From: a virus
Reading direction: 5' to 3' (one strand)
DNA: 64,000 nucleotides
Virus record (IMG/VR): IMGVR_UViG_3300005537_000023
Coordinates: 1 to 64,000 of that record
Shown: positions 1 to 64,000 of the stretch, piece by piece
Numbering within the stretch: position 1 is the first letter of the stretch
How the letters are laid out: every line of letters begins with the position of its first letter
Program-made: the position numbers and the translations under genes
The notes under the pieces: generated by a model
Database searches by the model: none
What the model was told of the DNA's origin: nothing
The model's input: the letters and a program-made list of their open reading frames with translations, nothing else

Positions 1-1
1 G

Positions 2-67
2 GCGCGCACGCCGGAGATCACGCGCAAGGGGCGGGTGGCGTTGGAGGAAGCGGAGGCGAAAACATGA
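2..67 (+). CDS. Partial CDS, C-terminal tail (possible winged-helix protein)
   Basis: The window opens inside a plus-strand frame that ends at TGA 65-67 and overlaps the next ATG by four bases. Only about 21 residues remain, reading TPEITRKGRVALEEAEAKT at the end. The pattern TxxGRxALEEAE resembles the last wing and helix of small winged-helix regulators, as also seen at the end of the protein at 3273-3728. The 5' part lies outside the window, so the function is a guess. Confidence 0.5.
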   Translation, partial: ARTPEITRKGRVALEEAEAKT

Positions 68-468
68 GCAGATCGGGATACAGCGATGATTGCGAAAACC
101 TCGGCTTGTGGCGCCAGGCCGTGGATCGGGCAATCCGGGGCAAGCGCGGCCAGGCATTCATGCGCGAGATGGCTGCGGCGATGGATACAATGCCCACGAA
201 GGCGTTGGTTGCCGGCGAAGTGGTGCGAGATGCGGCCCACGTTTGCGCGCTCGGCTCCGTGGCCATCGCTCGCGGCATGGACGTGGCAAATCTGGACATC
301 GAGGACGGGGAATCCGTTGGCGAGGCGTTTGGCGTGGCCAAGGCGCTCGCGTGCGAGGTGGCCTACATGAACGACGAGTGTGGGCCGGTGAACGAGACGG
401 AAGAGGATCGCTGGCAGCGTATGCGGCGATGGGTTGACCAGCGGTTGGCAGAGGGAGGGCTAGAATGA
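64..468 (+). CDS. Conserved phage protein, 134 aa, unknown function
   Basis: Starts at ATG 64 overlapping the preceding stop and ends overlapping the next ATG at 465, so it sits inside a translationally coupled operon. The N-terminus MSRSGYSDDCENLGLWR followed by a region rich in RGKRGQAF is, from memory, typical of a small protein widespread in tailed and temperate phages of Proteobacteria. It is soluble, mildly acidic at the C-terminus and has no recognisable catalytic motif. Role not known. Confidence 0.8.
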   Translation: MSRSGYSDDCENLGLWRQAVDRAIRGKRGQAFMREMAAAMDTMPTKALVAGEVVRDAAHVCALGSVAIARGMDVANLDIEDGESVGEAFGVAKALACEVAYMNDECGPVNETEEDRWQRMRRWVDQRLAEGGLE

Positions 469-854
469 GAAAGCGAAACAAGAAAGCCCGCCCCGTCCGC
501 AGGATGCGCGTGACGCCCGCTGGGCCAATGGTGGAGAACTTGGACGCCAGCAACCACATGCCAATGGTGTGCGATAGATGCGGCGTTGCAGTCGAGCCAT
601 TCGCACACACGCACTTCGACTTTCAGACGTGGCGTGACGGAAGAGGCCGCAGTGACATTGGGAGCGGTCGCCTGTGTCCACCGTGCGGCGACGTCGTATC
701 GCGCATGCTCGTGTACTTCGGCAAGTCGCTCGGGCTCACTACCAACGCGACACTGCCTGGTTTGAGCGAAAAGTTTCTAGGCCAAGGCGGTATGAGACTT
801 TACAACTTGCCGAACGGTGTGGAGTGCGCGCCGTGCCCAAGCCATGCGCGCTAG
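465..854 (+). CDS. Small zinc-ribbon-like protein, 129 aa
   Basis: The very basic N-terminus (MRKRNKKARPVRRMR) is followed by CDRC near residue 36 and CPPC near residue 71, giving a plausible four-cysteine metal site. The C-terminus has another CAPC. It belongs to the row of small cysteine-rich genes at the left edge. Function unknown; DNA or RNA binding is a guess from the basic tail and zinc knuckle. Confidence 0.7.
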   Translation: MRKRNKKARPVRRMRVTPAGPMVENLDASNHMPMVCDRCGVAVEPFAHTHFDFQTWRDGRGRSDIGSGRLCPPCGDVVSRMLVYFGKSLGLTTNATLPGLSEKFLGQGGMRLYNLPNGVECAPCPSHAR

Positions 855-1167
855 CCCCACCCACCGCCGCCGCGGCCCCGAGCGCGCCGTGACATCCGCC
901 CCCATCCGCGACGGCGATGGCGATTGGTACGTGCGTCTCTCGTGCGGCCATCGCTGGTACGAGGTGGGTGGGCGCACTATCAAGGCGATTCGTGACGTGC
1001 GCCTCTGTCCGCTGTGCCCGGATGAGACGTACAACCGGACGCAGTACCGCGCGAAGGCGGCGGCGATTCGCGAGCGACACCAGCGACTTTTCTTTGCTAC
1101 CCGCGACGCGATCGCGAGGGCGGAGGGTGTGCTGGAAGAGTTGCGGCAGCGGGAGGCGGCGGAATGA
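844..1167 (+). CDS. Small cysteine-containing protein, 107 aa
   Basis: ATG 844 overlaps the end of the preceding gene by 11 bases; a GTG at 817 in the same frame is an alternative. The middle carries a CGH and a CPLCP pair separated by about 35 residues, which could bind one metal, followed by an Arg/Glu-rich helical C-terminus. The end overlaps the next ATG by four bases. Unknown function. Confidence 0.65.
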   Translation: MRASPTHRRRGPERAVTSAPIRDGDGDWYVRLSCGHRWYEVGGRTIKAIRDVRLCPLCPDETYNRTQYRAKAAAIRERHQRLFFATRDAIARAEGVLEELRQREAAE

Positions 1168-1421
1168 AACTCCTCCTCTGCCGTGCGTGCGGCGACATGC
1201 TGAAATTCGGCCTCGACGACTGGCGCTTCTGCAACTGCGGCCGATCGTCCGCGCGCTACGTGGACGCGGCCTTTGGCGAGATGCGCGGCGACGATGCGGT
1301 AGCGATCGGCGTGGACAACGCGGACCTGGCGAAGATGGTTCACGCGCACGGAAACTTTAGGGCGGAGTGGTGGAAGATGTTGCCGGGCGCGCCTGGCGTA
1401 AGGGTGACGAGGGTGACATGA
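1164..1421 (+). CDS. Small zinc-ribbon protein, 85 aa
   Basis: CRACG near residue 7 and CNCG near residue 23 form a compact CxxC-x13-CxC ribbon at the N-terminus; the rest is a short acidic helical region. ATGA overlaps on both sides place it in the left-edge operon. No family assigned. Confidence 0.65.
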   Translation: MKLLLCRACGDMLKFGLDDWRFCNCGRSSARYVDAAFGEMRGDDAVAIGVDNADLAKMVHAHGNFRAEWWKMLPGAPGVRVTRVT

Positions 1422-1684
1422 AGAGCGGCTTTTATATCATCGACGCAACGGCGCACTACTTCGTCGTCAACGGCGTCCGCAAGTCTCTATGCGGCGTGGA
1501 CTCCGTCTCGCTCTCCACGCCGTACGTGCAGCGCGAGCACCTTGGCGTCGTGCCAATGTGCCGCGCTTGCCAAGAGTCCATGCGCCCGACGGTGACGAAG
1601 ACGGCGCCGGAGGTGGAGGCGTGTACGTGCGCGGCGTGTCGCGGAAGCTCGGTGTCGCGACATGCGAAGGCGGAGGGAGCGTGA
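1418..1684 (+). CDS. Small cysteine-rich protein, 88 aa
   Basis: ATG 1418 overlaps the previous stop. The first half is beta-like (GFYIIDATAHYFVV); the second half carries CRAC and CTCAAC clusters that could bind zinc. It lies directly upstream of the VRR-NUC gene and overlaps its GTG start, so the two are probably co-translated. Function unknown. Confidence 0.65.
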   Translation: MKSGFYIIDATAHYFVVNGVRKSLCGVDSVSLSTPYVQREHLGVVPMCRACQESMRPTVTKTAPEVEACTCAACRGSSVSRHAKAEGA

Positions 1685-2133
1685 CGCTGGAGCGCCACAT
1701 CCACGCCGCCATCCTGCGCACCGTCCGCACGATGGGGTGCTGGGCCGAGACGAATGGCGTCCACCGCGGCGGCACCACGCGGCGCAGCGGCCTCGGCGTG
1801 GGCTCGCCGGATATCCTCGTCCTCGTCCCGCCTTTCTGGACGGCGCTATTTATCGAGGTGAAGCGGGACGAGAAGGCGAAGCGATCGCGCCGGCAGATCG
1901 AATGGCACGCGCGCGCCCAAACCGTTGGCATCCGCGTGGAGACGTGCTGGACGGCGGTGATGGCGCGGGATGCGGTGCTGACGGCAATCAAGGCCGACGG
2001 CGATCTACTGTGCGCGGCGGCGCGGCGGATCGTACTTGATGCCAAGGGCGAGCGCCGACTCAACGCACTGTTGGAGTCACCACCGAAGCCAACCAAAGCC
2101 TTGAAGGATCTGTGGACGGGGAGGGCAGGATGA
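1681..2133 (+). CDS. VRR-NUC type nuclease, 150 aa
   Basis: Short PD-(D/E)XK-fold nuclease. The GTG start at 1681 overlaps the previous stop. The core shows GSPDILVL (Asp44) then a strand FIEVKRDEK (Glu59, Lys61), followed by SRRQIEWHARAQ, the Q-containing helix characteristic of VRR-NUC phage nucleases. These proteins act on DNA flaps or junctions in phage recombination and repair. Length and motif spacing are normal for stand-alone VRR-NUC proteins. The residues around 55-80 are the strongest support. Confidence 0.88.
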   Translation: MTLERHIHAAILRTVRTMGCWAETNGVHRGGTTRRSGLGVGSPDILVLVPPFWTALFIEVKRDEKAKRSRRQIEWHARAQTVGIRVETCWTAVMARDAVLTAIKADGDLLCAAARRIVLDAKGERRLNALLESPPKPTKALKDLWTGRAG

Positions 2134-2270
2134 AAAAGCACCAGTGCGTCCGCTGCAAACGCCACGTCGCCGGCACGCGCAACGTCAGGCGCCGGTGCGG
2201 AACGTTGAAGACGTTATGCGCGAGGTGCATTGAGACGTTGAAGGCGAAAGGGGCGGTGCTTGACGATTAG
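2130..2270 (+). CDS. Tiny zinc-finger protein, 46 aa
   Basis: ATG 2130 overlaps the VRR-NUC stop. The product is highly basic with CVRC near residue 6 and CARC near residue 30, a minimal four-cysteine zinc ribbon. Its TAG stop shares the tetranucleotide TTAG (2267-2270) with the stop of the convergent minus-strand gene. Likely a small nucleic-acid binding protein, by inference only. Confidence 0.65.
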   Translation: MKKHQCVRCKRHVAGTRNVRRRCGTLKTLCARCIETLKAKGAVLDD

Positions 2271-2503
2271 CCGCGAATCGTCAACGTCGCCAACACCCCG
2301 CCATCCACATGCCCCACCGTCACCTCGCCGCCACCCCAGTCCACGGACAGCACGGGGTAGTCGTGCGTGAGCAGGACGTTGTGCAGATCGTCCACGCCCA
2401 CCTTCGCCGGGATGCCGAGTGGGCCGAGGTCGACGTGGGGCGAGTCGATGGCGGACGCGGCGTCCATGAGGGCGCGGAGGGAGTCCGAGCGAACTTCCCT
2501 CAC
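2267..2503 (-). CDS. Hypothetical protein, 78 aa
   Basis: Second gene of a two-gene minus-strand operon, overlapping its upstream neighbour by four bases. The sequence is beta-rich with LSVDWGGGEVTVGHV in the C-terminal half. No cysteine cluster, signal or membrane segment. It is convergent with, and overlaps by four bases, the plus-strand gene ending at 2270. Not recognised. Confidence 0.6.
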   Translation of the reverse strand: MREVRSDSLRALMDAASAIDSPHVDLGPLGIPAKVGVDDLHNVLLTHDYPVLSVDWGGGEVTVGHVDGGVLATLTIRG

Positions 2504-2994
2504 TTGGCCACCGTGACGATGGCGGCGGGACGGTAGGCGCAGCCGTGCGCGGTGGAGACGAAGACGAGGACGGCGGTGACGGCAATTGCAGTGGGCGTCT
2601 TCACATACCCGCGCACGATTTCGAGGATGCCGGCGGGCTGGGCGAGGCGATCGTCACGGCGCGGATCCTTGCGCGGGCCAGGGCGCGGCACCTCGACGGG
2701 CGTGGTTTCGGTACGGAATCCGCGATCGGACGTGGGGGCCGACACCGCCGGCATCTGGCCGCTGACGCCGGTGCCGGGCGGGGGACGGTTGGAGGGGCCG
2801 GCGCCGCCGCCGCTTCCGAGCGCCATAATCGTCTTCGTCTGCTGGGCGGCGAAACGCTCGCGGGCGTAGAGGATGAGGATCGGGAGGACGGCTTGCTCAG
2901 TGAGCTTGCCGTGGAGGGTGAGGACGCCGATCAGGATGAAAAACGCGACGTCGACGAGGGAGGCGAGCAGGCGCTGGCCCGGCGTGCTGTCCAT
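2500..2994 (-). CDS. Membrane protein with two hydrophobic segments, 164 aa
   Basis: Residues 10-45 are hydrophobic (VDVAFFILIGVLTLHG, then VLPILILY) and a second segment lies near residue 135-150 (AIAVTAVLVFVS). Between them is a Gly/Pro-rich linker. Two or three membrane spans with a short charged C-terminus could suit a holin-like or virion membrane protein, but nothing specific identifies it. First gene of the minus operon; its 5' region faces the promoter of the 3106 operon. Confidence 0.65.
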   Translation of the reverse strand: MDSTPGQRLLASLVDVAFFILIGVLTLHGKLTEQAVLPILILYARERFAAQQTKTIMALGSGGGAGPSNRPPPGTGVSGQMPAVSAPTSDRGFRTETTPVEVPRPGPRKDPRRDDRLAQPAGILEIVRGYVKTPTAIAVTAVLVFVSTAHGCAYRPAAIVTVAK

Positions 2995-3069
2995 TGCTCA
3001 ATGATGCCGCGCGGTTGACTGGGCGGAGAAGAAAAGTTGCCAGCCCATGTCTCACGCCGCTGAATACGC

Positions 3070-3105
3070 TTGACACCACCCACGTCAATGGTGCTAATGG
3101 CAGGC
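3070..3105 (+). promoter_or_regulatory. Predicted leaderless promoter with inverted repeat
   Basis: TTGACA at 3070-3075, a 17-bp spacer, and GCTAAT at 3093-3098 place transcription start at or within two bases of ATG 3106, so the mRNA would have no leader. Half-sites TTGAC (3070-3074) and GTCAA (3084-3088) form an inverted repeat over the -35 box and spacer, a natural operator for the ribbon-helix-helix protein just downstream. Predicted by eye only. Confidence 0.6.
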
Positions 3106-3276
3106 ATGGCGCGAATCAAGGCGGTGCGTGAGTTGGCGATGACGCTGCGCTTTTCCGTTGAGGAGAGGCGGGCGATCAGGGCGGCGGCGGGGAAGGCGGA
3201 TTTGCCGATGGCGCAGTGGATCAAGCGGGTGCTGGCTGAGGCGGCGGCTGAGTCGGCAAAGGAGTCTGGAAAATGA
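3106..3276 (+). CDS. Ribbon-helix-helix (Arc/CopG-like) regulator, 56 aa
   Basis: Start chosen at ATG 3106 because it lies 36 nt after the -35 box; upstream ATGs at 3070-3097 overlap the promoter. A beta strand (MTLRFS), then VEERRAIRAAAGKADLPMAQWIKRVL, fits the ribbon-helix-helix layout: strand, helix, turn, helix. Such proteins repress their own operon as dimers of dimers, here plausibly via the inverted repeat at 3070-3088. First gene of a four-gene operon. Confidence 0.7.
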   Translation: MARIKAVRELAMTLRFSVEERRAIRAAAGKADLPMAQWIKRVLAEAAAESAKESGK

Positions 3277-3728
3277 CGGCAGGCGAGGGAAGCGCGCTGA
3301 CGGACTCGATCGAGCGATTCCGTGCGGCTAAGGCCGATGTGGAGGCGGCCGAAGAGGTGTTGCGCGAAGCGAAGCAGAGGCTCCGTGCTGTCGCCGCCGA
3401 AGCCCATGGCGCGCTCAAATCGATCAGCGGCGAGATCGAGGAGCACGCGCCGCGCGAGGACATCGAAACGCCAGCCACGCGTCTGCGCCGGAAGCGCGGA
3501 ATCGGGGCAAGCAATCAGCAGGCTTTGCTGTCAGCGATGGCAAAGCTTGGTGTTGGCAAGTCAACGCCAACCAAGGATCTGGCCGTCATGGCTGGCATTA
3601 CATACAACCAAGCATGGGGGGCACTCGGACGAAGGATGTTGGAATTCGGACTCGTGAAAAAAACTGGGCCAGGCGAATGGAGCATCACCCCGAAAGGGAT
3701 TGCTGAAATTGAAGGGAGCGAGGTATGA
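3273..3728 (+). CDS. Coiled-coil plus winged-helix protein, 151 aa
   Basis: Residues 10-60 form a charged heptad-like helix (ADVEAAEEVLREAKQRL). Residues 78-148 look like a winged helix: NQQALLSAMAKL, then DLAVMAGITYNQAW as the recognition helix, and a wing EWSITPKG. Overlaps both neighbours by four bases. Likely a DNA-binding regulator or partition-type adaptor working with the ParB-like protein next door; that link is inference from the operon. Confidence 0.65.
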   Translation: MTAGEGSALTDSIERFRAAKADVEAAEEVLREAKQRLRAVAAEAHGALKSISGEIEEHAPREDIETPATRLRRKRGIGASNQQALLSAMAKLGVGKSTPTKDLAVMAGITYNQAWGALGRRMLEFGLVKKTGPGEWSITPKGIAEIEGSEV

Positions 3729-4648
3729 CCGCCAAGGCGAGCAGGCAGACGCGCACGTCCGTCGACACGATCATCGTCACGCCGGAAATCGTGTCTAAGT
3801 GGGAACTGCCCCCATTCCAAAGGCCACTACGAATCAGCGACAAGGTGAAGGCCGTAGCCGAGGTGATCAAAGCGAACGGCGGAGTGATTCCAGGAATGAT
3901 CACCATCGGAATCCTCAACGGGAAGCAATACATCCTCGATGGGCAGCACCGCAGGGAAGCCTATCTCATCTCCGGCATGCCGGAGGGATACGTGGATGTC
4001 CGGTATTCCACGCACGAATCCATGGCGGACATGGGCGAGGAGTACGTGGAACTAAATTCCAGCATCGTCCGCATGCGCCCGGACGATATCCTCCGCGGCC
4101 TTGAAGGATCGTACGCTGCATTGCAGTTGCTTCGTAAGCGCGTGCCGTTCGTTGGCTATGACATGATTCGTCGTAGCAAGTCATCTCCCATCTTGGGAAT
4201 GAGCGTGCTTCTCCGATGTTGGTACGCGTCTATCCCGGATGTGCCTGGTACCGCCGCCCCGTCTGCCGCCACCATCGCGAAAAGCCTGTCGGTTGACGAT
4301 GCGGCGCTTTGCGCCGAATTCATCACGTTGGCGAAGGACGCGTGGGGCCGGGATCCCGAATACATGCGATTGTGGGGAGGCCTCAACCTCACCCTTTGCA
4401 TGTGGCTCTACCGCCGCACTGTGCTTGTGCCGGATGACGGAAAACCGATGCCAAAGGACACATTCAAGACTGGCCTTATGGGACTCTCTACCGACGGCAG
4501 TTTTCTTGATTGGTTGGTTGGGCGAAACATGAACGACCACCATCGCGGGCCGGCATTCAAGGAGATCAAGCGACTGATCGGGCGCCGGATCGCGGCCACC
4601 GGCAAGCGAGTGCGTCTCCCGTCCCCGCAATGGGAGCGCGAGCGATGA
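3725..4648 (+). CDS. ParB/DGQHR-domain protein, 307 aa
   Basis: The first 100 residues match the ParB-N / DGQHR fold: predicted strands around DTIIVTPEIV, then GKQYILDGQHRREAY (DGQHR at residues 72-76) and a following strand VDVRYST. This fold binds or hydrolyses nucleotides in ParB, sulfiredoxin and DndB-like proteins. The C-terminal 200 residues are helical and unassigned. It is larger than a bare ParB-N domain and lacks an obvious ParB HTH, which the neighbouring winged-helix genes may supply. Role (partition, gene control or DNA modification) unclear. Confidence 0.7.
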   Translation: MTAKASRQTRTSVDTIIVTPEIVSKWELPPFQRPLRISDKVKAVAEVIKANGGVIPGMITIGILNGKQYILDGQHRREAYLISGMPEGYVDVRYSTHESMADMGEEYVELNSSIVRMRPDDILRGLEGSYAALQLLRKRVPFVGYDMIRRSKSSPILGMSVLLRCWYASIPDVPGTAAPSAATIAKSLSVDDAALCAEFITLAKDAWGRDPEYMRLWGGLNLTLCMWLYRRTVLVPDDGKPMPKDTFKTGLMGLSTDGSFLDWLVGRNMNDHHRGPAFKEIKRLIGRRIAATGKRVRLPSPQWERER

Positions 4649-5562
4649 GCGATCTGTCCAATCTTCTCGAAACTCTGGAGGCCGCCGCCGCCATTGTGCG
4701 CCGGATGATGAATGGCGGCGATGTGGCCAATCGCCAAGTGTCGTCGTCTGGCGTACGCGAGCAGGTATACGAAGTGATCGCCAGACGTAGCCGAGGCGGC
4801 GAAGGTACCACCTGCGACGATGTTGAGCGCATCACGGGACTGACGCATCAAACGGCATCCGCGCGAGTCAATGAGCTGGCCGCAGACGGCGAGATCACGC
4901 CCAACGGCCAACGAAAGACGCGGAGCGGAAAACCAGCGGCCGCATATTGGCTGCCGGAGTCCATCGCTACGGAACCAGAGGAGGATATCACTGGCCTTTC
5001 GCAGCCTATCGACGAGGGGCGTCGGCGTATGGCAGTGACATTGCTTGGCAGTCTCGTTCGTGCGGACAATCCTTCTGTCGGCCGGATGGGCCAATCTATT
5101 GCCGATGATACCGGATTGAGGACTCATGCCGTGCTAACGAATCTTCACTATCTAGCGCCACGTTTGCCGTTTCTTCAAGAGACCAAGATCGGCGGGGCCT
5201 ACAGATACTCGCTTCGAAACATCGCCGCAGCCAAACGATGGATCGAGGAGAATGACGCGCCGGATTTGCCATTCGGCCGGGATAGAGGGGTGGCCCCGAT
5301 GCCTCTGTATGTCACCGGACGGCGTGTCATTCAGATGTTGGAGGCTGACGGATCCGCATTGGCCTCCGACATCTACAAACGCCTGTCGATCAACGTCACT
5401 GGCGCCAGGGCGGTGATGGCTAAACTGCACGGCGCCGGAATCATCCGAGCGGAGCGATCGCCCAGCGGGAAGACGTCCCCTCGCATCGAGATCGCTGATT
5501 CAGAAAAGGCACGGGCGTGGATGGTGGAGGCGGATGCGTTCATTGCCAACGCGACTGCGTAG
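4645..5562 (+). CDS. Triple winged-helix DNA-binding protein, 305 aa
   Basis: ATG 4645 overlaps the ParB-like stop. Three winged-helix units can be read in tandem: residues 35-90 (REQVYEVIARRS, then TGLTHQTASARVNELAADGEI), residues 125-190 (SIADDTGLRTHAVLTNLHYL), and residues 222-285 (IYKRLSINVTGARAVMAKLHGAGII). The first unit is clearly paralogous to the protein at 57565-57879, sharing HQTASARVNELA and the wing TRSGxxAxAYW. Its partner and target are unknown; replication initiation or operon control are both possible. Confidence 0.7.
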   Translation: MSDLSNLLETLEAAAAIVRRMMNGGDVANRQVSSSGVREQVYEVIARRSRGGEGTTCDDVERITGLTHQTASARVNELAADGEITPNGQRKTRSGKPAAAYWLPESIATEPEEDITGLSQPIDEGRRRMAVTLLGSLVRADNPSVGRMGQSIADDTGLRTHAVLTNLHYLAPRLPFLQETKIGGAYRYSLRNIAAAKRWIEENDAPDLPFGRDRGVAPMPLYVTGRRVIQMLEADGSALASDIYKRLSINVTGARAVMAKLHGAGIIRAERSPSGKTSPRIEIADSEKARAWMVEADAFIANATA

Positions 5563-5621
5563 AATGGGGCGATACAAGAAGAGTGCAAACGGTTCGCCGC
5601 GAGCGTGATACCCTACCCTGC

Positions 5622-6041
5622 ATGCCCACCGCCCTCTCCATCTCCGCCGTCCGCGACGCCTTGCAGTCGGCTGGCTACACCGAGACGTCTTTCCACCACA
5701 AGCCCCCGCCGGTGGTGGTGTTGGATGTCCCGTACGGCAGCACGGAGCGCGGCCGGTTTTTTCCGAGCATCAACGCCATAGCGGTGGCAGACGGCCCGGA
5801 CAGCGACGTTGCAACGAACCACGAGCTTGCGCACGCCGCCGTCTACGCCAAGCGCTGCGGCGGCACGTGCCAGACGGAGCGCACCCGCTGCTCGTACCGC
5901 GGCGCGCACTCGGCGGCCTTCTATCGAGAGTTGGCGCGCATCCACAAGCACAAGGGGATGTCGGTGGCGAGGGCGAGGGAATTCGAGCGGACGTGCGGCT
6001 ACGCGTATCCGAAGGCGTGGGATAGGAAGGTGGAGTGGTGA
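5622..6041 (+). CDS. Small zinc metallopeptidase (HExxH), 139 aa
   Basis: NHELAHAAVYAKRC carries the zinc motif HELAH at residues 67-71; a third ligand could be His95 in RGAHSAAFYREL. The length suits SprT- or ImmA-like mini-metallopeptidases, but no family is certain. Possible roles are cleavage of a regulator or of host proteins. It begins after a 59-bp gap; ATG 5622 is preceded by no good ribosome site, so transcription may start very close. Confidence 0.65.
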   Translation: MPTALSISAVRDALQSAGYTETSFHHKPPPVVVLDVPYGSTERGRFFPSINAIAVADGPDSDVATNHELAHAAVYAKRCGGTCQTERTRCSYRGAHSAAFYRELARIHKHKGMSVARAREFERTCGYAYPKAWDRKVEW

Positions 6042-6316
6042 CGATTCCGAGCAAGTGGCCTGCGGGAGCCATCCTGAATGTCTGGCCAGACGGGCGCGTC
6101 GTCGCGGTGATCGGTGACACCGGCCTACGGGGTGACGGTAGCCGATTTGTGCAGGTACGATTCCGCGGTAGTGGCAGAGAGAACGTTTTCCCGGCCGTCC
6201 AACTCCTCACCGGCCGCGAATTCGTCATCCGCTGCATCCGCGAGCGCCGCCCGTTGCCGGTGGGCGTGTACGAGATTGATGGGGCGATCGACTTTTCGGG
6301 GGATGAGGTGAGGTGA
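6038..6316 (+). CDS. Small beta-rich protein, 92 aa
   Basis: GTG 6038 overlaps the metallopeptidase stop. The sequence reads as short strands (GAILNVWPDGRVVAVIGD, SRFVQVRFRG) ending FVIRCIRERRPLPVGVYEIDG. No motif recognised. Overlaps the next GTG by four bases. Confidence 0.6.
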   Translation: MTIPSKWPAGAILNVWPDGRVVAVIGDTGLRGDGSRFVQVRFRGSGRENVFPAVQLLTGREFVIRCIRERRPLPVGVYEIDGAIDFSGDEVR

Positions 6317-6770
6317 CACGCATGGTGACGACGGCGACGCTGGATGGCAACGAGCACTTCCGCGAAATCATCTGCAAAGCCATCAAGGTGCTGCGGATTA
6401 GCGACGCTCGGCTCGCGCGCGAATTCGGCGTCAGCCGGGCCGCCGGGCCGCGATTGGACGTTGGAAGAGCGGGCGCAATGCACCGCTGCCACTCATGCGC
6501 GCGCACGTCTACGCGTTTCTCGTCAAAGAGATCATCGCCGAGGAGGCACGTGAAGGCCGCTTTTCGGCAGGGGTGGAGGCCGCCTTGCAGGCGATCGGCG
6601 TCTTCGATCCGGCCGAGCGCGCTCGTGAGAAGCAGGCATCTCGTGATCGCGATGCCGCCGATCTCGCGTCGGGTCGCAAGAGCGCCGAGCAACTCAACCG
6701 CGAGAATGGTGGAGCCTTCGCGTTTCCGCGCGTGCGCATTCACCACAAGAGCGGCGGCAAGATCCGATGA
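6313..6770 (+). pseudogene. HTH protein broken by an 8-bp tandem duplication
   Basis: The first frame (GTG 6313) encodes an HTH start, ISDARLAREFGVSR, then becomes nonsense. A second frame, offset by two, continues as IGRWKSGRNAPLPLMRAHVYAFLVKE and runs to TGA 6770. Joining them gives a normal XRE-like HTH (ARLAREFGVSRAAIGRWKSGRNAP) plus a C-terminal region ending FAFPRVRIHHKS. The break falls on two tandem copies of CCGGGCCG at 6435-6450; removing one restores one frame of about 150 residues. Either a recent knockout, a phase-variable switch or a sequencing error. Confidence 0.75.
6435..6450 (+). repeat. 8-bp tandem duplication CCGGGCCG x2
   Basis: Two adjacent copies of CCGGGCCG occupy 6435-6442 and 6443-6450. 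They sit inside the predicted recognition-helix region of the HTH gene and shift its frame by +2. The unit is itself GC-rich, so replication slippage is a natural origin. Confidence 0.85.
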
Positions 6771-7063
6771 AGTCCTGGCAGCAATCCAACATCACGCGCC
6801 GCGACGCCCGCCACACGAAGACGCCGGACGAGCCGGTGAAGGTGTCGGCCGCACGCAAAGACACCAAGCGATGGTGCGGCGGCAAGATGGGGCGCAAGCA
6901 CAAGCCGAAGTGCATGGACTACGCGAGCACCAAAGGTGACTCGTGGGCGCGCCAGGGCTGGAAGATTCTGGCGTGCACCGTCTGCGGTAAAGAGATCGAT
7001 CGATGGTGCCCGGTGCCGTGGTACAGCGAAAGGCGAAACAAGCCCGATTGGGTGAAGGCGTAG
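6767..7063 (+). CDS. Basic protein with zinc-ribbon, 98 aa
   Basis: ATG 6767 overlaps the preceding stop. Strongly basic first half; CGG, CMD, CTVCG and WCPVPW supply five cysteines that could build one zinc site. Tryptophan-rich C-terminus. Typical of small phage early proteins with unknown role. Confidence 0.65.
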   Translation: MKSWQQSNITRRDARHTKTPDEPVKVSAARKDTKRWCGGKMGRKHKPKCMDYASTKGDSWARQGWKILACTVCGKEIDRWCPVPWYSERRNKPDWVKA

Positions 7064-7071
7064 GAGGCGAC

Positions 7072-7746
7072 ATGGCCAACGAACACGTGAAGCGAAGTTT
7101 CCACTCCATCGATCACAAGGGCCACATCGTCGAAGGCGGCCCGCTGGATGAGCGGTTGCGCAACCTCGAATGCCTGGCCGAGGGCCGACGCGATCGCATG
7201 ACGCCTGGCCTCGACACGTACATCGAGGATCGCGTGAAGAGCGAGGTTACGAAGGCGGCAGCGTCGCTGACGCAGGCGTCGCCGTACGCGGTTGCGCGCG
7301 TGGGCGTCGGCGGCACCATCGACGCGCGCATCGACAAGGCCATCGCGCGCCTAGACGCCATCGAATCCGCGATGCGGTTGATGTGCACGGCAGTGCATGG
7401 AAGCGTGCCAGCGTCCGCTGCCGGATTCGCCGGTGAGTTGGCGCTCCACTTCTCGCAGCCAACGCCGTTGCTGGTGAAGCACGTGCGCCTCGCGGACGAT
7501 TCGGCCGAGGGATTGCGGATCAGCCGGATTCGATGCGGAGTGAACTTCCTCCCAGGGGACGGCAACATCGACGCCATCGTGACGCCGAACGACGATCTCG
7601 TGGTGACGGTGGAGAACACCGGCGCGCAGTACGCCAACGTCTCCGTCCTCTTCTTCTACGAGAAGGCGCCGCAGCCGTGCGAGGCGATGGAGGCGATGGC
7701 GAAGGCGTACGCCAAGGGGTACGACTACGGCTATCGGGGGCGATGA
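7072..7746 (+). CDS. Possible virion-associated protein, 224 aa
   Basis: GGAGG lies just upstream of ATG 7072. The N-terminal 100 residues are helical and charged; residues 120-210 are beta-rich with DDLVVTVENTGAQYANVSVLFFYEK, which reads like a jelly-roll or Ig-like strand pattern. The C-terminus ends AMAKAYAKGYDYGYRG, similar to the Tyr/Gly repeats of the proteins at 20992 and 31746. I infer a surface or decoration protein, with low certainty. Confidence 0.55.
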   Translation: MANEHVKRSFHSIDHKGHIVEGGPLDERLRNLECLAEGRRDRMTPGLDTYIEDRVKSEVTKAAASLTQASPYAVARVGVGGTIDARIDKAIARLDAIESAMRLMCTAVHGSVPASAAGFAGELALHFSQPTPLLVKHVRLADDSAEGLRISRIRCGVNFLPGDGNIDAIVTPNDDLVVTVENTGAQYANVSVLFFYEKAPQPCEAMEAMAKAYAKGYDYGYRGR

Positions 7747-8213
7747 TGACCTGGCCGCTGATCAAGTACGGATGGCCAACGCCTGACGAATGGGAAGACG
7801 ACGCGGCGGTGTACCGCTTGGCCGCCGAGCGCCAGGCCGAGGATCATCGCCGCTACCGCGCCATGGCCATGGAACCGGCGCCAGCGTCGCGCGACGATCG
7901 CCCCCGCTATCACGTGACTGTCAGGTGGCCCGACGGCAGAGAGTCCGAGTCCGTGCGCGATCCCAGCCGTCCATACGCGGCCACGATCGGCGCGCTCACC
8001 GAAGCGCCAACCACCGTCGCGCCGCCGATCATCGCCACCCTCGACAACCCCTCCCCTCCCCGCATCGTCGAGGGCAAGCGCTGCCCCGGCTGCGGCAAGC
8101 GAGATACGGTGGAGGTGGTCTACGGCAGCGTGACGCACGTGCACCAGCGATGGGCGCGGGCGGTGTACACGTGCTGCTGTTGCGAGTGGAGCGAAGTGAA
8201 GGGCCAGCGCTAG
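7743..8213 (+). CDS. Zinc-ribbon protein, 156 aa
   Basis: ATG 7743 overlaps the previous stop. The C-terminal third holds CPGCGKRD and TCCCCEW, a CxxC...CxxC ribbon with extra cysteines. The central part is proline-rich. Its TAG stop and the TAG stop of the convergent gene share the palindrome CTAG at 8210-8213. Unknown function. Confidence 0.65.
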   Translation: MMTWPLIKYGWPTPDEWEDDAAVYRLAAERQAEDHRRYRAMAMEPAPASRDDRPRYHVTVRWPDGRESESVRDPSRPYAATIGALTEAPTTVAPPIIATLDNPSPPRIVEGKRCPGCGKRDTVEVVYGSVTHVHQRWARAVYTCCCCEWSEVKGQR

Positions 8214-9349
8214 GCCAGCCACCGCGCGACGGCCGCCATCACCGCCATCGCCGCCACCTTCTCTTTCAGATTCGCCGGCCGCCGCGTGATCGATGGCGAG
8301 AACACCGCGCGCCGATTGCCCTTGCGCAACGCCTCGATCTTCGCCTCTACGCGCGCGAGGGCGTCTTTCATCACCACGACGTCTTCGAGGCCAAGCGCTT
8401 CCGCCGGCGCCGCTTCGATCGCCTCGCGCAGAAGCGTTGCGGACTCTTCTGCGGCCGCTTTGCCACCAGGCAGATCCACGCGCGCGAGGAGGGCGTCGAT
8501 GGGATCAGCGGAGATGCCGGACGTTCGCGCCTTCGCCTTCTCCTCCTCCAGCAACTCCTCCAAGAGGTTGTTGTTGACGAAGGAGTAGCTCGCGCCGTAG
8601 GCCTGGACGACGACGGGGGCCGGAGGGGGCGGCGTTGGTTCCGATACGCCGATCGATGCGGACGCGCCGATGTAAATCTGGGCGTTCACGCCCACGTCCA
8701 CGGAACCGGCGAGGCCAAGCATCACGGCGGCGGAGAAAGTCAGGATCGCATCGACGGCAGTGTCCGCATGGAGTCCAGTGGTGGCGGCGGCGGCGAACGG
8801 AAGCAGCGCGGCCACGGCCGCATCCTCTGCCATCGAAAACGTTGCTGCGGACGAAGACGCCAGTGTGGCCGCAACGGACGCGGACATGGCGAGGCCGAGA
8901 GAGGCGCCGGACGAAAGTGGCAGCGCTGGCGCCGCCTGGAGGTCCAGCGATTCGCCCATGGACGCGGCGGCGGAGAATGGAAGTAGCGCGGCCACGGCAG
9001 CGTTGGCCAATTCGCCGAAGGCGACGGCCGACGTCATCCCCGGAAGCGTTGCCGCAAGCGTCGCGGCCATCGCCTCGTCGATCGTCACCGCGCTGGCGAA
9101 TGGAAGGGTTGCCGCGATCGTCGTGTCCTGCGCCAGCCCGAAGGTGGATGCGGCGGCCATCGGCAGCGTAGACGCCACCGTCAGCGCGATCGCTTGGGAT
9201 GTCGCCTGCGATGGGTCGGATAGGACTGCATCCGCCGTGGACGCGGTGTAGAGGAAAATCGGAGTCAACGTCGGCGCGGCTACGGGCAGAGCGTAGAGCA
9301 GGATGTTCGTCGGACTCGCATCGCCTTGGCGAAGCTGGATGTCCGTCAC
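8210..9349 (-). CDS. Ala-rich repeat protein, virion-type, 379 aa
   Basis: The N-terminus TDIQLRQGDASPTNILLY resembles a leader I remember from phage structural proteins. Residues 50-215 are made of about seven imperfect repeats of 25-30 residues, each with a core like AATLPFASAVT or AALLPFAAAAT, giving an Ala/Thr/Ser-rich periodic protein. Then a proline hinge (PTPPPPAPVV) and a helical, charged C-terminus. Last gene of the minus operon from 12246. It may be a fibre, scaffold or membrane-apposed structural protein; the repeats could form a beta solenoid. Confidence 0.65.
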   Translation of the reverse strand: MTDIQLRQGDASPTNILLYALPVAAPTLTPIFLYTASTADAVLSDPSQATSQAIALTVASTLPMAAASTFGLAQDTTIAATLPFASAVTIDEAMAATLAATLPGMTSAVAFGELANAAVAALLPFSAAASMGESLDLQAAPALPLSSGASLGLAMSASVAATLASSSAATFSMAEDAAVAALLPFAAAATTGLHADTAVDAILTFSAAVMLGLAGSVDVGVNAQIYIGASASIGVSEPTPPPPAPVVVQAYGASYSFVNNNLLEELLEEEKAKARTSGISADPIDALLARVDLPGGKAAAEESATLLREAIEAAPAEALGLEDVVVMKDALARVEAKIEALRKGNRRAVFSPSITRRPANLKEKVAAMAVMAAVARWLA

Positions 9350-9351
9350 GG

Positions 9352-9834
9352 CTACACCGGGATCAGCGTGTTGGCCGTCGCGCCAGTGACGTCAGGCGAT
9401 CCGGCCTTGTACGCCACGAGGTAGTGCTGGGCGCCGGCGTACGTCGTCGTCAGCTCGTAGTAACCGCCCGTGTCCGACGTGACTTGTCCAACGCACACCT
9501 GCGTGGCCGTCACGAAACCGCGCACGATGCACGATCCGAGGTTGGCGCCGGTGGAGTCCTTAGTGGTGCCGATGATTTTCTTTACCTGCGCGCCGCCGAG
9601 AATGTCCTGCTGATCGTTGCCGTAGCGGCTGACATCGCAGCCGAGTGGCATCGCTGTCCCATCGTTGCCGCCGAAGCGAGAGCGAGGCCACAAGATGCCG
9701 TCATCCCAAGGCGACGAGTGCGCGCGCGTGCCAGCGAAGTCCCACTCGTAATCGTGCTGCATCGCGCGGCCATCGGATGCTTGGAGGAGCGAGATGCCAA
9801 GGCCCCCGGACGGTTGGCCGGTGAGAGTGCTCAC
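9352..9834 (-). CDS. Virion-type protein with carboxypeptidase-regulatory-like fold, 160 aa
   Basis: The C-terminal 80 residues read KKIIGTTKDSTG, then CIVRGFVTATQVCVGQVTSDTGGYYEL and HYLVAYK, the strand order of the transthyretin-like carboxypeptidase-regulatory domain often found on phage surface proteins. The N-terminal half is Trp/Gly-rich (YEWDFAGT, GILWPRSRFGGNDG) and could be the particle-binding part. Sits among virion-type minus-strand genes. Confidence 0.65.
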   Translation of the reverse strand: MSTLTGQPSGGLGISLLQASDGRAMQHDYEWDFAGTRAHSSPWDDGILWPRSRFGGNDGTAMPLGCDVSRYGNDQQDILGGAQVKKIIGTTKDSTGANLGSCIVRGFVTATQVCVGQVTSDTGGYYELTTTYAGAQHYLVAYKAGSPDVTGATANTLIPV

Positions 9835-10046
9835 GGGATCGCCACGTCTTTCGCCGGCACAACAACATCCACCATGCGCGGGTCGCGATGATTGCGCACA
9901 GCGTCCTTCGCGTTTTCCAGGACAGATAGCGTGTACTCTTTATTGGAGATCGGCCCCTCGATGGACAATGCGCCGTCCTCGCGAATGGTGATGACGTAGC
10001 GGGCCTGGATGGCGTCGGTGCCTTTGCGCGAGGCGATTCGTGACAT
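9831..10046 (-). CDS. Hypothetical protein, 71 aa
   Basis: Overlaps the downstream gene by four bases. Contains ARYVITIREDGALSIEGPI, beta-like, then a short basic helix. The upstream reading frame overlaps it by about 100 bases only because that frame appears damaged near 10.1 kb; its native stop at 10059 would leave a 12-bp gap. Not recognised. Confidence 0.65.
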   Translation of the reverse strand: MSRIASRKGTDAIQARYVITIREDGALSIEGPISNKEYTLSVLENAKDAVRNHRDPRMVDVVVPAKDVAIP

Positions 10047-10488
10047 TGCATAGACTCGTTATTCGTCCGCGACTGCGTAGATGTCCAGTTGCGATAAGCA
10101 ACTCGATCGTCCTGTGGATCATTGCTACGGCGCCCGTCCCGAATCCGCGCGGGAAGGTGAAGATCGCTCCCACCCCGATCGTGGCCGCGCACGAGATGCG
10201 GCGGTTGAAGTTGGTAGGCACCGTCGGGCCGGTTCCCCACGCAACGGCGGCCGTTGTTTGCGCGGCGGGCGCGTTGCCGTCACCCTCGTCCACGAACGTC
10301 TGAGGCGACGTCGGCGTGACGCCGATCGCGCCAGGGCGCCCGATGCCGTAGACGCCAGCGGTCGCCGCGTTCTGCGAAAAACCAATCTCCATCAGCTTCG
10401 GCTTGTTGGTGGAGGTCGAGCGCACCTCCCACGCCGCGGTTGCCGCCGTGCCTGACGTCGTGCGCTGGGAAAGTGCATAGAGGGCCAT
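9940..10488 (-). CDS. Virion-type beta protein with disrupted 3' end
   Basis: The first 140 residues (MALYALSQRTTSGTAATAAW ... TFPRGFG) look like a small phage surface protein whose family, from memory, ends in SSxxLVLWNxAT followed by DVYAVxDE. Here, after FPRGFG, the frame continues as unlikely sequence to 9940. The expected SNSIVLWIIATAPV is instead readable on the opposite strand at about 10093-10137, and the expected DIYAVADE-stop is readable in another frame ending at 10059. A short inversion plus a small indel would explain it. Confidence 0.6.
   Translation of the reverse strand: MALYALSQRTTSGTAATAAWEVRSTSTNKPKLMEIGFSQNAATAGVYGIGRPGAIGVTPTSPQTFVDEGDGNAPAAQTTAAVAWGTGPTVPTNFNRRISCAATIGVGAIFTFPRGFGTGAVAMIHRTIELLIATGHLRSRGRITSLCNVTNRLAQRHRRHPGPLRHHHSRGRRIVHRGADLQ
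10086..10137. other. Apparent inverted segment inside a virion gene
   Basis: Plus-strand reading of this 52-bp stretch gives VAISNSIVLWIIATAPV, which fits the C-terminal motif expected on the minus strand for the gene at 10488. Flanks on the minus strand give FPRGFG before it and DIYAVADE-stop after it. The segment contains GTTGC...GCAAC inverted repeats. A simple inversion leaves the frame two bases short, so a small loss at the edges must be assumed. Confidence 0.45.
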
Positions 10489-10497
10489 GAATACCTT

Positions 10498-10893
10498 TCA
10501 CATGGAGATGACGAGCGAGGAGCACGAGACTGTGACGCCGGACGAAAACGCGGTGGTTGGCACGGTGGCGTCGCACCCGCTTGTGCCCACGGTGCCGTCC
10601 TGCACGCCAGTCGTGTCATCTGACTTCACGAGGCGATACCAGGACGCCGTGCCGGTCAACAGTGCGGCGGCGGACGTGATCGCGTTGGCCGTTTTCGTCC
10701 CGCCCGACGCGGCGCCGAAGGCGGTGGACGAGAGCGCGAGCTTCGCCAACTTGTTCTGCGTGGTGACGGCGACATCGGGTGACGCCGGCTGCGTACCATC
10801 ATAGATCTCCACAAATCCTGAATTCAGGACATTCAGGGCCGCGTCGAGCGCGAGATTCTTGCTGGCTGCGCTGAGGGTGGGGTTGTGGGCCAC
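10498..10893 (-). CDS. Phage virion-type protein, 131 aa
   Basis: Opens NPTLSAASKNLALDAALNVL, followed by VEIYDGTQPASPD and SWYRLVKSDDTTGVQDGTVGTSGCD. From memory this is a common small phage particle protein (LSAAxKNxxLD ... GFxxIYDGTQP). It is beta-rich, of normal length, with no membrane span. It lies 10 bp upstream of the next minus-strand gene, so co-transcribed. Exact place in the particle unknown. Confidence 0.75.
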   Translation of the reverse strand: MAHNPTLSAASKNLALDAALNVLNSGFVEIYDGTQPASPDVAVTTQNKLAKLALSSTAFGAASGGTKTANAITSAAALLTGTASWYRLVKSDDTTGVQDGTVGTSGCDATVPTTAFSSGVTVSCSSLVISM

Positions 10894-10932
10894 TGGCGCA
10901 AGTCAACCACGCTTGCGCCCTGACGTCCAGCC

Positions 10933-11181
10933 TCAACCCTTCTCGTCTGGATCCTCGTGCAGTGGAAACGGCGGCACCACGGCGCGCATGGACTGCGACG
11001 ATCCGCGGCTCCTCGGCGTCTGCGGCAGTGTCGGCGTTTCGCTGCTCGGCAGCGGCGATGCCCGGATGCCGTCCTCGATGCTCGCGCGGATGGCGAGGAT
11101 GTTGTCCTCGGGCATGCGCAGTTCTTCGCGGAATCTGCGAATCAGGCGTTCGACGTCGGACGAAAGGAGGTCGAGGCTCAC
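10933..11181 (-). CDS. Short helical protein, 82 aa
   Basis: Helical first half (VERLIRRFREELRM, then ILAIRASIEDG) and a Pro/Ser-rich tail. No motif. Lies between the MerR-like gene and the virion-type genes of the minus operon. Confidence 0.55.
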   Translation of the reverse strand: MSLDLLSSDVERLIRRFREELRMPEDNILAIRASIEDGIRASPLPSSETPTLPQTPRSRGSSQSMRAVVPPFPLHEDPDEKG

Positions 11182-11193
11182 CGCGTGATTCTA

Positions 11194-12246
11194 TCACCCA
11201 TCGGCCTCATCGTCCTCGCCATCCTCTTCCTTCGCCATCCGCCTCGCCACCAGTTCCTCCATCCTCTTGGCGAACGAGCCGGCCGGCTTCTTCGTTTTAC
11301 GCTCCCCCGCTTCTATGTGCGGCTGCGCGGAATTTCCCTCGGCGTTTTTTCGGGCGTTGCGCTTTTCTTCTTCGATTCGCTCTCGCGCCCTCTTGTCCGC
11401 CTCGCGCCGCAGCCGCGTGGCCTCGCGCACGGACTCAATGCGCGCCGCAGCCGCTTCAATCTCCGCCTCCGTCCGATCGAGGCGTTGCACGGCGTGATCG
11501 GCGTTGGCGATCGCCTTGCGCTGCTCCAACTCTTGCCGCAGTAGCGCCTCGTGCGCTCGCGCCTCTTCCGCCGCGCGCACGTGCGCCCACCGCGCGCCGG
11601 CCTCGCGCCAGGCATCGGCGCTGGACAGGGCGCGCGCGACGAAGGGGGACACGATCGCCTCGCTGCCGCCGGCCGCCTTCCATTCGCCGTACTTCTCCAC
11701 GGCTTCCTCGTGGGGCATGACGGCGAGTTTCGTGGCCAGCCAGGCGAACGAAGAAGGCACCAACGGCGCGCCGGACGCGGCTTCGCGCAGCATGGCGGCG
11801 TCCTCGCGCTGCCGGACGTCCGCCTTGATTGCCTCGATCTCCGCGATGGCGGCCCTATACTCGCGCAACGCCTTGGCGATCGCGTTCGGTGGCACACCGC
11901 GAATCATCAATGATTCCACCGACTCGCCTCGTGTGATGGACTGGGCAACGTCGATCGAATGTGCCAATGCTTGCGCTGCGTTCTTGGCACTCACCATCGC
12001 GCGTGTGGCGGCCTCGGTGATCTTGTATACGTGCACGCCATCCGGACGCTGCCTGAATGCGATTTTACCCTTCATTCCGTGGCGTTTGACTGTGGCTACA
12101 GACACGCCGAGGGCTTCCGCGGCGGCCTTCGGTGGTAGCCATTGAGCGGGTGTCTGATCGCCTAGATCCAACGCGTGCGTTGTGATGGTGGCACCCGCGG
12201 CCCCCTTCGGTTGGCACTCGGGCTTGTCCGAGTCGTGGATCATCAA
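11194..12246 (-). CDS. MerR-like HTH plus long coiled coil, 350 aa
   Basis: Residues 38-75 contain PPKAAAEALGVSVATVKRH and a basic wing, the HTH layout of MerR/excisionase-like domains. Residues 90-330 are one long charged helix region with heptads (EALLRQELEQRKAIANADHAVQRL), then a basic-acidic tail. First gene of the minus operon. Could be a DNA-binding structural or regulatory protein, for example a nucleoid or scaffold protein. A TATGAT box sits on the minus strand at 12263-12258 close upstream. Confidence 0.65.
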   Translation of the reverse strand: MMIHDSDKPECQPKGAAGATITTHALDLGDQTPAQWLPPKAAAEALGVSVATVKRHGMKGKIAFRQRPDGVHVYKITEAATRAMVSAKNAAQALAHSIDVAQSITRGESVESLMIRGVPPNAIAKALREYRAAIAEIEAIKADVRQREDAAMLREAASGAPLVPSSFAWLATKLAVMPHEEAVEKYGEWKAAGGSEAIVSPFVARALSSADAWREAGARWAHVRAAEEARAHEALLRQELEQRKAIANADHAVQRLDRTEAEIEAAAARIESVREATRLRREADKRARERIEEEKRNARKNAEGNSAQPHIEAGERKTKKPAGSFAKRMEELVARRMAKEEDGEDDEADG

Positions 12247-12311
12247 GCGGTCACCCTATCATAAAGGCCTTGACGCGTGTGCCACGACCGTGGAAGTATC
12301 CACCGCAACCG

Positions 12312-12329
12312 TGGCACATCGATGTGCCA
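12312..12329. promoter_or_regulatory. 18-bp perfect palindrome, candidate operator
   Basis: TGGCACATCGATGTGCCA reads the same on both strands. It lies in the 97-bp gap between the divergent starts at 12246 (minus) and 12344 (plus). A related half-site, GTGTGCCAC, occurs at about 12277-12285, just after a TTGACG box at 12270. This arrangement suits a dimeric repressor controlling the particle operon, perhaps the MerR-like product next door. Binding protein not shown. Confidence 0.6.
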
Positions 12330-12343
12330 ACATAGGAGCCCCG

Positions 12344-13027
12344 ATGCCCGATCCCGCCGTCGCCCCCGTGGTCGAAACGCCCGCCCCTGCCCCGGCCAAC
12401 GGCAAGGCGCCGGCGCCGGCCAAGCCCTCCCTCGCGGACGTGCTCCGTGGGCTCAGTCCGGCCGATGTCGAGGAAGCGAAGAAGGTTTTCGCCGATCTCG
12501 TCGGCGGCGCGGTTCCGAAAGCGGAAGCCAAGCCCGAGGAAAAGAAACCCGAGGCGGATCCGCACCCGATGCCCGACGGCCTCGTGGCACTGCCCACGAA
12601 ATCCTTCCAGTGGACGCCCGATTGCTGGCGCGGCGACACGTACGCGATCAACGGCGAGACGCACTACCGCCCGATCCTCCACGGCGTCTACCTCGCCGCC
12701 GACACTCGCCCCGCCGTCCCCGCGCTCATCTTTGCGTTGTGGGAGCCGCTGCGGGTGATGGATCGGCGCGGCAAGATCGTTGAAGCGGCGCCCGATGGAA
12801 GCGTGGTGCTCGTGGACGCAACGCCCTCGCTCCTCACATTGCTGGACACGGACGTCAGCCAGGGATGCCCTCACGTCGCCGTCCGCCCGACTCGATCCAC
12901 CGTCTCCACGAGCGGCGCCGAGGTGTGGTTTTTCGACGTGCAAGTGGAGCCCGATCGCCGCAATCCGCAGTTGCCGAAGCTCTACACGCGGGAAAGCGCC
13001 CTCGGAAAGCGAGGGGTGAAGCGATGA
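12344..13027 (+). CDS. First gene of particle operon, 227 aa, unknown
   Basis: AGGAG precedes ATG 12344. Residues 1-75 are Pro/Ala/Lys-rich and disordered (APAPANGKAPAPAKP). Residues 90-210 look globular with mixed strands (YAINGETHYRPILHGVYLAAD). No membrane span. Its position right behind the palindromic operator suggests early expression within the particle set. Not recognised. Confidence 0.6.
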   Translation: MPDPAVAPVVETPAPAPANGKAPAPAKPSLADVLRGLSPADVEEAKKVFADLVGGAVPKAEAKPEEKKPEADPHPMPDGLVALPTKSFQWTPDCWRGDTYAINGETHYRPILHGVYLAADTRPAVPALIFALWEPLRVMDRRGKIVEAAPDGSVVLVDATPSLLTLLDTDVSQGCPHVAVRPTRSTVSTSGAEVWFFDVQVEPDRRNPQLPKLYTRESALGKRGVKR

Positions 13028-13215
13028 CGGACGCACCGAAGCAGCGCCGCGGATTCGCCGTCATGTCGCCGGAGAAGCAGGCGGAGATCGCGAGCAAGGG
13101 CGGCAAGGCGGCGCACGCGAAGGGCACCGCGCACGAGTTCTCATCCGAGGAGGCGCGCGAGGCCGGACGCAAAGGCGGGATGGCGGCGCGGGCGAAACGG
13201 GGAGCGGCGTCGTGA
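13024..13215 (+). CDS. KGG-motif small protein, 63 aa
   Basis: Two copies of the KGG stress-protein motif are visible: EIASKGGKAAHAKG and EAGRKGGMAARAKRG, each preceded by an acidic helix. Short KGG proteins (con-10/YciG-like) are basic, disordered and often DNA-associated. Finding one coupled to virion-type genes is unusual and could point to a packaged DNA-binding protein. Overlaps both neighbours by four bases. Confidence 0.7.
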   Translation: MTDAPKQRRGFAVMSPEKQAEIASKGGKAAHAKGTAHEFSSEEAREAGRKGGMAARAKRGAAS

Positions 13216-13949
13216 TCCCTCACGGCCTCTACCTTCTCACCTTCATCGCCGCTGCCGTCGTCGCGGCTCTCGTCAGCACCGCCCGATTCCTCAGACGCGG
13301 CGCGGTGGTGCCGTGGGCAAGCGTGCAACTCCCAAGCAAGCCATTCGAGGGACGGCCGATTCCGTTGGGCGCTGGGCCGTGCAAGATCCCAGGGAGATCG
13401 GGGCCAGACGTCCAGTCGCTAGAGCGTCGAGATGGATGCAACGCCATCACCCTGCTCCCAGTTGAGGCCTTCGTCCTGACTGAGATCGGCTTGTACTGTG
13501 ACAAGCCCAATCGCCTGCACGTCACCAGCGTGAAGATCGGGCGAATGGAGTTGATCGAGAGCGGCGCCATCGTGGCGGACGCTTTCGGCAAAGGCGGGCC
13601 TTCCACGAAGATCGCCGCCGGTGCCACCATCTATCCCACCACTGGCATCCGCTTCACCTTCACGAATCCAGACGTCGATCCGGTTGACGTGTCGCCCATG
13701 GTCATGGGCAAGCCAGTGGCATGCCCAATCAGTTCGCCCGGCCTCACCATCGCCGATGACATCGTTGCGATGGCGGGCACGGCTTTGGTGGCTGCGTACG
13801 CGCTTCACTCGCCGGGGCACATCCTCTTTGCCGCCGCCGGCCTCACCGCTGGCCTCGCCCTCGTGCGCGCCGTGGACTTCGCGCGGAAGGCCGTGAATTA
13901 CAGCCGTTCGCTGGTGGCCAACTGGCGAGCGAGGAAGAAGAAGGCATGA
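13212..13949 (+). CDS. Membrane-anchored paralogue of the 15642 beta protein, 245 aa
   Basis: GTG 13212 overlaps the previous stop. Residues 5-30 form a hydrophobic segment (LYLLTFIAAAVVAALV). Residues 45-175 align closely to the protein at 15642: RPIPLGAGP, TLLPVEAFV, IGRMELIE and GATIYPTTGIRFTFTNP recur in order. Residues 180-220 form a second hydrophobic hairpin, ending in a basic tail. So the same beta domain exists in soluble and membrane-flanked versions. I infer a vertex or membrane-attachment protein of the particle. Confidence 0.7.
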   Translation: MIPHGLYLLTFIAAAVVAALVSTARFLRRGAVVPWASVQLPSKPFEGRPIPLGAGPCKIPGRSGPDVQSLERRDGCNAITLLPVEAFVLTEIGLYCDKPNRLHVTSVKIGRMELIESGAIVADAFGKGGPSTKIAAGATIYPTTGIRFTFTNPDVDPVDVSPMVMGKPVACPISSPGLTIADDIVAMAGTALVAAYALHSPGHILFAAAGLTAGLALVRAVDFARKAVNYSRSLVANWRARKKKA

Positions 13950-14374
13950 CCCGCAAAGACACCTCCAACGGCCGACTCTCCATCGACGAATCGCTGGAGG
14001 ACTGGATCATCTTCTACGAGGGCGACGTCGCGAAGATCGGCCGCCTCGTGGGCACGAGCGAGGACGAGTTGCGCGACGAGATGGAGGACGGCACGCCCAG
14101 CGTCACCCTCGCGCCCGTCTTCGTCTTCTCGCGCACCGTCCTGCCGATGCGCACGCCGCAAGGGCAAGTGCTCACGCCCATCCCATCCGCCGATCGCTTG
14201 GAGTCCGCGTTCGATCTGGGCGACGGCGATTCGGAGGTGTACGTACTCCTTTCCGATTTCGAGTTTGCCTCCACGCGCACGCTCGCCTCGCGCCGTCACA
14301 TCGCCGCGCGCTTGAATGAGGCGCAGCGGATTCACGCTGGCCAGATCGTTGTGCCGGCTGTGGAGGTGCGGTGA
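13946..14374 (+). CDS. Hypothetical protein, 142 aa
   Basis: Acidic N-terminal half (SIDESLEDWIIFYEGD), then beta-like VTLAPVFVFSRTVLPM and VYVLLSDFEF. No cysteine or membrane span. ATGA overlaps on both sides within the particle operon. Not recognised. Confidence 0.6.
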   Translation: MTRKDTSNGRLSIDESLEDWIIFYEGDVAKIGRLVGTSEDELRDEMEDGTPSVTLAPVFVFSRTVLPMRTPQGQVLTPIPSADRLESAFDLGDGDSEVYVLLSDFEFASTRTLASRRHIAARLNEAQRIHAGQIVVPAVEVR

Positions 14375-14652
14375 TGGACGACGTCACCGCGGAGTACATC
14401 GCCAAGGTGCAAGAGGCGTTGCGAGGCAAGGGCGCGCCCGAGGAGATGATCGCGGCGCTGCCTGATCACATTCCCTTCCGCCTTCTTCGCGAGTCTGAGT
14501 CATCGGCACTCGATGGCATGTACGTTGTGGCGCGCGATGACGGCAGCGAGATCATCCGCCTCTCGTGGGCCACGTCGCCCGAGGAAGTGCCGGCGCTCGT
14601 TCAAGTGTTCATGCTCGTGATGAAAGCCTTCGCCCCCTCGCCCTCGCCGTGA
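14371..14652 (+). CDS. Hypothetical protein, 93 aa
   Basis: GTG 14371 overlaps the upstream stop; ATG 14374 directly after it is equally possible. Helical N-terminus (AEYIAKVQEALRGKGAPEEM) followed by short strands and a C-terminal hydrophobic helix PALVQVFMLVMKAF that may touch a membrane. Unknown function. Confidence 0.6.
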   Translation: MMDDVTAEYIAKVQEALRGKGAPEEMIAALPDHIPFRLLRESESSALDGMYVVARDDGSEIIRLSWATSPEEVPALVQVFMLVMKAFAPSPSP

Positions 14653-14930
14653 AGTGCGCGTGTGGCTGCGGCGCCGACGTGCCCCCGCGGCGTAAGTTTT
14701 TCGCGACGAAGAAGTGCGGCGATCGTATGCGTCAGCGGCGGCGATGGGCAAGGCATCACCCAAGTAGCGCCATCACGCGAAGCACAATTTGCCTCGTGTG
14801 CAAACACATCGTCATCCGCCACGGCCGAAGCAAAGCGAGATATCACGAGTGGTGCGCGCCGACTGCAAAGCGGGTGAGGGAAGCCATCAATTCGCTGCGA
14901 CGTGAGTCCGGCCAGCGTGAGGGTGATTGA
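14649..14930 (+). CDS. Small zinc-binding protein, 93 aa
   Basis: GTG 14649 overlaps the previous stop. Opens VKCACGCGADV, with CLVCKH and WCA later, giving enough cysteines for one or two zinc sites; very basic throughout. Typical phage CxCGCG small protein. Last gene before an 81-bp gap that precedes the capsid-candidate genes. Confidence 0.65.
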   Translation: MKCACGCGADVPPRRKFFATKKCGDRMRQRRRWARHHPSSAITRSTICLVCKHIVIRHGRSKARYHEWCAPTAKRVREAINSLRRESGQREGD

Positions 14931-15011
14931 CGGCAAGGCAAACGTAGCGATTCCGAGGACTAAGCGCGAGACTCCACGTTGCGCAACACGCAACCGAGGA
15001 GATCGATCCGC

Positions 15012-15584
15012 ATGTACTCGCTCGCCAGCCTCAACGCCGCTCGCCGCCATCGTCGTCATCACCGCCATCATCACCGCCACAACCGGGCGGAGGCGATGAG
15101 TGGATCGAAGCGCGATCAGTTGGCGTACTTCGCCGGTCAGAAGGGCGTTGGAGGCGCGGTCTCTGGCCTCCTCGGCTACATGGACTCGTACAACGGCGAG
15201 CCCACCTTCTTCGCGACGGCGGGTGATCCCACGAGCGGCGTCGGCCTCAAGGCGATGGTCGCGATCGCGGGCAACCTCGCGCAGGCCTTCCAAATCTGGA
15301 CAGGCCGCTTCATGGGCAAGTCCATGGGCGCGCTCGGCAACGTGATCGACGGCGCGATCGCCGGTACCGCGGACGCGGGCTGGTTCTCGTGGACGTACGT
15401 GCAGGGCAACACCTACGGCGCCGCGAAGAAGGCGTCAGAGTCGCCGCCGCACAAGACGAGCGGTGTCGGCTTCAACTACGACGGCGCCCCCGAGCCTCGC
15501 GCGATGGGCGTCGGCACTCCTCGCGATCACGTCTCGCGCGCTGCGGCTGCGGTGCAGTCGAGCGGACTCGCCGGTTACATCTAG
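15012..15584 (+). CDS. Particle protein with His/Arg-rich N-terminus, 190 aa
   Basis: GAGGAGA lies upstream of ATG 15012. Residues 10-30 are an extreme run of Arg and His (RRHRRHHRHHHRH), then a Gly/Ala-rich core with amphipathic or membrane-leaning helices (GGAVSGLLGYM, VGLKAMVAIAGNLAQAF, GAIAGTADAGWF). Basic headed, small-residue helices fit a nucleic-acid or membrane contacting virion protein. Directly precedes the strongest capsid candidate. Confidence 0.6.
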   Translation: MYSLASLNAARRHRRHHRHHHRHNRAEAMSGSKRDQLAYFAGQKGVGGAVSGLLGYMDSYNGEPTFFATAGDPTSGVGLKAMVAIAGNLAQAFQIWTGRFMGKSMGALGNVIDGAIAGTADAGWFSWTYVQGNTYGAAKKASESPPHKTSGVGFNYDGAPEPRAMGVGTPRDHVSRAAAAVQSSGLAGYI

Positions 15585-15641
15585 CCGGCCACACGGTTTC
15601 GCAAACGATTCGCAGAAAGAAGCAACAGGAGAATCCACGCC

Positions 15642-16226
15642 ATGATGTCCTTTGGTCGCCGCAATCCCGCTACCGTCGCCGGTACCCCCTACGCTCGCAC
15701 GGGCAACGTTGCCGTCCGCGGCGCCTTCGCTCCTCGCTCCGGCGCGGTTGTGGGCTACACGCCCCGTCCGCGTGGCGCGGGAGTCGGCGCGTGCGGCGAT
15801 GGCAGCACGAATCCGCCCGGCGGCACGCAGGCGTGGTGCTACAACACGCAGGGCAGCCGCCCGATCCCCCTCGGCGCTGGCCCCGTCGCGATCCCGGCGT
15901 TCGCCGCGGGTGCGAGCGGTACCAACAACGTGACGTTGCTTCCGGTCGAAGCGTTCGTCATCGAAGACATCGAGGTGACGGACCCGACGGGCCTGCTCTT
16001 CGTGTCGAGCGTCCAGATCGGCCGCATGCAGTTGCTCGAAGGCGGCACGATCTCGACCGACTACTTCCAGTCGGCGTCGACGAAGTGCAAGTTGGCGCAG
16101 GGCGCGACGATCTACCCGACCACGGGCATCGTCTTCACCTTCACCAACCCGACCAACGCGATCGTCAACGTCTCCGTGGTCGTCACCGGAACGCCGGTGC
16201 CGTGCCCGCAGGGCGGCTTGAAGTGA
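15642..16226 (+). CDS. Candidate capsid beta protein, 194 aa
   Basis: AGGAG is spaced well before ATG 15642. After a basic 50-residue arm (FGRRNPATVAG ... YTPRPRG), the core alternates strands: RPIPLGAGPVAIP, NVTLLPVEAFVIEDIEV, FVSSVQIGRMQLLEGG, and ATIYPTTGIVFTFTN, VNVSVVVTGTPV. A basic arm plus an eight-strand-like beta core is the plan of small jelly-roll capsid proteins. The protein at 13212 carries the same core between membrane helices. Capsid role is inferred; a decoration protein is the main alternative. Confidence 0.6.
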   Translation: MMSFGRRNPATVAGTPYARTGNVAVRGAFAPRSGAVVGYTPRPRGAGVGACGDGSTNPPGGTQAWCYNTQGSRPIPLGAGPVAIPAFAAGASGTNNVTLLPVEAFVIEDIEVTDPTGLLFVSSVQIGRMQLLEGGTISTDYFQSASTKCKLAQGATIYPTTGIVFTFTNPTNAIVNVSVVVTGTPVPCPQGGLK

Positions 16227-16256
16227 TTGCCCCCACGGCAAAGGAATAACTGAGCC

Positions 16257-16586
16257 ATGGGAACCAGCGCAAGCAACCGATTCACGGGTCAGCCGGATGC
16301 GTTCTGCACCGGCACCACGTCGGCCGGAAACCCCTTGGTGGTCACGGCCACGAAGGATGCCCTCTTCACGAGGACGGCGGACGGCATCTACGTCGTCACC
16401 ACAACGCAGAATTTCGATGCCGCGCACTGCAAAGTGGACGTGGACGTGGATGCGGCCAACCCCACCGTTCAGGTGGTGCACACCTCGGCGACGGTGAAGA
16501 CGATCAACGTATTCACTGGCAGCACCGGCGTCGCGCTCGCGCCTACCCGCATCGCCGTCACGATCAAGAAGTTGCTCTCGCCGTAA
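16257..16586 (+). CDS. Small beta-rich virion-type protein, 109 aa
   Basis: Almost entirely strands (PLVVTATKDALFTRTADGIYVVTTTQNF, CKVDVDVDAANPTVQVVHT, RIAVTIKKL). No membrane span. Situated between the capsid candidate and the duplicated papain-like protein. Could be a spike, penton or glue protein; nothing specific. Confidence 0.55.
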   Translation: MGTSASNRFTGQPDAFCTGTTSAGNPLVVTATKDALFTRTADGIYVVTTTQNFDAAHCKVDVDVDAANPTVQVVHTSATVKTINVFTGSTGVALAPTRIAVTIKKLLSP

Positions 16587-16613
16587 CCTCTCTCGCCCTG
16601 AGGGAGGCGCGCC

Positions 16614-17636
16614 GTGGCGTACGAGCCTACTTTCGCGATCGACTGTATCGGAAGGGATCCTGGCGCCATGGGCAAAGTGGCGCTTGGAAGGCTCGCGGCC
16701 GCTCTCGTGGACATCAACGCGGAGTACATCCGGACCTACCCCGGAAGCTTCGCGAGTGTCTATGAGAGCGGCTTCGTCATTGGCGAACCGCTTGGCCGTG
16801 GCGGCCTGTGCGGCGATCGCCGCTGGCAAGACGTCGCCGTGATGAGGGATTCCGGCATCGTCAAGCCGGACGATCTCGTGATGGCGCGCGTCGCCGAGTT
16901 GAACGAGGTGGAGAAAATCGCCGCCAAGGTGCGGGTGTACTCGAACGATGACGGCCTATACGAGTTGCTGGTGGAGTGGCCTGCAACGCTTCCCGTCGGT
17001 GCCGTATACCCCGAGAGCGTCTACCCGCACCCGATCGACGGCGCCCTCGTCGAGTCCCCGTCGGAAGCGATGGGCTCGCGCGAAAAGGCGTCTTTCGTCG
17101 CGCCCAAGCGCCCGTATCGGCTGACGATCGCCGTCGACTGCATCGGCGAGGATCATCCCGAGGCCGTGCGGATGGCCGTGGATCACTGCATGGGATACCT
17201 GCTGCACGCGCTGACGGACATCGACGAGATGTACCTCCGCGCCTTCCCGGACAAATTCCAGCTGCTGTACCAGTCGTGTGTTGTCTATGATCGCATGAAT
17301 CCGCCCGCTGGCAGCGCGTGCGGCGACGACGACTGGCAAGACATCGTTGTCACCTACGAGAGTTGCAAAGGCGACTGCGAAGACGTGGCGTGCATTCGCG
17401 CCGCGGAGGTCAATGTCCACTACAGCATCCCCGTTGTGCCCATGGTGATGCTGCAACAGAATCTTCAACCTGGCGCGCGCACTCGTCACCTCTACCACGT
17501 GATGGACAAGTGGCCCGATGGCCTTGGCAACTACCCACCAAGCGTCTTCGCAGATCAGACGGATCAGGGTATGATGATGATGGAGTGCCCCTCAACGGTG
17601 TTGGGCATGACCGGAGATGAAGAGGCCGCGCAATGA
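16614..17636 (+). CDS. Duplicated papain/transglutaminase-like protein, 340 aa
   Basis: Two homologous halves of about 165 residues. Each begins with a strand ending DCIG, then a long helix, then CGDxxWQD. The second half has GDCEDVACIRAAE with Cys255 and YHVMDKW with His295, then ECPSTVLGM, the Cys-His order of transglutaminase/papain-like phage proteins. In the first half the matching positions are Pro85 and Glu117, so that domain has lost both catalytic residues. Likely particle-associated peptidase or cross-linking enzyme with one structural copy. Starts at GTG 16614 after GGGAGG. Confidence 0.7.
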   Translation: MAYEPTFAIDCIGRDPGAMGKVALGRLAAALVDINAEYIRTYPGSFASVYESGFVIGEPLGRGGLCGDRRWQDVAVMRDSGIVKPDDLVMARVAELNEVEKIAAKVRVYSNDDGLYELLVEWPATLPVGAVYPESVYPHPIDGALVESPSEAMGSREKASFVAPKRPYRLTIAVDCIGEDHPEAVRMAVDHCMGYLLHALTDIDEMYLRAFPDKFQLLYQSCVVYDRMNPPAGSACGDDDWQDIVVTYESCKGDCEDVACIRAAEVNVHYSIPVVPMVMLQQNLQPGARTRHLYHVMDKWPDGLGNYPPSVFADQTDQGMMMMECPSTVLGMTGDEEAAQ

Positions 17637-18229
17637 CGCTCTGCCCGCTTGCAATCGGAATCGGCGCTGTACTCGGAGGCGTCGCCACGGCGTGGTGGTT
17701 CATGTCCGACAAGGGCAAGGGCTCGACGACGGCGCCGCTCGGCACCCCGTCCAAGCTCGCCGGCCATCTCGTCCCCGCGATCGCCGGCACCTCGCCCGCG
17801 CCGCCGCTCCTTGCCCCTACCGCCGGCCTCGCGTCGATGGACGGCTTCTCGTGGGACTATCAGGTTGGCCCCGGCGATTCCGTGGGAGGCATCACGGAGG
17901 CAATCGTTGGCGACGACGGCCGATACCAGGAATTGCTCCTCGCAAACCCCGCTCTTCTGACGGTGGGCGAGCCTGGCGTATACCTCGGCGAAAGCGCGTG
18001 GGATGCGGCGCCCGGCGCGCTCGACGGGCAGACGCTCGCGATCCCGCTTCCGTGGGGCCGCTACATCGATCAATTGGGCAACCCCCGCGGCGGCCGCGAG
18101 CCCTTCATCCAGGACGCGCGAGCGCCGATGACGCTGCCCGCTCTTCCGCCCGCGCCGCCGGCCGCGTCCACGTCAGGATTCGGCCCCGCGCCGTACGGTG
18201 AAATGGTTTCGATGGAGGCCGCAGCATGA
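17633..18229 (+). CDS. Membrane-anchored LysM-like protein, 198 aa
   Basis: Residues 5-24 are a membrane helix (LAIGIGAVLGGVATAWWFM). Residues 74-140 resemble LysM: WDYQVGPGDSVGGITEAIVGDDGRYQELLLANP, then LDGQTLAIPLPW. LysM binds peptidoglycan, so this may orient the particle or its lysis enzymes on the wall. The C-terminus is proline-rich. ATGA overlaps both neighbours. Confidence 0.65.
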   Translation: MTLCPLAIGIGAVLGGVATAWWFMSDKGKGSTTAPLGTPSKLAGHLVPAIAGTSPAPPLLAPTAGLASMDGFSWDYQVGPGDSVGGITEAIVGDDGRYQELLLANPALLTVGEPGVYLGESAWDAAPGALDGQTLAIPLPWGRYIDQLGNPRGGREPFIQDARAPMTLPALPPAPPAASTSGFGPAPYGEMVSMEAAA

Positions 18230-19137
18230 AACCGCTTGAATGGCTCGCGCTCGCGGCACTCGGCGTCGTCGGCTACTTCTTCTGGAGGAGCCGGCAGACG
18301 CAGACGACGAGTCCAGCGTGCCCCGCGCAGACGCAACTGGACGGCTGGCTTTCGGACATCGCCACAGGCAAGATGACGACGGACGACGCCAACAAGTTGG
18401 CGCAGTCCTACGCCGGCGCGACGCCCCCGTGCACCGACGCCGTCTCTGCCATCAACGCGGCGATCGCGGCGAAGGGCGGGATCGTCAAGGCATCCTCGCT
18501 GGCGCCAATTCACAGCGCCGCGCCGCTGGGTAAGGCCCCGCCGCCGCCAGGTGGTGTGCTGTACACGCCGCCTGGCACCCTTGTGCCGCACAGCCTGACG
18601 GATGCAGAGGCCGCCGAATTCTTCGGCGACTTCGCGGACACGGCAGGATTCCCCGGGCTGCTGACGGACTTCCTCGCGGCGAATCCAAAGCTTGCCGTGT
18701 ACGCGCCGCCGGGCGGATGGCCGCCCAACACCTCGTTTCGCTACACCTACAGCGATTCCGGCACCACGGCCTACCCGGCCGGGCATGCCACGACGTTCGT
18801 TCCAACCGGCCGATTCGGCCCCGGCGACGTCCCCACGTACACGAGCACCAACCCGGCGATCACAGGCGAATGGACCTTTGCCGCGTGGGACCAGTACACC
18901 AACGACGCGCCCGGCGGTGGATACCAGCCGGCCCGAGACGCATCCGGCAAGCCCATCGCCCCGGACCCCACGCCGGCAACGTCAAGCAGCGGGCAGCGCC
19001 TCAACAACTTGGGCGTGTGGATTTGGGAGCCTGGCACCCAGGTGATGATCAAAAACAACTCGCCCGCCGCCGCATCCACCGCCGGGGTGGGCTTTGCGCC
19101 CCCGCCTCTTCTACTCGCCGCGGAGCCCTGGCAATGA
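18226..19137 (+). CDS. Single-pass virion-type membrane protein, 303 aa
   Basis: Residues 4-22 form a membrane helix (LEWLALAALGVVGYFFW) followed by a basic stop. The lumen-side part has CPAQTQLDGWLSDIATG with paired cysteines, a proline hinge, and a beta-rich C-terminal domain with tryptophans (GEWTFAAWDQYTND, LGVWIWEPGTQVMIKNN). The layout (short anchor, large outer domain) matches the neighbours and suggests a particle membrane protein. Fold unknown. Confidence 0.6.
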   Translation: MKPLEWLALAALGVVGYFFWRSRQTQTTSPACPAQTQLDGWLSDIATGKMTTDDANKLAQSYAGATPPCTDAVSAINAAIAAKGGIVKASSLAPIHSAAPLGKAPPPPGGVLYTPPGTLVPHSLTDAEAAEFFGDFADTAGFPGLLTDFLAANPKLAVYAPPGGWPPNTSFRYTYSDSGTTAYPAGHATTFVPTGRFGPGDVPTYTSTNPAITGEWTFAAWDQYTNDAPGGGYQPARDASGKPIAPDPTPATSSSGQRLNNLGVWIWEPGTQVMIKNNSPAAASTAGVGFAPPPLLLAAEPWQ

Positions 19138-19562
19138 CGCGCGCCCTCATCCCCATCCCCGGCAAGGGCACCGCCCTCGCCGAAGTCGACGTCTACCAGG
19201 ACGGCGAAGGCGGCGTTGTCGTCCGTGGCCGCGTCGCACACTCGCGCCAGGTGCCGCACGGGCAGGTGACGACGCTCGGCCAATTCGAGACGCGCTTTAC
19301 CACCATGGAAGCGTACAACTGGACGAAGGCGCGTGCGTTTGAACGCAACCCGGCGCTGTACTCACGCGTCGTTGGCATCCTCGGTGTGGATGACGACGCG
19401 AGCCGAGCGCCCATGCTCCCGCGACTTCCTCCGCGCCGTCCGCTTCACGAGGTGGACGACGAAGGCGCGATCGTGGCCGAAGTGAAGGATGCCGAATCGC
19501 GAAACGCAGTAGCAGGCGCTCCACTTCTGCTCGCGGCGAATGATGACGATGGGAGGCGCTAA
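19134..19562 (+). CDS. Hypothetical virion-type protein, 142 aa
   Basis: ATG 19134 overlaps the previous stop. First 50 residues are strand-like (GTALAEVDVYQDGEGGVVVRGRVAHSRQ); the rest is mixed with an Arg/Pro-rich middle. It directly precedes the tandem capsid-like pair. Not recognised. Confidence 0.55.
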   Translation: MTRALIPIPGKGTALAEVDVYQDGEGGVVVRGRVAHSRQVPHGQVTTLGQFETRFTTMEAYNWTKARAFERNPALYSRVVGILGVDDDASRAPMLPRLPPRRPLHEVDDEGAIVAEVKDAESRNAVAGAPLLLAANDDDGRR

Positions 19563-20243
19563 GTGCCGTCTCCCGCCGCACGACTGAACCACCTCGGCGG
19601 AGGTGCGCAGAGCAATCTCGGCCCGAAGGCTGAGAGGCAGTTCATTGCGCGCGTGTGTCAGTCGCGCTGCCGTGACGAGTCGTACGGCCTCGTGTGCAGC
19701 GTCAACGTCAAGCTCAGTGGCAGCGTTGCGGACGTGGCCGCAAACGACATCTCATCGGCCTTCCTCGAAGTGGACTTTGGTGGCGGCGACTCCGACGAGT
19801 CGGCGTTCGCCATGGACTTGATCAACGGAACCTCGTTCCCCGCCATCGGCGGGTGCAACGTCTTCCTCAACTATCCGAAGACGGATGCGACGCAGCCCAA
19901 CATTGACGTCAGCGTGTCCGTTGGGAAGTATGAGGTTGGCGCGCAAGCCGCACTCGGCTGCCGACGCACGATCAAGGCGCGCACCGTCAACGGGACGAGC
20001 GCGATCCTGCCCATCCCCAAGTTCGCCGTCCAAGCCGTCTACGCCAACACAGCAATCGGCGTCGCTGCGGCGCAATTCGATCAACTCCGCGCGCCTGTCG
20101 TCGGCGCCGCCATCCTTTCCACACTCAACCTCGGAAAGACGCAGGCCACTAGCGTCCCGATTATCAACGGCGCGCGCGGATTCCAACTCACCGTTGCCAA
20201 CTCCACCGGCGATGCCGTCATCTTCAACCTGAGCCCCGCCTAA
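19563..20243 (+). CDS. Tandem capsid-candidate protein A, 226 aa
   Basis: GGGAGG precedes GTG 19563. The product is beta-rich throughout and paralogous to the next gene along its whole length. Shared blocks include QSNLGPKAERQFI, GLVCSVNVK, FGGGDSD, SFPAI, NVFLNYP, VGAQAALGCRRTIK, LPIPKFAVQA and VPIINGARGF. Long beta proteins in tandem, in the middle of the particle module with strong ribosome sites, are good candidates for the main coat. No membrane span. Two related major capsid proteins occur in some non-tailed membrane phages, which is the comparison I have in mind. Confidence 0.6.
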   Translation: MPSPAARLNHLGGGAQSNLGPKAERQFIARVCQSRCRDESYGLVCSVNVKLSGSVADVAANDISSAFLEVDFGGGDSDESAFAMDLINGTSFPAIGGCNVFLNYPKTDATQPNIDVSVSVGKYEVGAQAALGCRRTIKARTVNGTSAILPIPKFAVQAVYANTAIGVAAAQFDQLRAPVVGAAILSTLNLGKTQATSVPIINGARGFQLTVANSTGDAVIFNLSPA

Positions 20244-20977
20244 TGCCCCCCGCGATCTCCCGAGTCAACCACCGCGGCGGTGCTGCCCAGTCGAACCTTG
20301 GGCCGAAGGCGGAGCGTCAATTCATCGGCCGCGTCTGCACGTCCAACAGCGACACCGGGGCGGCCAACTACGAGTCCATTGGCCTCGTCTGCTCCGTCAA
20401 CGTCAAGCCCAGCACGGGCCTCACTGGCTTCGTGGACGCGGCCAACGTGGACATCTCGGACGCCTTCCTCACGATCGAATTCGGCGGCGGTGACAGCGAT
20501 CTGTCCGTCTTCGACATGGACTTGGTCGACGGGGTGAGTTTCCCTGCGATCGGCCAGATCAACGTCTTTCTCAACTACCCCATCCTCGTCCAGAATCCGC
20601 AGTCGCCGGTGGTCCAACCGCCGCTCGACATCTCGATCAGCGTGGGCAAGGGCTGCGTCGGTGCACAGGCGGCCCTCGGGTGCAGGCGGACGATCAAAGT
20701 GGGCGGACTCGGAAACAACGCCGCGAGCAACGTGCTGCCGATCCCCAAATTCGCCGTGCAGGCGATCTATGCGAACACGACGATCGGCGTCGCCACCGCG
20801 CAATTCGATCAAACCATCTCGACCGCAAACGGCTCCGCCGTCATCTCGACCATTTTGCTTGGGAAGACGCAGGCGTCGTGTGTCCCGATCATCAACGGGG
20901 CGCGCGGTTTCATCGTGACGTCCACGCAGGGCGCCACGACAGGAAATGCTATCATCTTCGAGTTGTCCCCCGCATAA
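20243..20977 (+). CDS. Tandem capsid-candidate protein B, 244 aa
   Basis: Starts in a TAATG overlap with protein A, so the two are translationally coupled and likely made in similar amounts. Aligns with A end to end, with small insertions near residues 32-45 and 105-120. Keeps the conserved cysteines in GLVCSVN and LGCRRTIK. I infer a heterodimeric or alternating coat, or a gene duplication that lets one copy diverge. Confidence 0.6.
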   Translation: MPPAISRVNHRGGAAQSNLGPKAERQFIGRVCTSNSDTGAANYESIGLVCSVNVKPSTGLTGFVDAANVDISDAFLTIEFGGGDSDLSVFDMDLVDGVSFPAIGQINVFLNYPILVQNPQSPVVQPPLDISISVGKGCVGAQAALGCRRTIKVGGLGNNAASNVLPIPKFAVQAIYANTTIGVATAQFDQTISTANGSAVISTILLGKTQASCVPIINGARGFIVTSTQGATTGNAIIFELSPA

Positions 20978-20991
20978 AGGAGATTCACGTC

Positions 20992-22101
20992 ATGGCCTTG
21001 TCTACTGGTGCAAAGATCGCGATCGGCGGAGCCGCGGCGCTCGCCGCGTACTTCCTGCTCGCCGGCACCTCCAAGGCCGCAACGGTGGATCCTCACGTTG
21101 CCGGCCAGTCAGCCGGCTGTGCGGACGGCAAGCGAGACGCACTCGCCGGCCAGGATCCCCTCGGCGCCGCCGACGTCACGGGATCGGCGACGATCACCGC
21201 GCAGGCCAACGCCAGCGGCGATCCCGTCGCGTACCTCGATGGGTACATGAGTGGCTACAACCAGTGCTACTCGGCCAACAAGCCAGCGGCGCCCGTTGGC
21301 CCGTCCAAGGGGCCGGCCGCGAAGAAGCCGACGGGGCCGAGTGCCCCGCCTGGTGCAGACAAGCCCGGCGCGATGGACGCGTATGGCAAGGGCTGCTTTC
21401 AGGGCGCGAAAGACGGCTACAACGACGGCCTCGGCGGCAACAGCAGTCGACCGCATCCGTCGGACTACGCCAGTGGCAACCCCACGGCATTCGCCGCCGG
21501 CTATCGTCGCGCGTACTCCACGGCGTACAGCAACGGGAACTTCGGCTATCAGGCCGCGATCGATGCCGGCTTCCCGCCGGATGAGGCCGCGTCCACCGCG
21601 CTCGGCGCTGCCGATCCGACGTACCCGGACACCGTGGCCTCGGGCTGCGATGGGTACTTCGACGGCTGGTGGAGCGCGACGACGGGCACCGGCGGCATCG
21701 AGGGCTTCTTCCAGAAGATTGAGGTGGGCGGGATCGCTCTCGTGGGCATGCGTCGTCCTCGCATGGTGGTGCAGCGACTGGCGCCGCAACCGCTTGGATC
21801 CACCGCATGCCGTAAGGGTGCCGCGGATGGATGGCGGTACGGGTGGGATCACGGCGACGCCAGCAGTATGGCCGGCACCGTTGGGAGCGATGACTACGCG
21901 CGCGCATTCAGGCTCGCGTCCAAGGAAGCCGCCAGCGTCGTTGCGAGCAACCCAATGCTTCCTGGCACCCCCCCGCCCATTCCGATGGACGTCCTGAATC
22001 GAGTGCTTGCTCAGTGCAGCACGCTCGGCACCGTCGCCCCTCATCCGCTCGGCTGGCCTGCGCCCCCGCCGGGATCGTCCCGCATCTACCGGAGCTATTG
22101 A
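20992..22101 (+). CDS. Membrane protein with Tyr/Gly/Asp repeats, 369 aa
   Basis: AAGGAG precedes ATG 20992. Residues 5-27 are a membrane helix (GAKIAIGGAAALAAYFLLAG). The outer part contains repeated units with a Gly-x-x-Asp-Gly-Tyr flavour: CADGKRDAL, YLDGYMSGYNQCY, CFQGAKDGYNDG, CDGYFDGWW, CRKGAADGWRYGWDHG. About six cysteines are regularly spaced, suggesting disulfide or metal cross-links. The protein at 31746 has related repeats. Likely an external or vertex component of the particle. Confidence 0.6.
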   Translation: MALSTGAKIAIGGAAALAAYFLLAGTSKAATVDPHVAGQSAGCADGKRDALAGQDPLGAADVTGSATITAQANASGDPVAYLDGYMSGYNQCYSANKPAAPVGPSKGPAAKKPTGPSAPPGADKPGAMDAYGKGCFQGAKDGYNDGLGGNSSRPHPSDYASGNPTAFAAGYRRAYSTAYSNGNFGYQAAIDAGFPPDEAASTALGAADPTYPDTVASGCDGYFDGWWSATTGTGGIEGFFQKIEVGGIALVGMRRPRMVVQRLAPQPLGSTACRKGAADGWRYGWDHGDASSMAGTVGSDDYARAFRLASKEAASVVASNPMLPGTPPPIPMDVLNRVLAQCSTLGTVAPHPLGWPAPPPGSSRIYRSY

Positions 22102-22103
22102 TC

Positions 22104-22766
22104 ATGTCGACCAAGATCCTTTCGTTTCGTCCCCGCGCTGCCCTTCTGCCCGTGCCGCAGCCGAAGCCGCTTGTTCGCGTTGGGGCAACCGCTCCGGCGC
22201 CCGGCCCTTCGATGACGGATCAGGCCCTCACCACGATCGGTGGCCCCAACTACTCCACGGAGGTGACGCTTGGCACCGCGGCCGGCGCCGTTGCCGGCTT
22301 CTTCGGCGGCGGCTGGCTGTGGAGCCTCCTCGGCGGCATCGGCGCGAACCTCGGCGGCCGGTACTTCGCGCAATCGCAGTGCGCGAAGAACGGCGGCGCG
22401 AAGTGCGCAACCCAGCCCGCGCAGGGTGGCTCGGCGCCGGCCGGAAGCGGCGGATCGATCGCCAAGGCGGCGGACGGATCCATGTCCATCTCTGTCGATC
22501 CGATGGTGGACGCCGTATTCTCGGACAACACCACGGCGCCCGTCCCAGCCGGCGCTGTCCTCGCTGGCCGCACGGCGCATCTGCTGACGCCGTCGGGCTT
22601 CGGCCTCGATGCACTCGTCGTCGGCTATGACAACTCCTCGGATGGCGTTGCGCTGCAACTCGCGAAGCTGCCCGACGGCACGCCGACGCCCCTGATCGCC
22701 CTCCTCGGTGGTGGCGGCCCGTCCACCTTCGCCATCCACCGCAGCAAACTGCAATCGGTTGCGTGA
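22104..22766 (+). CDS. Tagged glycine-zipper membrane protein, 220 aa
   Basis: The N-terminus ILSFRPRAALLPVPQPKPLV then RVGA is one of seven copies of a shared tag in this window. Residues 50-85 are a glycine-zipper hairpin (TLGTAAGAVAGFFGGG, LGGIGANLGGRYF). The C-terminal domain is beta-like (DALVVGYDNSSDGVALQL). Probably a particle membrane protein whose tag directs sorting or is removed during maturation; that is inference. Confidence 0.6.
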   Translation: MSTKILSFRPRAALLPVPQPKPLVRVGATAPAPGPSMTDQALTTIGGPNYSTEVTLGTAAGAVAGFFGGGWLWSLLGGIGANLGGRYFAQSQCAKNGGAKCATQPAQGGSAPAGSGGSIAKAADGSMSISVDPMVDAVFSDNTTAPVPAGAVLAGRTAHLLTPSGFGLDALVVGYDNSSDGVALQLAKLPDGTPTPLIALLGGGGPSTFAIHRSKLQSVA

Positions 22767-22972
22767 TGGGCTTCGTCACCGTTCGGCCGCGCCTATGTCT
22801 CACGCAGTCACCGCCGCCGGTGGTGAGGGTGGGAGACATGAGCTACGACAACACCAAGTCGCAGGTGCCGGCCGCGGGAGACTCCTCGTGGTGGATGCCG
22901 CTGGCTGCCGTAGGCCTGATCGGCGTCATCGTCCTCTTCGTCGTCTACGGCCACAAGTCAGGATGGACGTGA
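22763..22972 (+). CDS. Tagged single-helix membrane protein, 69 aa
   Basis: GTG 22763 overlaps the previous stop; ATG 22766 is the next codon. Tag: FVTVRPRLCLTQSPPPVVRVGDM. Residues 45-62 form one membrane helix (WMPLAAVGLIGVIVLFVVYG) with a short basic end. Typical size of small particle membrane proteins. Confidence 0.65.
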   Translation: MMGFVTVRPRLCLTQSPPPVVRVGDMSYDNTKSQVPAAGDSSWWMPLAAVGLIGVIVLFVVYGHKSGWT

Positions 22973-23256
22973 TGCAATTCCTATCCACGAGGCCTCGCCT
23001 GGCGATTGCGGCGCCGACGCCGCGCGCAACCGTTCGCGTCGGCGCAATGGATCCGGTGCTGGCGGTAGAAACCTTCTACAGCGATCAGTGGTCGCGGCGT
23101 ACCGTCGGCAGCTACGCACTGATCGGCGGCATCCTCGGCGGTGGAGCCATCGCTGGATACCTCCTCGGGGGTAGCGTGGGGTGGGCGATCGGTGGTGCCG
23201 CGATCACTGGCGTGGCCGTGCCGGCCGCGATTGTGTATCTCGGATCCGCGAAATGA
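22972..23256 (+). CDS. Tagged two-helix membrane protein, 94 aa
   Basis: Starts in a TGATG overlap. Tag: FLSTRPRLAIAAP, then VRVGAM. Residues 45-90 are two closely packed hydrophobic glycine-rich helices (YALIGGILGGGAIAGYLLGG, IGGAAITGVAVPAAIVYLG). Same plan as 31473 and 32884. Confidence 0.65.
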   Translation: MQFLSTRPRLAIAAPTPRATVRVGAMDPVLAVETFYSDQWSRRTVGSYALIGGILGGGAIAGYLLGGSVGWAIGGAAITGVAVPAAIVYLGSAK

Positions 23257-23262
23257 GACGCG

Positions 23263-24696
23263 ATGCTTTCCATCCGCCCCCGCGCAACCGTCACCGTCAA
23301 GCGCCGCGTGTCCGTCGGCGCGGCGGGGTGCAACTGCGGCAGCAGTAGCGCCGTCAACGTCATGCGCGCGCTCGGCATGACGACGGCGGCGAGGATGCAC
23401 GGGAAGACGGCCAAGGCGTCGGAGTGGACGGCGGACGATTGGCGGAAGCACATTGCCGAGGAAAGGACGATCCTTTTCCCGGCGCTGCTCGCCGTGGGTG
23501 CGCCAGCGGACGTCATCGCGTCCCTAGACATCGATCACTCGCTGTACCTCGCCCTCCTCGACGCGGGCCACCCGCTGCCCACGGGCGCGATGGCGCACTC
23601 GGTCGACCGGCATGGGAAGATCGAGGACGAGTTGGTGGAGAAGTACGCCAAGGCGCTGCTTGCGCGCGCGGGCAAGACGTCCGTGTCGGGCGCCGATCAC
23701 GCCCTAGTGGTCGTTGCGCCGGAATCGGCATTTTCCGACAGCGCAATCACCAACTACATCGGTTCGCTACAGGATGTTATCGACGCCTCGATCACGACGG
23801 ACGAGGACGACGCGAAGGCGAAGACGGCGGACGCGCGGAAGAAGTACACCGGATGGGCTAGTTCGGTGGCCGGCTTCGCAGGTGGCCCGGCCGCCGCCAA
23901 GGTTGCCGGGGACTGGGCAGGGACTGTCTTCGACGCTGGCCGGTGGATCGCCTCTACATTCGGGCCTGACGATCTGAAAGACGCCAACACCGACGATCAG
24001 AAATCTCGGATGCGCGATCGCGTAACCGTCATGCTGAAAAAGGGCCTGCCGCCGCACGGCTTCGATGCCGGCGAGGAGATGGGGGCCAGGGACGTGGCAG
24101 ACGTCATTGATGACGATCTGTCCATCGTTGCCGCCGTCTCGCCTCATGGCGAGGGCGACGCCATCGCGGCAGCAATCACCAACGCGTTGAAGGGCCAGGG
24201 TGATGCGTCCGCCGCAGTGGCCAAACTGTTCGCCGCGCTGGCCATCGTGCGCACCGACACGCGGCGCACGATGTGGGGCGGCGCCACCGCGACGTACCTT
24301 ATCGATCAGGCCGGCAAGATGAGGCCCGGCACGGACGATTGGCAAGTCACCCACCCCGAGGTGGAGATTGTGGCGGCCGCGTTTGCGGCCAACCGGCACA
24401 TCCCATTGGCCACAGCGATCAGCGCCGCCTATGACGCGCTGAATACGTACGCGTCCCGGCGGAATCTGACCAACCGAAACGATTTTCTTGGGCCCGCCTA
24501 CCACCCGCGCGATCCGCAAGTGACGGACGACATTGCGCGGTGGTACAACAAGTACGGCCGCGCGGACGCAATCATCGACGTGTGGGACACGCTGTCCATG
24601 CGATTCCCCGCCAAAGCATCGGCGGCGGCAACCTCCGCGGCCGGATACCTCGCTGCCCTCGCCCTCGCCGGGTACCTCGCATGGAGGCTCGCATGA
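23263..24696 (+). CDS. Tagged protein with hemerythrin-like segment and C-terminal membrane helix, 477 aa
   Basis: Tag: MLSIRPRATVTVKRRVSVGAA, followed by CNCG. Residues 60-130 have the ligand spacing of a hemerythrin-like bundle: KHIAEERTILFPALL, then DIDHSLYLALLDAGH, then DRHGKIEDELVE. The middle is long and helical; residues 450-475 form a membrane helix (AAGYLAALALAGYLAWRLA). The largest protein of this cluster. Function unknown; a metal or redox role at the membrane is a speculation from the His/Glu pattern. Confidence 0.55.
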   Translation: MLSIRPRATVTVKRRVSVGAAGCNCGSSSAVNVMRALGMTTAARMHGKTAKASEWTADDWRKHIAEERTILFPALLAVGAPADVIASLDIDHSLYLALLDAGHPLPTGAMAHSVDRHGKIEDELVEKYAKALLARAGKTSVSGADHALVVVAPESAFSDSAITNYIGSLQDVIDASITTDEDDAKAKTADARKKYTGWASSVAGFAGGPAAAKVAGDWAGTVFDAGRWIASTFGPDDLKDANTDDQKSRMRDRVTVMLKKGLPPHGFDAGEEMGARDVADVIDDDLSIVAAVSPHGEGDAIAAAITNALKGQGDASAAVAKLFAALAIVRTDTRRTMWGGATATYLIDQAGKMRPGTDDWQVTHPEVEIVAAAFAANRHIPLATAISAAYDALNTYASRRNLTNRNDFLGPAYHPRDPQVTDDIARWYNKYGRADAIIDVWDTLSMRFPAKASAAATSAAGYLAALALAGYLAWRLA

Positions 24697-24911
24697 GCAA
24701 AGCCTACAAGTGCGACGGCTGCGAAGGCTTTTTCGACGGCGAGCCCACCGGCGGCGTTGTCACGCGCGATGGCGTCAAGGAGTGCTGCTCGCCGGAATGT
24801 TTCCTGACGCTCCAGAAACGCATTGACGTTTGCACGCTTGGGGAGTTGGATGAGCTTCGCCGCCGCGACACTCTTCCGGCGCCGCCTGACTCGGACAAGA
24901 AAGCGAACTAG
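24693..24911 (+). CDS. Small zinc-finger protein, 72 aa
   Basis: ATG 24693 overlaps the previous stop. CDGCEGFF near residue 7 and CCSPECF near residue 30 form a treble-clef-like site often used by phage DNA-binding or nuclease-associated proteins. The last 20 residues are charged and disordered. Confidence 0.65.
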   Translation: MSKAYKCDGCEGFFDGEPTGGVVTRDGVKECCSPECFLTLQKRIDVCTLGELDELRRRDTLPAPPDSDKKAN

Positions 24912-24915
24912 ACAC

Positions 24916-25191
24916 ATGAAAAGCGCCATCAAACTTTGCGTCATCCTTCCGTTTTTCGCCATCGGTTGCCAGTCGTGGGCGCAGAGCCATCCCCAAGAGG
25001 TGACGGACGCGAAGGATCTCACCGTGTGCATCTTCGAGGGCGCGATCAGCGGGCTTTCCCCCGAGGTGATCGCCGTGAAGTGCGGCGGTCTTGCGGTGGA
25101 AGACGTGCTGACGATCCTCAGCGAGGGCGACAAGTTCGCGCAGTACAAGGCGGCGCGAGAGAAGTCGGCCGTGGACAAGGCGGCGCCGTAG
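24916..25191 (+). CDS. Small lipoprotein, 91 aa
   Basis: Signal peptide MKSAIKLCVILPFFAIGC with a lipobox-like AIGC at residues 15-18, so Cys18 would be lipidated after cleavage by signal peptidase II. The mature part is short, with VCIFEGAISGLSPEVIAVKCGG, two cysteines and a helical end. It might act in lysis (spanin-like outer-membrane subunit) or superinfection control; neither is shown. Confidence 0.6.
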   Translation: MKSAIKLCVILPFFAIGCQSWAQSHPQEVTDAKDLTVCIFEGAISGLSPEVIAVKCGGLAVEDVLTILSEGDKFAQYKAAREKSAVDKAAP

Positions 25192-25193
25192 CC

Positions 25194-26996
25194 ATGCGCT
25201 TCTACGTCGCCAGCGCCTCCACCCTCATCATCGATCCGGCCGCGTTGCCGATGATCGTGCAGGCGGTGGACCGGCAACTGATCGACGATGCTGGACCCGC
25301 GTGGGGCCATTACGGCAACGTCTTCTTCGTCGAGTCCGTGAGTGACATTCCGAAGGACGCCGTGCCGATTGTCGTTTACGACGACGCCGATCAAGCCGGC
25401 GCGCTAGGCTGGCACACGGAGGAGTTGGGCGTCTTCTTCGGACGTATTTTCGTCCGCCCCGTGCTGGACAACGGCGGCGATCTCTACTCCAACCCGGCGC
25501 TCTCGCTCTCGTCCGTCATCTCGCACGAGGTGTTGGAGACGCTGATCGATCCCACAGTGAGCGATTGGAGCCAGCGGGCGGATGGGACGTTGGTGGCGAG
25601 TGAGGTGTGCCTTACTGGTGACACGGAAATCCCTCTACTGGACGGCACCGCGAGAACGATCGAGAGTCTCAGCGGCGAGCAATCATTTTGGGTATACAGC
25701 TGCACGCCTGACGGGCGAATAGTCCCGGGCAAGGGCCACTCGGCACGAAAAACCAGGGAGAACGCCGAGATCGTTGAGGTTGAGTTGGATAACGGCGCCA
25801 CCGTAAAGTGTACCGCGGACCATCCGTTCATGCTGCGCGATGGAAGTTACGCGCTGGCCGGGAGTCTTGGACCTGGCACATCTCTGATGCCGCTGTACCG
25901 GCGCAAGCAGAAGATAACCGGCGGCAACGACTATGAGCAGGTACTCGTCCCGTCGACGGAGACGTGGGAGTTTACCCACCGCATCACCTCGGATGAATGC
26001 CCGCGCGGCTACGTCAGGCATCACGTTGACTTCAACCGATTCAACAATGAGCCTACGAATCTCCGAGTGATGCGTGCCAACGAACACATCGCACTGCACG
26101 GAAACTACGCCAAGCATCTCTGGGAGCTTGGAAAGCATGGCTGGTTGAAACCGGCTAGCCCGGAAAAGAAGGCGCGCGACGCGGCGAGATTTGCAGCGTA
26201 CAACAAGACTCAGAAGCACAGAGACGAGGTACGCGAGGTGGGCAGGAAGGCCATGCGCGCGCTGTGGGAGAAGCCTGGGTTCAGGGAGCACCACTCCGCG
26301 CGCGGCCGACGAATCATGGACGCGTACAATGCTTCGGAGGCGCAGGCGGCGGCGCACGCTAGATTCCTGGCGGATCCGGAACGACGGGCGGCGTGGAGAG
26401 CCAACATCGCGCGGTCGCAGAATGCACCGCATCTGAAAAAACTGCACTCGGAAACAGGGAAGCGGGTGCAGGGACAGCGCAGTCCAGAGTACAAGAGCCG
26501 ACTGAGTCAGTTTGCAATGCATACCAGGTGGCATGAGCGTGGTAACCGAACGTCGGATAAATGCGAATTCTGCAAGATCGCGGCGTCTCCGCTAACGAAT
26601 CACAAGGTTGTGGCGGTTCGCAAAGCTGGCAGATCCGACGTATGGGACATCACGGTTGACGTGCACAACAACTTCGCCGTAAGCGCCGGCGTTTTCGTCC
26701 ACAACTGCGATCCAGTCGAAAGCGACGCATACCCCATCGCCGTCCTCGACAAGCCAGTGATGGTGTCCAACTTCGTCCTCCCCGCGTGGTTCGACGCGCA
26801 GGCATCGCAAGGGCCGTTCGACAAGATGGGCAAGCTCACCGCGCCTTTCACGATGACGCCCGGTGGCTACCTCGTGACGATGGTGGCCGGCCCTTCGTCC
26901 GAAGAAGGCGCGCGGCAGGTGGGCAGGCAACAGGCGCGCGCGGCGGCAGGACGCAGCGGCAAGCGGCGCAGCAGTGGCCGCATGACGTGGACGTGA
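25194..26996 (+). CDS. Metalloprotease-like virion-module protein carrying an intein, 600 aa precursor
   Basis: The host protein is residues 1-138 plus 505-600, 234 aa after splicing. It has SHEVLETLIDP (HEVLE at 111-115), an HExxx zinc-type motif, and the intein interrupts the highly placed EV-CDP motif (from memory, phage and bacterial relatives read HEVLExxVDP ... EVCDP ... VSDF). C-terminal extein continues VMVSNFVLPAWFDAQASQG, PGGYLVTMV, and ends in a basic tail. Intein is residues 139-504. Likely a metallopeptidase acting in particle maturation or entry; peptidase activity is inferred from the motif only. Confidence 0.75.
   Translation: MRFYVASASTLIIDPAALPMIVQAVDRQLIDDAGPAWGHYGNVFFVESVSDIPKDAVPIVVYDDADQAGALGWHTEELGVFFGRIFVRPVLDNGGDLYSNPALSLSSVISHEVLETLIDPTVSDWSQRADGTLVASEVCLTGDTEIPLLDGTARTIESLSGEQSFWVYSCTPDGRIVPGKGHSARKTRENAEIVEVELDNGATVKCTADHPFMLRDGSYALAGSLGPGTSLMPLYRRKQKITGGNDYEQVLVPSTETWEFTHRITSDECPRGYVRHHVDFNRFNNEPTNLRVMRANEHIALHGNYAKHLWELGKHGWLKPASPEKKARDAARFAAYNKTQKHRDEVREVGRKAMRALWEKPGFREHHSARGRRIMDAYNASEAQAAAHARFLADPERRAAWRANIARSQNAPHLKKLHSETGKRVQGQRSPEYKSRLSQFAMHTRWHERGNRTSDKCEFCKIAASPLTNHKVVAVRKAGRSDVWDITVDVHNNFAVSAGVFVHNCDPVESDAYPIAVLDKPVMVSNFVLPAWFDAQASQGPFDKMGKLTAPFTMTPGGYLVTMVAGPSSEEGARQVGRQQARAAAGRSGKRRSSGRMTWT
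25608..26705 (+). mobile_element. Intein with HNH endonuclease, 366 residues
   Basis: All splicing blocks can be read. Block A: CLTGDTEIPLLDG with Cys1. Block B: CTADHPFMLRDGS (TADH at 69-72). Block F/G: VWDITVDVHNNFAVSAG and terminal HN, followed by Cys as +1 extein residue. Between B and F lies an HNH module: RHHVDFNRFNNEPTNLRV and NEHIALH, with His138/139, Asn and His. A second pair CEFC follows. The insertion point is within the protein's predicted metal/active-site region, typical of inteins. Less GC-rich than its host gene, as expected for a mobile element. Confidence 0.92.
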
Positions 26997-26999
26997 CGC

Positions 27000-27692
27000 A
27001 TGGAGAGTTGGTGGGGCTACATCGGCGGCGCGGCGTTGACGCTCGCCATCTTCGCGTGGTGGCGAAAGGGCCATGCCTCGCCTGCGTCCGGCCCCGCGCT
27101 TGACACGAGCGGCGGAAAGGCGCCGCCATGGTGGACGCCCGCGGACTACAAGGCGCTCGCCGCGACGTCCGCGCGCCTAGGCATCAACCCGGCCAACCTT
27201 CTCGCCATCATGCGCAGCGAGTCCGGGCTCAACCCGTCGGCGATGTATCCAGGCGGCATCGCGCGCGGCCTCACACAAATCACTGAAGCCGGGCGCGCGT
27301 CCGCTGGCCTATCTGAGTCCGACTTCGAGGACTTCCAGAATTGGTCAATCCAAGAGCAGTTGCCGCGCATCGAGAAGTACATGCGGGAGGAGTTCGCTGG
27401 CTCGCCTCCGCAGACGGCTGGCGGCTTATACGCGTACAACTTCCTCCCTGCCTACGCGCGCGAAAAGGGCACGGCGCCGGATACGGTGCTCGCGAGCGTG
27501 GAGGACTTCCCCGCTGATTCCGCGCTGGACTATGACGACGACGGCCAGTACGAAGTACGCGATCTTTCCAACCGCCTCGCCCGCTACGGTGCGCGGAAGG
27601 ATGACGGCTCGCCTGTAGACACGCTCTACTTGGGCGCCTTGCAGGGCCTTCGCGACGCCACCGGGGATCAGTCCATCTCGCCGGTGTGGTAA
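27000..27692 (+). CDS. Membrane-anchored lytic transglycosylase, 230 aa
   Basis: Residues 4-22 are a membrane helix (WWGYIGGAALTLAIFAWW). The catalytic region has LAATSARLGINPANLLAIMRSESGLNP with Glu74, then GIARGLTQITEAG, the SLT goose-type lysozyme signature. It cleaves the glycan backbone of peptidoglycan. A tethered transglycosylase fits an entry or lysis enzyme carried in a particle membrane. Lies 3 bp after the intein gene. Confidence 0.82.
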   Translation: MESWWGYIGGAALTLAIFAWWRKGHASPASGPALDTSGGKAPPWWTPADYKALAATSARLGINPANLLAIMRSESGLNPSAMYPGGIARGLTQITEAGRASAGLSESDFEDFQNWSIQEQLPRIEKYMREEFAGSPPQTAGGLYAYNFLPAYAREKGTAPDTVLASVEDFPADSALDYDDDGQYEVRDLSNRLARYGARKDDGSPVDTLYLGALQGLRDATGDQSISPVW

Positions 27693-27701
27693 GAAAGGCG
27701 C

Positions 27702-28124
27702 ATGGAAACCATGTTCGCCATCCTTCTCCGCCTCGCTTCCATGGCCCCCGCCCACATCGCGCCGCAGACGGTGCCCGGCCTCATGTCCGATCTCGTCACC
27801 GCCACCGCCGACATGAGCGGCACCGTGGAAGAGATGGCACTCGCAGCTACCTTCGCGACGTGCGAGGGCGGCGGCCTGCAACACGTCATCGGCGACGGCG
27901 GCGCGGCGGTGGGCACGACGCAGCTTCACGAGGAGCACTGGCACGGCTACTCGCGCGCGGATGTCCTCGGCAGCCGCGTCCTCCAGATCGAGCTTTGGAT
28001 CCTGAGCCTGCGCGAAGCCACGGAGCGGTACGGCTCGACGGAGAAGGCGTTGCGCGCGATTGCCAGCGGATCGCCCAACGGTGCGAAGGCGTTGGTGCGG
28101 CGCCGGATGGCGGGGAAGTGCTGA
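27702..28124 (+). CDS. Second transglycosylase-like protein, 140 aa
   Basis: Shorter relative of SLT enzymes: LAATFATCEGGGLQHVIGDGGAAVGTTQLHEEHWHG, with a candidate catalytic Glu55 in TCEGGG, and later ERYGSTEKALRAIASG. Residues 5-25 are hydrophobic and may be a signal or anchor. Works next to the 27000 enzyme and the amidase at 28228 as a murein-hydrolase cassette. Assignment to the SLT superfamily is moderately sure. Confidence 0.65.
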   Translation: METMFAILLRLASMAPAHIAPQTVPGLMSDLVTATADMSGTVEEMALAATFATCEGGGLQHVIGDGGAAVGTTQLHEEHWHGYSRADVLGSRVLQIELWILSLREATERYGSTEKALRAIASGSPNGAKALVRRRMAGKC

Positions 28125-28227
28125 AAAGCGTAAGGAAGAAGAGCCTACCGGACGCTACCGGACCGCACCTAAGCTTGCCATAGACGACGAGAAGACATTT
28201 AGACAGGCGCACCACGCGAGCGATTCA

Positions 28228-28941
28228 ATGCCCGATGCCTTCTGGAAAGCACTTGGTTGGTTAGGGGCCGGCGGCCTCGCGATCTACTTCTGGAGACGTC
28301 TCATGCCCCAAGGCCCCGCCGCCCCCACGTGCTCGCGCCAGTATCCCGCCTTCAACCACGGCGGCGCACGCGACATGGCCAATGTCAGCCTGATCGTGCT
28401 GCACTCCACCGAAGGGCCGTCCGCGCTATCCACTGCGCGCTGGTTCGCCACGCCCCTCCCCGTGTCCGAGGGCGGCCCGTACTCCGCGCACGTCGTGGTT
28501 GGCGATGATGGCTGCTATCGGTGCGTGGACGATGGAGACGTGGCGTGGGCGGCGAGTATCGTGAATCCGTTTTCCCTCAACCTCGAACAGGCCGGGTACG
28601 CCGCCTGGACGCGGGACGAGTGGCTTTCCCACGACGCCACCCTTCGCGCCGCCGGTGGCCAGGTGGGCGGATGGTCCAGGGAATTCGACATCCCCTTGCG
28701 CTTCCTTCGCGCCGCCGATCTCCTCGCCCTTCAAGCATCCGGCTGGGATAAGGCGCACGGGGGCGTCACGACGCACCACGAAATCAGCCGCGCGTGGCCC
28801 GCGTCCAGCACCCACGTGGATCCCGGCGATGGCTACCCGCTAGACGTACTTTTTTCGTACGCCGGTGGTACAATCACCCCCGGAGCCCCCATCGCTCGCA
28901 TCTCCGGTTTTCTCCACCTGAACAGAAAGGACAACCAATGA
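28228..28941 (+). CDS. Membrane-anchored N-acetylmuramoyl-L-alanine amidase, 237 aa
   Basis: Amidase_2 family zinc hydrolase that cuts the bond between MurNAc and the stem peptide. Residues 5-23 form a membrane helix (FWKALGWLGAGGLAIYFW). Zinc and catalytic motifs: IVLHSTEG (His59), YSAHVVVG (His88), and STHVDPGDGYP (His196, Asp198), in the right order and spacing. Start set at ATG 28228, following a 103-bp non-coding gap with a direct repeat CTACCGGAC (twice at about 28145-28162). Third member of the lysis/entry cassette. Confidence 0.88.
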   Translation: MPDAFWKALGWLGAGGLAIYFWRRLMPQGPAAPTCSRQYPAFNHGGARDMANVSLIVLHSTEGPSALSTARWFATPLPVSEGGPYSAHVVVGDDGCYRCVDDGDVAWAASIVNPFSLNLEQAGYAAWTRDEWLSHDATLRAAGGQVGGWSREFDIPLRFLRAADLLALQASGWDKAHGGVTTHHEISRAWPASSTHVDPGDGYPLDVLFSYAGGTITPGAPIARISGFLHLNRKDNQ

Positions 28942-29108
28942 CGTACTACGTGATTCTGGATGGTAGTCGGCAGGCGTCGACACATCGTTCGCTCGCAGTC
29001 GCGAAAAAAGAAGCGGAAAAATGGGTCCGCAAAGGGCACAACGCGAGTGTCTATCGCACGGAGCGACCTGGTACGCCTTCGCACTGGATTTGGGATGCGA
29101 AGGGGTGA
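28938..29108 (+). CDS. Small basic protein, 56 aa
   Basis: ATG 28938 overlaps the amidase stop. Reads as one strand-helix-strand unit (YYVILDGSRQAST, VAKKEAEKWVRKG, ASVYRTER), the size of a DUF1508- or YpeB-like minifold. Less GC-rich than its neighbours. Unknown function. Confidence 0.6.
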   Translation: MTYYVILDGSRQASTHRSLAVAKKEAEKWVRKGHNASVYRTERPGTPSHWIWDAKG

Positions 29109-29133
29109 AAACCGGAGATGCGAGCCCCATCGC

Positions 29134-29562
29134 ATGAACGCCCCGAAGGAACCCCCGGTGATCGATGCCGTCTTCGTGGACTTGCCCGCCGATCCGCCCA
29201 AGCCCCCGCCGGCGGATCAGCGCCCGCCCGAGGGCTATGGCCGCCGCACGGTTGCCGGCCGTGGCCGCCGCGTGGTTGAGGTGATCGCCGGCACCTTGGA
29301 AGACGCCGCCCCCGTTGCCCGCTTGCTTGGCGCCGACGACGCGGCCGAGGTTGCGGAGAAGGGTGCGGCCGTCGCGCGCGAGGCCCCGCGCTTCGTCGAG
29401 GCCGTCGTCCGCGAAAGCGCTCCCCTTCGCAGCCGCGTTGGCGAATTGCTGGACGTGGCAAAGAAACGGGGCTGGTATCAGGTGCGGGAGCCGAAGCCGG
29501 CCGCGAAGGCGCCGCGTAGGCCGGTGGGGCCGCAGCGGAAGGCGAAGGAGAAGACGCCGTGA
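29134..29562 (+). CDS. Hypothetical protein, 142 aa
   Basis: GGAGATG precedes ATG 29134 with fair spacing. Pro-rich N-terminus (PADPPKPPPADQRPP), a helical acidic middle, and a very basic tail (AAKAPRRPVGPQRKAKEK). Could bind nucleic acid. Not recognised. Confidence 0.6.
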   Translation: MNAPKEPPVIDAVFVDLPADPPKPPPADQRPPEGYGRRTVAGRGRRVVEVIAGTLEDAAPVARLLGADDAAEVAEKGAAVAREAPRFVEAVVRESAPLRSRVGELLDVAKKRGWYQVREPKPAAKAPRRPVGPQRKAKEKTP

Positions 29563-29696
29563 GTGCCTACAACATGTGGCGTCAGCTTCTGCTAACTGGC
29601 GATTACGAGTCCCGATGCTTCGCCGCGGCCGTCCTTTCGGCGATGGAGCCGGTGCACTTCCGCCGCGTCCGCGTCACCTACGAGGACGCCACATGA
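29559..29696 (+). CDS. Tiny protein, 45 aa
   Basis: GTG 29559 overlaps the previous stop and the gene's own TGA overlaps ATG 29693, so coupling supports translation. Sequence SAYNMWRQLLLTGDYESRCFAAAVLSAM, no motif. Confidence 0.5.
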   Translation: MSAYNMWRQLLLTGDYESRCFAAAVLSAMEPVHFRRVRVTYEDAT

Positions 29697-29983
29697 GCAA
29701 GCGCTACGTCTGCGGCGCGTGCGGCGAGGTGGCCAACTTCGCCGGCGGCAACCATGATCCGACGGACGACGGCGCCTTTCAGAAGGTGATCGACGGGACG
29801 GGCTGGCGTGACGTCCTCGCGCAGGCACCAGGCGTACATATTCACGGCCAGTTCTGCTCCGTCGAATGCGCTGTGGCGTTCGCCAACGTGATGGAGAGGC
29901 TTGGCGATCTGCCAGCATTCAGGCGCCGCCGCGAAGCATCCACTGTCGTCTCATTCACCCCGAGGCACCCGGTGCTGACATGA
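29693..29983 (+). CDS. Zinc-finger protein, 96 aa
   Basis: CGACGEVANF near residue 6 and CSVECAVAFANV near residue 58, the same treble-clef-like pattern as the protein at 24693. Coupled to both neighbours by 4-bp overlaps. Possibly a small DNA-binding protein. Confidence 0.65.
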   Translation: MSKRYVCGACGEVANFAGGNHDPTDDGAFQKVIDGTGWRDVLAQAPGVHIHGQFCSVECAVAFANVMERLGDLPAFRRRREASTVVSFTPRHPVLT

Positions 29984-30330
29984 ATCTCCTCTCTCACCGT
30001 GATCCCTTCTACGTCCACACCGCGGCGCACGCGCACGTGGCCGTTGGCTTCGATCTGCTGTCCGCCAACGCTAGCCGTGACGGCGCCTTCAAGGAATTGC
30101 TGCTTCTCGAAAAGCATCTCGCGCAGGAAGGCTGCCCCGAGTGCTGCAACAAGCACCTCAGCACGGCGATCGCCTACCTCGAAGAGGCGCGCACGCTGGC
30201 CGGCGGGGACGATGAGGACACGGAGACGGCGCGGGAGTTGGAAGCCATGCGCGATCGCCTGCCCACGTCCGGCGGCGAGATTCGACAGATCAGGAAGCGC
30301 CTCGCGGTGCGATTGGGGTATGCGGGATGA
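29980..30330 (+). CDS. Helical protein with CPECC motif, 116 aa
   Basis: Mostly helices (LLLLEKHLAQEG, LSTAIAYLEEARTLAG) separated by GCPECCNKH, which may hold a metal with His near the N-terminus (HTAAHAHV). ATGA overlaps on both sides. Not recognised. Confidence 0.6.
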   Translation: MNLLSHRDPFYVHTAAHAHVAVGFDLLSANASRDGAFKELLLLEKHLAQEGCPECCNKHLSTAIAYLEEARTLAGGDDEDTETARELEAMRDRLPTSGGEIRQIRKRLAVRLGYAG

Positions 30331-30644
30331 TCCTCGCCCTCGCCTCCATCCTCTACCTCGCCATCGCCGCCGTGATGGCGTGGGGCCTCTCCGTCTTCCT
30401 TGGCAGCCCCGAGGCGCACGATCTCCGCGTGGCGGCGCGCGCGATGGGCACGTCCGCCTTCCTGCGCATCGCCGTCTACTTCGCCTTCTGCTGTCTCTGC
30501 TGGCCCGCAACGATCGTGTGGTTGGCAATGCAGAAGCAGGTGCGGGACACGATCGTCAATGCGTACCGTAAGGCGCGCGCGGCCAACAAGGCTGAGGCGA
30601 AGGTCACGGGCCGCATTGACGCGGAGTTTGAGGAGGGGCCGTGA
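30327..30644 (+). CDS. Two-span membrane protein, 105 aa
   Basis: Hydrophobic segments at residues 1-24 (ILALASILYLAIAAVMAWGLSV) and 45-68 (LRIAVYFAFCCLCWPATIVWLAM), followed by a basic helix. Could be a holin given the nearby lytic enzymes, but particle membrane proteins are equally common here. Confidence 0.6.
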   Translation: MILALASILYLAIAAVMAWGLSVFLGSPEAHDLRVAARAMGTSAFLRIAVYFAFCCLCWPATIVWLAMQKQVRDTIVNAYRKARAANKAEAKVTGRIDAEFEEGP

Positions 30645-30949
30645 CGGAGTCGGCTTGCCCCTGCGAAACGTCTCATCCGCCCGATCCGCGCTGGGTGGGA
30701 TGGATCGCGTGGGTGCTCGTCATCGGCTTTTTCACGTTGCTGACGGTGTCATCGGCTTGGCCGCACTCCCGATTCTTCCGCCCGGCCTACCTCACCTATT
30801 TCGTTGCCTTCGCGTACGGACTGCCGATCGTCAATCGCGGGCGCGGCTGCGATTACCTATCCATCCGCGCGCGCCTCGTCTTCTCGGTCTTCTTCGGCAC
30901 GCTCATCGTGGGCATCTGCGCCTACGCCATCCTCACGGAGGCCAAGTGA
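30641..30949 (+). CDS. Three-span membrane protein, 102 aa
   Basis: GTG 30641 overlaps the previous stop. Hydrophobic segments around residues 18-40, 48-64 and 78-98 (VGWIAWVLVIGFFTLLTV; AYLTYFVAFAYGLPI; LVFSVFFGTLIVGICAYAI). Pairs with the preceding membrane gene. Holin or particle membrane component. Confidence 0.6.
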   Translation: MTESACPCETSHPPDPRWVGWIAWVLVIGFFTLLTVSSAWPHSRFFRPAYLTYFVAFAYGLPIVNRGRGCDYLSIRARLVFSVFFGTLIVGICAYAILTEAK

Positions 30950-31479
30950 TCTTCAACCCCATCACCAACGTCATCGCCGAGGGCGTCGTCTTCGTTGGCC
31001 GCCTCGGCGCGCGCAAAGGGATGTACGTCCGCGCCATCGATCGAGCGAACGAGACAGGCCGGCCGCTCGTCGTCGTCGGCGCACCGTCGGCGGGTTGGGT
31101 GACGGGGACGCTGGCGCAGTACGCGTGCGGCCATCTTCCGTGCGTGGACTTGCGTGGGTGCGAGGCGTGCGGCGCTGCCCCCGCGGACGTGACGAAGGTG
31201 GGGGCGATCCAGGCAAAGGACAACTCCGCGGTGGTGATGGTGGCGTACGTCCTTGAATACGTGGAGGATCCGAAGGCGGCCGAGGCTGAGATCATGCGCG
31301 CGGCCGGGCACCCGTCCAACGTCTTCGTGGCGTGCGCGGGGATGTCGGGGGTGACGCAGCTTGCAACGAATGCACGCCGCGTCGTCGTGTCCGCACCCCC
31401 CAACTCGCCCGATTTCAGGTATCGTGACGTCATGCGCCCGAGGCGGACGGTGAAGGTGATGCGGAGGCCGATATGGTGA
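30946..31479 (+). CDS. Methyltransferase-like protein, 177 aa
   Basis: GTG 30946 overlaps the previous stop. The order of elements is like a class I SAM fold: PLVVVGAPSAGWVTG as motif I, then CVDLRGCEACGAAP, then AVVMVAYVLEYVEDP as motif IV/post, then NVFVACAG. The usual GxGxG is replaced by GAPSAG. Similar short proteins in large phages and bacteria are annotated as putative methyltransferases, as far as I recall. Substrate unknown; it sits in the particle module, so a lipid or protein target is as likely as DNA. Confidence 0.55.
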   Translation: MIFNPITNVIAEGVVFVGRLGARKGMYVRAIDRANETGRPLVVVGAPSAGWVTGTLAQYACGHLPCVDLRGCEACGAAPADVTKVGAIQAKDNSAVVMVAYVLEYVEDPKAAEAEIMRAAGHPSNVFVACAGMSGVTQLATNARRVVVSAPPNSPDFRYRDVMRPRRTVKVMRRPIW

Positions 31480-31742
31480 CGCTGATTTCTACTCGCCCAC
31501 GTCTCTGCGTCCAATCGCCAACGTCGGCGGTGCGCGTGGGCGCAGTTCGTGTTGGTGCCGATGCCAGCAGCCTCATTGGGGCGCCGATCGAGGCGATCGG
31601 CGGGCATAATCACCCCATCGCGGTTGCGCTGGCCACCGCTGGCGGAGTTGTCATCGGCATGATGAAGTGGGGCGTGATCGGCGGACTGGCTACCGGGGCA
31701 GCCGTAAACATCGCCGGACGCGTCGTTGCCCCAAGGGAATGA
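31473..31742 (+). CDS. Tagged membrane protein, 89 aa
   Basis: Overlaps the preceding gene by seven bases. Tag LISTRPRLCVQSP ... VRVGAVRVGA, with the last four residues duplicated. Then IEAIGGHNHPIAVALATAGGVVIGMM and GVIGGLATGAAVNIAGRVVA, a glycine-zipper hairpin. Closely paralogous to 32884-33153. Confidence 0.65.
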   Translation: MVTLISTRPRLCVQSPTSAVRVGAVRVGADASSLIGAPIEAIGGHNHPIAVALATAGGVVIGMMKWGVIGGLATGAAVNIAGRVVAPRE

Positions 31743-31745
31743 GCC

Positions 31746-32519
31746 ATGATCCTCCTCTCCACCCGCGCCCCCGCCCCCGTCCGCCTTGCACGAGACGCGA
31801 AGCCGCGCGTGGCCGTGGGCGACATCGTCACTACCAACGCGGATGCCCAGCAAGCGGCCGACGCCCTCAACGCCGCCATCAACGCGCTGGACATCGACGC
31901 GCACGGCACGCTGACGACGGACCCGGCCGAGGACTGGAGTCTCGGGTGCGCGATGGGCTTCGATGACGCCTATCGGCGCGGATGCCGCGGGGACACGGGC
32001 GGCGCGAGTCCCGCAGGATCGCCCGCGTACGTGGCCGCCTACTCCTTTTCCTTCGGCAAGGGCTACGGCTACGACCTGGGGAAGGCCAACCTCACGACGG
32101 ACCCCACGAAGTCCTGCCCGGACCCGGACCCCACGTATGTGAAACTGGATGCCACCACGTGCAGCGCGCAGTACGACGCATGGATCGCCGCACACCCGCA
32201 GGCGAAGCCAACACCCGCCGAGGCCTCTTTCTGGGCGGACTGGAATGATTTCGTTGGCCGGTGGCGATCTGCGTACGGCAAGGCGTACAGCCTCGGCCTC
32301 TTCGATTCGGCCGGCACCGCGCTGAAAGACATCGCCAACTACTGCGCCACCTATCAACAATTCGTCCAGCAGTACAAGGCGCTGGGCGGCAAGGTTTCGC
32401 ATCCGTATGCGTGTCCAGCCGCACCCACGGACTGGACGGACTGGATTCCGTGGATGATTGCCGTGGCCGGCATCGGCGCCGTCGCGTGGTTGATGTCCAG
32501 CGTGAGGGCGATCGTATGA
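31746..32519 (+). CDS. Tagged Tyr/Gly-repeat protein with C-terminal membrane helix, 257 aa
   Basis: Divergent tag (ILLSTRAPAPVRLARDAKPRVAVGD). Residues 60-190 contain Tyr/Gly repeats like those of the protein at 20992 (CAMGFDDAYRRGC, YSFSFGKGYGYDLG, WRSAYGKAYSLGLF). Residues 225-250 form a membrane helix (IPWMIAVAGIGAVAWLM). So the topology is reversed relative to 20992: anchor at the end, not the start. Confidence 0.6.
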   Translation: MILLSTRAPAPVRLARDAKPRVAVGDIVTTNADAQQAADALNAAINALDIDAHGTLTTDPAEDWSLGCAMGFDDAYRRGCRGDTGGASPAGSPAYVAAYSFSFGKGYGYDLGKANLTTDPTKSCPDPDPTYVKLDATTCSAQYDAWIAAHPQAKPTPAEASFWADWNDFVGRWRSAYGKAYSLGLFDSAGTALKDIANYCATYQQFVQQYKALGGKVSHPYACPAAPTDWTDWIPWMIAVAGIGAVAWLMSSVRAIV

Positions 32520-32665
32520 CGGCGGCCCCCAACGGCTTCGGCGGTGGATTCGGCCCGCCCGCGCCTTTCCAGCGTCCTGCCGCCGAGCTATTTTGGGGCC
32601 TCGTCATTGCCGGCGTCGTCGCGGCTGGCATGCTTCTCGGGAATCTGCGCCGGATAGCTGCGTAA
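32516..32665 (+). CDS. Tiny single-helix membrane protein, 49 aa
   Basis: ATG 32516 overlaps the previous stop. Gly/Pro-rich head (NGFGGGFGPPAPFQRP), then one membrane helix (LFWGLVIAGVVAAGMLLG) and a basic end. The head resembles APFGFQRP at the start of the protein at 34240. Confidence 0.6.
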   Translation: MTAAPNGFGGGFGPPAPFQRPAAELFWGLVIAGVVAAGMLLGNLRRIAA

Positions 32666-32671
32666 AAGTGC

Positions 32672-32707
32672 TTGACGTTGGATATCGCGCCTGATATCCA
32701 ATGGCGC
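32672..32707 (+). promoter_or_regulatory. Predicted leaderless promoter with GGATATC inverted repeat
   Basis: TTGACG at 32672-32677, 17-bp spacer, TATCCA at 32695-32700, and ATG exactly 36 bp after the start of the -35 box. GGATATC (32680-32686) and GATATCC (32693-32699) form a 7-bp inverted repeat with a 6-bp centre that covers the spacer and -10 box, a likely repressor site. It would drive the two genes at 32708 and 32884. Confidence 0.6.
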
Positions 32708-32887
32708 ATGTGGGATGGTTACTTCGACGCTCTCGACTCGCCATCGATGCCGGGGTCGCTCGTCGAGGCGCAAGCCGAGTACGTGACGGCGAAGGAATGG
32801 GATGGATCGGCGCTTTGGATCGGTTTCCTCGGCGCCGCTGCGCTGACCGCGGTCGGCTTGACGTTGAAGACGAAGGGGCGACGATGA
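32708..32887 (+). CDS. Single-helix membrane protein, 59 aa
   Basis: Start ATG 32708 chosen because it lies 36 nt after the -35 box and no ribosome site is visible. Acidic head, then a membrane helix (LWIGFLGAAALTAVGLTL) and a basic end. The first residues MWDGYFDALDSP are not shared with the tagged family. Confidence 0.6.
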   Translation: MWDGYFDALDSPSMPGSLVEAQAEYVTAKEWDGSALWIGFLGAAALTAVGLTLKTKGRR

Positions 32888-33153
32888 TTACGCGTCGTCC
32901 GCGATTGGCCGTGGCAACGGCCCTAGCAGGTTCGGCGACCAGCGTCGGCGCACTGGACACCGGCGGTGCGGCGCTTGGTGCCGCGCAGGTCGTCGAGGTC
33001 GTCGGCGGGCATTCGCATCCGGTTGTGGTGACAGGGGCGACGATCCTTGGCGCCGCGTTCGGCTTCCTCAAATTCGGCCCGCTTGGCGGTGTCGCCATCG
33101 CGGCCGGGACAAACATCGCCGGTCGGCTTATCGCCGCTCAGGTGCGAGACTGA
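32884..33153 (+). CDS. Tagged membrane protein, 89 aa (paralogue of 31473)
   Basis: ATG 32884 overlaps the previous stop. Tag MITRRPRLAVATALAGSATSVGA; then VVEVVGGHSHPVVVTGATILGAAFGFL and GVAIAAGTNIAGRLIA, matching the 31473 protein at the GGHxHP motif and the NIAGR end. The two His residues in GGHxHP are conserved. Confidence 0.65.
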   Translation: MITRRPRLAVATALAGSATSVGALDTGGAALGAAQVVEVVGGHSHPVVVTGATILGAAFGFLKFGPLGGVAIAAGTNIAGRLIAAQVRD

Positions 33154-33168
33154 GCCGCGGCGCGCGGG

Positions 33169-33318
33169 TTACTCGGGGAGCTTGCCGCCAGCGGGTACGC
33201 CAACCTTGGAGGCATCCAACATGCTGCCGATGCCGTTTACGGCTGGACTTGCATCGCGCGCCCCTAGCGCACCCACGTGAGACGGGCCGAGGAAGTTCCA
33301 CTCCAGGCGCTTGCTCAT
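33169..33318 (-). CDS. Small protein, 49 aa
   Basis: ATG 33318 overlaps the stop of the upstream gene (ATGA). Reads SKRLEWNFLGPSHVGALGARDASPAVNG, ending LPE. Last gene of a three-gene minus cassette set within the plus-strand particle module. Not recognised. Confidence 0.55.
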   Translation of the reverse strand: MSKRLEWNFLGPSHVGALGARDASPAVNGIGSMLDASKVGVPAGGKLPE

Positions 33319-33707
33319 GTGGCGTCCTCGCCGGGCGTCCCGAGCGTTGCCCGGCGCTCCGCAAGCAGACGACGAGCAAGGGCGGAGACCCAGACGAGAC
33401 TTGGGCGATCAAGCATCGCCAATCCAACCAAGGTCTTCGCAACGCCATCGATCCCCGTTCCGCCAAGGGCGGCAAGAATGGTGGCGAGTTCAACTTCCTG
33501 CTCGCTACGGCGGTCGGCCGACAGAAGTTCGATAGCCAATCTTTGCGCTCGCAAGAGAAGCCGCGGGCCATAGCCGGGATCCATCACTATCCGCCGCCGC
33601 AGCGGTGCTGCAGCTCTCCTTGCTTCGCGCTCGTACCCGTCGACTGTGCTGCTCGTCAGCAGACCAAAGGCGGCGTTTGCGAGCGCCGAGTCGTCGAGTT
33701 CAGGCAT
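33315..33707 (-). CDS. Helical protein, 130 aa
   Basis: Starts MPELDDSALANAAFGLL; the whole protein reads as amphipathic helices (EREARRAAAPLRRRIV, LLLRAQRLAIELLSADRRS, VSALARRLLAERRA). Overlaps the peptidase gene by eight bases and the small downstream gene by four. Unknown role; could be an inhibitor or partner of the peptidase encoded upstream. Confidence 0.6.
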   Translation of the reverse strand: MPELDDSALANAAFGLLTSSTVDGYEREARRAAAPLRRRIVMDPGYGPRLLLRAQRLAIELLSADRRSEQEVELATILAALGGTGIDGVAKTLVGLAMLDRPSLVWVSALARRLLAERRATLGTPGEDAT

Positions 33708-34158
33708 TGGGATCAAGCCTCCAATACTCCACCACGCCAAAGTGTTCCGGAACGTTATTTGCCGGATGTTCGTACTCGCCCAGCATGCCCCACTTGCTCC
33801 ACACAAATACGGTCGGAATCAGGTTAGAGTCGCGCGAGGAAACGCTGGAGACAAGGCCCGTGTGCTCAACCTGACGCGGACCCGTTCTGTAGACGGCGAC
33901 GTCTCCGATTTTGGGCGACCCCTGCACGGGAGCATAGCCATCCCTGCGCAGAATGTCGTCAACATCAACCGTTGGTACGCCGCACGGCGGAATGTTGCTA
34001 CGCCTGCTCGCAAACACGAGGCCGTGGCAGCGCATGGGTGGTTGAGGTGCAACGTCAGTCGGGGACGGCCAACCCCACATTCGTTGCGCGTAGAATTCTC
34101 GGCGCGGCAAGGCTGAGGCCAGGCGTACGCGCGGCATCGGTAAGGCTGGCCTGGGCAT
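33700..34158 (-). CDS. NlpC/P60-like cysteine peptidase, 152 aa
   Basis: MRCHGLVFASRR places a catalytic-type Cys44; GDVAVYRTG and VEHTGLVSSV give the GD-x-x-x-Y strand and His99; VFVWSKWGMLGEYEH completes the pattern typical of NlpC/P60-like phage or bacterial murein peptidases (CHGxVF ... HTGxV ... SKWG). It would cleave stem peptides. It is the first gene of the minus cassette and adds a fourth wall-degrading enzyme to the region. Confidence 0.7.
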   Translation of the reverse strand: MPRPALPMPRVRLASALPRREFYAQRMWGWPSPTDVAPQPPMRCHGLVFASRRSNIPPCGVPTVDVDDILRRDGYAPVQGSPKIGDVAVYRTGPRQVEHTGLVSSVSSRDSNLIPTVFVWSKWGMLGEYEHPANNVPEHFGVVEYWRLDPNA

Positions 34159-34239
34159 GGCAGGGACTAGAGAGGCGACGCGCCTACCCGCGTCGCCGTT
34201 TGCTTGTCAAGCGCGCTCGCTTGGGGCACTATGTGGGGC
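34159..34239. promoter_or_regulatory. Divergent promoter region sharing one -35 palindrome
   Basis: The palindrome GCTTGTCAAGC at 34202-34212 supplies TTGTCA on plus (34204-34209) and TTGACA on minus (34210-34205). On plus, a 17-bp spacer and CACTAT lead to GTG 34240, again 36 nt from the -35 box. On the minus side a strong hairpin, GGCGACGCG/CGCGTCGCC with a 6-nt loop (34174-34197), lies between promoter and start codon and could act as operator or attenuator. Confidence 0.55.
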
Positions 34240-35388
34240 GTGAACGACCCTGCCCGCCCCGGCAGTCCGCCGGCCCCGTTCGGCTTTCAACGTCCTGCCA
34301 TGGACAGGCCGGCGCCGCCGCCGCCGGATCTCCTCGCGTCGGCGCGCACGTGGAAGCGTGGCCGTATCTTCAACAGGGACGGCACGGGCAAGCTGTTGCC
34401 ATGGGTGGCGGTCGAGGTTCGAGATTGCGACAACGGCCTCACGATCCACCAAGTGGATGACCTCGGCGACCAAACGGACGCCGAAACGCTGGCCGGCGAA
34501 ATTTGGGGCCGAATCAACCAGTCCGTCAGGTCAAGGAACGACGGGATCAGCCATCATTACCTCGTCGAGTGCGTCTTTGCTGATCTAGAAGGTCGCGTCA
34601 CCAAACTATCGTGGGAAGGCAGTTTGATGCTTCCTGTCGAAAGTCAGGTTTGGGGATCTGGGCCAATGAGCCGACTCGGCCACGCCAGTTTCTTGGCAAA
34701 GCGCGATTTTCAGGAAGCGTCTCGCGAGCGCGATCGCATCGAGTTGATGGGCGTGGGCCTCGCCATGATGCAGTCGGCGCAAGGGGCCATGCTCACGATG
34801 CACCAGGAATCGCGCGCGGAGTTGGACTCGCTTCGCGGCGAGCGCGTGCAATTCCTCAACATGTGGAAGAGCATGATGGAGGACAAGCGCAAGCAGGATC
34901 GAGAGGACGCGTGGGACGAGAGGAAATTCGCGCTCCTCAACCAACTCGTGGGCCGCCTTGGACACCTCGCGGCGCCGCTCGGCATGTCCGTCACCAAGTG
35001 GCTTGGCCACAAGCTGGGCATGATTCAGCCGCGGACGCCGCGCGAGGAGAAGTCGTTCGCCACCCTCCGCCGCCTCGTGGAATGCGCGCAGGGCAAGATC
35101 AAAGAGAAGGCCGTTGCCGCTGGCCAGGCGATGGGCCTGTCGCTCGCGCAAGCCGTCGAGCAGTCCAAGATGATCGCGGACGATCCAGCCGCGTTGATGA
35201 ATGCGCTCGCGGACATGGGCGTGGCGGAGGACGATCCAGTCATTGACGATCTCATGGATCTCCTCATGGAGATGCGCATGGAGATGTCGAGCGAGAAGAG
35301 CGCGCGCCTCGCTGCACGCGAATCAATGTTGAATTCTGAGCCCACCGTCGAAACGCCGGCCCCCACGCCGGAGAAGGAGGATCCGTAA
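34240..35388 (+). CDS. Coiled-coil protein, 382 aa
   Basis: GTG 34240 chosen from the promoter geometry; ATG 34231 in the same frame is an alternative. Pro-rich head (NDPARPGSPPAPFGFQRP), a globular beta part (residues 40-140), then long helices (RDFQEASRERDRIELM; ERVQFLNMWKSMMEDKRKQ) and an acidic tail. No catalytic motif. The head PPAPFGFQRPA resembles that of the small membrane protein at 32516, hinting at shared sorting. Possible scaffold or internal particle protein. Confidence 0.55.
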   Translation: MNDPARPGSPPAPFGFQRPAMDRPAPPPPDLLASARTWKRGRIFNRDGTGKLLPWVAVEVRDCDNGLTIHQVDDLGDQTDAETLAGEIWGRINQSVRSRNDGISHHYLVECVFADLEGRVTKLSWEGSLMLPVESQVWGSGPMSRLGHASFLAKRDFQEASRERDRIELMGVGLAMMQSAQGAMLTMHQESRAELDSLRGERVQFLNMWKSMMEDKRKQDREDAWDERKFALLNQLVGRLGHLAAPLGMSVTKWLGHKLGMIQPRTPREEKSFATLRRLVECAQGKIKEKAVAAGQAMGLSLAQAVEQSKMIADDPAALMNALADMGVAEDDPVIDDLMDLLMEMRMEMSSEKSARLAARESMLNSEPTVETPAPTPEKEDP

Positions 35389-35543
35389 TGGCTGGCCGTC
35401 GAGTCACCGTCCGTCTGAGTCCCGAGCAGCGCGCCGAAGCGAAGTGGCTGCGCGAAAACGGTTACATGGTTTTCGTGGACAACTCGGGCAACATCCAAGC
35501 AGCACCGCGCGCGAAGGGCGGACGGAAGCGGGGGAAGCGGTAA
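35388..35543 (+). CDS. Small basic protein, 51 aa
   Basis: Starts in a TAATG overlap. RRVTVRLSPEQRAEAKWLRENGY looks like the strand-helix beginning of a ribbon-helix-helix, followed by a disordered lysine/arginine tail (KGGRKRGKR). DNA binding is likely by composition. Confidence 0.55.
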   Translation: MAGRRVTVRLSPEQRAEAKWLRENGYMVFVDNSGNIQAAPRAKGGRKRGKR

Positions 35544-35683
35544 TGTGCCGCCACGTCGAATCGTCGCACGTGATGCCCGGCTGGATGTGCTGCGCGTGCC
35601 GCGGGTACAACGGCATGCAACGGCTCGCTTGCAAGGACTGCGGACGCACGCGCTGTCTGCCGCTGGGAAAGGCGGCGCCGTGA
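35543..35683 (+). CDS. Tiny zinc-ribbon protein, 46 aa
   Basis: Starts in a TAATG overlap at 35543. MCCACRGYNGM and LACKDCGRTRC give a classic CxxC-x14-CxxC ribbon (RanBP2/zinc-ribbon like). Paired with another tiny zinc protein just downstream. Confidence 0.65.
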   Translation: MCRHVESSHVMPGWMCCACRGYNGMQRLACKDCGRTRCLPLGKAAP

Positions 35684-35886
35684 TGGTCCCGCGCCCCAAC
35701 TTCACCTGCCCCATCTGCGGCTCGCACTGCTTCGGCAGCAGCGACAACGGCGACGGCACGCGCACGTACAACTGCCAGGAAGGGCCGCGTGGGCCTTGCC
35801 TTTTCAGCGTGCATGAGAAGTCCGCGGCGCGGTACGGGATCGTCAGCCCTCCGCAGCAAGTCGTCCGCTCGGGAAGAGTCGCGTAG
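35683..35886 (+). CDS. Tiny zinc-binding protein, 67 aa
   Basis: ATG 35683 overlaps the preceding stop (GTGATG). FTCPICGSHCFG and YNCQEGPRGPCLFSV give two cysteine pairs spaced about 25 residues apart. Short basic tail. Unknown role. Confidence 0.65.
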   Translation: MVPRPNFTCPICGSHCFGSSDNGDGTRTYNCQEGPRGPCLFSVHEKSAARYGIVSPPQQVVRSGRVA

Positions 35887-35895
35887 GGTTGCGCC

Positions 35896-36330
35896 GTGGC
35901 CCACAAGCACCGCTGCATCCATCGCAAGCCCGCACGTCCGAAGCTGGAGACGTGGGATTCGGCGCGCGCAGCGATTGAAGCCAACACGGCCGCGATGGGC
36001 GGCTGGCTCATGGCGCAGGCGTACTACGCCAAGTCGTTCACGCCCGAGGCGCGCGCCAAGCTCCTCAAGATCGCGCAGGACGGCGTTGACCAACTGCCGG
36101 ACGTGTTGAAGCCGCTGGCGCGCGGCTTCCGCGATGGCCTGCTGGCTCAGCAGATGTACGCAATGGGCGAGAAGTTTGCAGCGCAGTCCAAGGCAAAGGG
36201 AAACGCCGGCGTACCGGCAAACGCGCCGCCTGCGTCCGGCCCCACACGGACGACGTACGCCGATGCAGCGCCGCACACTCAGGAAGACGATGGGCCGATG
36301 TTCGCGCCCATCGGAGGCAAGGACGAATGA
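35896..36330 (+). CDS. Hypothetical helical protein, 144 aa
   Basis: GTG 35896. Basic cysteine-containing head (HKHRCIHRKPARP), then helices (SARAAIEANTAAMGGWLMAQAYY; ARGFRDGLLAQQMYAMG) and a Pro/Ala-rich acidic tail. Overlaps the next gene by four bases. Not recognised. Confidence 0.55.
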   Translation: MAHKHRCIHRKPARPKLETWDSARAAIEANTAAMGGWLMAQAYYAKSFTPEARAKLLKIAQDGVDQLPDVLKPLARGFRDGLLAQQMYAMGEKFAAQSKAKGNAGVPANAPPASGPTRTTYADAAPHTQEDDGPMFAPIGGKDE

Positions 36331-37286
36331 GCCTCATCTCCACCGACGTCGCTTCCTCCACCCTCGGCGATGCCTCCACCACGGCAGACGTGGACGCAGC
36401 CGTCATGGAGATGACGAAGAACGGCGGCGTGCCGGACTACATCGCGAAGAACTTCTGGCGCTGGGTGGAGATCACCGGCGGCGGCCACACCCTTCGCTTC
36501 CTCGCCGCACCCACGTGCTACGCGATCGGAGATGAGGACGCTCCCTTCTTCTGCGCGCGCGGCACCCCCTACGGCGCGCAGGCGATCGCGGACTACTGGG
36601 ATTGCATCCTCCCGAGCCGCGTCCTCTTGCGCCACATCCAGGCGTCCAGCGATCCGTCGATCCGCTACATCGACGTCAAGGGCGCGCCGTACAACATCCC
36701 GCTTGCGAAGATCGAGACGCCAGCGGCAACGCAGGCGGCGAGCGATGCGGCCAACGCGAAGTTTGCGAGCCTCGGCGCCAACCCCGGCGATGGCCTGTCC
36801 GTCGGCTTCAAGAAATCGATCGTGGTTGGGCCGAATCTCGACGGCTCGCACGTGGCCATCTACGGCGGCATCGGCGGCGGCTACGATCCGCCGTGGAATG
36901 TTGTGCAGCCGTACAGCACGATCCACGGCAGTGCGTACGGCGACTACTCGCACGGCATCACGCTCGTCTCGCGCAAGTGCCAGTTGGATGGCAGCGACGC
37001 GGACCTACGCTTCGACGTCTTCGGCTCCACCGATCCGACCATCTACGGCCTCGTGACGGATCAGAGCCGCTTCGATCCCATCTTCCCCAACGCCGGCCCG
37101 GACTCGCGCGCTGAATTCAGCGGCGGAAGCGCCGCACCCTCGGGGCCGCGATCGCCTGGTGGCGGCTTCAAGCCGACGGGGCCGACGACGCATCCAGCCG
37201 CGCAGGCGAGCGGTGGACTTTCCATGCCGGCGAAGATCGGCATCGCTGCGGTGATTGGCGCCGCGGCGTGGTATGCGATTGGGTGA
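36327..37286 (+). CDS. C-terminally anchored virion-module protein, 319 aa
   Basis: Residues 45-235 are globular: RWVEITGGGHTLRFLAAPTCYAIG, AQAIADYWDCILPSRVLL, HVAIYGGIGGGYD and DYSHGITLVSRK. From memory, a group of bacterial and phage proteins has the same run (a GHxxxFxxxPDYxAIG head, IADxxxCxLPT, VAIYGWH, YVDYSHGIRLV). Their function is not known to me. The linker is Pro/Gly-rich and residues 300-317 form a membrane helix. His in DYSHGI and earlier Cys could be catalytic. Confidence 0.6.
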   Translation: MSLISTDVASSTLGDASTTADVDAAVMEMTKNGGVPDYIAKNFWRWVEITGGGHTLRFLAAPTCYAIGDEDAPFFCARGTPYGAQAIADYWDCILPSRVLLRHIQASSDPSIRYIDVKGAPYNIPLAKIETPAATQAASDAANAKFASLGANPGDGLSVGFKKSIVVGPNLDGSHVAIYGGIGGGYDPPWNVVQPYSTIHGSAYGDYSHGITLVSRKCQLDGSDADLRFDVFGSTDPTIYGLVTDQSRFDPIFPNAGPDSRAEFSGGSAAPSGPRSPGGGFKPTGPTTHPAAQASGGLSMPAKIGIAAVIGAAAWYAIG

Positions 37287-37423
37287 GGCGCATGCATTTC
37301 ATTCGACTCGGCAAATTCGTTGGAGTTGGCGCGGTGATCGGCGACTGCGATTGCGGCCATTCGGTGCTCTACCACCTACCGCTCGCCGGTTGCCTGAAGT
37401 GCGACTGCGACGAATTCCATTGA
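37283..37423 (+). CDS. Tiny cysteine-rich protein, 46 aa
   Basis: GTG 37283 overlaps the previous stop; an internal ATG at 37292 is possible. GDCDCGHSVLYH and GCLKCDCDEFH supply six cysteines and three histidines, enough for a compact zinc knuckle. Confidence 0.55.
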   Translation: MRRMHFIRLGKFVGVGAVIGDCDCGHSVLYHLPLAGCLKCDCDEFH

Positions 37424-37426
37424 CCC

Positions 37427-37645
37427 ATGGCCTTCCGCGGCGCCTTTCATCTCCCCGTTGCGCACCGGCCGGTGATGCAGGTGCCGAAGCGAGGCGCGTT
37501 GTGCATCACGTGCGTCGCCATTCGCCAGCACGAAGACGGCTCGTACCACTGCGCTTCGCGGTACTTCCAAGAGTACATGCGGACGAGTAAACTGCCGTAC
37601 CCGCCCGATCAGATGTGCAGCGATTGGTACGAGCCGAGGGAGTAG
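37427..37645 (+). CDS. Small zinc-type protein, 72 aa
   Basis: LCITCVAIRQHEDGSYHCASRYF and QMCSDWYEPRE form a cysteine/histidine pattern I recall from many short phage proteins ending DWYEPR. No known function. Confidence 0.6.
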   Translation: MAFRGAFHLPVAHRPVMQVPKRGALCITCVAIRQHEDGSYHCASRYFQEYMRTSKLPYPPDQMCSDWYEPRE

Positions 37646-37647
37646 CC

Positions 37648-38178
37648 ATGCCATACCGCCACGGATTCAGTGAAGAGTCCATCCACCACAACATCGCCCT
37701 CTTCATCCGCGAGGGCTACCCGCAAGATCAGGCCGTCGCCATGGCCCTCGACATCGCGCGCAAGGCGTGGCGGCGGGAGCATCCGCGTGGCAACTACCCG
37801 GCGCACTTGAAGGGGATGCGGGGGCCGAGGAAGAGGCGGAGGGGGAAGCGGGCGCGGAGGAATCGCGCCTCGTCATCCGCAACACTGCAACTCGGCCCAG
37901 GTAGAGAGATGCCGGAGAATACGGCCATCCTGCGGCGGTCAACGTTGAAGGCGCGATACGCCGCCGGCGATCTGAATGGAGCGGTCAAGTCGGCCGGGCA
38001 CTACGCGCGCAAGCACCGGCGGACGATGTACGTGTACGAGGGCAATTCGTACATGCACCGCGCGTTTCGCGTCAGCGACAAGCCGAGTGAATACCTGAGT
38101 CCGATCAACAATACCGGCGATCGCGTTGTGTCGGTGACGCCCGATCTCATCGTGTCGATTCACGAAGTCTACCGATGA
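37648..38178 (+). CDS. Phage protein with DUF-like helical head, 176 aa
   Basis: Residues 1-45 (MPYRHGFSEESIHHNIALFI, then EGYPQDQAVAMALDIARKAW) match a small domain common in phage structural and accessory proteins (xGYSxxxIxxNIxxEIxxGxxxxQAVAIAL). A long Arg/Lys linker follows. The C-terminal 70 residues are beta-rich (TMYVYEGNSYMHRAF ... VVSVTPDLIVSIHEV). Function unknown. Confidence 0.6.
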   Translation: MPYRHGFSEESIHHNIALFIREGYPQDQAVAMALDIARKAWRREHPRGNYPAHLKGMRGPRKRRRGKRARRNRASSSATLQLGPGREMPENTAILRRSTLKARYAAGDLNGAVKSAGHYARKHRRTMYVYEGNSYMHRAFRVSDKPSEYLSPINNTGDRVVSVTPDLIVSIHEVYR

Positions 38179-38399
38179 CCCCCCACGCCCTCGCCACCCT
38201 CTTCTGGCTCCTCGCCCTCGTCGCCTTCCTCGCGCACGGCTGGGGCCTTTCCGGCCTCGGCCCCATCCCCGGCGTTGCCCCCGATTGGGCGTATCGCGCG
38301 GGCGCGGCGGCCGGGTACCCGCTGGCGGTGGCGTTTGCGTGCGTGGCGATGGCGCTGCACGCGGTAGGATGGAAGCGTGGCCGCGCCGATTCCGCCTGA
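38175..38399 (+). CDS. Two-span membrane protein, 74 aa
   Basis: Hydrophobic segments at residues 4-22 (ALATLFWLLALVAFLAHGW) and 42-66 (AGAAAGYPLAVAFACVAMALHAVGW). Holin-sized; overlaps the start of the ATPase gene by 23 bases. Confidence 0.6.
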   Translation: MTPHALATLFWLLALVAFLAHGWGLSGLGPIPGVAPDWAYRAGAAAGYPLAVAFACVAMALHAVGWKRGRADSA

Positions 38400-39540
38400 G
38401 TACGACACCGACGACGCCGATCCCCTCGTGGACGCGCCCGCCCTCACAGCGCCCCCACCGCCGAAGTCCTACGAGTGCACCGCGTGCCTCCGCCGCGTTG
38501 CCGCGCGCGTCACCCGCTGTCCTTGCTGCAACCAGATCGCAACGTGGCAGCCGTCCGACGAGCCGCCCGAGGTGCGCAAATTCAAGCTCGCGCGCCCGGC
38601 GCCGCAACCGTCCTTTTTCGGCCGTGGCCTCTCCCACGTCCCCGCCGGCCTCGTGTCCGCGTGGATGTCGGGCGGCCCGAAGGTGGACGCACGCATCTCG
38701 CTGCCGGGCGCAGGGGCGAAAGAGGCCGAGAGGGAAGGGCCGGCGAAGGCGCGTCCGCGGCTGCTCGCCAACGTGGAGTACGAGAAGCGCGATCGATTCA
38801 CCACCGGCATCATCCCCGTGGACATCGCCTTCGGTGGCAAAGACGATCCGGGCATTCCCATCGGCGCCTCGTACATGCTCGCGAGTCCGCCCAACGCAGG
38901 GAAGTCCTCGATCGCCCTTCGCATCTGCGCCGCGATCGCCCAGCGCTACGGCGTGCCCGTCCTCTACGTCACCACGCCGGACGAGATGGGCGTAGACATG
39001 GTGGCCGAGTACGCGCGCGAAAGAGGCATCTGGCGCGAGTACCCATCGGCGGCGCGCTTCCTCCAGGTGGCGGTGGCCGAGACGGTGGAGGAGTCGATCG
39101 CGCTGGTCGACGAGGTGGATGCGCCCTTCTACGTCCTCGATTCCACCAACGGCGGGCTCACGACGAGCAACCCCACCGTCAGCGGGAGCAAGGATTCGAT
39201 CCTGCTCTACATCTCGAAGCTGCACGCGCACCGCTGCGGCAGGAAGATCGCGAAGTGGAAGGAAGCGCCGGGGCGCACCGGCCTCATCCTCGCGCACGGC
39301 ACGAAAGACGGGGACATGTCCGGGCCACTCGCCGCGCGCCACAACGTGGACGGTACCTTCCTGCTCGAATACTTCGACCCCGCGACGGGCTGGGCGCTGG
39401 AGCCGCGCGCGCGCAAGGAATGGGTGCGCCTGATCCAAGAGAAGTCGCGCGTATCCCCACCGCCGCCGCAAGGGCTTCTCCTCGCCTTCTACACGGACCA
39501 GAAGCGCGGCCCCGTGCCCGCGCAGCCATCCACCGAATGA
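38377..39540 (+). CDS. RadA/KaiC-like ATPase with zinc ribbon, 387 aa
   Basis: GTG 38377. Residues 34-51 are a zinc ribbon (YECTACLRR ... CPCCNQ), as in RadA. The RecA-like core starts near 140: TGIIPVDIAFGG, IGASYMLASPPNAGKSSIA with a relaxed P-loop (SPPNAGKS at 170-177), VPVLYVTTPDEMG, and APFYVLDSTNGG as Walker B. It ends in a Pro-rich tail. RadA-like proteins unwind or pump DNA in recombination. It is the only P-loop ATPase visible in the particle module, so a packaging role is a possibility beside DNA repair. Confidence 0.78.
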   Translation: MAAPIPPEYDTDDADPLVDAPALTAPPPPKSYECTACLRRVAARVTRCPCCNQIATWQPSDEPPEVRKFKLARPAPQPSFFGRGLSHVPAGLVSAWMSGGPKVDARISLPGAGAKEAEREGPAKARPRLLANVEYEKRDRFTTGIIPVDIAFGGKDDPGIPIGASYMLASPPNAGKSSIALRICAAIAQRYGVPVLYVTTPDEMGVDMVAEYARERGIWREYPSAARFLQVAVAETVEESIALVDEVDAPFYVLDSTNGGLTTSNPTVSGSKDSILLYISKLHAHRCGRKIAKWKEAPGRTGLILAHGTKDGDMSGPLAARHNVDGTFLLEYFDPATGWALEPRARKEWVRLIQEKSRVSPPPPQGLLLAFYTDQKRGPVPAQPSTE

Positions 39541-39649
39541 CGGCGTGAGGGCGAGTGACGGCAAGTCCTCGCCGTGGTTGCGCATGCCGCAGCGGTAGGC
39601 TTCACCTCAGCGCAAAGCCCCGCGTGGGTGCGCGAGGAGAGTCAAGCCG

Positions 39650-41647
39650 ATGGCGCTGGTGAATACGGCAAACAACCCCAACGGTGTCCTTGGCCTCGGC
39701 CAGTCCGCAGCGATGGATCAGTACGTCACCTTCGGCGGGCGTACGCTGCCGCCGGACGAAAACGCGATCCTCGCCTCGTTCAACTCGCTTACCGGCGTGG
39801 TGGCCACCGTTGCCCCGCTGCTCCCTCTCTCCCCCGCTGGCAACGACGGCGCCTCCATCACCGCCGCACTCCAGTCCGGCGACGTCGTCCTCCAGCAGGG
39901 CGCCACGTACAACATTCAGACGGCAATCAACCTCAATGGCCTGACGGATCGTACGCTCGATCTGAACGGCGCGAAGCTCGTCGGAAAGTTCAGCGGCGTC
40001 CTCACGGTGGCGAACTCCGTCATCTTCGGCCAGGCAGTCAACGCGGCGCTGGCCCCGACAACCTGCAACGGCACGCCCGTGGTCGGATCGAACCAGCTTG
40101 TTGTTACGCTTGCTGCTGGAATCGTTGCGGGCAACTCGATCAAGGTGGTTTCGGCCGCGTCCGCAAACCTCGTTGCTGTCTACCGAGTGACGTTGGTGGT
40201 GGCGAACACACTCACTCTCGACCGGCCGATCCTACTGCCGTTTGCGAACCTCGACGTTGTTACGCTCTTGCAGTCGGTCCCGACGAGGCTCGTCATCATC
40301 GGTCGCGGCGCGGTCATCACGGGCGACTCGTTCGCCGCGATCGACATCCTGCACGCATACCAGTGCTCGGTTGTAGGGCCGATCTATGCGGACGTCGAGG
40401 GTGGCCACGGCCCCCTGCGCGGCTTCGCACTCGACATCGGCTCGTTCTCGTCGTCAATGTCGCAGACCTACGTCGACGGATACGACCACTCGTCTAACAC
40501 GGACTTCCCGGACTTCGGCGTGGCGATGCTAGGTACCGAGCAGTGCTCGGTCATGGATAGCCGCGCCGGACACTGCAACGTGGCCGGCCTCATCTGCCTC
40601 GACGGCTACCAGTCGCGCATGTCCCGGTGCGACGGCTACTCGTGCAACACCGCGCTTGCGTCTGCGGCGGCGTTCGGCACGCAAGCTGTCGCGGCGACGA
40701 CGCAGGGGTGCGAGGACTGCGAGTTCGATTCGATCTCTGGAAGCCAGTCCGTCTTCGGCGTCGCGGTAACGAATGCGACGCGGTGCACGTGGCGCAACGT
40801 CAGATCGATCGGATGTACGACGAGAAACCTCGACGTTGGAGGCGGCGCTACGGCATGCATGGACTGTGTGTTCGATGGAGTGTCCGTCGGCATAGGGACC
40901 CCTACGACCGCGTCGATTCTCGTCAGCGCTACGGTCGTGAGGCCGTCGTTCTTCAACGTTCGTTTCAGCGGCGTCCTTGGCACGGCGGCATGCATGTCTC
41001 TAGGCTGTCCTGGCGCTCTGAGAGGACTGATTGCGATCTCTTCAAACACTACGACCGGCACCGTCCTAGTGACGTCTGGCGCCGCAGACGACGACACAGT
41101 CATCTCGGACGTCAGAATCACGCTGAAAGCGTCGGCAGCAAACACGATCGGTGTCAACGTTCAGAACAGCGCCGGAAGAGTTTTCATCAGAAACGCTCTG
41201 ATCGCACTCGGCGTAGCGAGCGACGTCGGTATCTTCCAGAACGGTATCTGCGTCGTGGAGATGGACGACGTGACCGTGTCGAATCCGAACGCCGTCGCGA
41301 CAACCGTGGGGTTCATCGCGAACGGCGCGACATCCGTCACGAGGCGCAAGGGCAGGATCAACATGTCCGCCACCGCTACTCCGTTCACGCTCGTGCAGTC
41401 GGACGTGGGAACGTTCACCACGAATGGCGCGGTGGCAGTAACGGTGCCGTTCAAGGATATCCCAGACGTCACCGGCGGAGGCGTGGCGCCGGTGAGTTTG
41501 ACGGGCGCCAAGGTGAATACGTGGATGATCGCGGCAGCTGGCACGCCCGCACCTGATCAGACGATCGTTATCACGCTCGCCACTGGGTTTACGTCCACCG
41601 GGAAGAACCTAGATACGTCCGTCCGCGGATACAAGGTTATGGACTGA
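39650..41647 (+). CDS. Spike protein with beta-helix, 665 aa
   Basis: GAGGAGAG precedes ATG 39650. N-terminal residues 22-60 (YVTFGGRTLPPDENAILASFNSL) are an anchor shared with the 41998 protein. Then GDVVLQQGATYNIQTAINLNG and TLDLNGAKLVGKF start a right-handed beta-helix with short repeating strands to about residue 540, and a separate C-terminal domain (KVNTWMIAAAGTPAPDQTIVITL). Typical of phage receptor-binding or depolymerase spikes; whether it has enzyme activity is not evident. Confidence 0.75.
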   Translation: MALVNTANNPNGVLGLGQSAAMDQYVTFGGRTLPPDENAILASFNSLTGVVATVAPLLPLSPAGNDGASITAALQSGDVVLQQGATYNIQTAINLNGLTDRTLDLNGAKLVGKFSGVLTVANSVIFGQAVNAALAPTTCNGTPVVGSNQLVVTLAAGIVAGNSIKVVSAASANLVAVYRVTLVVANTLTLDRPILLPFANLDVVTLLQSVPTRLVIIGRGAVITGDSFAAIDILHAYQCSVVGPIYADVEGGHGPLRGFALDIGSFSSSMSQTYVDGYDHSSNTDFPDFGVAMLGTEQCSVMDSRAGHCNVAGLICLDGYQSRMSRCDGYSCNTALASAAAFGTQAVAATTQGCEDCEFDSISGSQSVFGVAVTNATRCTWRNVRSIGCTTRNLDVGGGATACMDCVFDGVSVGIGTPTTASILVSATVVRPSFFNVRFSGVLGTAACMSLGCPGALRGLIAISSNTTTGTVLVTSGAADDDTVISDVRITLKASAANTIGVNVQNSAGRVFIRNALIALGVASDVGIFQNGICVVEMDDVTVSNPNAVATTVGFIANGATSVTRRKGRINMSATATPFTLVQSDVGTFTTNGAVAVTVPFKDIPDVTGGGVAPVSLTGAKVNTWMIAAAGTPAPDQTIVITLATGFTSTGKNLDTSVRGYKVMD

Positions 41648-41669
41648 GAGAGAAAACGCAGGCCGCAGC

Positions 41670-42008
41670 ATGTCTACCAAAACAGATCACGGAGATCACG
41701 AGCGAGGAACGTTCGTGCACCCTTGCGACAACAACTCGTACAGGTACCCGTCCAGCATCGAGTCCGAGCATCACGTTGGGTTTGACGGAAGGCCAATATA
41801 CTCCAAGGCTCAGAGAGGCGCGCTCAAGCTTGTGAGTGATCTACCAGTGACCTCGACAGATGACGAACACGTCCCGTCGTTCGTTGGCCATGAGAGACAT
41901 TACTATCTTGATACAACTGTATCAGTAAATGAGTCAGTCGTACACGCAGAACCTCTGACTGATGCGCAAGACGCGCAAGACGCAGAGAGTAAGAATGGCG
42001 CTGCGTAA
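41670..42008 (+). CDS. Hypothetical protein, 112 aa
   Basis: Clearly less GC-rich than the genes around it, with AT-rich codons. Acidic and polar, no motif (HPCDNNSYRYPSSIES). Its end overlaps the start of the next spike gene by 11 bases. Together they look like one recently acquired cassette. Possibly a spike chaperone, by position only. Confidence 0.6.
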   Translation: MSTKTDHGDHERGTFVHPCDNNSYRYPSSIESEHHVGFDGRPIYSKAQRGALKLVSDLPVTSTDDEHVPSFVGHERHYYLDTTVSVNESVVHAEPLTDAQDAQDAESKNGAA

Positions 42009-43917
42009 CAATGGAATTGACGCCAGCGGCGTGATAGGGCTCATATCTGTTGCGTCATTTGATGACTACCAAACGTCTGGTAGTAGGACTCTTCCTGGCG
42101 ATGAGTCGGCAATTGTAAAAACAATTGACAGCATTTCGTCAGTTCTAAATACGGTAGTTCCTGCATCTGGAGTCAGGACCATGTGGTTTGGTGACTCCAT
42201 CACCGGACTAGGAGGTACCGGAGCGGCCGTGTCCGCTAGGGACCAGTTCTGGACAGACTCTAGGTCTAGAGGTCTAGACGTTCGTGCGTTCGCTCGTACG
42301 TATCAGGGAACCGTCGGGGAGCCTCACCCATACGAGCCATGGTCGGACGGAAACAGCGGATACATGATCGAGGATCTCACCGCCCTCATGGGCGGTGCGC
42401 CAACCATCACCGCTCCGTCTCCTCTCACGAAGAACTTCATCGGCCTGAACGGCCAGCCGGACCTGATCGTACTCGGAGCAGGAACAAACAACATTGACAC
42501 GTCTGGCGATTCGGCCGCGACGTGCGAAACGAAGCTGACGACGCTGCTTGCGCAGATCACCGCGACGTGCCCGAACGCGCGCGTCATCGTCACGACGATC
42601 CCGAGTTTCTATTCGCCCGCGACGCCCTCCGGCGGGATCGCGGCGGCGAATGCGAGCGTCGCTGCGTACAACGCATGGATTCTCGCCAACGTCCCCGGAC
42701 TCAGCCCTCTCTATTCGGTAGTTGATCCTACGCCGCAATGGTCCAACGATACGGCGTACCCACCGGACGGGACACACCTCACGGAGGAGGGGGCGGCAGC
42801 CAGGGGCAGGTCCGTCACGGACGAGGCTGCCAGGCTATTCTCTGGCAGACGAGGCCCGGTATCCCCGAGGCCGTTCAAACCTCGCTCTCAGCAGGCATCC
42901 GTCCGGCTGCCGACCGCAGGCACTAGCAAGATACAGACGAATGCGCCGGATGCTGGATGGATTTTGCCCGCGGCAAGCTTCGCTGTCGGTGCGCGCATCC
43001 AGATACTCGGACTCAGTGCTGGGGTAGACAACTACGTTTTTTCGTCCTGTCCCGTCGGAGGCAACGGGCCGGCTAACGGGTTCTCAGTCACGATCGACGC
43101 GTCGGTAAGTCCGCCCAAGTGGACTATCTATCTGAAAGGTATCGCGGGCGCCGCTGCCTCGTTCGCTGCTCCAGTCGTGGCCGATCTTCCAATATGGCTG
43201 TCCTGGCACGTGGATGACGTAGCGCGCACGATCACTCTCTGGATCGCTATGCCGCACAGCCTGTCTGTCGCCGGCTCCGTGTACGTGTGCGCATGCGTTG
43301 GCGGCGCGACAGGGATAGCGGCGTTCTCACAAGGAGATCCTAACCCTCTCTTCAACATCGGCACAGACAGCACTGGCGTTCGTGGTGGCCCAGCCATGAT
43401 CGTGGACAACGTCTGGATGGCGAGCGGAAAGAACCTGCCAGGTGTTTTCTCTTTCCGGCCTGCGTTCGAGGCGTGGGTATACGACGGTACGGACATTCCA
43501 GGAGTGACTGCGTCTCTACACTGCGCGGAGGGTACAGGAGCCGTCGTCGCCAGCGGAAGCGGAGGCCAGTCAGCGACGATAGCCACTGGAGACTGGAGCG
43601 CTTCGGGTGAAGTGTCGTGGCCGAGCGACGAGAACGGGGATGCCACTCCTACCGCGTGGACTACGGTAGACATGAACGACGCTAATCAAGTCCTTCCGTC
43701 ATCTTCGTTCAACGCCACGACGATTGAGCTGACGGGTCCAATGACGGGGGACCACACGATTACTCTACCAAGAAGGAAGGGGAGGATCGTAACTCTAAAT
43801 AATAAGACGATCGGTGGACACAACACCCCAGGGATTGGACTTACTGGAGTAAGCGCCGGGGGCTCTCCTGGCATATCCAGGGTGTACTGGGACGGAGTGA
43901 ACTTCGTGCCTGCCTAA
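41998..43917 (+). CDS. Spike protein with SGNH/GDSL esterase domain, 639 aa
   Basis: Residues 25-57 share the anchor of the 39650 spike (RTLPGDESAIVKTIDSI). Then an SGNH hydrolase: TMWFGDSITG with Ser68, DLIVLGAGTNN as the N block, and DGTHLTEEG as the Asp-His block. The following 350 residues are beta-sandwich like, with a lectin-type look (PAWMASGKN region). It would deacetylate a host surface glycan. Codon use is AT-richer than the neighbours, as in the previous gene, suggesting transfer as a host-range cassette. Confidence 0.8.
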   Translation, partial: ALRNNGIDASGVIGLISVASFDDYQTSGSRTLPGDESAIVKTIDSISSVLNTVVPASGVRTMWFGDSITGLGGTGAAVSARDQFWTDSRSRGLDVRAFARTYQGTVGEPHPYEPWSDGNSGYMIEDLTALMGGAPTITAPSPLTKNFIGLNGQPDLIVLGAGTNNIDTSGDSAATCETKLTTLLAQITATCPNARVIVTTIPSFYSPATPSGGIAAANASVAAYNAWILANVPGLSPLYSVVDPTPQWSNDTAYPPDGTHLTEEGAAARGRSVTDEAARLFSGRRGPVSPRPFKPRSQQASVRLPTAGTSKIQTNAPDAGWILPAASFAVGARIQILGLSAGVDNYVFSSCPVGGNGPANGFSVTIDASVSPPKWTIYLKGIAGAAASFAAPVVADLPIWLSWHVDDVARTITLWIAMPHSLSVAGSVYVCACVGGATGIAAFSQGDPNPLFNIGTDSTGVRGGPAMIVDNVWMASGKNLPGVFSFRPAFEAWVYDGTDIPGVTASLHCAEGTGAVVASGSGGQSATIATGDWSASGEVSWPSDENGDATPTAWTTVDMNDANQVLPSSSFNATTIELTGPMTGDHTITLPRRKGRIVTLNNKTIGGHNTPGIGLTGVSAGGSPGISRVYWDGVNFVPA

Positions 43918-43924
43918 TCAAGAT

Positions 43925-44560
43925 TCACCACCAATTCACCGCCGTCCCCACCGTCGGACACTGCGCCACATCCGATCCCGCCTGCGCATACCTCCCCGCC
44001 ACCGTCCCTCCCCAGCACCACGTAGCCGTCCGCGAGTCCCCTGGCGGCGTGATGAATAGGCGCGAGACGCAGTTAGCATCCCCGCTCGCCGCCGGCGTCA
44101 CCGACACGCCATCGCATCGCACTGGCGTCTGCGGCCCCCACGTCCACGTCACGGGCGTGGTGGCGATCGCGTGATCCATCTGCTCGGCCACGAGGGCGGC
44201 GCTGTACGTGCCCGGATCGTCTGCGTTGCCAGTGGGCAGGCATGAGTTGAAGTCCACTGCCTCGCCGATTGGGCAGTGATGCGCATACGGCCCCTCGCAC
44301 GGCGTGGCGTCGTAACCGATCGCGCCGCCATCCTCGCTCGCCACGGCGTCCACGGTGCCCCCCGGCGCCGAATCCTCCCCCGCCACCCCACCCGCATCCT
44401 CCCCCGCCGTCTCCCCCTGCTTCGCCTCGGCCACGTCGAAGCTGGCGCCGCTGCACCCAGCCAGCATCCACACGGCGGCGATGAAGGCGACGGCGCCGCA
44501 GAGGAAGGCGAGGAGGCGGCAGAGGACGTGTTTCCACAAGGCCAATGGATGCGGCAACAT
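43925..44560 (-). CDS. Lipoprotein, 211 aa
   Basis: Signal peptide ending LAGCSGAS, a good lipobox (LAGC), so Cys near residue 29 would be lipidated. The mature part starts with a long acidic Gly/Ala linker (GETAGEDAGGVAGED) and has a Cys-rich globular end with CEGPYAHHCPIG, CLPTG, and CVSRLF. The many cysteines suggest disulfides in the periplasm. Possibly superinfection exclusion or a host-surface moron gene. Last gene of the minus operon; the convergent spike gene ends 7 bp away. Confidence 0.65.
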   Translation of the reverse strand: MLPHPLALWKHVLCRLLAFLCGAVAFIAAVWMLAGCSGASFDVAEAKQGETAGEDAGGVAGEDSAPGGTVDAVASEDGGAIGYDATPCEGPYAHHCPIGEAVDFNSCLPTGNADDPGTYSAALVAEQMDHAIATTPVTWTWGPQTPVRCDGVSVTPAASGDANCVSRLFITPPGDSRTATWCWGGTVAGRYAQAGSDVAQCPTVGTAVNWW

Positions 44561-44562
44561 GG

Positions 44563-44877
44563 CTATTCCTCCACCGTCTCCACGAAAATCTCCGCCGCTT
44601 CGAGGGCGTTGCAGGCAAGAGAGGTGATGCGCTTGCGGGCGCCCTCCGCAGTAATGTCGTCCTCGCCGAGGCCGTCCAGATCGCGCGGCGACATCCGCTG
44701 CACGAAAATCTCCCACGCCTTGGCGTTGAGTCGGGCCTCGCGGGCCTTGGACGCCTGCGCGGCGTCGGCCTCGGCGCGCTCCTTCTTCCAAGCCGCCTCT
44801 GCCTTTTCGTACTCGGCCTGCGCTTCCGGCGTGCGGTTGGATGGCGTGGGCGGCACCGGCGGGACGGGGCGGGACAT
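44563..44877 (-). CDS. Helical protein, 104 aa
   Basis: Pro-rich head, then one long charged helix (EAQAEYEKAEAAWKKERAEADAAQ) and a second helix near the C-terminus. Overlaps the upstream gene by one base. Unknown function. Confidence 0.55.
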   Translation of the reverse strand: MSRPVPPVPPTPSNRTPEAQAEYEKAEAAWKKERAEADAAQASKAREARLNAKAWEIFVQRMSPRDLDGLGEDDITAEGARKRITSLACNALEAAEIFVETVEE

Positions 44878-45767
44878 TATTCACCTCCGTGCGCCGCGAG
44901 CTTGGCGCGCGTGATCGACGTCTGCTTCGTGCTCTTGTACTCTCCGTGGCCCTTGATCGTCGCCGCCACGATGCGGAGCCGGTCGCCCTTGTCAAAGCCG
45001 TGGTAGTGGCCGTCTTCCTCCCAGAATCCGATGCCGCTCGTCGTGCCCCACACGAGGATTTCCCCCGTGCCAACCACCGCGAAGTTGGCGAGGCGCTTGA
45101 TGCCGTAGGCGGACTCGAAAACCGGGCCGCCGAGGTAGATGACGTCCAGGTTGCGGACGCGCGCGCCGACGCCGCCGAAGTGCGAGGACACCGGAAGAGA
45201 CGCCGTAAGCCAGGCCTCGCCGAGGATGTCCACCTCGGCATCCGTGAGGCCATCACGCTGGCCCTCGGTGAGGGCGGCCACGATCACCTTGACACGCGAG
45301 GCGGTCCATTCGCTCGTACGCGCGTCGGCGAGGACAACCGCGCACGCGTGAAGCGTCAGCGCGTGGTCAATCACGTTGGCGGCGGCTACCTTGGCGCGCA
45401 ACTCCGATTCCGCGCGCTCCCGCGCCTCACGCTCCGGGCGCGCGGCCTCCCACAGCGATCGCTCGTACGCACGCTTCGCCGCCTTCTCCTCGCGGCGCAT
45501 GGACGCGATAAGCTCCGTGTCGCCCGTCTTCTGGACGCAATCGCAGCCCACCTTGAAGGCCACGCCATCCGTGCTGGTGATGGTGTACGAGTGACGGATG
45601 GACGTCCCGCAGACGTCGCACGAGCCGCCGGCCTTGGTGTAGCCGTCCGGGCCAACCCAAACCAACTCCTGATAGCCGGTGCAGCGGTAGGGCGCGCGCC
45701 CGAAGCCGGCACGCTCGAAAGGATGCACCCAGGTAGACGCGGCTGCTTCCATCTCCACACCCTCCAT
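44877..45767 (-). CDS. Phage zinc-finger protein, 296 aa
   Basis: Residues 15-85 have the run GFGRAPYRCTGYQE, CDVCGTSIRHSYTI and VGCDCVQKTGD, a treble-clef-like zinc site seen in a conserved phage family (PYxCxG ... CxxCGTxI ... SxDGxxFxVGCDCV). A long helical middle follows, and the last 90 residues are beta-rich. Function of the family is not known to me. The RBS is unclear; ATG 45767 is used. Confidence 0.65.
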   Translation of the reverse strand: MEGVEMEAAASTWVHPFERAGFGRAPYRCTGYQELVWVGPDGYTKAGGSCDVCGTSIRHSYTITSTDGVAFKVGCDCVQKTGDTELIASMRREEKAAKRAYERSLWEAARPEREARERAESELRAKVAAANVIDHALTLHACAVVLADARTSEWTASRVKVIVAALTEGQRDGLTDAEVDILGEAWLTASLPVSSHFGGVGARVRNLDVIYLGGPVFESAYGIKRLANFAVVGTGEILVWGTTSGIGFWEEDGHYHGFDKGDRLRIVAATIKGHGEYKSTKQTSITRAKLAAHGGE

Positions 45768-45786
45768 TCGCCCTGTCAGACGGGGC

Positions 45787-45822
45787 TTGCCGGGTAGTAT
45801 TCACCGTGGTAACTGTACCGCC
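45787..45822 (+). promoter_or_regulatory. Predicted leaderless promoter
   Basis: TTGCCG at 45787-45792, 17-bp spacer, TAACTG at 45810-45815, and ATG 45823 exactly 36 bp after the first base of the -35 box. No ribosome site precedes the start. The boxes match consensus poorly on their own; the repeated 36-bp spacing (also at 3070, 32672 and 34204) is the main argument. Confidence 0.45.
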
Positions 45823-46053
45823 ATGGCAGCGAAAAACAAGACGAAACCGAAGCACCCCGGTGGACGTCCGTGCAAGAATCCGAGCGGTGAGCCAGCAGAT
45901 TCGGTAGTTTACGTGTACGTGACGCGTGCGCAGTACGAGGATTTCTGCCAACGCGCCGTCGAGGCGAAGGTGAGCCTAAGCACGTGGGGCGCACTGGCCA
46001 TGATGGCGACGCCTGCGCGAGCGGGGCTGGCGTACGGGCGGCGGAGCCGGTGA
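45823..46053 (+). CDS. Small basic protein, possibly ribbon-helix-helix, 76 aa
   Basis: Lysine/proline-rich head (KNKTKPKHPGGRPCKNP), then SVVYVYVTRAQYEDFCQRAVEAKVSLSTW, which fits a strand followed by two helices. It may regulate its own promoter. Overlaps the next gene start (GTGA at 46050). Confidence 0.55.
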   Translation: MAAKNKTKPKHPGGRPCKNPSGEPADSVVYVYVTRAQYEDFCQRAVEAKVSLSTWGALAMMATPARAGLAYGRRSR

Positions 46054-46602
46054 TCTGGCTCCTCTCAAACCGCGCCGACGACGAGGTGCGCCGCAACCTC
46101 GCCGATCACCACTACAACCGCCAGTCCCCGGGCGCGAAAAACTTCGTCCCGCCCGGCCGATGCCTCGTCCTGCGCACGCCTGCCGCCGATGCATTTTGGG
46201 TGACGTCGTGGCCCTTCGCTGAGTACGTAAAGCATCGCTGGGGGGGGGGCTTGGGTATGCAGCGCCTTCCGCAACGAAAGTCCTCACCTGTCCAGCGCCA
46301 TGATCGAGGAGGCGCTTCGTTGCACGCTCGCCAAGTGGCCCGAGCCGCCGCGGGTGCCCACGTGGATCGTCATCGCGCGGCATCGGCACTGGACGGAGAT
46401 CGTGCGGGACGAGTGCGCGTTGGTGACCTTCGTGGACGAGGACAAGACGCGGAGGAAGCGCGACCCGGGCCGTTGCTATCGGCGCGCGGGCTTCGAGGAA
46501 GCAGGGCGGACGAAAGCGGGCCTACTCGCCCTCGTGATTCGTACGGCGCGGCTCCCGTCGGCGCGCGCAGCTGGCACGATGCAGACGGCGCTACCCTTCT
46601 AA
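46050..46602 (+). pseudogene. GNAT-like phage protein broken at a G10 tract
   Basis: GTG 46050 overlaps the previous stop. The first frame reads WLLSNRADDEVRRNLADHHYNRQ, then FWVTSWPFAEYVKHRW before a run of ten G (46240-46249). A frame shifted by one base then continues as AWVCSAFRNESPHLSSAMIEEAL and VDEDKTRRKRDPGRCYRRAGFEEAG. Nine G would join them as KHRWGGAWVCSAFRN, which fits a phage/bacterial family I remember. The C-terminal part has the CYRRAGF signature of GNAT acetyltransferases. Likely phase variation, slippage or sequence error. Confidence 0.75.
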
Positions 46603-47078
46603 AACCTCTCCGCCTCCGCCTGCTCCGCCGCGCAGGGGTCTGGGTGGAGGACATGAAAGCCCCACCGATCGCCCGAGTCGTCCACGTCGTACGCCGACAT
46701 GACGAGGCGATATCTGGCATGCTCGTTGTGCACGTCCGCTGGCCTGCGTCCGTCGAATGCCACCTCGTAGACGCCGCGCTCCGGGTACGGCCTGGAGATG
46801 ATCTCAAACGCCTCCGTGAAGTCGTTGCGCGGGTGATCGCTCTGCCCGTCTCGCGTGCGCGTGACATCCCAGTCCGCGACGCAACAGAAAGCCCACATAC
46901 GGCGCGTCTGCTCCAACCGCCATTCCAGGTCCGGGTCCGCGTCTTCCTCGAAGGGCGCCATCACCAGCGAGGCAAACTCCGCCCATCCGCACCGCTTCAA
47001 CGGGATGTCGCCGTACCACTTGCCGAGGTAGAAGAGGCGGCGATGCTTGCGGTCAACCAACATGGATTCAACGCCCAT
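46599..47078 (-). CDS. Hypothetical protein, 159 aa
   Basis: Start at ATG 47078 (MGVESMLVDRKHRRLFYLG). Trp-rich and soluble (KRCGWAEFASLV, WAFCCVADWDVTRTRDG). From memory the pattern LVDRxHxxxFxLGKWYG occurs in host and phage proteins of unknown function. Shares its last four bases with the end of the preceding convergent gene. Confidence 0.6.
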   Translation of the reverse strand: MGVESMLVDRKHRRLFYLGKWYGDIPLKRCGWAEFASLVMAPFEEDADPDLEWRLEQTRRMWAFCCVADWDVTRTRDGQSDHPRNDFTEAFEIISRPYPERGVYEVAFDGRRPADVHNEHARYRLVMSAYDVDDSGDRWGFHVLHPDPCAAEQAEAERF

Positions 47079-47262
47079 GGCCCCTCCGATGTTCGCCGCG
47101 CTCGATCTGGTTGGCGAGCATGCCCACGTACTCGGCGATTCGCGCGCGCATGTTCCGAAGCTCGCGCGAGGCGTCCGCGATGCACGCGGCCTCGCGTTGG
47201 CGTAGGGCCGCAGCGCGCAGGAAGGCAACGGCGGCGGCGCGTTCGTTGTCGCCGGCGCTCAC
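47068..47262 (-). CDS. Small helical protein, 64 aa
   Basis: GTG 47262 overlaps the upstream stop. Ala/Arg-rich helix (NERAAAVAFLRAAALRQREA, SRELRNMRARIAEYVGML). Overlaps the next gene by 11 bases. Unknown. Confidence 0.55.
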   Translation of the reverse strand: MSAGDNERAAAVAFLRAAALRQREAACIADASRELRNMRARIAEYVGMLANQIERGEHRRGHGR

Positions 47263-47576
47263 TTCATCCACCGCCTCTCCACCAACCGCATCGCTCTCCC
47301 GTCCGCGTCCGCGCATTCCTGCCGCGGCGCCCGCTCCAACGGATGCGCGATGTCCGCCCACGCGCGCGAGTGATCATCGGGCGACAAGGCGATTGTGGCG
47401 ATTTCCACCGCCTCCGCGTCCGCCTTCACGGCATCGGCGAGGCGAGCGGCCAGGGCAACGAGGGCGGCTCGGCTCGCTCGCCCCTTCGCGGCCTTCGCAC
47501 GCAGGGTGAGGTAGTCGCCGTACAGCGCCACGAAGGAATCGGCCGAGGGGGCGGAGATGCGGGCGGAGCCGCTCAC
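47259..47576 (-). CDS. Helical protein, 105 aa
   Basis: GTG 47576 overlaps the stop of the membrane gene upstream. Alanine-rich helices (SFVALYGDYLTLRAKAAKG, RAALVALAARLADAVKADA). Unknown function. Confidence 0.55.
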   Translation of the reverse strand: MSGSARISAPSADSFVALYGDYLTLRAKAAKGRASRAALVALAARLADAVKADAEAVEIATIALSPDDHSRAWADIAHPLERAPRQECADADGRAMRLVERRWMK

Positions 47577-47797
47577 GGCGCCCTCCACCGCTTCCCCGTC
47601 GTCTCGCGCGGGTACTCCATCGCGAAGAGCCACAGGGCGAAGAAGACGGGCCAGCAAGAGAAGACGGCGAAGGCGAGGACGAGGACGGGGTACCAGCCTC
47701 CCCACCCGCGCGCGGTGCCGCCGTTGACGAGGTAGATGCCCAGCGTGGACAGGCCGCAGAGAGTGTAGAGGGTGGCGAGGTATTGAGGGGCGGTCAT
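47573..47797 (-). CDS. Two-span membrane protein, 74 aa
   Basis: Hydrophobic segments at residues 5-24 (YLATLYTLCGLSTLGIYLV) and 37-60 (VLVLAFAVFSCWPVFFALWLFAM), with a basic tail. Holin-like size, or a regulatory membrane protein in the lysogeny-side operon. Confidence 0.6.
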   Translation of the reverse strand: MTAPQYLATLYTLCGLSTLGIYLVNGGTARGWGGWYPVLVLAFAVFSCWPVFFALWLFAMEYPRETTGKRWRAP

Positions 47798-48033
47798 TCG
47801 GCCAACTTCCCGTCCACCTCGTCGATGGACATCGCGGCAATGAGCGTCTCGGCCGCGAACGTCAATTCCTTGGCGAACGCCTCCGCGTACATCGCCCGAT
47901 CCGACGCGGCCACGTGGACGACGTTATCGTTTTCGATGTATGTGCCGTGCAGTTTCATCCGCGCGTACTTCCTCGCGGCGCGCAGAACACGCTCCTCATG
48001 CTGCGTTCGCAGTGGCATCTTGCTCATCACCAC
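47794..48033 (-). CDS. Small helical protein, 79 aa
   Basis: Alternatives for the start: 48033 or ATG 48027 (MSKMPLRTQH). Basic head and helix (HEERVLRAARKYARMKLHG) then an acidic end. Unknown. Confidence 0.55.
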   Translation of the reverse strand: MVMSKMPLRTQHEERVLRAARKYARMKLHGTYIENDNVVHVAASDRAMYAEAFAKELTFAAETLIAAMSIDEVDGKLAE

Positions 48034-48224
48034 GCCCTCCTCGGTTCATGCTCCGCACACCTCGCCATCCCCATCGCCGTCCACGTGTGCAGCGCCGGAT
48101 CGTGGCCGGGGACGTTGCAGCAGTACAACCGCCAGCCAGGGCCGGGTGCATGGCATGGACGGCCGCACACGAGGCAGCGGAAGGTGGCGCGGCGGGGACG
48201 GCGGGTGGCGTGGCCGCGGATCAC
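48027..48224 (-). CDS. Small zinc-ribbon protein, 65 aa
   Basis: GTG 48224 overlaps the upstream stop. RCLVCGRPCHAPGPGWRLYCCNVPGHD and MARCAEHE supply a four-to-five cysteine zinc site. Basic head. Unknown. Confidence 0.6.
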   Translation of the reverse strand: MIRGHATRRPRRATFRCLVCGRPCHAPGPGWRLYCCNVPGHDPALHTWTAMGMARCAEHEPRRAW

Positions 48225-48418
48225 CTCCCGCCTCCGTGCTTCCGCCGCCTGTCCATCTCGCAAAGCATCTGTGCCCAGCCCACAACGGGCGTCGCGTCGA
48301 TCGTCTCCATGTAGTGGCGGCGCACCACGCGGTTGATGGTGGCGAGGCACGCGTCCGCGCGGGCGCACTCGCGATCGGCGCGGGCGATTTCGGCGGCCAA
48401 GGCTTCTTCTGTCGTCAC
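48221..48418 (-). CDS. Small helical protein, 65 aa
   Basis: GTG 48418 overlaps the integrase stop. Helices EEALAAEIARADRECARADACL and INRVVRRHYMETI, ending in a basic tail. Directly downstream of the integrase, so it could be an accessory factor such as an excision regulator, but no HTH is clear. Confidence 0.55.
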   Translation of the reverse strand: MTTEEALAAEIARADRECARADACLATINRVVRRHYMETIDATPVVGWAQMLCEMDRRRKHGGGR

Positions 48419-49521
48419 TTCCCACCTCCCCACCCGTAGCCGAGTTTTTCGATGGCTTCTTTCGCGACGCGATCGCCGCGGCGATCGTAGCCGGCCGTCG
48501 TCTTTGGATTCGCATGCCCCGCGATGCCCTGCACCGTCACCAAGTCCACGCCCTTGTCTAGCAAGCGCGAGATGAGGGTGCGCCTGAAATCGTGCGGCGA
48601 CACCTTCTCCTTCAACTCCACGCTTTGCCAGTGCCGTTGCACGGCGAGATAGATGCCGGCAGGCGAGATGTGGCGGTAGATGACTTTGCCCACGCGCGTC
48701 ATCGGGCAAACGAGTGGCCCCGCCGCCGTCCCGCGCACGCGCAGCCACGCGTCCATCCCCGCCTTCATGTCCGACGGGAACGGCACCTCGCGAGGCTTGC
48801 CGCCCTTGCCCTTGCCGCGCTGGACGGTGATCGATCCAGCATGCCCTGGCGACGGCGGCGCCTTGTAGTCCGCCGTGTCGAGGCCAGCGATCTCGAAACG
48901 GCGCAGGCCGCAACCGAGGCCGATGGCGAGGATCGCGGCATCGCGGGCGCCGATGGGCGTGGCGAGATCGCAGGATGCCAGCAAGTCCACGATTTCTTGC
49001 TGTTCCATCATGCGTCCGGCCTTGGGCGAGTCCACCTTCACGCCCTTGCACGCCTCTTTGATGCCGTCGAAGTCGTCGCTGTTGATCAGCGTCTTGCCCC
49101 CCGCATCCTCGATGTAGCGGCATTGGTGCATTACGCCTTTGAGTGCAGAGAGGGCCTGGCGGATGGTTGCCGGCGAGATCATGCCTGGCGCCCTCGCTCG
49201 CCTGCCGGCCCGCTTCGCTGACGGCCGCCCAGCCGCTAGCTTCGTCGTGTTGGTAAGCGTCAGCCTAATGAGGCGCGCGGACGTGTAACGGATCTTCGTC
49301 CAGTCGACGGAATAGATCGCCGTCATCGCATCCAAGCCGGCAAGCTTGGCATTGATAATTCGGGCGATGCGGGCGAGGGCGTCACGCATCGCACGCATGC
49401 CGCTGGGGCGGAGGCCGGCGAGGTAGAGGGTGACCGGGTGCTGCATCCGATCGCCGGCCGGCGCCGGGAGGACGAGGGCGGAGAATGCGTCGGGTTTGGC
49501 GGTGGCAAGGGCGGTGGTCAC
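48415..49521 (-). CDS. int: Tyrosine recombinase (phage integrase), 368 aa
   Basis: Catalytic residues are all in place: GLGCGLRRFE (Arg207), GKGGKPREV (Lys region near 239-242), SPHDFRRTLI (His310, Arg313), GIAGHANPKTTAGYDRR (His336, Tyr345). The N-terminal SAM-like core-binding domain (MISPATIRQALSALKGVMHQC) precedes it. It integrates the phage genome by site-specific strand exchange. Start set at GTG 49521, overlapping the upstream stop. No attachment site is recognised in the sequence, so attP is unassigned. Confidence 0.92.
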   Translation of the reverse strand: MTTALATAKPDAFSALVLPAPAGDRMQHPVTLYLAGLRPSGMRAMRDALARIARIINAKLAGLDAMTAIYSVDWTKIRYTSARLIRLTLTNTTKLAAGRPSAKRAGRRARAPGMISPATIRQALSALKGVMHQCRYIEDAGGKTLINSDDFDGIKEACKGVKVDSPKAGRMMEQQEIVDLLASCDLATPIGARDAAILAIGLGCGLRRFEIAGLDTADYKAPPSPGHAGSITVQRGKGKGGKPREVPFPSDMKAGMDAWLRVRGTAAGPLVCPMTRVGKVIYRHISPAGIYLAVQRHWQSVELKEKVSPHDFRRTLISRLLDKGVDLVTVQGIAGHANPKTTAGYDRRGDRVAKEAIEKLGYGWGGGK

Positions 49522-49727
49522 TGGCCCCCCGCGCGGCGTGCGGCCGACCACTCCGAATCCAACCTATCCAACTTGTCGAGCGCGCGGCGCATCTCTGCGC
49601 TGACGTGGCTATTCCGCCGCATCTCCGCGGCGGCAGCAGCCACACGGAGAAGTTGCCGCACGTAGCGCGGGTGCGAGCCATCGCCATGCTCCGCGAGCAT
49701 CGTCACCCATTCCGCCAGGGTAGTCAT
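49518..49727 (-). CDS. Small helical protein, 69 aa
   Basis: Directly upstream of the integrase and coupled to it by a GTGA overlap. TTLAEWVTMLAEHGDGSHPRYVRQLLRV and AEMRRALDKLDRLDSEW. Position would suit a recombination directionality factor, but no HTH is evident. Confidence 0.55.
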   Translation of the reverse strand: MTTLAEWVTMLAEHGDGSHPRYVRQLLRVAAAAAEMRRNSHVSAEMRRALDKLDRLDSEWSAARRAGGQ

Positions 49728-51220
49728 CGATACACCCACCCGATCATGTCCGAGTACCCTTCCCGGCAGACTCGTCCGAACCGCGCGCCCAGCCTGCACA
49801 GCGCATCATGGTAGCGCGCGCTCAGGTGGTTGCCTTCCGTGTGGTGCGCGAATTCGTGAAGCACCAACTCGATCACCTTGTCCGCCAGCGGATCGTCGAA
49901 GAAGCGCGCGCCCAGCGTGGACACGTTGAACCACAGGTGCGGGCGCTTGTCACCGCCGCCCCACTGCGCCTGCACGGTGATCACCGGACTCTCGAAAAAC
50001 TCCACGTCGATACCCTCAGCGCCGTCGAGGATGCGCGTGCTGAGGAAGTCCACGAGACGGCGTGTGGACTTCATGCCCATCGTCTGCCTGTCCGGCGGGA
50101 TCGTCGTGAAGTCGTCGCTGGACGGCGTGGACATGTGCGAGGGCGTCACCTTGCTGGCCGGAAGGATGGCGCCGGCGCGGCGCGCATTCTCCCATTCGCC
50201 CGCGGACATGGATCCGCCATGCACCACCACGTAGCCCTCACTCTTGGCGATGTCCTCGGCCTCGCGATCGTTGGGGTCCGGCGAGACGCGCTTGTCACCG
50301 AAGCGCAGATCGAGCACGCGCTTGATGGCCGCGTCGCTGCACCCGCTGGCGTCCGCCGCCTCGCGCACCCACTCGGCGGTGGCGTCCGTGGCGCCCAGCA
50401 TGTCGTGCGCTTCGTTCAGTACGGCCACGCGGATGTCTTTCAGGTAGCCGGGCGTCACGTTGTCCCGATCGGTGTTGAGCGGGATTTTCTGCCGGACGTC
50501 CACGTCGAAGGCGTCGCCGGTTTCCACCACGGGGATGCCCAACTCGTACAGCCAGCCGCTTTCGCCGGTGCGCGGGCGATGGAGGCGAAGAGACGTGTGG
50601 CGGTACTTGCGCGTCATGCGGCCAGTCTCATCCGCAAGCTCCGTAGCGAGGCACACGCTACCAACCGTCCGCACGGGCGCCGGCGATCGGATGTCCTCGC
50701 GGTTGATCCGCAGCGTCACGCCCTCGGGGACGAGGATGCGTGAGGCGCGGGTGATCGCGCGCTGCATCTCATCTCGCGTGATGCGCACCTCGGCGCGGAA
50801 GACGCTGCCCACAACCGTCTTCTCCTTCATCTTCCGGCGCGTGCCATCGGCCTCGAAGCGGACGCCGCCGGTGGTGCTGACGATCTCGGCCCACTCGCAC
50901 CGCGCAATGACGAGTTTTTCGCCGAGGTTGAAGCGGCCACGCAACTCGGGGTCACCCTTCTTCGCGCTCTCGGCAAAGAGGACATAGGCGTGCGAGAGAT
51001 CCACGAAGCCGGTGGGATCGTCGTCGCCCACCACCACGAGGGCACGCGGCGCGTTGGGCATGGGCTCCACCGTCACCTCGACGGTGCGCGCCTTGGTGTC
51101 CAGCGCGTTCTGGATCAATTCGAAGAGGATGCTGGCCGGGTCGCGCGTGGCCAGCGTCTTCTCCAGGCCGCGCGCGTCCACCTCGAACCAGCCGCGGGCG
51201 AAAGGCTTCCGATCGTTCAT
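49724..51220 (-). CDS. GHKL ATPase with C-terminal metallopeptidase-like motif, 498 aa
   Basis: GGAGG precedes ATG 51220. N-terminal Bergerat fold: FELIQNALDTKA (N box, 34-42), VGDDDPTGFVD (G1 box) and GRFNLGEK (G2). So it binds ATP like Hsp90, MutL or topoisomerase VI. The last 60 residues read IELVLHEFAHHTEGNHL, an HExxH zinc motif (HEFAHH) absent from those families. Such fusions are rare to my knowledge; a phage anti-defence or chaperone-protease role is possible. Confidence 0.75.
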   Translation of the reverse strand: MNDRKPFARGWFEVDARGLEKTLATRDPASILFELIQNALDTKARTVEVTVEPMPNAPRALVVVGDDDPTGFVDLSHAYVLFAESAKKGDPELRGRFNLGEKLVIARCEWAEIVSTTGGVRFEADGTRRKMKEKTVVGSVFRAEVRITRDEMQRAITRASRILVPEGVTLRINREDIRSPAPVRTVGSVCLATELADETGRMTRKYRHTSLRLHRPRTGESGWLYELGIPVVETGDAFDVDVRQKIPLNTDRDNVTPGYLKDIRVAVLNEAHDMLGATDATAEWVREAADASGCSDAAIKRVLDLRFGDKRVSPDPNDREAEDIAKSEGYVVVHGGSMSAGEWENARRAGAILPASKVTPSHMSTPSSDDFTTIPPDRQTMGMKSTRRLVDFLSTRILDGAEGIDVEFFESPVITVQAQWGGGDKRPHLWFNVSTLGARFFDDPLADKVIELVLHEFAHHTEGNHLSARYHDALCRLGARFGRVCREGYSDMIGWVYR

Positions 51221-51289
51221 GGGCAACCTCCTACGCCTGGTTTGACGGGCGAGGCTTCTACTTATTCATACCAGCCATTCGCGTGAGGA

Positions 51290-51424
51290 TCAATCGGTGG
51301 CCGGCAACGCTTCCACGCGCCGCACAAGGCGCTCGTATTGCTCCATGGCCTCCGCTTCTGTCTCGCAACGCTCTTGCGTCTGATCGAGCGGGCCGCCGAA
51401 AACCATAGTCTCGTAATACCCCAT
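51290..51424 (-). CDS. Tiny protein, 44 aa
   Basis: Starts at ATG 51424 directly after GGAGG (spacing is too tight, so expression is uncertain) and ends TGA 51290-51292. Sequence GYYETMVFGGPLDQTQERCETEAEAMEQYERL. The beginning resembles a short phage protein seen in many genomes (YxTMVFGGPxDQ). Missed by simple length filters. The 51425-51478 gap holds nothing I can name. Confidence 0.5.
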   Translation of the reverse strand: MGYYETMVFGGPLDQTQERCETEAEAMEQYERLVRRVEALPATD

Positions 51425-51478
51425 CCTCCAACGGCAATTCGACGACGCGCGGTCGAATACGGCATGCTTATCCGGTTG

Positions 51479-52129
51479 TCACCCACAGCGATTCGCCTTC
51501 CACAAATTCCCCAAAGCTGCACGCGCGCATTCGAGAACGTGAACGAGCAACGCCGCGTCTTCGTCGTGTCCGAACGCCGGAACGAATGGAGCGCTCGCCG
51601 GGTGAAGAATGCGAGCCGGATCGGTTCGTTGTTGGTGCTTTTCGACGATTGTCACCGCGAGGTCGACGACGGGGCTCCGATGAAACGCTCGGGCGGGGAA
51701 GCTGTAGCGATACCCGGCCGGAATGACGAACCTGACCGTCTCGACGGCGTAGCGTTCATCTGTCGGCGTCGTTGGACCGTGATATTTGCTGTCCGCCGCC
51801 GCGCGGGCGTGCGTAAGAAGCGTCGCCGTGAAGTCCCCACGGGGTTCCGCGGTCGCGTGCCACTCCTCGTGCACGACGTCACCAATGAGCACGTGGGAAA
51901 CCATATCGAAGCGGTGATCGTGCACGTCGCCGTTCGCCTCGATGCCTGGCTTGATCAGGTCGGGATGCCACACGTGGACCCGGACCTCCGGCTCCGTGTG
52001 CTCGACGAGATATCCCTGCAACACGCCGATGCCGTGGTGTCGCCACGAGATCGACGGGAACGCGTGAAGCAGAGTGGCGGCGAGAGCGTGGTGCGCGTCG
52101 TCGCGAACGATTCGAGTCAGAGCGCTCAT
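51479..52129 (-). CDS. Cupin-like (dioxygenase-type) protein, 216 aa
   Basis: ATG 52129 overlaps the upstream stop. Metal-binding cupin pattern: GDVHDHRFDMVSHVLIGDVVHEEWH gives His-x-His early, and VIPAGYRYSFPARAFHRSPV gives the second-motif His. Cysteine-dioxygenase-like cupins bind iron at three histidines. Such proteins occur in phage genomes as morons with unknown substrates. Confidence 0.6.
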   Translation of the reverse strand: MSALTRIVRDDAHHALAATLLHAFPSISWRHHGIGVLQGYLVEHTEPEVRVHVWHPDLIKPGIEANGDVHDHRFDMVSHVLIGDVVHEEWHATAEPRGDFTATLLTHARAAADSKYHGPTTPTDERYAVETVRFVIPAGYRYSFPARAFHRSPVVDLAVTIVEKHQQRTDPARILHPASAPFVPAFGHDEDAALLVHVLECARAALGNLWKANRCG

Positions 52130-52749
52130 TTCCAAATCTCCCAAGTTGGGGGTGCTAACCGGATAAGCATGGAATACGGCAGTCCGCGCAGCCGACACCA
52201 CTCCGCCAGCGTGTGCGTCACGCCGTCCAGTGTGATCCGAACGTTGGTGCTCATGTTGTTCTGCTGAACGAGCCGCGTTGTCCATCGGCAGTTGAAGGTA
52301 TCGCCTCTTCGCAGGCAGTCGTCGCAGTGACCGCACGTGTACCCGCGCGCGTTGTCGATGCGGTCGATCTCCAACGTGGCCAGCGGGCGAAGGCCCATGT
52401 CTTTCAGGAACGATGCATACGAGTTCGACCAGCCGTCACACACACGGATTCCCTTCGCGCCGTAGAACTTGAAGGCGAAGTGTGACGGCCGTTGGCACTT
52501 GTGCCGTATCCGTTTCCACACCTCGTATTCCGGCTGCCGAGACATCCGATCTTTCGGGTCTCGTCCCAAGACGCGCGAGCACCCGCACGACGTGGCATGC
52601 CCGGACACAAGGTCGGTGGCGCGCAGCGTCTTCATTCGACCGCAGTCGCACAGGCACGACCAAAGGTGATGGCTGTTTCGTTTATCGACGTAGGCCACGC
52701 ACGTCAGTCGACCAAATCTGTGGCCTTTCATTCCGTCGCACGCCATCAT
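52126..52749 (-). CDS. Free-standing HNH homing endonuclease, 207 aa
   Basis: Residues 1-55 have a zinc-knuckle run CLCDCGRMKTLRATDL and CGCSRVLG. The HNH part reads YEVWKRIRHKCQRP, FYGAKGIRVCDGW, LEIDRIDNARGYTCGHCDD and FNCRWTTRLVQQNN, with the NCRW-QxNN ending usual in phage HNH enzymes. A C-terminal HTH follows (HTLAEWCRLRGLPYSML). Such genes insert next to or into others and copy themselves. It sits between small genes of the minus operon. Confidence 0.85.
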   Translation of the reverse strand: MMACDGMKGHRFGRLTCVAYVDKRNSHHLWSCLCDCGRMKTLRATDLVSGHATSCGCSRVLGRDPKDRMSRQPEYEVWKRIRHKCQRPSHFAFKFYGAKGIRVCDGWSNSYASFLKDMGLRPLATLEIDRIDNARGYTCGHCDDCLRRGDTFNCRWTTRLVQQNNMSTNVRITLDGVTHTLAEWCRLRGLPYSMLIRLAPPTWEIWK

Positions 52750-52865
52750 CGCGCATCCCTCAGCCAGGCGAGGACGGCGCGGCGAAGGTCCAACAACGCG
52801 AACGTCTCTTTGAGTTGCCGCTGCGAACTGACATGCATGTCCGGCGGCTCCTCTTCGCCAACCAC
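52746..52865 (-). CDS. Possible tiny protein, 39 aa
   Basis: A frame that runs from a GTG at 52865 to the HNH gene and overlaps its start. Reads EEPPDMHVSSQRQLKETFALLDLRRAVLAW. Start is uncertain; alternatives exist. May be the shortened remainder of a longer gene damaged when the HNH gene arrived. Confidence 0.35.
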   Translation of the reverse strand: MVGEEEPPDMHVSSQRQLKETFALLDLRRAVLAWLRDAR

Positions 52866-52881
52866 ACGCTCGGCCGAGGGG

Positions 52882-53268
52882 TCATGGTGCGTTGTTCCTT
52901 CGATCGCACTCGGCCTGCGCTTCGCCGGTAGGCCACAATCGCGATTCAGGGTGCAACGTCCCGCACCCGTTGTCGGTGAACATGTAGACGAACAGCACCG
53001 GCCCCGACTCCTCATCGTCATCGATACCCGGCCGCACTGTTTCGGCGCGGATATTCCTGATTGTTCCGCGGTCGGTGATTACCCAACCGAAGCCGCGCGC
53101 CTCCGTCTCTTTTTTGCCGTGGCACTTCGGGCACGCGTATCGCTCGCCGCGAAGCATGCACGTCCCTTCGCCCTCACATGCGCTGCATCGTTCTGGTGGG
53201 AGACGCACCGACGTCCGCGTGATCACCGACACGACATCGCCAAGGTTGTACTTCGACTCGAACTTCAT
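52882..53268 (-). CDS. Zinc-finger protein, DnaJ-CR like, 128 aa
   Basis: CSACEGEGTCMLRGERYACPKCHGKK gives the CxxCxGxG spacing seen in the DnaJ cysteine-rich region. An acidic middle and VLFVYMFTDNGCGTLHPE follow. Size suits a small phage or host-like regulator; function unknown. Confidence 0.6.
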   Translation of the reverse strand: MKFESKYNLGDVVSVITRTSVRLPPERCSACEGEGTCMLRGERYACPKCHGKKETEARGFGWVITDRGTIRNIRAETVRPGIDDDEESGPVLFVYMFTDNGCGTLHPESRLWPTGEAQAECDRRNNAP

Positions 53269-53299
53269 CGCTCTCTCCTCTCGCTCTCGCTCGCCCGAG

Positions 53300-53620
53300 T
53301 CATCTCCGCCCTTCCTTCGCCGCCACAGCCTCGATCGCCTGCATCGACGCCTCCATGTATTCGTCCGTCGGGTCCTTGCGAATCTCCTGGCCAGACACGT
53401 ACGTGGCCCAGATCCGATCGCGCATCGGCTTCGGCACCATGAACCAGTGCCGCTTGCACATGAACATCTTCGGCGGCACCTCGACGTTGCACCCGTCGGC
53501 GTGACAGACGTGCTCCGGTCCGGCCATGCGTCCGCAGTGGCGGCACCTCGCGCGCACCGGCGGGTCCGGCTCGTCGTAGCAAACGCACCGCTTCTCGCTC
53601 TCGCTCGTCCTCGGCGTCAT
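53300..53620 (-). CDS. Zinc-ribbon phage protein, 106 aa
   Basis: Residues 10-55 hold CVCYDEPD, CRHCGRMAG, HVCHADGCN and MFMCKRHWFMVPKPMRDRIWATY. The segment CKRHWFMVPKxxRDRxWATY is, from memory, a widespread small phage protein. Function not known. The short gap 53269-53299 holds nothing. Confidence 0.65.
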   Translation of the reverse strand: MTPRTSESEKRCVCYDEPDPPVRARCRHCGRMAGPEHVCHADGCNVEVPPKMFMCKRHWFMVPKPMRDRIWATYVSGQEIRKDPTDEYMEASMQAIEAVAAKEGRR

Positions 53621-53787
53621 CGGCGGGCCTTTCGTAGGTAGTTCCGCGACGTAATCACTCGGTAGCCGTCCTCGAATTCGACCTCGCACGAGTTCATCGC
53701 GCCGCGCACGTTCACGCGGCAGAGCGTGCCGAATCGATCGGGCAATCGCGTGCGCACGCGCCACACGTAGGGGAAGCCGTCGCTCAT
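53617..53787 (-). CDS. Small beta protein, 56 aa
   Basis: ATG 53787. YVWRVRTRLPDRFGTLCRVNVRGAM, then CEVEFEDGYRVITSRNYLRKA. Resembles the SH3-like small proteins of phage early regions. Overlaps its downstream gene by four bases. Confidence 0.6.
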   Translation of the reverse strand: MSDGFPYVWRVRTRLPDRFGTLCRVNVRGAMNSCEVEFEDGYRVITSRNYLRKARR

Positions 53788-53833
53788 CCCCTCCCCCTTC
53801 CTCCGCCGCGGTGAGGCGCGGTGTCGTCGTGCG

Positions 53834-54085
53834 TCAGCATCGGATAAGAGGCCCCCTGCCTCCCGGCCTTCCGGGCGGGCCTTGGGGACCAGGTGGCCCC
53901 GGTGGTCCGGGTGGCCCTGCATGGATGGCATCCAACTCCTCGCCCGGCATGCCCGGATCGATCTCGTGCTTGAATACGAGCGCGAGGTGGCGCTTCACTA
54001 ACTCGGTTTGCCGCTCGTCGAGCGTCTTCGGATCGGTCAACTCGAACATGCCTTGCAGCCAGTAAACGAAGTCGCGTGCTTTCAC
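53834..54085 (-). CDS. Protein with collagen-like tail, 83 aa
   Basis: Helical head (FVYWLQGMFELTDPKTLDERQTEL) and a tail of about seven Gly-x-y repeats (GPPGPPGPPGPQGPPGRPGGRG). Collagen-like Gly-Pro repeats occur in phage tail fibres and surface proteins, but here the tail is short and the gene lies in a non-structural operon. Confidence 0.6.
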   Translation of the reverse strand: MKARDFVYWLQGMFELTDPKTLDERQTELVKRHLALVFKHEIDPGMPGEELDAIHAGPPGPPGPPGPQGPPGRPGGRGPLIRC

Positions 54086-54291
54086 GTCCCACCTTCTTTC
54101 GCGTCCGTCTCGTCGTCATCGGCGAAACAGAGTCGATGGAGCGCCAGCAGCCAGCACTCCGAGCACAGCTTCGGCGGCGTCCACGGCTTGCCGTCTTTCG
54201 CGTGTAGCCGCGCGTGGAGCTTGCGCTTCATCTCGAATGCGCCCTCGTCGATGCGGCCGTGACAGTCGCGGCACGTAACGCCGTCGCTCAT
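54082..54291 (-). CDS. Small zinc-type protein, 69 aa
   Basis: ATG 54291. GVTCRDCHGRIDEG and KLCSECWLLALHRLC, with His-rich centre (HARLHAKDGKPW). A CxxCH and CxxC pair. Coupled to the next gene. Confidence 0.6.
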   Translation of the reverse strand: MSDGVTCRDCHGRIDEGAFEMKRKLHARLHAKDGKPWTPPKLCSECWLLALHRLCFADDDETDAKEGGT

Positions 54292-54491
54292 CTCCTCGCC
54301 TTCCCCTTCTTCGCCGCCTTCGGAGCGGGGCGGTAGGTGCGGAGGACGACACGCGCAGCACCCATGAATCCGGCTCGCCACGACGAATGCATCTCATTCC
54401 AGGACACGCCAAACGCGGCTGGCTGCTCGCGCTGAAACCCGGCCCACATCTCCCTCGCCAACCTCTCCACATCCTCGGGGCGCGGGGTCAT
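54288..54491 (-). CDS. Hypothetical protein, 67 aa
   Basis: ATG 54491. Helical (EDVERLAREMWAGFQREQPAAFG, WNEMHSSWRAGFMGAA) with a very basic tail (APKAAKKGKARR). Unknown. Confidence 0.55.
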   Translation of the reverse strand: MTPRPEDVERLAREMWAGFQREQPAAFGVSWNEMHSSWRAGFMGAARVVLRTYRPAPKAAKKGKARR

Positions 54492-55342
54492 GGCGAGGGC
54501 TCCAGGGCGGAGCGGAGGCGAGCGATTGAGTAGCCGTCGGTTTTCGAACCGCCGCTGCGCGGACCGCCTTGGCCGAGGTGCCAGAATTTGTGCATGCGCT
54601 CCCACCCATCAATGGCTTCCGCGGCCAACGCCCTCAGCCTCTCCGCCTCGGCGCGGGCGGCGTCGCGTTCCTCCCACGCCTGTTGCAGCGACGGATTCGA
54701 TTCCAGGTTGCGCGTCACGAGAGCGGCATCGCGCGCTCGCTCCACCTCCGCCAGCTTGGCCCTCAGCGCCGCGCACTCCTCATCCCCCACGAAATCGCGC
54801 AGCTTGCGATACAGCTCTCTGGCCCGCTCGATCGTCATGCTCCACTCGCTGGACCCAGGCCACGCTCTGATATTCACGTAACCCTGTCCGCCGTCGCGCA
54901 CCCGCACGCCCTGCTCGAGGGCGCGAAGGCGGGCGATGTCCACGATCGACTCGTCGTCGCAATACGCGCCCAGCACCGCTTTCTCGATCAGATCGGTCGC
55001 CTCCCTCAGCCCCGCTCTCAGGGTGGCGATCTCTTTCCCGTACGCCACGAGCGCGTCGTATGCCGCGATGTCGCGCGCGCGGAGTTGCTCGTTTTCCTCC
55101 GCCGCGGCGAGGCGGTCGGCCAGCGCCGCTATCTTCTCAACCGCCAAACTCACACGCGCATGGCCGACGAGCCCGCCGATACCGGCCGGGTCGGTCGCTC
55201 TCGCCTTGCCCAACTCCACCAACGCCGCCCGCATCTCGACGATGAGGGCGGCGTCTGAGCGCGTTTCGCACGAGGCTACCGATCCGCCGACTCCGCGCAC
55301 CGCCCAATCCGACTGCACCCACGGCCCTTTCGTCGCGCTCAC
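54488..55342 (-). CDS. Coiled-coil protein, 284 aa
   Basis: Starts ATKGPWVQSDWAVRGVGG, a beginning seen in several phage proteins, then long heptads (IAALADRLAAAEENEQLRARDI; LRALEQGVRVRDG; ALRAKLAEVERARDAALVTR). No motif. Overlaps both neighbours by four bases. Confidence 0.6.
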   Translation of the reverse strand: MSATKGPWVQSDWAVRGVGGSVASCETRSDAALIVEMRAALVELGKARATDPAGIGGLVGHARVSLAVEKIAALADRLAAAEENEQLRARDIAAYDALVAYGKEIATLRAGLREATDLIEKAVLGAYCDDESIVDIARLRALEQGVRVRDGGQGYVNIRAWPGSSEWSMTIERARELYRKLRDFVGDEECAALRAKLAEVERARDAALVTRNLESNPSLQQAWEERDAARAEAERLRALAAEAIDGWERMHKFWHLGQGGPRSGGSKTDGYSIARLRSALEPSP

Positions 55343-55536
55343 GCCGCCACCCTCCCTTCCCCCTCAGCCGCCGGCCACACCCTCCGCGCAATCACCGCGC
55401 GGCGCTCGGCGTACGGCAACTCCCACACCCGCGCCCACTCGTCGTCGGTGAAGGGCGCAACGTCCAACCACTTCGCCAGCGTCCGCCACGACGGCATGTG
55501 GAATGGGGAGACGGCGATGGGAGGGGATGGTTTCAT
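55339..55536 (-). CDS. Hypothetical protein, 65 aa
   Basis: PSWRTLAKWLDVAPFTDDEWARVWELPYAERRAVIARRV, one helical unit with a Pro head. Lies between the coiled-coil gene and the annealing protein. Unknown. Confidence 0.55.
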   Translation of the reverse strand: MKPSPPIAVSPFHMPSWRTLAKWLDVAPFTDDEWARVWELPYAERRAVIARRVWPAAEGEGRVAA

Positions 55537-56702
55537 TGGCGGCCTCCCAGCACCTTGTTCCGCTCCGACGACGCCTCGATAAACGCCACTCGCTGGCCCT
55601 CCGGCAACGCGTCAATCTCGGCGGCCTTCTCCGCCCACAACGCGTTGACGTCCGTGGCTTTCGCGAGCGCATCGAGGAGCGCTTGATACGCGTTGGGCGG
55701 CGCAGCCGGCTTGGCCGCTTCCTTCGACTCCTTCGCTGCGGCGGCAGGCTGCGCCTTCCCCTTCTTCTCCGCCAGTTTCTCCTTCAACTTCTCCGCCGCC
55801 GGGTTGACGGGCTTGGCCTCCACGGCTCCTTCCTGCGCCGGCGCCTTCTTCGCTGCGAGGACGTCCGCCCACTTCTCATCGCCGTCCGCGATGGCCTGGC
55901 CGAGTCCGCGCAACTCCGTCAACTCGTCCACCGTGGCCTCGTCCAGCGGGTGCCCGAGGTACTCCGCCAACTTGTCCGGGTAGATGCCCAGGGCTGCGAA
56001 GGCGCCGGCGATCCACTTCTTCTCCGCCGCCGGATCCGCCGCCGCCGAATCGTTTGCCGTCCGGATGGCGATGGCCATTGAATCGTCCAGCACGTCCCTC
56101 GGGATCAACTTCTGCCCCAGCGTGCGCAGCGCCTTGGATACGAGCGAGTTGCGCTTCTGCAACATCTCGTCTTCCGTGGCGTGGAGAAGATACGTCTTCG
56201 CCCCTTGCGAGTTGGTGCGCGACGAGATGGGGATGCGCCCGTCGGCCACGGACTTGCGCTCCACCGTTTTTAGGATGGTGACGTCCGCCGAGTGCGTGAT
56301 GTTGCGCTCCAAGTCCGTCACCTGGACGCGGATCGTCTGCTTGTCGGCGTCATCGAAGACGGCCACGGCGGAGGACACGACGTTACCCATCTCCTGCATC
56401 GACGTCTCCACGAAACGGATGGACGGCCCCTCGATGCGCTTGTCGCCGCCGCGAGGCGGTAGGGAGTAGCGCGCGATCTTGGCGAAGCCGGGGCGGCGGC
56501 AGTGATCGGCGAGGCGCGTCGAGACATTCAGCCACGAGCGCGGACGGCCGAGGGCGACGGCGAATTGTGCCTTCACCAACGCTTCCGCGTGGGCTGCGGC
56601 GGCCTCGCCAGCCGTCTCCGCCGAGCGCGCGAGGGACTTCTCTCCGATGGCCTCCGCGGCCGTAGTGCCAGCCGGCACGATCTGCTGTCCGTTGTTGCTC
56701 AT
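55533..56702 (-). CDS. ssDNA-annealing type recombination protein, 389 aa
   Basis: Residues 60-240 read RPRSWLNVSTRLADHCRRPGFAKIARYSLPPRGGDKRIEGPSIRF, TDLERNITHSADVTI, TNSQGAKTYLLHATEDEML and SLVSKALRTLGQKLIPRDVL, which fits a phage annealing-protein family. The C-terminal 130 residues are Lys/Ala/Glu-rich linker (KLKEKLAEKKGKAQPAA) and a helical end. It pairs with the YqaJ nuclease just upstream, the usual two-protein recombination set: nuclease makes ssDNA, annealing protein pairs it. Start ATG 56702. Confidence 0.75.
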   Translation of the reverse strand: MSNNGQQIVPAGTTAAEAIGEKSLARSAETAGEAAAAHAEALVKAQFAVALGRPRSWLNVSTRLADHCRRPGFAKIARYSLPPRGGDKRIEGPSIRFVETSMQEMGNVVSSAVAVFDDADKQTIRVQVTDLERNITHSADVTILKTVERKSVADGRIPISSRTNSQGAKTYLLHATEDEMLQKRNSLVSKALRTLGQKLIPRDVLDDSMAIAIRTANDSAAADPAAEKKWIAGAFAALGIYPDKLAEYLGHPLDEATVDELTELRGLGQAIADGDEKWADVLAAKKAPAQEGAVEAKPVNPAAEKLKEKLAEKKGKAQPAAAAKESKEAAKPAAPPNAYQALLDALAKATDVNALWAEKAAEIDALPEGQRVAFIEASSERNKVLGGRQ

Positions 56703-57568
56703 GTCCGCTTTCCTTTCTTCGTCTCCCTGAGATCGAATGCCCGAAACGGTGCCCGCTCGTACGCTTCCACGCGCGAAGCCTCTCGCCAGCGCCACGTCGC
56801 GCGCCAGCCGTCACCCTCGATGCCGTCGTGCTCGCCGATGGCGGCGCACATCTGCGCCTTGGCCTTCTCCATCATGGCCTCCGCGTCCGCCTTGGCGCCC
56901 TTCGCGAAGTTGTAGACGCGCGCCCACTCGGCCAATTCACTCGGCGCCGGCACAATGTCCCCGCGAGACTTCTGGAAGAGGGCCTGTAACGCCTTCGCCG
57001 TCGTCCTGTCGTCCACCGGCGGCGGACTGTCGGCGAGGACGTGATCCACGTGGAAGCGGCGCACCACGTCCAGCACGGCGGATTCCAACTCCACATCGCG
57101 ATCGATCGTGAAGTGCCGGAAGTCTGTCCCGCCGATGAAGGCGGCCACGTAGCCCTTCTCCGCGTTGGTGCACGCGATCTGCGTCACCACCTGCACCAGC
57201 ACGTAATCCGGCACGCCGCCATCCCAGTGGTGAGCCTGACGCGCTCCCACGAGCTTGCATTCGAGGACGGCGGACTCGCCGAGTACGACGCGATCGGGCG
57301 TGGCGCAGATACAGTCATGCAGCGGGTGGACGACTGTGCCGCGGTACTCCACCGGCTTGCCCGTCTCGGCGCACCAAGCATCGACGATCGAGGCTTCCCA
57401 GCGGTGCCCGTGGCGCATCGCGGGCGAATCCTCGCGCATGGCGCGGCCGGTGAGCGTGAGGAAGGCATCGAGAGGGCCGGCCCATGGACTCACGCCAACG
57501 ATAGCGGGGACGAGCGAGGCGCCGATGCGGCCGGCGCGCAGGGCGAGATCGGATGCAGAAAGCGTCAT
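56699..57568 (-). CDS. YqaJ-family exonuclease, 289 aa
   Basis: Nuclease of the PD-(D/E)XK lambda-exonuclease fold. RIGASLVPAIVGVSPW is the N-terminal motif; RHGHRWEASIVDAW holds Glu58; ATPDRVV holds Asp92; AVLECKLV is ExK (Glu103, Lys105); WDGGVPDYVLVQVVTQ supplies the conserved glutamines. It resects dsDNA ends for recombination. Overlaps both neighbours by four bases. Confidence 0.88.
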   Translation of the reverse strand: MTLSASDLALRAGRIGASLVPAIVGVSPWAGPLDAFLTLTGRAMREDSPAMRHGHRWEASIVDAWCAETGKPVEYRGTVVHPLHDCICATPDRVVLGESAVLECKLVGARQAHHWDGGVPDYVLVQVVTQIACTNAEKGYVAAFIGGTDFRHFTIDRDVELESAVLDVVRRFHVDHVLADSPPPVDDRTTAKALQALFQKSRGDIVPAPSELAEWARVYNFAKGAKADAEAMMEKAKAQMCAAIGEHDGIEGDGWRATWRWREASRVEAYERAPFRAFDLRETKKGKRT

Positions 57569-57879
57569 CGCTTCACCACCCAATACGCAACCGCACTCCT
57601 ACCTGAGCGCGTCGTCCGCCGCCCACGCCCCTCTATCAGGCCCCCGTTGGCCAATTCGTTGACTCGCGCCGACGCCGTTTGATGGCGCATGTCCAAAATT
57701 CTTTCAATGTCGTCACTCGTGGTGCCGTTGCCGATGAAACTGCGCGCGGCGATCAGGTTGTAGACTTTCGCGCGCAGCCCCTTCAGCGTCTCCGGCGTCA
57801 GCGATTCCGCCGCTTCCTTTGACGTCGGGGTGCCGTTGTGGGGTGCGTCGCCCATGTCTGCGAGGTTGGGATCGCTCAC
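57565..57879 (-). CDS. Winged-helix regulator, 104 aa
   Basis: GTG 57879 overlaps the upstream stop. Residues 40-100: KVYNLIAARSFIGNGTTSDD, MRHQTASARVNELANGGLI and a wing TTRSGRSAVAYWV. Strongly similar to the first unit of the triple protein at 4645-5562. It may control recombination genes or share the operator of that other protein. Confidence 0.7.
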   Translation of the reverse strand: MSDPNLADMGDAPHNGTPTSKEAAESLTPETLKGLRAKVYNLIAARSFIGNGTTSDDIERILDMRHQTASARVNELANGGLIEGRGRRTTRSGRSAVAYWVVKR

Positions 57880-58610
57880 GACGTCACCTCCACGAGGTTC
57901 CCCTTCTCGTCCGCGCGATACTTCACATTGGGCTTGATGCCGTTTTCGCCGACATATCCAACGGCGAGCCGGTACCGCGTGCCGTCGTACCAGCGGATGC
58001 GGAGTTCGCCGCCGTCGCCGCTCGTCGAGGTGCCGCGGTCGCCGCTCGTCGAGGTGCCGCCGTCGCCGCTCGTCGAGGTGCCGCGGACGCCGCTCGTCGA
58101 GGTGCCGCCGTCGCCGCTCGTCGAGGTGCCGCCGTAGCCGCTCGTCGAGGTGCCGCCGTCGCCGCTCGTCGAGGTGCCGCCGTAGCCGCTCGTCGAGGTG
58201 CCGCCGTCGCCGCTCGCTACGGTTGCTCCATGCACCGCATGCCCCGCCTCGCCGTACTGGACGAGATACGACGTCGCTGTCAGCCGGTCCCCGCAGCACA
58301 ACACCTCGCCGCGCGGAAACTTCACCTTCGCATCGTCGATCTTGACGACTTCATCCGCACGCACCTTGACCACGAGCCACTTGGCGTCGTCGCTCCAATT
58401 CATCAGAGACGCGTCGCCCTCGCCCCAAAGCAAACCGTGCAACCCATTGCCGCACGTGGGCGTCGGCTTCCAATCCTTACACTGGACGCGACCTTTCTTC
58501 GGCCACTTGAATCCGCCATGACTCGTCATGTCCGCGGCGCAGGTGCGGAGGATGAGGACGTAACGCGGCGCTGGCTTCTTCTTCGCCCGCGCCCTCTTCT
58601 TCGTTGCCAT
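57876..58610 (-). CDS. CxxGLH-domain protein with TSTSG tandem repeats, 244 aa
   Basis: Start ATG 58610. Residues 1-115 read FKWPKKGRVQCKD, TCGNGLHGLLWGEGD and LVVKVRADEVVKIDD; the CxxGLH core is shared, in outline, with the protein at 60518. Residues 125-190 are eight repeats of eight residues, alternating TSTSGDGG and TSTSGYGG (with two variants). The last 45 residues are beta-like (LRIRWYDGTRYRLAVGYVG). From memory, CxxGLH proteins with short pseudo-palindromic repeats are frequent in phages, but the function is not known. Confidence 0.65.
   Translation of the reverse strand: MATKKRARAKKKPAPRYVLILRTCAADMTSHGGFKWPKKGRVQCKDWKPTPTCGNGLHGLLWGEGDASLMNWSDDAKWLVVKVRADEVVKIDDAKVKFPRGEVLCCGDRLTATSYLVQYGEAGHAVHGATVASGDGGTSTSGYGGTSTSGDGGTSTSGYGGTSTSGDGGTSTSGVRGTSTSGDGGTSTSGDRGTSTSGDGGELRIRWYDGTRYRLAVGYVGENGIKPNVKYRADEKGNLVEVTS
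58021..58212 (-). repeat. Eight 24-bp tandem repeats
   Basis: Eight contiguous copies of a 24-bp unit with plus-strand core CTCGTCGAGGTGCCG. Variation is confined to the three bases that encode the D/Y/R/V position. Copy-number change by slippage would alter the protein by eight residues each time without loss of frame. Confidence 0.9.
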
Positions 58611-58783
58611 CACTTCACCTCGCTTCCGCGGTAGTCTTTCGGATCGGGGGCGGCCTTGTAGGCGGCGGCCTTGGCCTTCGCTGCCTCTTTCGCGGCCAAC
58701 GCGCTGGCCTCGCGCCATGTGATGATTTTCTCCGTGGCCATCTTGGAAAGCAGGGCTGGCAGCGCCAGCGGCCAGCCAGCCAT
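58610..58783 (-). CDS. Small helical protein, 57 aa
   Basis: GGAGGAGGAGG sits upstream of ATG 58783. GWPLALPALLSKMATEKIITW, then EASALAAKEAAKAKAAAYKAAPD. Basic, helical. Ends in a TGATG overlap with the CxxGLH gene. Unknown. Confidence 0.55.
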   Translation of the reverse strand: MAGWPLALPALLSKMATEKIITWREASALAAKEAAKAKAAAYKAAPDPKDYRGSEVK

Positions 58784-58997
58784 CGCCGTCCTCCTCCTCC
58801 ATGTGCGTCTCGCCGCGCATCGCCGTCACTTCGGCCACGGCCCTGTCAATGCGCGCCTCCACCGCGGGGTTGATTAGAGCGCCCCTTCGCTGCCAGTTGC
58901 GCAGCTGCGGCGGCGTCGCGTTGGCGCGGGCGCAGACAAGGGCGAATTCCTCGCGCGTCAAGTAGCGGCCAGCGAGGGGGCTGCGGGGGAGGGGCAT
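58784..58997 (-). CDS. HTH protein lacking its own stop codon
   Basis: ATG 58997 begins PLPRSPLAGRYLTREEFALVC, then ARANATPPQLRNWQRRGALINP, a small HTH similar to phage Cox/excisionase-type domains. The frame does not stop where the next gene begins; it stays open to 57876, in phase with the CxxGLH gene. The C-terminal extension past about residue 70 is poor in normal protein features, so the native stop has probably been lost by a small indel. Confidence 0.5.
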
Positions 58998-59260
58998 TAC
59001 TTGCGCGCCTCCCACGCGTGGACGAGATCGGCGAGGACGGCGATTGGGATGAGGGCCGTTTGAGAGGGATCTTTCGCCGTGTCTTCTTCCACGGCGATGT
59101 CCACCTCAACCTCGCCGTCCTCGTCCAGCGCGACGAAAACGCGGTTGTACGAGGTGTCGTGGGATTCGCCAGATCCGTAGGGCCCTCGCCACATCACGCG
59201 GTGCCGATCCGCGCTGCGCTTCCACCCCTCGACGGCGGGCAGGGTGTACTCACTCGCCAT
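58997..59260 (-). CDS. Hypothetical protein, 87 aa
   Basis: ATG 59260. EGWKRSADRHRVMWRGPYGSG and NRVFVALDEDGEVEVDIAVEED; ends in a TAATG overlap with the HTH gene. Beta-rich, soluble. Not recognised. Confidence 0.6.
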   Translation of the reverse strand: MASEYTLPAVEGWKRSADRHRVMWRGPYGSGESHDTSYNRVFVALDEDGEVEVDIAVEEDTAKDPSQTALIPIAVLADLVHAWEARK

Positions 59261-59453
59261 CGCCGTGCCCCTCCGCCTCACCACAGTCATTCGCCGGCGC
59301 CGGCATCGTGTCCCGAAGCGCATCCTCCATGTCCGCCCTCTCCGATTCGACGAGGAGGGCCGCCGCGACGGCCAAGGCTTTTTCGGACGCGTGGCTGGTG
59401 AATGCGTCGGCGTGCAGTCTGCCGTGGAGGTCGTCGTCGAAGGTGCGGGGCAT
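59250..59453 (-). CDS. First gene of the minus early operon, 67 aa
   Basis: AGGAG sits upstream of ATG 59453. FDDDLHGRLHADAFTSHASEKALAVAAALLV and an acidic tail. It is the first gene transcribed leftward from the control region. Small helical; could be an antirepressor or cI-like antagonist, but no HTH is obvious. Confidence 0.55.
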   Translation of the reverse strand: MPRTFDDDLHGRLHADAFTSHASEKALAVAAALLVESERADMEDALRDTMPAPANDCGEAEGHGDGE

Positions 59454-59601
59454 GGGGGCTCCTTTCGGGGTGGCTGCGATACTGCGCGCCTGTCAGACGT
59501 CTGTCAAGTGGACAGATTCACCCGGCCGCGCAGATTTATTTTCGGTTGAACGCGCGAGGGCCCTTGACTGTCTGACTCGGGGCCAGTACAAGAGGCGTTG
59601 C
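59454..59601. promoter_or_regulatory. Divergent control region with repeated GTCxGAC sites
   Basis: Leftward promoter: TTGACA at 59507-59502, 17-bp spacer, CAGTAT, then a leader with AGGAG to ATG 59453. Rightward promoter: TTGACT at 59564-59569, 17-bp spacer, TACAAG at 59587-59592, ATG 59602. A palindrome CAGACGTCTG (59494-59503) and GTCAGAC/GTCTGAC motifs (59492-59498, 59570-59576) overlap both -35 boxes, so one repressor could shut both. An AT-rich patch lies at 59531-59546. This looks like the lysis-lysogeny switch. Confidence 0.65.
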
Positions 59602-59799
59602 ATGAAGAAATCACCAGGCATGCGGTTGGCGGAGGCGATCAAGGCGAGGGGCCTCACGCACGAGAAAGTGGAGAGAGCGTTGCGCGTTTCGCGCGGCGTC
59701 GTCAGTCGCTGGATCCATGGCGACAGGCGGCCGACGATTGAGAATGCGCTGCGCCTGCGAAAACGCTTCGGCATCGAGGTGGAGGCGTGGGCGGCATGA
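59602..59799 (+). CDS. XRE-family repressor-like protein, 65 aa
   Basis: Starts at ATG 59602, three to five bases after the predicted transcription start, so near-leaderless. Reads as one bare HTH: GMRLAEAIKARGLTHEKVERALRVSRGVVSRWIHGDRRPTIENALRLRKRFGI. It is a Cro/cI-like DNA-binding unit without a cleavage or dimer domain. First gene to the right; likely Cro-type control of the GTCxGAC sites. Confidence 0.75.
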   Translation: MKKSPGMRLAEAIKARGLTHEKVERALRVSRGVVSRWIHGDRRPTIENALRLRKRFGIEVEAWAA

Positions 59800-59969
59800 C
59801 GACTCAACCGAAAACCTGGACGTACTACGAGGTGCGCACACGCGATCGCCTGCACTTCGAGACGCTGTACCTGAACCACGCGCAAGGCTTCGTAAAGGAA
59901 CGTTTCGAGGCCACTGGTGAAATCGCCGAAATCTTCGCGGTCGACAGGGCCGCCGGAAAGGACACGTGA
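59796..59969 (+). CDS. Small beta protein, 57 aa
   Basis: ATG 59796 overlaps the HTH stop. TWTYYEVRTRDRLHFETLYLNHA, then GFVKERFEATGE. No motif. Second gene to the right of the switch. Confidence 0.55.
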   Translation: MTTQPKTWTYYEVRTRDRLHFETLYLNHAQGFVKERFEATGEIAEIFAVDRAAGKDT

Positions 59970-59970
59970 C

Positions 59971-60222
59971 ATGCCCCCCAACATCAACAGCCTGGCCCAA
60001 TTGATGACGGACATTTCCAACATCAAAGCGCAACTCACCACCGTCGAAAGCCGCCTCACCACCGTGGAAGGGCAGGTGGCCACCGCCGCGAAGAACGCCG
60101 AGATCGAGCGACTGAACGCCCTCGTTGCCACCCTCCGCGCCGATCTCGACGCCGTCCGCGAGGCCACCAGCGGCTTCGGGGTGAGGCTGACGGCGGTGGA
60201 GAAGAAAGGGAAGGGCAAATGA
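59971..60222 (+). CDS. Coiled-coil protein, 83 aa
   Basis: ATG 59971. Regular heptads: DISNIKAQLTTVESRLTTVEGQVATAAK, then IERLNALVATLRADLDAV. Probably a parallel dimer or trimer. Basic tail. Confidence 0.6.
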   Translation: MPPNINSLAQLMTDISNIKAQLTTVESRLTTVEGQVATAAKNAEIERLNALVATLRADLDAVREATSGFGVRLTAVEKKGKGK

Positions 60223-60530
60223 GCGCCAAGGGCAAGCCGGACGGCAAGCGCGCCGTCCTCATCACCGACACGCATCGCGGCATCTACTTCGGCTACCTCG
60301 TGGAGGAGTTGGAGGGCGGGAATGCGGTGCGCCTCGAAAACGCGCGCCACTGCTGGTCGTACGTCTGCCTCCCCGATCATCCTGGCGTGTACGGACTTGC
60401 GTCCGGTGGCCCCGGCCCTGGCAGCCGCATCGGCCCACGATGGAATGGCAAGGTGCGCGACGTCTCCAAAGTCGTCGACGTCAGCGCGTCCGCCGTCGCC
60501 AAGTGGGAGGCCGCGGAGTGGAAGCGGTAA
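60219..60530 (+). CDS. Phage protein, DUF6948-like, 103 aa
   Basis: RAVLITDTHRGIYFGYLVEELEGGNAVRLENARHCWSY, then VYGLASGGPGPGSRIGP. The RGIYFG...VRLENARxCxxW...GxxxLAxxGPxxGSRIGP run is, from memory, a small and widespread phage family without known function. Overlaps both neighbours. Confidence 0.7.
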   Translation: MSAKGKPDGKRAVLITDTHRGIYFGYLVEELEGGNAVRLENARHCWSYVCLPDHPGVYGLASGGPGPGSRIGPRWNGKVRDVSKVVDVSASAVAKWEAAEWKR

Positions 60531-61054
60531 ACCGGAAAGTCATCTCGGCTGGCGACGGCGGCGGCGACGGCGGCGGCGACGGCGGCGGCGGCGGCTACGG
60601 CGACGGCGGCGGCTACGGCGGCGGCGACGGCTACGGCGACGGCGACGGCGACGGCTACGGCGACGGCGACGGCGGCGGCGACGGCTACGGCGACGGCGGC
60701 GGCTACGGCGACGGCGGCGGCTACGGCGGCGGCGGCGGCTACGGCGGCGGCGGCGAGATCGAGGTTGAAGAATCGCAACCAATCGCCGCCTATCACTTCG
60801 TCCCCAAAAATGGCCTACTCCGCCATGCCCACGGCGGCCAGCGCCCGAAGGCGGAGGTGGGCCTCGTGCTGCGGTGGGAAAGCGAGTTGTCCATGTGCTC
60901 GGCCGGCCTGCACGCCTCACTCGAAATCGAACAAGCGCGCAGGTACTGCAACGGTATCCTCACCCGCGTTGCCTGCTACGGCCGCATTCGCTTCGGCGAA
61001 GACAAGCTGGTTTGCCAGGTGCGCGAGGTGATTGAAGTGCTGGGCGAGGTCTGA
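60518..61054 (+). CDS. CxxGLH-domain protein with Gly-rich repeat, 178 aa
   Basis: GTG 60518 overlaps the previous gene. Residues 12-80 are a low-complexity GDG/GYG/GGG array. Residues 95-178: GLVLRWESELSMCSAGLHASLEIEQARRYCNG, then VACYGRIRFGEDKLVCQVREVIEVL, a common phage family with the core CxxGLHAS ... GDDKLV. The Gly array is at the N-terminus, while the related protein at 57876 has its repeat in the C-terminal half. Confidence 0.7.
   Translation: MEAVNRKVISAGDGGGDGGGDGGGGGYGDGGGYGGGDGYGDGDGDGYGDGDGGGDGYGDGGGYGDGGGYGGGGGYGGGGEIEVEESQPIAAYHFVPKNGLLRHAHGGQRPKAEVGLVLRWESELSMCSAGLHASLEIEQARRYCNGILTRVACYGRIRFGEDKLVCQVREVIEVLGEV
60551..60755 (+). repeat. Simple GGC-rich array
   Basis: About 200 bp built from GGCGAC, GGCTAC and GGCGGC in a mixed 3- and 6-base pattern, encoding only Gly, Asp and Tyr. 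Such arrays change length by slippage and can form stable structures on the C-rich strand. It lies near the start of the gene, so length changes stay in frame only in steps of three bases. Confidence 0.9.
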
Positions 61055-61058
61055 CGCC

Positions 61059-61547
61059 ATGCCTCACCGCCACGCCACCCCCAACCCCGCCGATCCGCGC
61101 TACCCCGACATGCTGGCCAAGCGCGCCAGCGGCCTCACCATGCAGGCCATCGGCGCCGAGTACGGCATCTCACGGGAGAGGGTGCGGCAGATCATCGGCA
61201 ACCAAGGGTATCTGCCGCCCGAGGACTGGACGGGGCGGAAGCGCCGATGGCTGACGGTGATCGATGGCACCACCTCTCCGCGCATCACTGTCCAGTGCAA
61301 GTGCGGGACGGTAAAGGAGGTGAGGCGCGGCAACTTCATGCATCCTCGCGCGTGGTCGTGCGGCTGCTACCAACGGAAGGTGGTGGGCGCCCTTCGCCGG
61401 AAGCTTTCGGACGCCGACGTGCGGCGACTGCGGCGCTGGCGCGACAACGGATGGACGTTCAAGGCGCTCGCGGCGCACTTCGGGATTAGTCACATGTACG
61501 CATGGCAACTTTACAATCGATGGCATGGAAGGAGGGCCGGGGCATGA
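61059..61547 (+). CDS. Double HTH protein with zinc ribbon, 162 aa
   Basis: Residues 20-55: AKRASGLTMQAIGAEYGISRERVRQIIGN resembles sigma-70 region 4. Residues 80-110: VQCKCGTVKEVRRGNFMHPRAWSCGCY forms a zinc ribbon. Residues 120-155: DADVRRLRRWRDNGWTFKALAAHFGISHMYAWQLYN is a second HTH. So DNA contacts at both ends and a metal site between. Upstream of the helicase; possibly a regulator or a relative of HNH enzymes whose nuclease is lost. Confidence 0.65.
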   Translation: MPHRHATPNPADPRYPDMLAKRASGLTMQAIGAEYGISRERVRQIIGNQGYLPPEDWTGRKRRWLTVIDGTTSPRITVQCKCGTVKEVRRGNFMHPRAWSCGCYQRKVVGALRRKLSDADVRRLRRWRDNGWTFKALAAHFGISHMYAWQLYNRWHGRRAGA

Positions 61548-63544
61548 CTGACCTAGAGGCCTATCGCGCGTTCATTGCGCGGAAGCTTGCGACGGCGCCC
61601 GTCGAAGGCATCCCCAACCACGGCCCCATCTCGCCGCTACTCTTTCCGCACCAACGGACGATGGTGGACGTGGCGTTGCGGAAGGGACGATTCGCGCTCT
61701 TCCACGACACAGGGCTGGGCAAAGGGTGGCAAATCCTCGAATGGGCGCGGCTCGTTGGCGAGCACACCGGCAAGCCCGTGCTCGTCCTAGCGCCGCTCGC
61801 CGTCGCCCGGCAATTCGAGCGCGAGGCCGCCAAACTCGGGACGGCCGTGCGCATCGTCTCGTCCGCCGCCGACGTCGGGCCTGGCATCAACGTCACCAAC
61901 TACCACAAGCTGCACAAATTCGACGTATCGGTCTTCTCGGGCGTGGCGCTGGACGAGTCCTCGATCTTGAAGTCTTTCGACGGCACGACACGCACGGCCT
62001 TGATCGAAGCCTTCGCCAACACGCCGTACCGACTTTGCGCGACGGCGACGCCTTCGCCCAACGATCACACGGAGTTGGGCAATCACGGCATGTTTCTCGG
62101 CGTCATGTCGTACGCGGAGATGCTGTCCATGTTTTTCGTGCACGACGGCAGTAGCAGCGCGTCGACGGGCGGATGGAGGTTGAAGGGGCACGCGCGCGAC
62201 GTTTTCTGGCGATGGGTTGCGACGTGGGCGGCAAGCCTTCGCCGTCCGTCGGACCTTGGATTCGCTGACGACGGCTACGACCTCCCGCCGATGACTTTCC
62301 ACGAGCACGTCATCCCCGGCGATTTGAAGCAGGCGCACGCGTCCGGCGCGCTATTCGTCACCGCCGCGTCCACGCTCGCAGAGCAACGCGCGGCACGGCG
62401 CGGGACGTTGGACGCACGCGTGGCGAAGTGCGCGGAGATCGTTGCCGCGGAACCGGACCAAGATTTTCTGATATGGGTGGACCTGAATGACGAGGGCGAC
62501 GCGATTGAAGCAGCCGTGCCTGGCGCCGTCCAAGTGTCTGGTTCTGACGACGACGATTTCAAGGTATCGGCCGCCGAGTGGTTTTCTGGAGGTTGCGCGT
62601 GTCCGTGCGGAAAAACTACTGGAACGAGCGATATCACTCGGATGAGGACTGGCGACGCGAGCGCATCGCAAAATCCAAGCAGAGATGGGAGTCGCTTCCA
62701 ATCGACGCGAGACGCAAATATCAGCGAGAGTACATGCGTGAGTACTCCAAGCGACCAGACGTCATCGCCAAACGCGCGGCCAAGCGACTTGAACGACTCG
62801 CCAAGCGACGCCAGCAGTACGCGTCCGACCCATCGCTCAGGGAGCGGTACCGACGATACGCCAAAGAATGGGCGGCAAAAAACCCGGACAAGCGTGAGGA
62901 GTGGAGGCTCAGCGCCTACGGACTCACTCAACCACAATGGGACGCCATGCTCGCCAAGCAGGGCGGGTGTTGCGCAATCTGCGGAAGGGCTAACGGGACA
63001 GAGCGTACCAGACTATCCAGGAACGGCCGTAGACGGTTGCATATCGACCACTGCCACGCGACCGGAATCGTGCGTGGACTCCTTTGCGGGCCATGCAATC
63101 TTGGGATCGGGTACTTCTCTGACGACATCGGCAAGCTCAGAAAGGCGATTCTGTACCTGCGGAAGGCCTCTCGGAGGAAGAAAGGTGCTCGTCTCTAAGA
63201 GTGCGATTTTTGGCTTTGGGCTTAACTTCCAGACTTGCTCGCGCGTCGTCTTCTGCGGCGTCTCTCACAGTTTCGAGGGGTGGTACCAGGCCATTCGCCG
63301 CGTGTGGCGATTCGGCCAGCGCAACCCCGTCAACGTGCACATGGTCACGAGCGAGTTGGAGGGGCGTGTCGTGGAAAACCTGAAACGGAAGCAGCGCGAC
63401 GCGGAGGACATGGCGCAGTCCATGGTGGCTGCGATGGCGGACTTCTGTCGCGCGGAGATTGGTGCGACGCAGAGGCAGACGATCGACTACAGCCCGACGG
63501 TACCCATGAGGGTGCCGGCGTGGTTGAGGACGGAGGGGACGTGA
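61544..63544 (+). CDS. SNF2/DEAD-like phage helicase interrupted by an in-frame HNH insertion
   Basis: The first part carries RecA1: FPHQRTMVDVALRKGRFALF, DTGLGKGWQILEW as motif I, NVTNYHKLHKFD, ALDESSILKSFDG as DEAH-type motif II, and ATATPSPNDHTEL as motif III. After the insertion, RecA2 resumes as GGRKVLVSKSAIFGFGLNFQ, VSHSFEGWYQAIRRVWRFGQRNPV with the arginine motif VI. Without the inserted 195 residues (62588-63177) the protein is about 471 aa. Motif I is GKG instead of GK(T/S). The frame is open across the insertion, so the helicase would carry a 195-residue junk loop unless something removes it. Confidence 0.8.
   Translation: MTDLEAYRAFIARKLATAPVEGIPNHGPISPLLFPHQRTMVDVALRKGRFALFHDTGLGKGWQILEWARLVGEHTGKPVLVLAPLAVARQFEREAAKLGTAVRIVSSAADVGPGINVTNYHKLHKFDVSVFSGVALDESSILKSFDGTTRTALIEAFANTPYRLCATATPSPNDHTELGNHGMFLGVMSYAEMLSMFFVHDGSSSASTGGWRLKGHARDVFWRWVATWAASLRRPSDLGFADDGYDLPPMTFHEHVIPGDLKQAHASGALFVTAASTLAEQRAARRGTLDARVAKCAEIVAAEPDQDFLIWVDLNDEGDAIEAAVPGAVQVSGSDDDDFKVSAAEWFSGGCACPCGKTTGTSDITRMRTGDASASQNPSRDGSRFQSTRDANISESTCVSTPSDQTSSPNARPSDLNDSPSDASSTRPTHRSGSGTDDTPKNGRQKTRTSVRSGGSAPTDSLNHNGTPCSPSRAGVAQSAEGLTGQSVPDYPGTAVDGCISTTATRPESCVDSFAGHAILGSGTSLTTSASSERRFCTCGRPLGGRKVLVSKSAIFGFGLNFQTCSRVVFCGVSHSFEGWYQAIRRVWRFGQRNPVNVHMVTSELEGRVVENLKRKQRDAEDMAQSMVAAMADFCRAEIGATQRQTIDYSPTVPMRVPAWLRTEGT
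62599..63198 (+). CDS. HNH endonuclease (endonuclease VII-like) nested in the helicase gene
   Basis: Frame +1 relative to the host gene. Best start GTG 62599, with GGAGG at 62588-62592. Basic coiled helix (YQREYMREYSKRPDVIAKRAAKR...), then GLTQPQWDAMLAKQGGCCAICG, LHIDHCHATGIVRGLLCGPCNLGIGYF, typical of endonuclease-VII fold HNH enzymes: two CxxC and an HxHCH. It overlaps the host at both edges by few bases, so the element is almost nothing but the endonuclease. Less GC-rich than the helicase. Confidence 0.85.
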   Translation: MSVRKNYWNERYHSDEDWRRERIAKSKQRWESLPIDARRKYQREYMREYSKRPDVIAKRAAKRLERLAKRRQQYASDPSLRERYRRYAKEWAAKNPDKREEWRLSAYGLTQPQWDAMLAKQGGCCAICGRANGTERTRLSRNGRRRLHIDHCHATGIVRGLLCGPCNLGIGYFSDDIGKLRKAILYLRKASRRKKGARL

Positions 63545-64000
63545 GCGATCTTGCGGCACGCCCAACGTTGCTAGTCTCCGTGGAGAAGGCGCGCGATCTG
63601 CTGGCCAAGGCGCGCACGTTCGATGACGTGAAACGCGTGCGCGATGTCGCCGTGGCGATGCGTGCGTACGCTAGGACGCAGAAGGCCGGCCGGGAGATCG
63701 CACTCGACGCAGCCGAGATAGTCTTCCGCGCCGACGCGCGCATGGGGGAGTTGGCGAGGGGGTTGGCGAAGGTGCCGGCGGGACGTGAAAAGAATAGGTC
63801 CGGCCCTCGGACCAATTCCAAGCTCGCCACCCTCGCCGACCTCGGGGTGACGAAGCAGAGGGCGAGCGAGCAGCAGCGGGTGGCGTCCATGGGCGAGGAC
63901 GTGTGGGAGAAATACCTGCGCGCGTGCCGCGGAGAAGGCCGTGCTCCAGTGACATCCGAAGCGGCCAAGATTGCAGCGATGCCCCCGCGCGCGATGACCA
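63541..64000 (+). CDS. Partial CDS, phage helical protein of ParB/replication-type operon
   Basis: GTG 63541 overlaps the helicase stop. LVSVEKARDLLAKARTFDDVKRVRDVAVAMRAYAR, then RMGELARGLAKVPAG, LADLGVTKQRASEQQRVASMGEDVW. This arrangement is common in phage replication-type loci (an AxxALxEAxTxxEVKxIRDxAxAxRxYAR head and an HTH-like LGxxKxQxSxWQ). It runs off the window at 64000. Function not settled. Confidence 0.7.
   Translation, partial: MSDLAARPTLLVSVEKARDLLAKARTFDDVKRVRDVAVAMRAYARTQKAGREIALDAAEIVFRADARMGELARGLAKVPAGREKNRSGPRTNSKLATLADLGVTKQRASEQQRVASMGEDVWEKYLRACRGEGRAPVTSEAAKIAAMPPRAMT

Follow-up and report, generated by a model that had tools for sequence, protein, structure and literature searches.

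A 73-kb viral genome, apparently the largest in an undescribed family of bacterial viruses without tails

Larger genome capacity in viruses is thought to need packaging motors of the terminase type or of the FtsK/HerA type. The prokaryotic double-jelly-roll viruses, comprising the PM2, PRD1, STIV, FLiP, and Odin groups, have genomes of roughly 7 to 18 kb, and the Odin and FLiP groups also do not have a packaging ATPase (Yutin et al. 2018, PMC5894146). The metagenomic record analyzed here, IMGVR_UViG_3300005537_000023, has 73,232 bp, and the window, i.e., the stretch of DNA that was inspected, covers its first 64,000 nucleotides (64 of 73.2 kb). The genome resembles those of the double-jelly-roll viruses in its lysis enzymes, its membrane proteins, and its apparently tail-less design, and the missing packaging ATPase is shared with the Odin and FLiP groups. 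It differs from them in size (73 kb versus roughly 7 to 18 kb), and the jelly-roll coat is a feature of theirs. The FLiP group (Finnlakeviridae) is defined by a small circular genome, a rolling-circle Rep, and the lack of a packaging ATPase, of which only the last was found in the 73-kb genome. With the Caudoviricetes the genome has in common the families of its replication and regulation genes, an integrase, and a repressor, whereas their terminase, portal, HK97 capsid, and tail genes were not found. The comparison of the region discussed below with isolated phages gave no sequence match.

The genome record and the search for packaging and tail genes

The two ends of the record share an exact repeat of 90 bp, which makes a complete circle of 73.1 kb very probable; when the ends are joined at this repeat, two genes meet in an overlapping ATGA. 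As it is a metagenome assembly, misassembly is possible. Gene calling on the whole record resulted in 134 genes, and the longest protein has 666 amino acids. The genes for replication and regulation encode a beta clamp, YqaJ, an SNF2 helicase, methylases, an integrase, and a repressor; an IS1595 transposase is also present. The tyrosine integrase (gene 92, positions 48415 to 49521, minus strand; Pfam Phage_integrase, E = 1.4e-18), indicative of a temperate life style, and the repressor-like HTH protein (gene 112, 59602 to 59799, plus strand; PHROG repressor families) were assigned to their proteins by reading. The host is perhaps a member of the Myxococcota.

The first-pass annotation reported the absence of terminase, portal, prohead protease, tape measure, sheath, and tube between positions 12344 and 43917, and profile searches against Pfam and PHROGs agree with it. 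An hmmscan of 85 proteins against both libraries returned no match to terminase, portal, prohead protease, sheath, tube, or HK97, and the same classes were absent among 48 small proteins scanned against PHROGs. Searches for the HK97 capsid and the portal with PF05065, PF04860, and all PHROGs were negative at the sequence level. When the whole 73-kb record was searched in six frames with models of TerL, portal, HK97, FtsK, and HerA, no match emerged, while control genomes were positive. The TerL model PF03354 had no match in the complete record, and the TerL family phrog_2 was found in 13 of 14 control genomes and neither in this record nor in five small circular relatives from IMG/VR. FtsK (PF01580) and HerA (PF01935) were detected in all 14 controls and in none of these six complete records, which also gave no match to the portal and HK97 models. 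The annotation had named a terminase, portal, or HK97 capsid elsewhere in the genome as evidence against its reading, and a terminase or an FtsK/HerA-type packaging ATPase as something to look for; all of these were sought in the complete record and not found.

Weak matches to "tail" PHROGs fall on the transglycosylase domain of gene 49, and one further weak match to a tape measure (E = 8e-4) concerns a protein of less than 165 amino acids. The genome contains neither a tape-measure-sized gene nor a protein of at least 400 amino acids with a terminase-type P-loop. The marks of Caudoviricetes and Duplodnaviria (TerL; HK97 capsid and portal; tail tube, tape measure, and baseplate) were not found at the sequence level, nor was the FtsK/HerA-type packaging ATPase of Varidnaviria of the PRD1/PM2/P23-77 type. 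The sole convincing P-loop protein of the module, gene 78 (38377 to 39540, plus strand), was considered as a packaging ATPase; because its sequence is RadA/RecA-like, packaging is just one of its possible roles.

The putative particle module

The region from 12344 to 43917 contains 54 densely arranged predicted genes, nearly all on the plus strand, as are all genes cited in this and the following section; gene order common to small viruses suggests that it is the particle module of a tail-less phage. Hydropathy analysis predicted a membrane-type helix in 17 of the 54 proteins, as compared to 7 of the 80 proteins encoded elsewhere (Fisher p 0.001). The annotation had counted about 15 such proteins; among the 17 are two spikes, for which the prediction is probably wrong. 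This enrichment suggests that the particle contains a membrane.

The tandem coat candidates named by the annotation, genes 39 (19563 to 20243) and 40 (20243 to 20977), are paralogues with 65% identity; the AlphaFold2 model of gene 40, built from two sequences, had a pLDDT of only 34 and was set aside. Gene 33 (15642 to 16226) probably encodes a beta-sandwich virion protein, for which a minor capsid or vertex role is proposed. Its beta domain recurs in gene 29 (13212 to 13949), placed between an N-terminal helix and C-terminal hydrophobic segments, and the two proteins align with 46% identity, so that the description of one beta protein in a soluble form (gene 33) and a membrane-flanked form (gene 29) holds. 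Jelly rolls had been suspected in these proteins; the gene-33 family was modeled as a beta-sandwich (pLDDT 75.9), and this model had no significant match among solved capsid proteins. A hunch that gene 18 (at 7072) has similar strands was not supported by a comparison with the gene-33 profile.

Gene 32 (15012 to 15584) encodes a small Gly/Ala-rich protein and sits where the opening transmembrane (TM) protein of the small-virus operon stands; this correspondence is positional, as the sequence and rank tests were negative. Gene 36 (17633 to 18229) has an N-terminal membrane helix by hydropathy and, on reading, a probable LysM-like domain, and the rank test did not support a counterpart in small viruses. 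An N-terminal membrane helix is also predicted in gene 41 (20992 to 22101). Genes 42, 44, and 45 (22104 to 24696), with a membrane-type helix or hydrophobic stretch, and genes 60 and 61 (31473 to 32519), with a membrane-type helix, share an N-terminal tag, S-x-R-P-R...V-x-V-G-A; the tag occurs in six proteins of the module, which are mostly of the membrane type.

Among the enzymes, gene 49 (27000 to 27692) is a transglycosylase, probably for cell-wall entry, that was recognized by PHROG and by its similarity to the lysin of the small virus G005 (E = 4e-16, phmmer/HMM), and gene 51 (28303 to 28941) is an endolysin-type amidase (PHROG endolysin, E = 7e-29). Their description as membrane-tethered did not hold, since the amidase has no helix and the transglycosylase only a short hydrophobic N-terminal stretch below the threshold. 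Gene 73 (36327 to 37286), a proposed entry or lysis enzyme, was the only match when the concatenated module was compared by tblastn with phage records; its homologue (E = 2e-6), in a metagenomic phage of 485 kb, adjoins a lysozyme. Gene 79 (39650 to 41647) is a spike or fibre candidate on account of its length, composition, and position, with no family match in a profile search, and gene 80 (41962 to 43917) is a spike candidate with an SGNH/GDSL esterase domain (Pfam Lipase_GDSL_2, E = 7.6e-12, assigned by reading).

The shared operon in small circular viruses and a Sandaracinus plasmid

Gene 35 (16614 to 17636) encodes a two-domain protein with a GDCED motif, which serves as the signature of the family. 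By tracing it, we found the same operon in the Sandaracinus plasmid pSa001 (NZ_CP070226.1:122528-131278; E = 3.8e-13) and in five small IMG/VR viruses with complete circular genomes (IMGVR_UViG_3300006163_000003, labelled L008, and L009 to L012), which measure 13.0 to 24.5 kb and have terminal repeats of 70 to 127 bp. For this family, the annotation was right in calling the known genomes far smaller, as the other members have 13 to 24 kb. The small-virus family HMMs identify gene 35 as a clear homologue (E = 1.7e-17), and genes 33 (E = 1.9e-4, the best match, with decoys far lower) and 29 (E = 2.1e-3, decoys below) as moderate ones.

In rank tests, the coat family accounted for three of the top six small-virus matches of genes 39/40, the TM and peptidoglycan-binding family for three of the top six of gene 41, and the coiled-coil family that follows the lysin for four of the top six of gene 68 (34231 to 35388), each with 0 of 60 shuffles. 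A direct HMM search of the coat candidates against the small-virus coat family remained below significance (E = 0.99). The order common to the family is gene 33, gene 35, TM/peptidoglycan protein, coat, lysin, and gene 68, with gene 41 displaced to behind the coat genes in the 73-kb genome. Rank enrichment and gene order thus point to genes 39/40, 41, and 68 as likely counterparts of the small-virus genes. Gene 20 also matched the "VPGVGQ" family; these matches, which its Ala/Leu repeats may explain, were not used.

Like the 73-kb genome, the small viruses contain the operon, with homologues of genes 35 and 33, a lysin homologue in one of them, and positional counterparts of genes 32, 39/40, 41, and 68, and they have no tailed-phage hallmarks, FtsK, or HerA. 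They are three to five times smaller, and because the largest known relative has 24 kb, the greater part of the 31-kb module is without a counterpart there. The two relatives tested carry an HUH-like Rep, which the family HMM search did not find in the 73-kb genome; neither relative had a tblastn match among phages. The pSa001 module maintains the gene-35 and gene-33 families, the coat family, and a counterpart of gene 68, with their order conserved, but it is a cluster of about 9 kb without spike or integrase, within a 210-kb plasmid that carries ParA and natural-product genes. The gene-35 and gene-33 families match neither Pfam nor PHROG, and a search at the DNA level for the GDCED motif gave no matches. 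Single and pair queries of viral and genome contigs with genes 39/40, 29/33, and 73 revealed no relative, and both scans of genome contigs were negative.

Interpretation and alternative explanations

At the sequence level, the genome lacks tailed-phage particle genes and shares its module with small viruses and a plasmid; it therefore seems to be by far the largest representative of a family of tail-less viruses of bacteria that has yet to be described. We consider it probable (about 70%) that it is a large temperate tail-less phage, the particle module of which is an enlarged small-virus operon. That it is instead a tailed phage, with a terminase, portal, capsid, and tail proteins that have diverged too far for profile libraries, appears unlikely. 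Its beta clamp, YqaJ, SNF2 helicase, methylases, integrase, and repressor belong to families common in such phages, and Foldseek places the gene-33-type beta-sandwich also near small proteins of tailed phages, but there is neither a large protein with a terminase-type P-loop nor a gene of tape-measure size, the terminase search that succeeded in 13 of 14 controls failed in six of six complete records, and the same module occurs in genomes of 13 to 17 kb.

The particle could also be tail-less without being a shell with an internal membrane, for example spindle-shaped, vesicle-like, or rod-shaped. The shell fold of genes 39/40 is still a candidate, and among archaeal viruses the large spindle-shaped ones attain about 75 kb; these, however, use small helical coat proteins, whereas tandem beta-rich coat candidates, a beta-sandwich, and spikes form the layout of a shell, so that we regard such shapes as improbable. 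Very improbable is an integrative element or plasmid with a captured or decaying module, as the Sandaracinus plasmid may be: the module does occur in that plasmid, and the 73-kb genome encodes an integrase and the IS1595 transposase, but its genes for lysis, spikes, repressor, and replication are intact and closely spaced, its record is circular by terminal repeat, and the same module forms the core of five more circular genomes. The first-pass proposal of a large non-tailed membrane phage of an undescribed lineage is thus partly supported: negative hallmark searches and the module in viruses of 13 to 24 kb sustain a large, non-tailed virus outside described families, and the membrane, an icosahedral particle, and jelly-roll coat proteins stay suggestions.

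In a large tail-less phage, genes 39/40 would build the shell, and gene 33 together with its membrane-anchored copy, gene 29, would occupy minor or vertex positions and connect the shell with a membrane that carries a dozen small helix proteins. The N-terminal tag may sort its six carriers into the particle. Genes 79/80 would be the spikes, and genes 36, 41, 49, and 51 would bind and open the cell wall at entry and exit. Packaging without a terminase or FtsK/HerA motor might proceed by assembly around the DNA, with the RadA-like ATPase, or with a host motor. In the best reading, the phage exceeds the tail-less DNA phages known from bacteria about fourfold in size. More tentatively, and with somewhat less than even odds, the lineage may extend from 13 to 73 kb around one conserved particle operon, with a shell unrelated or distantly related to known folds, its largest member packaging without either motor, perhaps with the RadA-like ATPase, and having adopted tailed-phage replication genes.

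If true, a 73-kb tail-less phage with neither motor type would move the upper size limit up by a factor of about four. It would also connect the design of small rolling-circle viruses with that of a large temperate virus and provide a test case for the evolution of capsid size and packaging. Annotation pipelines based on tailed-phage hallmarks overlook such family members, and the gene-35 and gene-33 families are handles for finding the remaining ones.

The module also contains gene 48 (25194 to 26996), a putative metallopeptidase that is interrupted by an HNH intein (approximately 25608 to 26705; Pfam Intein_splicing), the extein of which is 46% identical to a Streptomyces plasmid protein.

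Gene content of the particle module and the genome

All 54 genes of the particle module (12344-43917) were compared with Pfam and PHROGs by hmmscan, which revealed no terminase, portal, capsid, or tail families in the module, matches to lysozyme domains excepted. The families recognized were those of lysins, namely a transglycosylase (27000), an amidase (28303), and a CHAP domain, along with an intein, a RadA-like ATPase, and, in the last spike candidate, a GDSL esterase domain; here, outside the module, and in the relatives described below, single Pfam matches were tied to particular proteins by reading where the family list gave no member name. TerL, portal, HK97, FtsK, and HerA models had zero matches in a six-frame search of the whole record and were positive in 3 to 14 of 14 control genomes. 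The first-pass annotation, which had reported no terminase or portal in the module, is thus borne out and extended to the remaining genome, and the FtsK/HerA-type packaging ATPase sought outside the module was absent. Among the module proteins, gene 78 (38377) alone has a convincing P-loop and matches RecA/RadA in sequence, and the longest protein of the genome has 666 amino acids.

A membrane-type helix was present in 17 of the 54 module proteins vs 7 of the 80 others; such proteins, the abundance of which was noted in the first pass, are enriched in the module, and a particle membrane may reasonably be inferred from them. Six module proteins (22104, 22972, 23263, 29980, 31473, and 31746) have in common an N-terminal S-x-R-P-R ... 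V-x-V-G(-A) tag, as compared to an expected 0.12 and a maximum of 3 in 1000 shuffles, a count that is somewhat flattering since the pattern was written after viewing the proteins. The tag resembles a sorting or cleavage signal and may sort proteins to the particle.

The record comprises 73,232 bp, and the 9.2 kb beyond the window (bases 1-64000) were also retrieved and analyzed. Its first 90 bases recur exactly at its end; upon closure at this repeat, the last gene ends in an ATGA overlap with the beginning of the first, and a complete, circular genome of about 73.1 kb is thus very probable. It has an even G+C content (0.60-0.68) and 134 genes (simple codon-model gene caller), and no tRNA genes were found in the window. 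Profile searches assigned replication and regulation functions outside the module, including an integrase, beta clamp, YqaJ nuclease, SNF2 helicase, DNA methylases, and repressors. The SNF2-type helicase gene contains an in-frame low-complexity insertion of ~187 amino acids (62585-63146) between its helicase motifs, and genes at 57876-58610 and 60518-61054 harbor Gly-Asp-rich tandem repeats (TSTSGDGG and GDGGGYG). An IS1595-type transposase is located at L001:10220-11257 within the phage genome, and three minus-strand genes (8210-10488), which have no PHROG match, resemble by eye accessory structural or fiber-region proteins.

Related modules on a plasmid and in small viruses

As direct queries, the coat candidates (genes 39/40; 19563/20243) and the beta protein (genes 33/29; 15642/13212) retrieved no relatives. 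A concatenated query against plasmids matched gene 35 (16614) on the 210-kb Sandaracinus plasmid pSa001, where an operon (L003:18183-26933) contains positional counterparts of genes 32, 33, and 35, the TM-peptidoglycan gene, coat, and gene 68. Probing IMG/VR with the gene-35 pair yielded five small viruses, L008 (17.5 kb), L009 (14.5 kb), L010 (14.9 kb), L011 (13.0 kb), and L012 (24.5 kb), all of metagenomic origin like the window. They carry the same operon as pSa001 and are very probably complete genomes, since all five have exact terminal repeats (70-127 bp). The Rep proteins of the two tested matched rolling-circle families weakly. Pfam, PHROG, and six-frame searches of the small viruses revealed no terminase, portal, or tailed-phage capsid families, and their matches to tail families are consistent with lysozyme or esterase domains. 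The shared structural proteins tested had no match in Pfam or PHROGs, no phage-collection record matched the Sandaracinus or small-virus modules, and the small relatives showed no S-x-R-P-R...V-x-V-G-A pattern.

To relate these viruses to the 73-kb genome, profiles of their families were run on the full set of 134 proteins, together with shuffled decoys. Gene 35 reached 56.8 bits (E 1.7e-17), against at most 14 for the decoys. The gene-33 family ranked gene 33 (14.6 bits, E 1.9e-4) and gene 29 (11.2 bits, E 2.1e-3) highest, and decoys scored no more than 5.8. Gene 49 matched the small-virus lysin G005 (E 4e-16), and the coat-family profile missed genes 39/40 (E 0.99; 134 proteins searched). 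In the reverse direction, genes 29/33, 35, 39/40, 41, and 68 each placed several members of the positional-counterpart family in the top six, equaled by none of 60 column-shuffled queries; because family members are related, this enrichment counts as one match each and is supportive rather than proof. The order 33, 35, coat, lysin, 68 agrees, with all of these genes in one direction, whereas gene 41, the TM/peptidoglycan counterpart, follows the coat genes in the 73-kb genome instead of preceding them. Genes 32 and 36 are at best counterparts by position.

Predicted structure and proposed nature of the virion

The structure prediction for jelly rolls suggested in the first pass was made with AlphaFold2. 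No usable model was obtained for gene 40 from two sequences. For the gene-33 family, a usable model of the L008 member was built from seven sequences, those of genes 33 and 29 among them (mean pLDDT 75.9, pTM 0.68, eight strands of at least 3 residues). Foldseek returned no significant solved structure; the top solved matches (E 0.03-0.1, low TM-score) were mixed and included carbohydrate-binding beta-sandwiches, and the best predicted viral matches (E 0.0016-0.007) were small uncharacterized proteins, several from uncultured viruses. Model and matches indicate that the family is a predicted beta-sandwich, for which a jelly roll is possible.

Considering that the module recurs in small circular genomes without a terminase or recognizable packaging ATPase, the best reading is that it encodes a tail-less virion. 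In this reading the 73-kb genome is an enlarged version, equipped with a temperate switch and with replication genes like those of tailed phages. A 73-kb case without a packaging ATPase is not known to us. The genomes of double-jelly-roll prokaryotic viruses span roughly 7-18 kb (Yutin et al., PMC5894146). The lack of a recognized packaging ATPase in this phage is not unheard of, since the Odin and FLiP groups likewise have none (PMC5894146).

Within the module, an HNH intein (25608-26705) interrupts a putative metallopeptidase (SHEVLETLIDP motif), the extein of which shares 46% identity with a protein from a Streptomyces plasmid; further relatives of the extein lie on plasmids of Rhizobium, Caballeronia, and Paraburkholderia. 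The homologue of gene 73 (36327-37286) in a 485-kb metagenomic phage (L002:7887-8648) adjoins a lysozyme-like gene, and the DYSHG motif common to gene 73 and its homologue suggests an enzyme. Judged solely from the Sandaracinus plasmid, the host may be a myxobacterium. The pSa001 module (L003:18183-26933), mostly annotated as hypothetical, is a virus-like particle module in a cultured myxobacterium and offers a laboratory route to this virus family.

Follow-up and report, generated by a model that had tools for sequence, protein, structure and literature searches.

The gene at 25194..26996, on the plus strand with all its parts, very probably carries a standard bifunctional HNH intein, that is, a splicing domain split by an HNH homing endonuclease and inserted in frame into a zincin-like gene of a bacterial virus. 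The stretch of DNA analyzed, which we call the window, is made up of positions 1-64000 of an IMG/VR-class virus record with a length of 73,232 bases, and it contains no tRNA genes. The precursor frame is open from the ATG at 25194 to the stop codon at 26994-26996, encoding 600 residues, and homologues begin at the matching residue. Translation, matches in Pfam, PHROGs and NCBIfam, and alignments delimit an intein of 366 residues (precursor residues 139-504) at 25608..26705, exact to the base where a preliminary description had placed it. It starts CLTGDTEIPLLDG, ends GVFVHN, and is followed directly by a Cys. The flanks were delimited by homology to intein-free relatives: the N-extein consists of residues 1-138 (25194..25607) and the C-extein of residues 139-234 (26706..26993), starting with Cys+1, D140, P141, V142 and E143. 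Removal of the intein in silico joins them into a protein of 234 residues. The insertion point is E-V/C-D-P, between V138 and C139; this position, the extein motif HEVLE and the length of the joined extein are all as the preliminary description had read them.

Chance is excluded for the intein call by the matches of the intein to Intein_splicing of Pfam (E 1.7e-13; 51.1 bits, the cut-off being 35.8), to intein_Nterm of NCBIfam (TIGR01445, E 6.2e-11) and, over its whole length, to NF052663 (E 5.5e-40), its best match among curated models. C1, the T69-x-x-H72 block, H365-N366 and C+1 are all present, as in an ordinary Cys1-class intein. The N-terminal splicing block with Cys1 (CLTGDTEIPLLDG, 25608..25646), which lies within the TIGR01445 match, we take to be block A, and the splicing block with T69-x-x-H72 (CTADHPFMLRDG, 25803..25844) is presumably block B. 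In an alignment of seven inteins, C1, T69, H72 and N366 are invariant (7/7). The C-terminal splicing region (26637..26705) ends in His365-Asn366, was matched by Intein_splicing up to residue 366, and aligns with seven relatives. The C-terminal intein model of NCBIfam taken alone gives a weak match (E 0.19 for the intein and 0.0082 for the precursor), and the His usual before "NF" in this block is shifted by one (VHNNF), at a place where relatives vary too.

The HNH catalytic residues are located between the two splicing halves, in the motif RHHVDFNRFNNEPTNLRVMRANEHIALHG (26016..26102). For this module the Pfam match is weak (HNH_3, E 0.0034, below the cut-off of that model) and the PHROGs match stronger (phrog_7545, HNH endonuclease, E 1.2e-6), and H138, H139, D141, N146, N147, P149, N151, H160 and H164 are invariant in the alignment of seven inteins. 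It is followed by a variable, charged linker (26133..26567), poorly conserved among aligned relatives, which is probably the DNA-recognition part. A CEFC pair, perhaps with a zinc or redox role, is found near the end of the intein, at 26562-26573, and cysteine pairs also occur in the intein of locus L071 described below. The intein is complete and keeps its HNH residues, in line with the earlier report of all splice blocks and an HNH module.

Could this arrangement be an artefact of assembly or gene fusion, in which an intein fragment was joined to a host gene? The window belongs to a single environmental contig, a second record of which was not found, and this would leave room for such an event. 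However, the reading frame continues through both junctions, the termini are canonical, and the two extein halves fit the alignment with intein-free relatives exactly, neither lacking a residue nor having one too many, which makes an artefact exceedingly improbable. The third-position GC of the intein is 0.705, the mean over genes being 0.815 (s.d. 0.056), and just 4 of 67 genes fall below the intein; this fits a later arrival of the intein, both the difference and the support it lends being modest.

The joined extein matched none of 50,697 phage records. It had eight plasmid matches, the best of which, from Streptomyces sp. RLB1-9, is 45.8% identical and covers residues 5-204 in one piece. 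Scans from an eight-sequence alignment yielded 95 relatives in viral contigs and 187 in genome contigs, of which the best 80 were kept in each case; together with the eight plasmid loci this gave 168 loci besides the window, some of them near copies, and 110 after removal of rows more than 75% identical and of odd lengths. The preliminary description had called for a search for intein-free homologues with the junction intact, and such homologues exist: all 168 loci are unbroken through the site of the window's intein, and many read a continuous EVCD. Two of the genes are split by a frame change (L014, L166) and one is cut at the contig end (L145). According to the intein profile, 167 of the 168 loci are without any intein, L071 being the sole exception. 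The empty sites are known in distant relatives only, with at most about 50% identity. Scans with the precursor, with the joined extein and with the tandem paralogues at 19563-20977 turned up no virus close to that of the window and no sibling allele free of the intein, and the mobility of the window intein is for this reason something that we infer.

Inteins occur sporadically in the family, as fits a selfish homing element, and the window insert is probably self-spreading. It might instead be a degenerate intein, which still splices, whose HNH endonuclease is inactive and whose homing is lost, and which is kept because precise loss is rare. The fact that the window holds the only intein-bearing copy at this site among 169 loci, with no sibling allele found, would suit such a history, but the frame is intact and the HNH residues invariant among seven relatives are all retained, so that we regard degeneration as unlikely. 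If the element is a bifunctional HNH intein, the precursor would be made and Cys1, the T-x-x-H block, His365-Asn366 and Cys+1 would carry out ordinary Cys-type splicing. This would yield the 234-residue protein and bring E137 and D140 to a distance of three residues, next to the HExxE helix, and the freed intein would cut intein-free copies of the gene, into which the intein would then be copied by homing. We infer splicing, endonuclease activity, homing and metal binding in this way, as well as the inactivity of the unspliced precursor.

The interrupted protein belongs to a family with a putative metal site. Its HEVLE motif (HExxE, H111 to E115, 25524..25538) corresponds to a putative metal-binding helix, and H111, E112, E115, D119, E137 and D140 (window numbering) are invariant in all 78 aligned homologues, in which H74, G72, S110, P120 and the GGY at 191-193 are nearly invariant. 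The intein stands between V138 and C139 and therefore separates the invariant E137 and D140. The HExxH zinc motif is absent; HExxE is present in 78/78 rows, the scans that gathered them having used an HExxE pattern. An AlphaFold2 model of the intein-free Streptomyces homologue (L095) has a mean pLDDT of 94.7 and places the HExxE motif on helix 104-117. In a VIA search with this model, 46 of the 50 rows were metallopeptidase-type domains, mostly by title and including a few venom proteins, and the remaining four were two glucuronidases and two proteins of YbeY type; Z reached at most 7.9, just below the tool's caution line of 8. The likeness is to zincins such as the zinc-dependent peptidase 3lmc and matrix metalloproteases, in predicted fold over the N-terminal two thirds; these zincin metallopeptidases have HExxH whereas the extein has HExxE, and no significant sequence match joins them. 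Foldseek against the PDB gave no match at E <= 0.001 with the same model, the top rows including both glycoside hydrolases and metalloproteases. In a viral library, an uncultured-phage protein without a name came first (E 9.6e-13), and annotated metalloproteases with weak E-values took ranks 3 to 6.

Since the confident model of the homologue resembles zincin metallopeptidases, an insertion beside a metal site is plausible, and we propose a putative metal site to which HExxE and, as an additional ligand, E137 would contribute. The earlier suggestion that the intein lies inside the likely metal or active site is borne out to this extent, with the invariant E137 and D140 flanking the junction in a protein whose homologue has a zincin-like predicted fold. 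Segments of eight residues around the window's intein site rank 30 of 226 in conservation, above average and not at the peak; the HExxE segment ranks first, in homologue scans that selected for HExxE. Placement beside essential residues can be understood as the outcome of selection on the element, because its loss must then be precise.

Profile libraries give the family no name. Nothing convincing was found for the joined extein in Pfam or PHROGs, Pfam found nothing over the zincin-like region of 10 homologues, and NCBIfam gave only insignificant matches over this region for 10 proteins. In a profile search against solved structures, only AP-2 adaptor subunits (E 0.035) and a small terminase (E 1.4) came up, which were taken as chance matches. 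As the motif is HExxE and not HExxH, we do not file the extein as a known peptidase family. In Rhizobium sp. Pop5 (L012:2935-5391) one protein combines the zincin-like region with a phospholipase D-like domain that has a weak DrmC match, and genes of similar length in Paraburkholderia (L164, L168, L170, L173) also contain the zincin-like region.

The exception among the 168 loci is a second intein in the same host family. L071 (contig IMGVR_UViG_3300036766_002281) was found by the extein scan, and the same contig appears as L187 in the intein scan. At L071:6558-8561 it carries a gene of the extein family with a related HNH intein of 400 residues (intein profile E 1.5e-71), which stands between ILDTSDVA and SALGYHD. 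In the numbering of the window extein this insertion site falls at about residue 69, shortly before the nearly invariant H74, and eight-residue segments around it rank 17 to 23 of 226 in conservation, again above average and not at the peak. A terminase large subunit (phrog_17415, E 4.6e-43) is encoded three called frames upstream of this gene; in the neighbour scan, 97 of 287 neighbour frames were run against PHROGs, and L071 and L020 were inspected individually. In a tree of 41 inteins, those of the window and of L071 are placed together with four more inteins in an open group (92/73), and since long branches meet there, the tree gives no conclusion on a shared origin of the two. The host-protein family has apparently been invaded twice by such inteins, at different sites. 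What is new and unexpected is this second insertion site, where the L071 intein stands beside another conserved His.

If both inteins are found next to conserved residues, could splicing serve the protein itself? In such a scheme the intein would be a retained regulatory switch, and splicing would turn on a metallopeptidase resembling a zymogen at a certain time or under a certain condition, for example redox, by way of the CEFC pair. Insertion beside invariant putative ligands, and beside a conserved His in the second intein of the family, would be in keeping with it. Nevertheless, all 168 other family loci are without an intein at the window's site and 167 of them without any, and a position in functional motifs is typical of inteins in general according to a survey of mycobacteriophage inteins (PMC5050341); a switch of this kind therefore seems very improbable. 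The preliminary idea that splicing may time the activity of the protein finds no support, given that none of the 168 other loci has an intein in this position. We would give equally little credence to its extended form, in which the zincin-like family would be a recurrent intein target, each of its two known inteins would split a metal-site motif, and in these viruses splicing would also serve to activate a zymogen-like metallopeptidase late in infection.

Directly downstream of the intein gene are a transglycosylase-like gene (27000-27692) and an amidase-like gene (28303-28941), a lysis or entry cassette; the assignment of the intein host protein to the particle is a tentative one. Upstream, the tandem genes 19563-20243 and 20243-20977 are 65% identical and are candidates for capsid proteins of an unusual virus; no relative of them was found in phage records, in two viral scans or among sequences of solved structures, and the structure model of the 20243-20977 product has a mean pLDDT of 34.3. 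Scanning of structural-region genes of the window and of L006 found no terminase, portal or tail family: in two scans lysis-type genes were the only ones with matches of this sort, and in another none stood among the 25 families listed out of 56. The virus may be tailless. Many small genes there begin with a hydrophobic stretch. Judged by eye, the otherwise different proteins starting at 22104, 22963, 23263, 31473, 31746 and 32884 have a common N-terminus like "lSTRPRl....VRVGA", which is perhaps a targeting or processing signal.

Relatives of the window intein were found in ribonucleotide reductases, dCTP deaminase, gyrase B, terminases and portals. Among the matches listed in one pattern scan (at least 80 loci; seeded with seven inteins, three of them portal inteins), 52 of 76 host-gene flanks are T4-type portal (PF07230), the others including terminases and RtcB. 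These 76 flanks came from 85 intein-matching frames, of which one was too short and eight were dropped as near copies or as belonging to the contig of L071. By eye, the portal genes L001:2783-6619 and L178:527-4688 apparently have two and three inteins, respectively, and the 576-residue gene L004:3388-5118, a portal neighbour, contains another intein-like insert. Inteins also occur in Lon and ClpP proteases. Terminase and portal inteins are present in mycobacteriophages as well, as the survey reports (PMC5050341). Thus the earlier view that inteins are uncommon in proteins of the particle module does not hold for this kind of intein, and the portal and terminase flanks together with the survey indicate that particle genes are normal intein hosts.

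The intein itself is of an ordinary, already known kind, and the less usual part is its host, a metallopeptidase-like protein of an uncharacterized zincin-like family. Among the titles and abstract openings listed for phage inteins, viral HNH inteins and HEXXE, no intein in this extein family was found. An unannotated and widespread family, with 95 viral and 187 genome stretches as relatives, hereby joins the proteins invaded by inteins, at two different sites that each lie beside conserved residues. Intein-free and intein-bearing homologues are at hand for a clean test of splicing and of metal binding, and attention is drawn to a family unnamed in the profile libraries tried (Pfam, PHROGs and NCBIfam, for the members scanned).

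Comparison with known systems places the element more precisely. The mycobacteriophage terminase, RecB-like and portal inteins lie in functional motifs, as does the window intein, but all phage exteins in that survey bind nucleic acid after splicing, a set outside which the metallopeptidase-like extein falls (PMC5050341). NF052663 describes an intein-containing RtcB family; its extein is RtcB, and the match to the window is confined to the intein part. The portal and terminase inteins of environmental phages (L001-L004, L178, L180-L259) belong to the same splicing and HNH family at 29-35% identity, and several are in virion or packaging genes; their host proteins and insertion sites are unlike those of the window. 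The dCTP deaminase intein of Aphanizomenon phage vB_AphaS-CL131 has the same block order and HNH motif and is 29% identical to the window intein over 305 aligned columns. Its host, a nucleotide-metabolism enzyme, differs from that of the window, and its authors compared it with a homing-endonuclease intein of Thermococcus (PMC6293099). They report that this relative excised itself in E. coli (PMC6293099), which supports the reading of the window insert as a bifunctional HNH intein from beyond the sequence.
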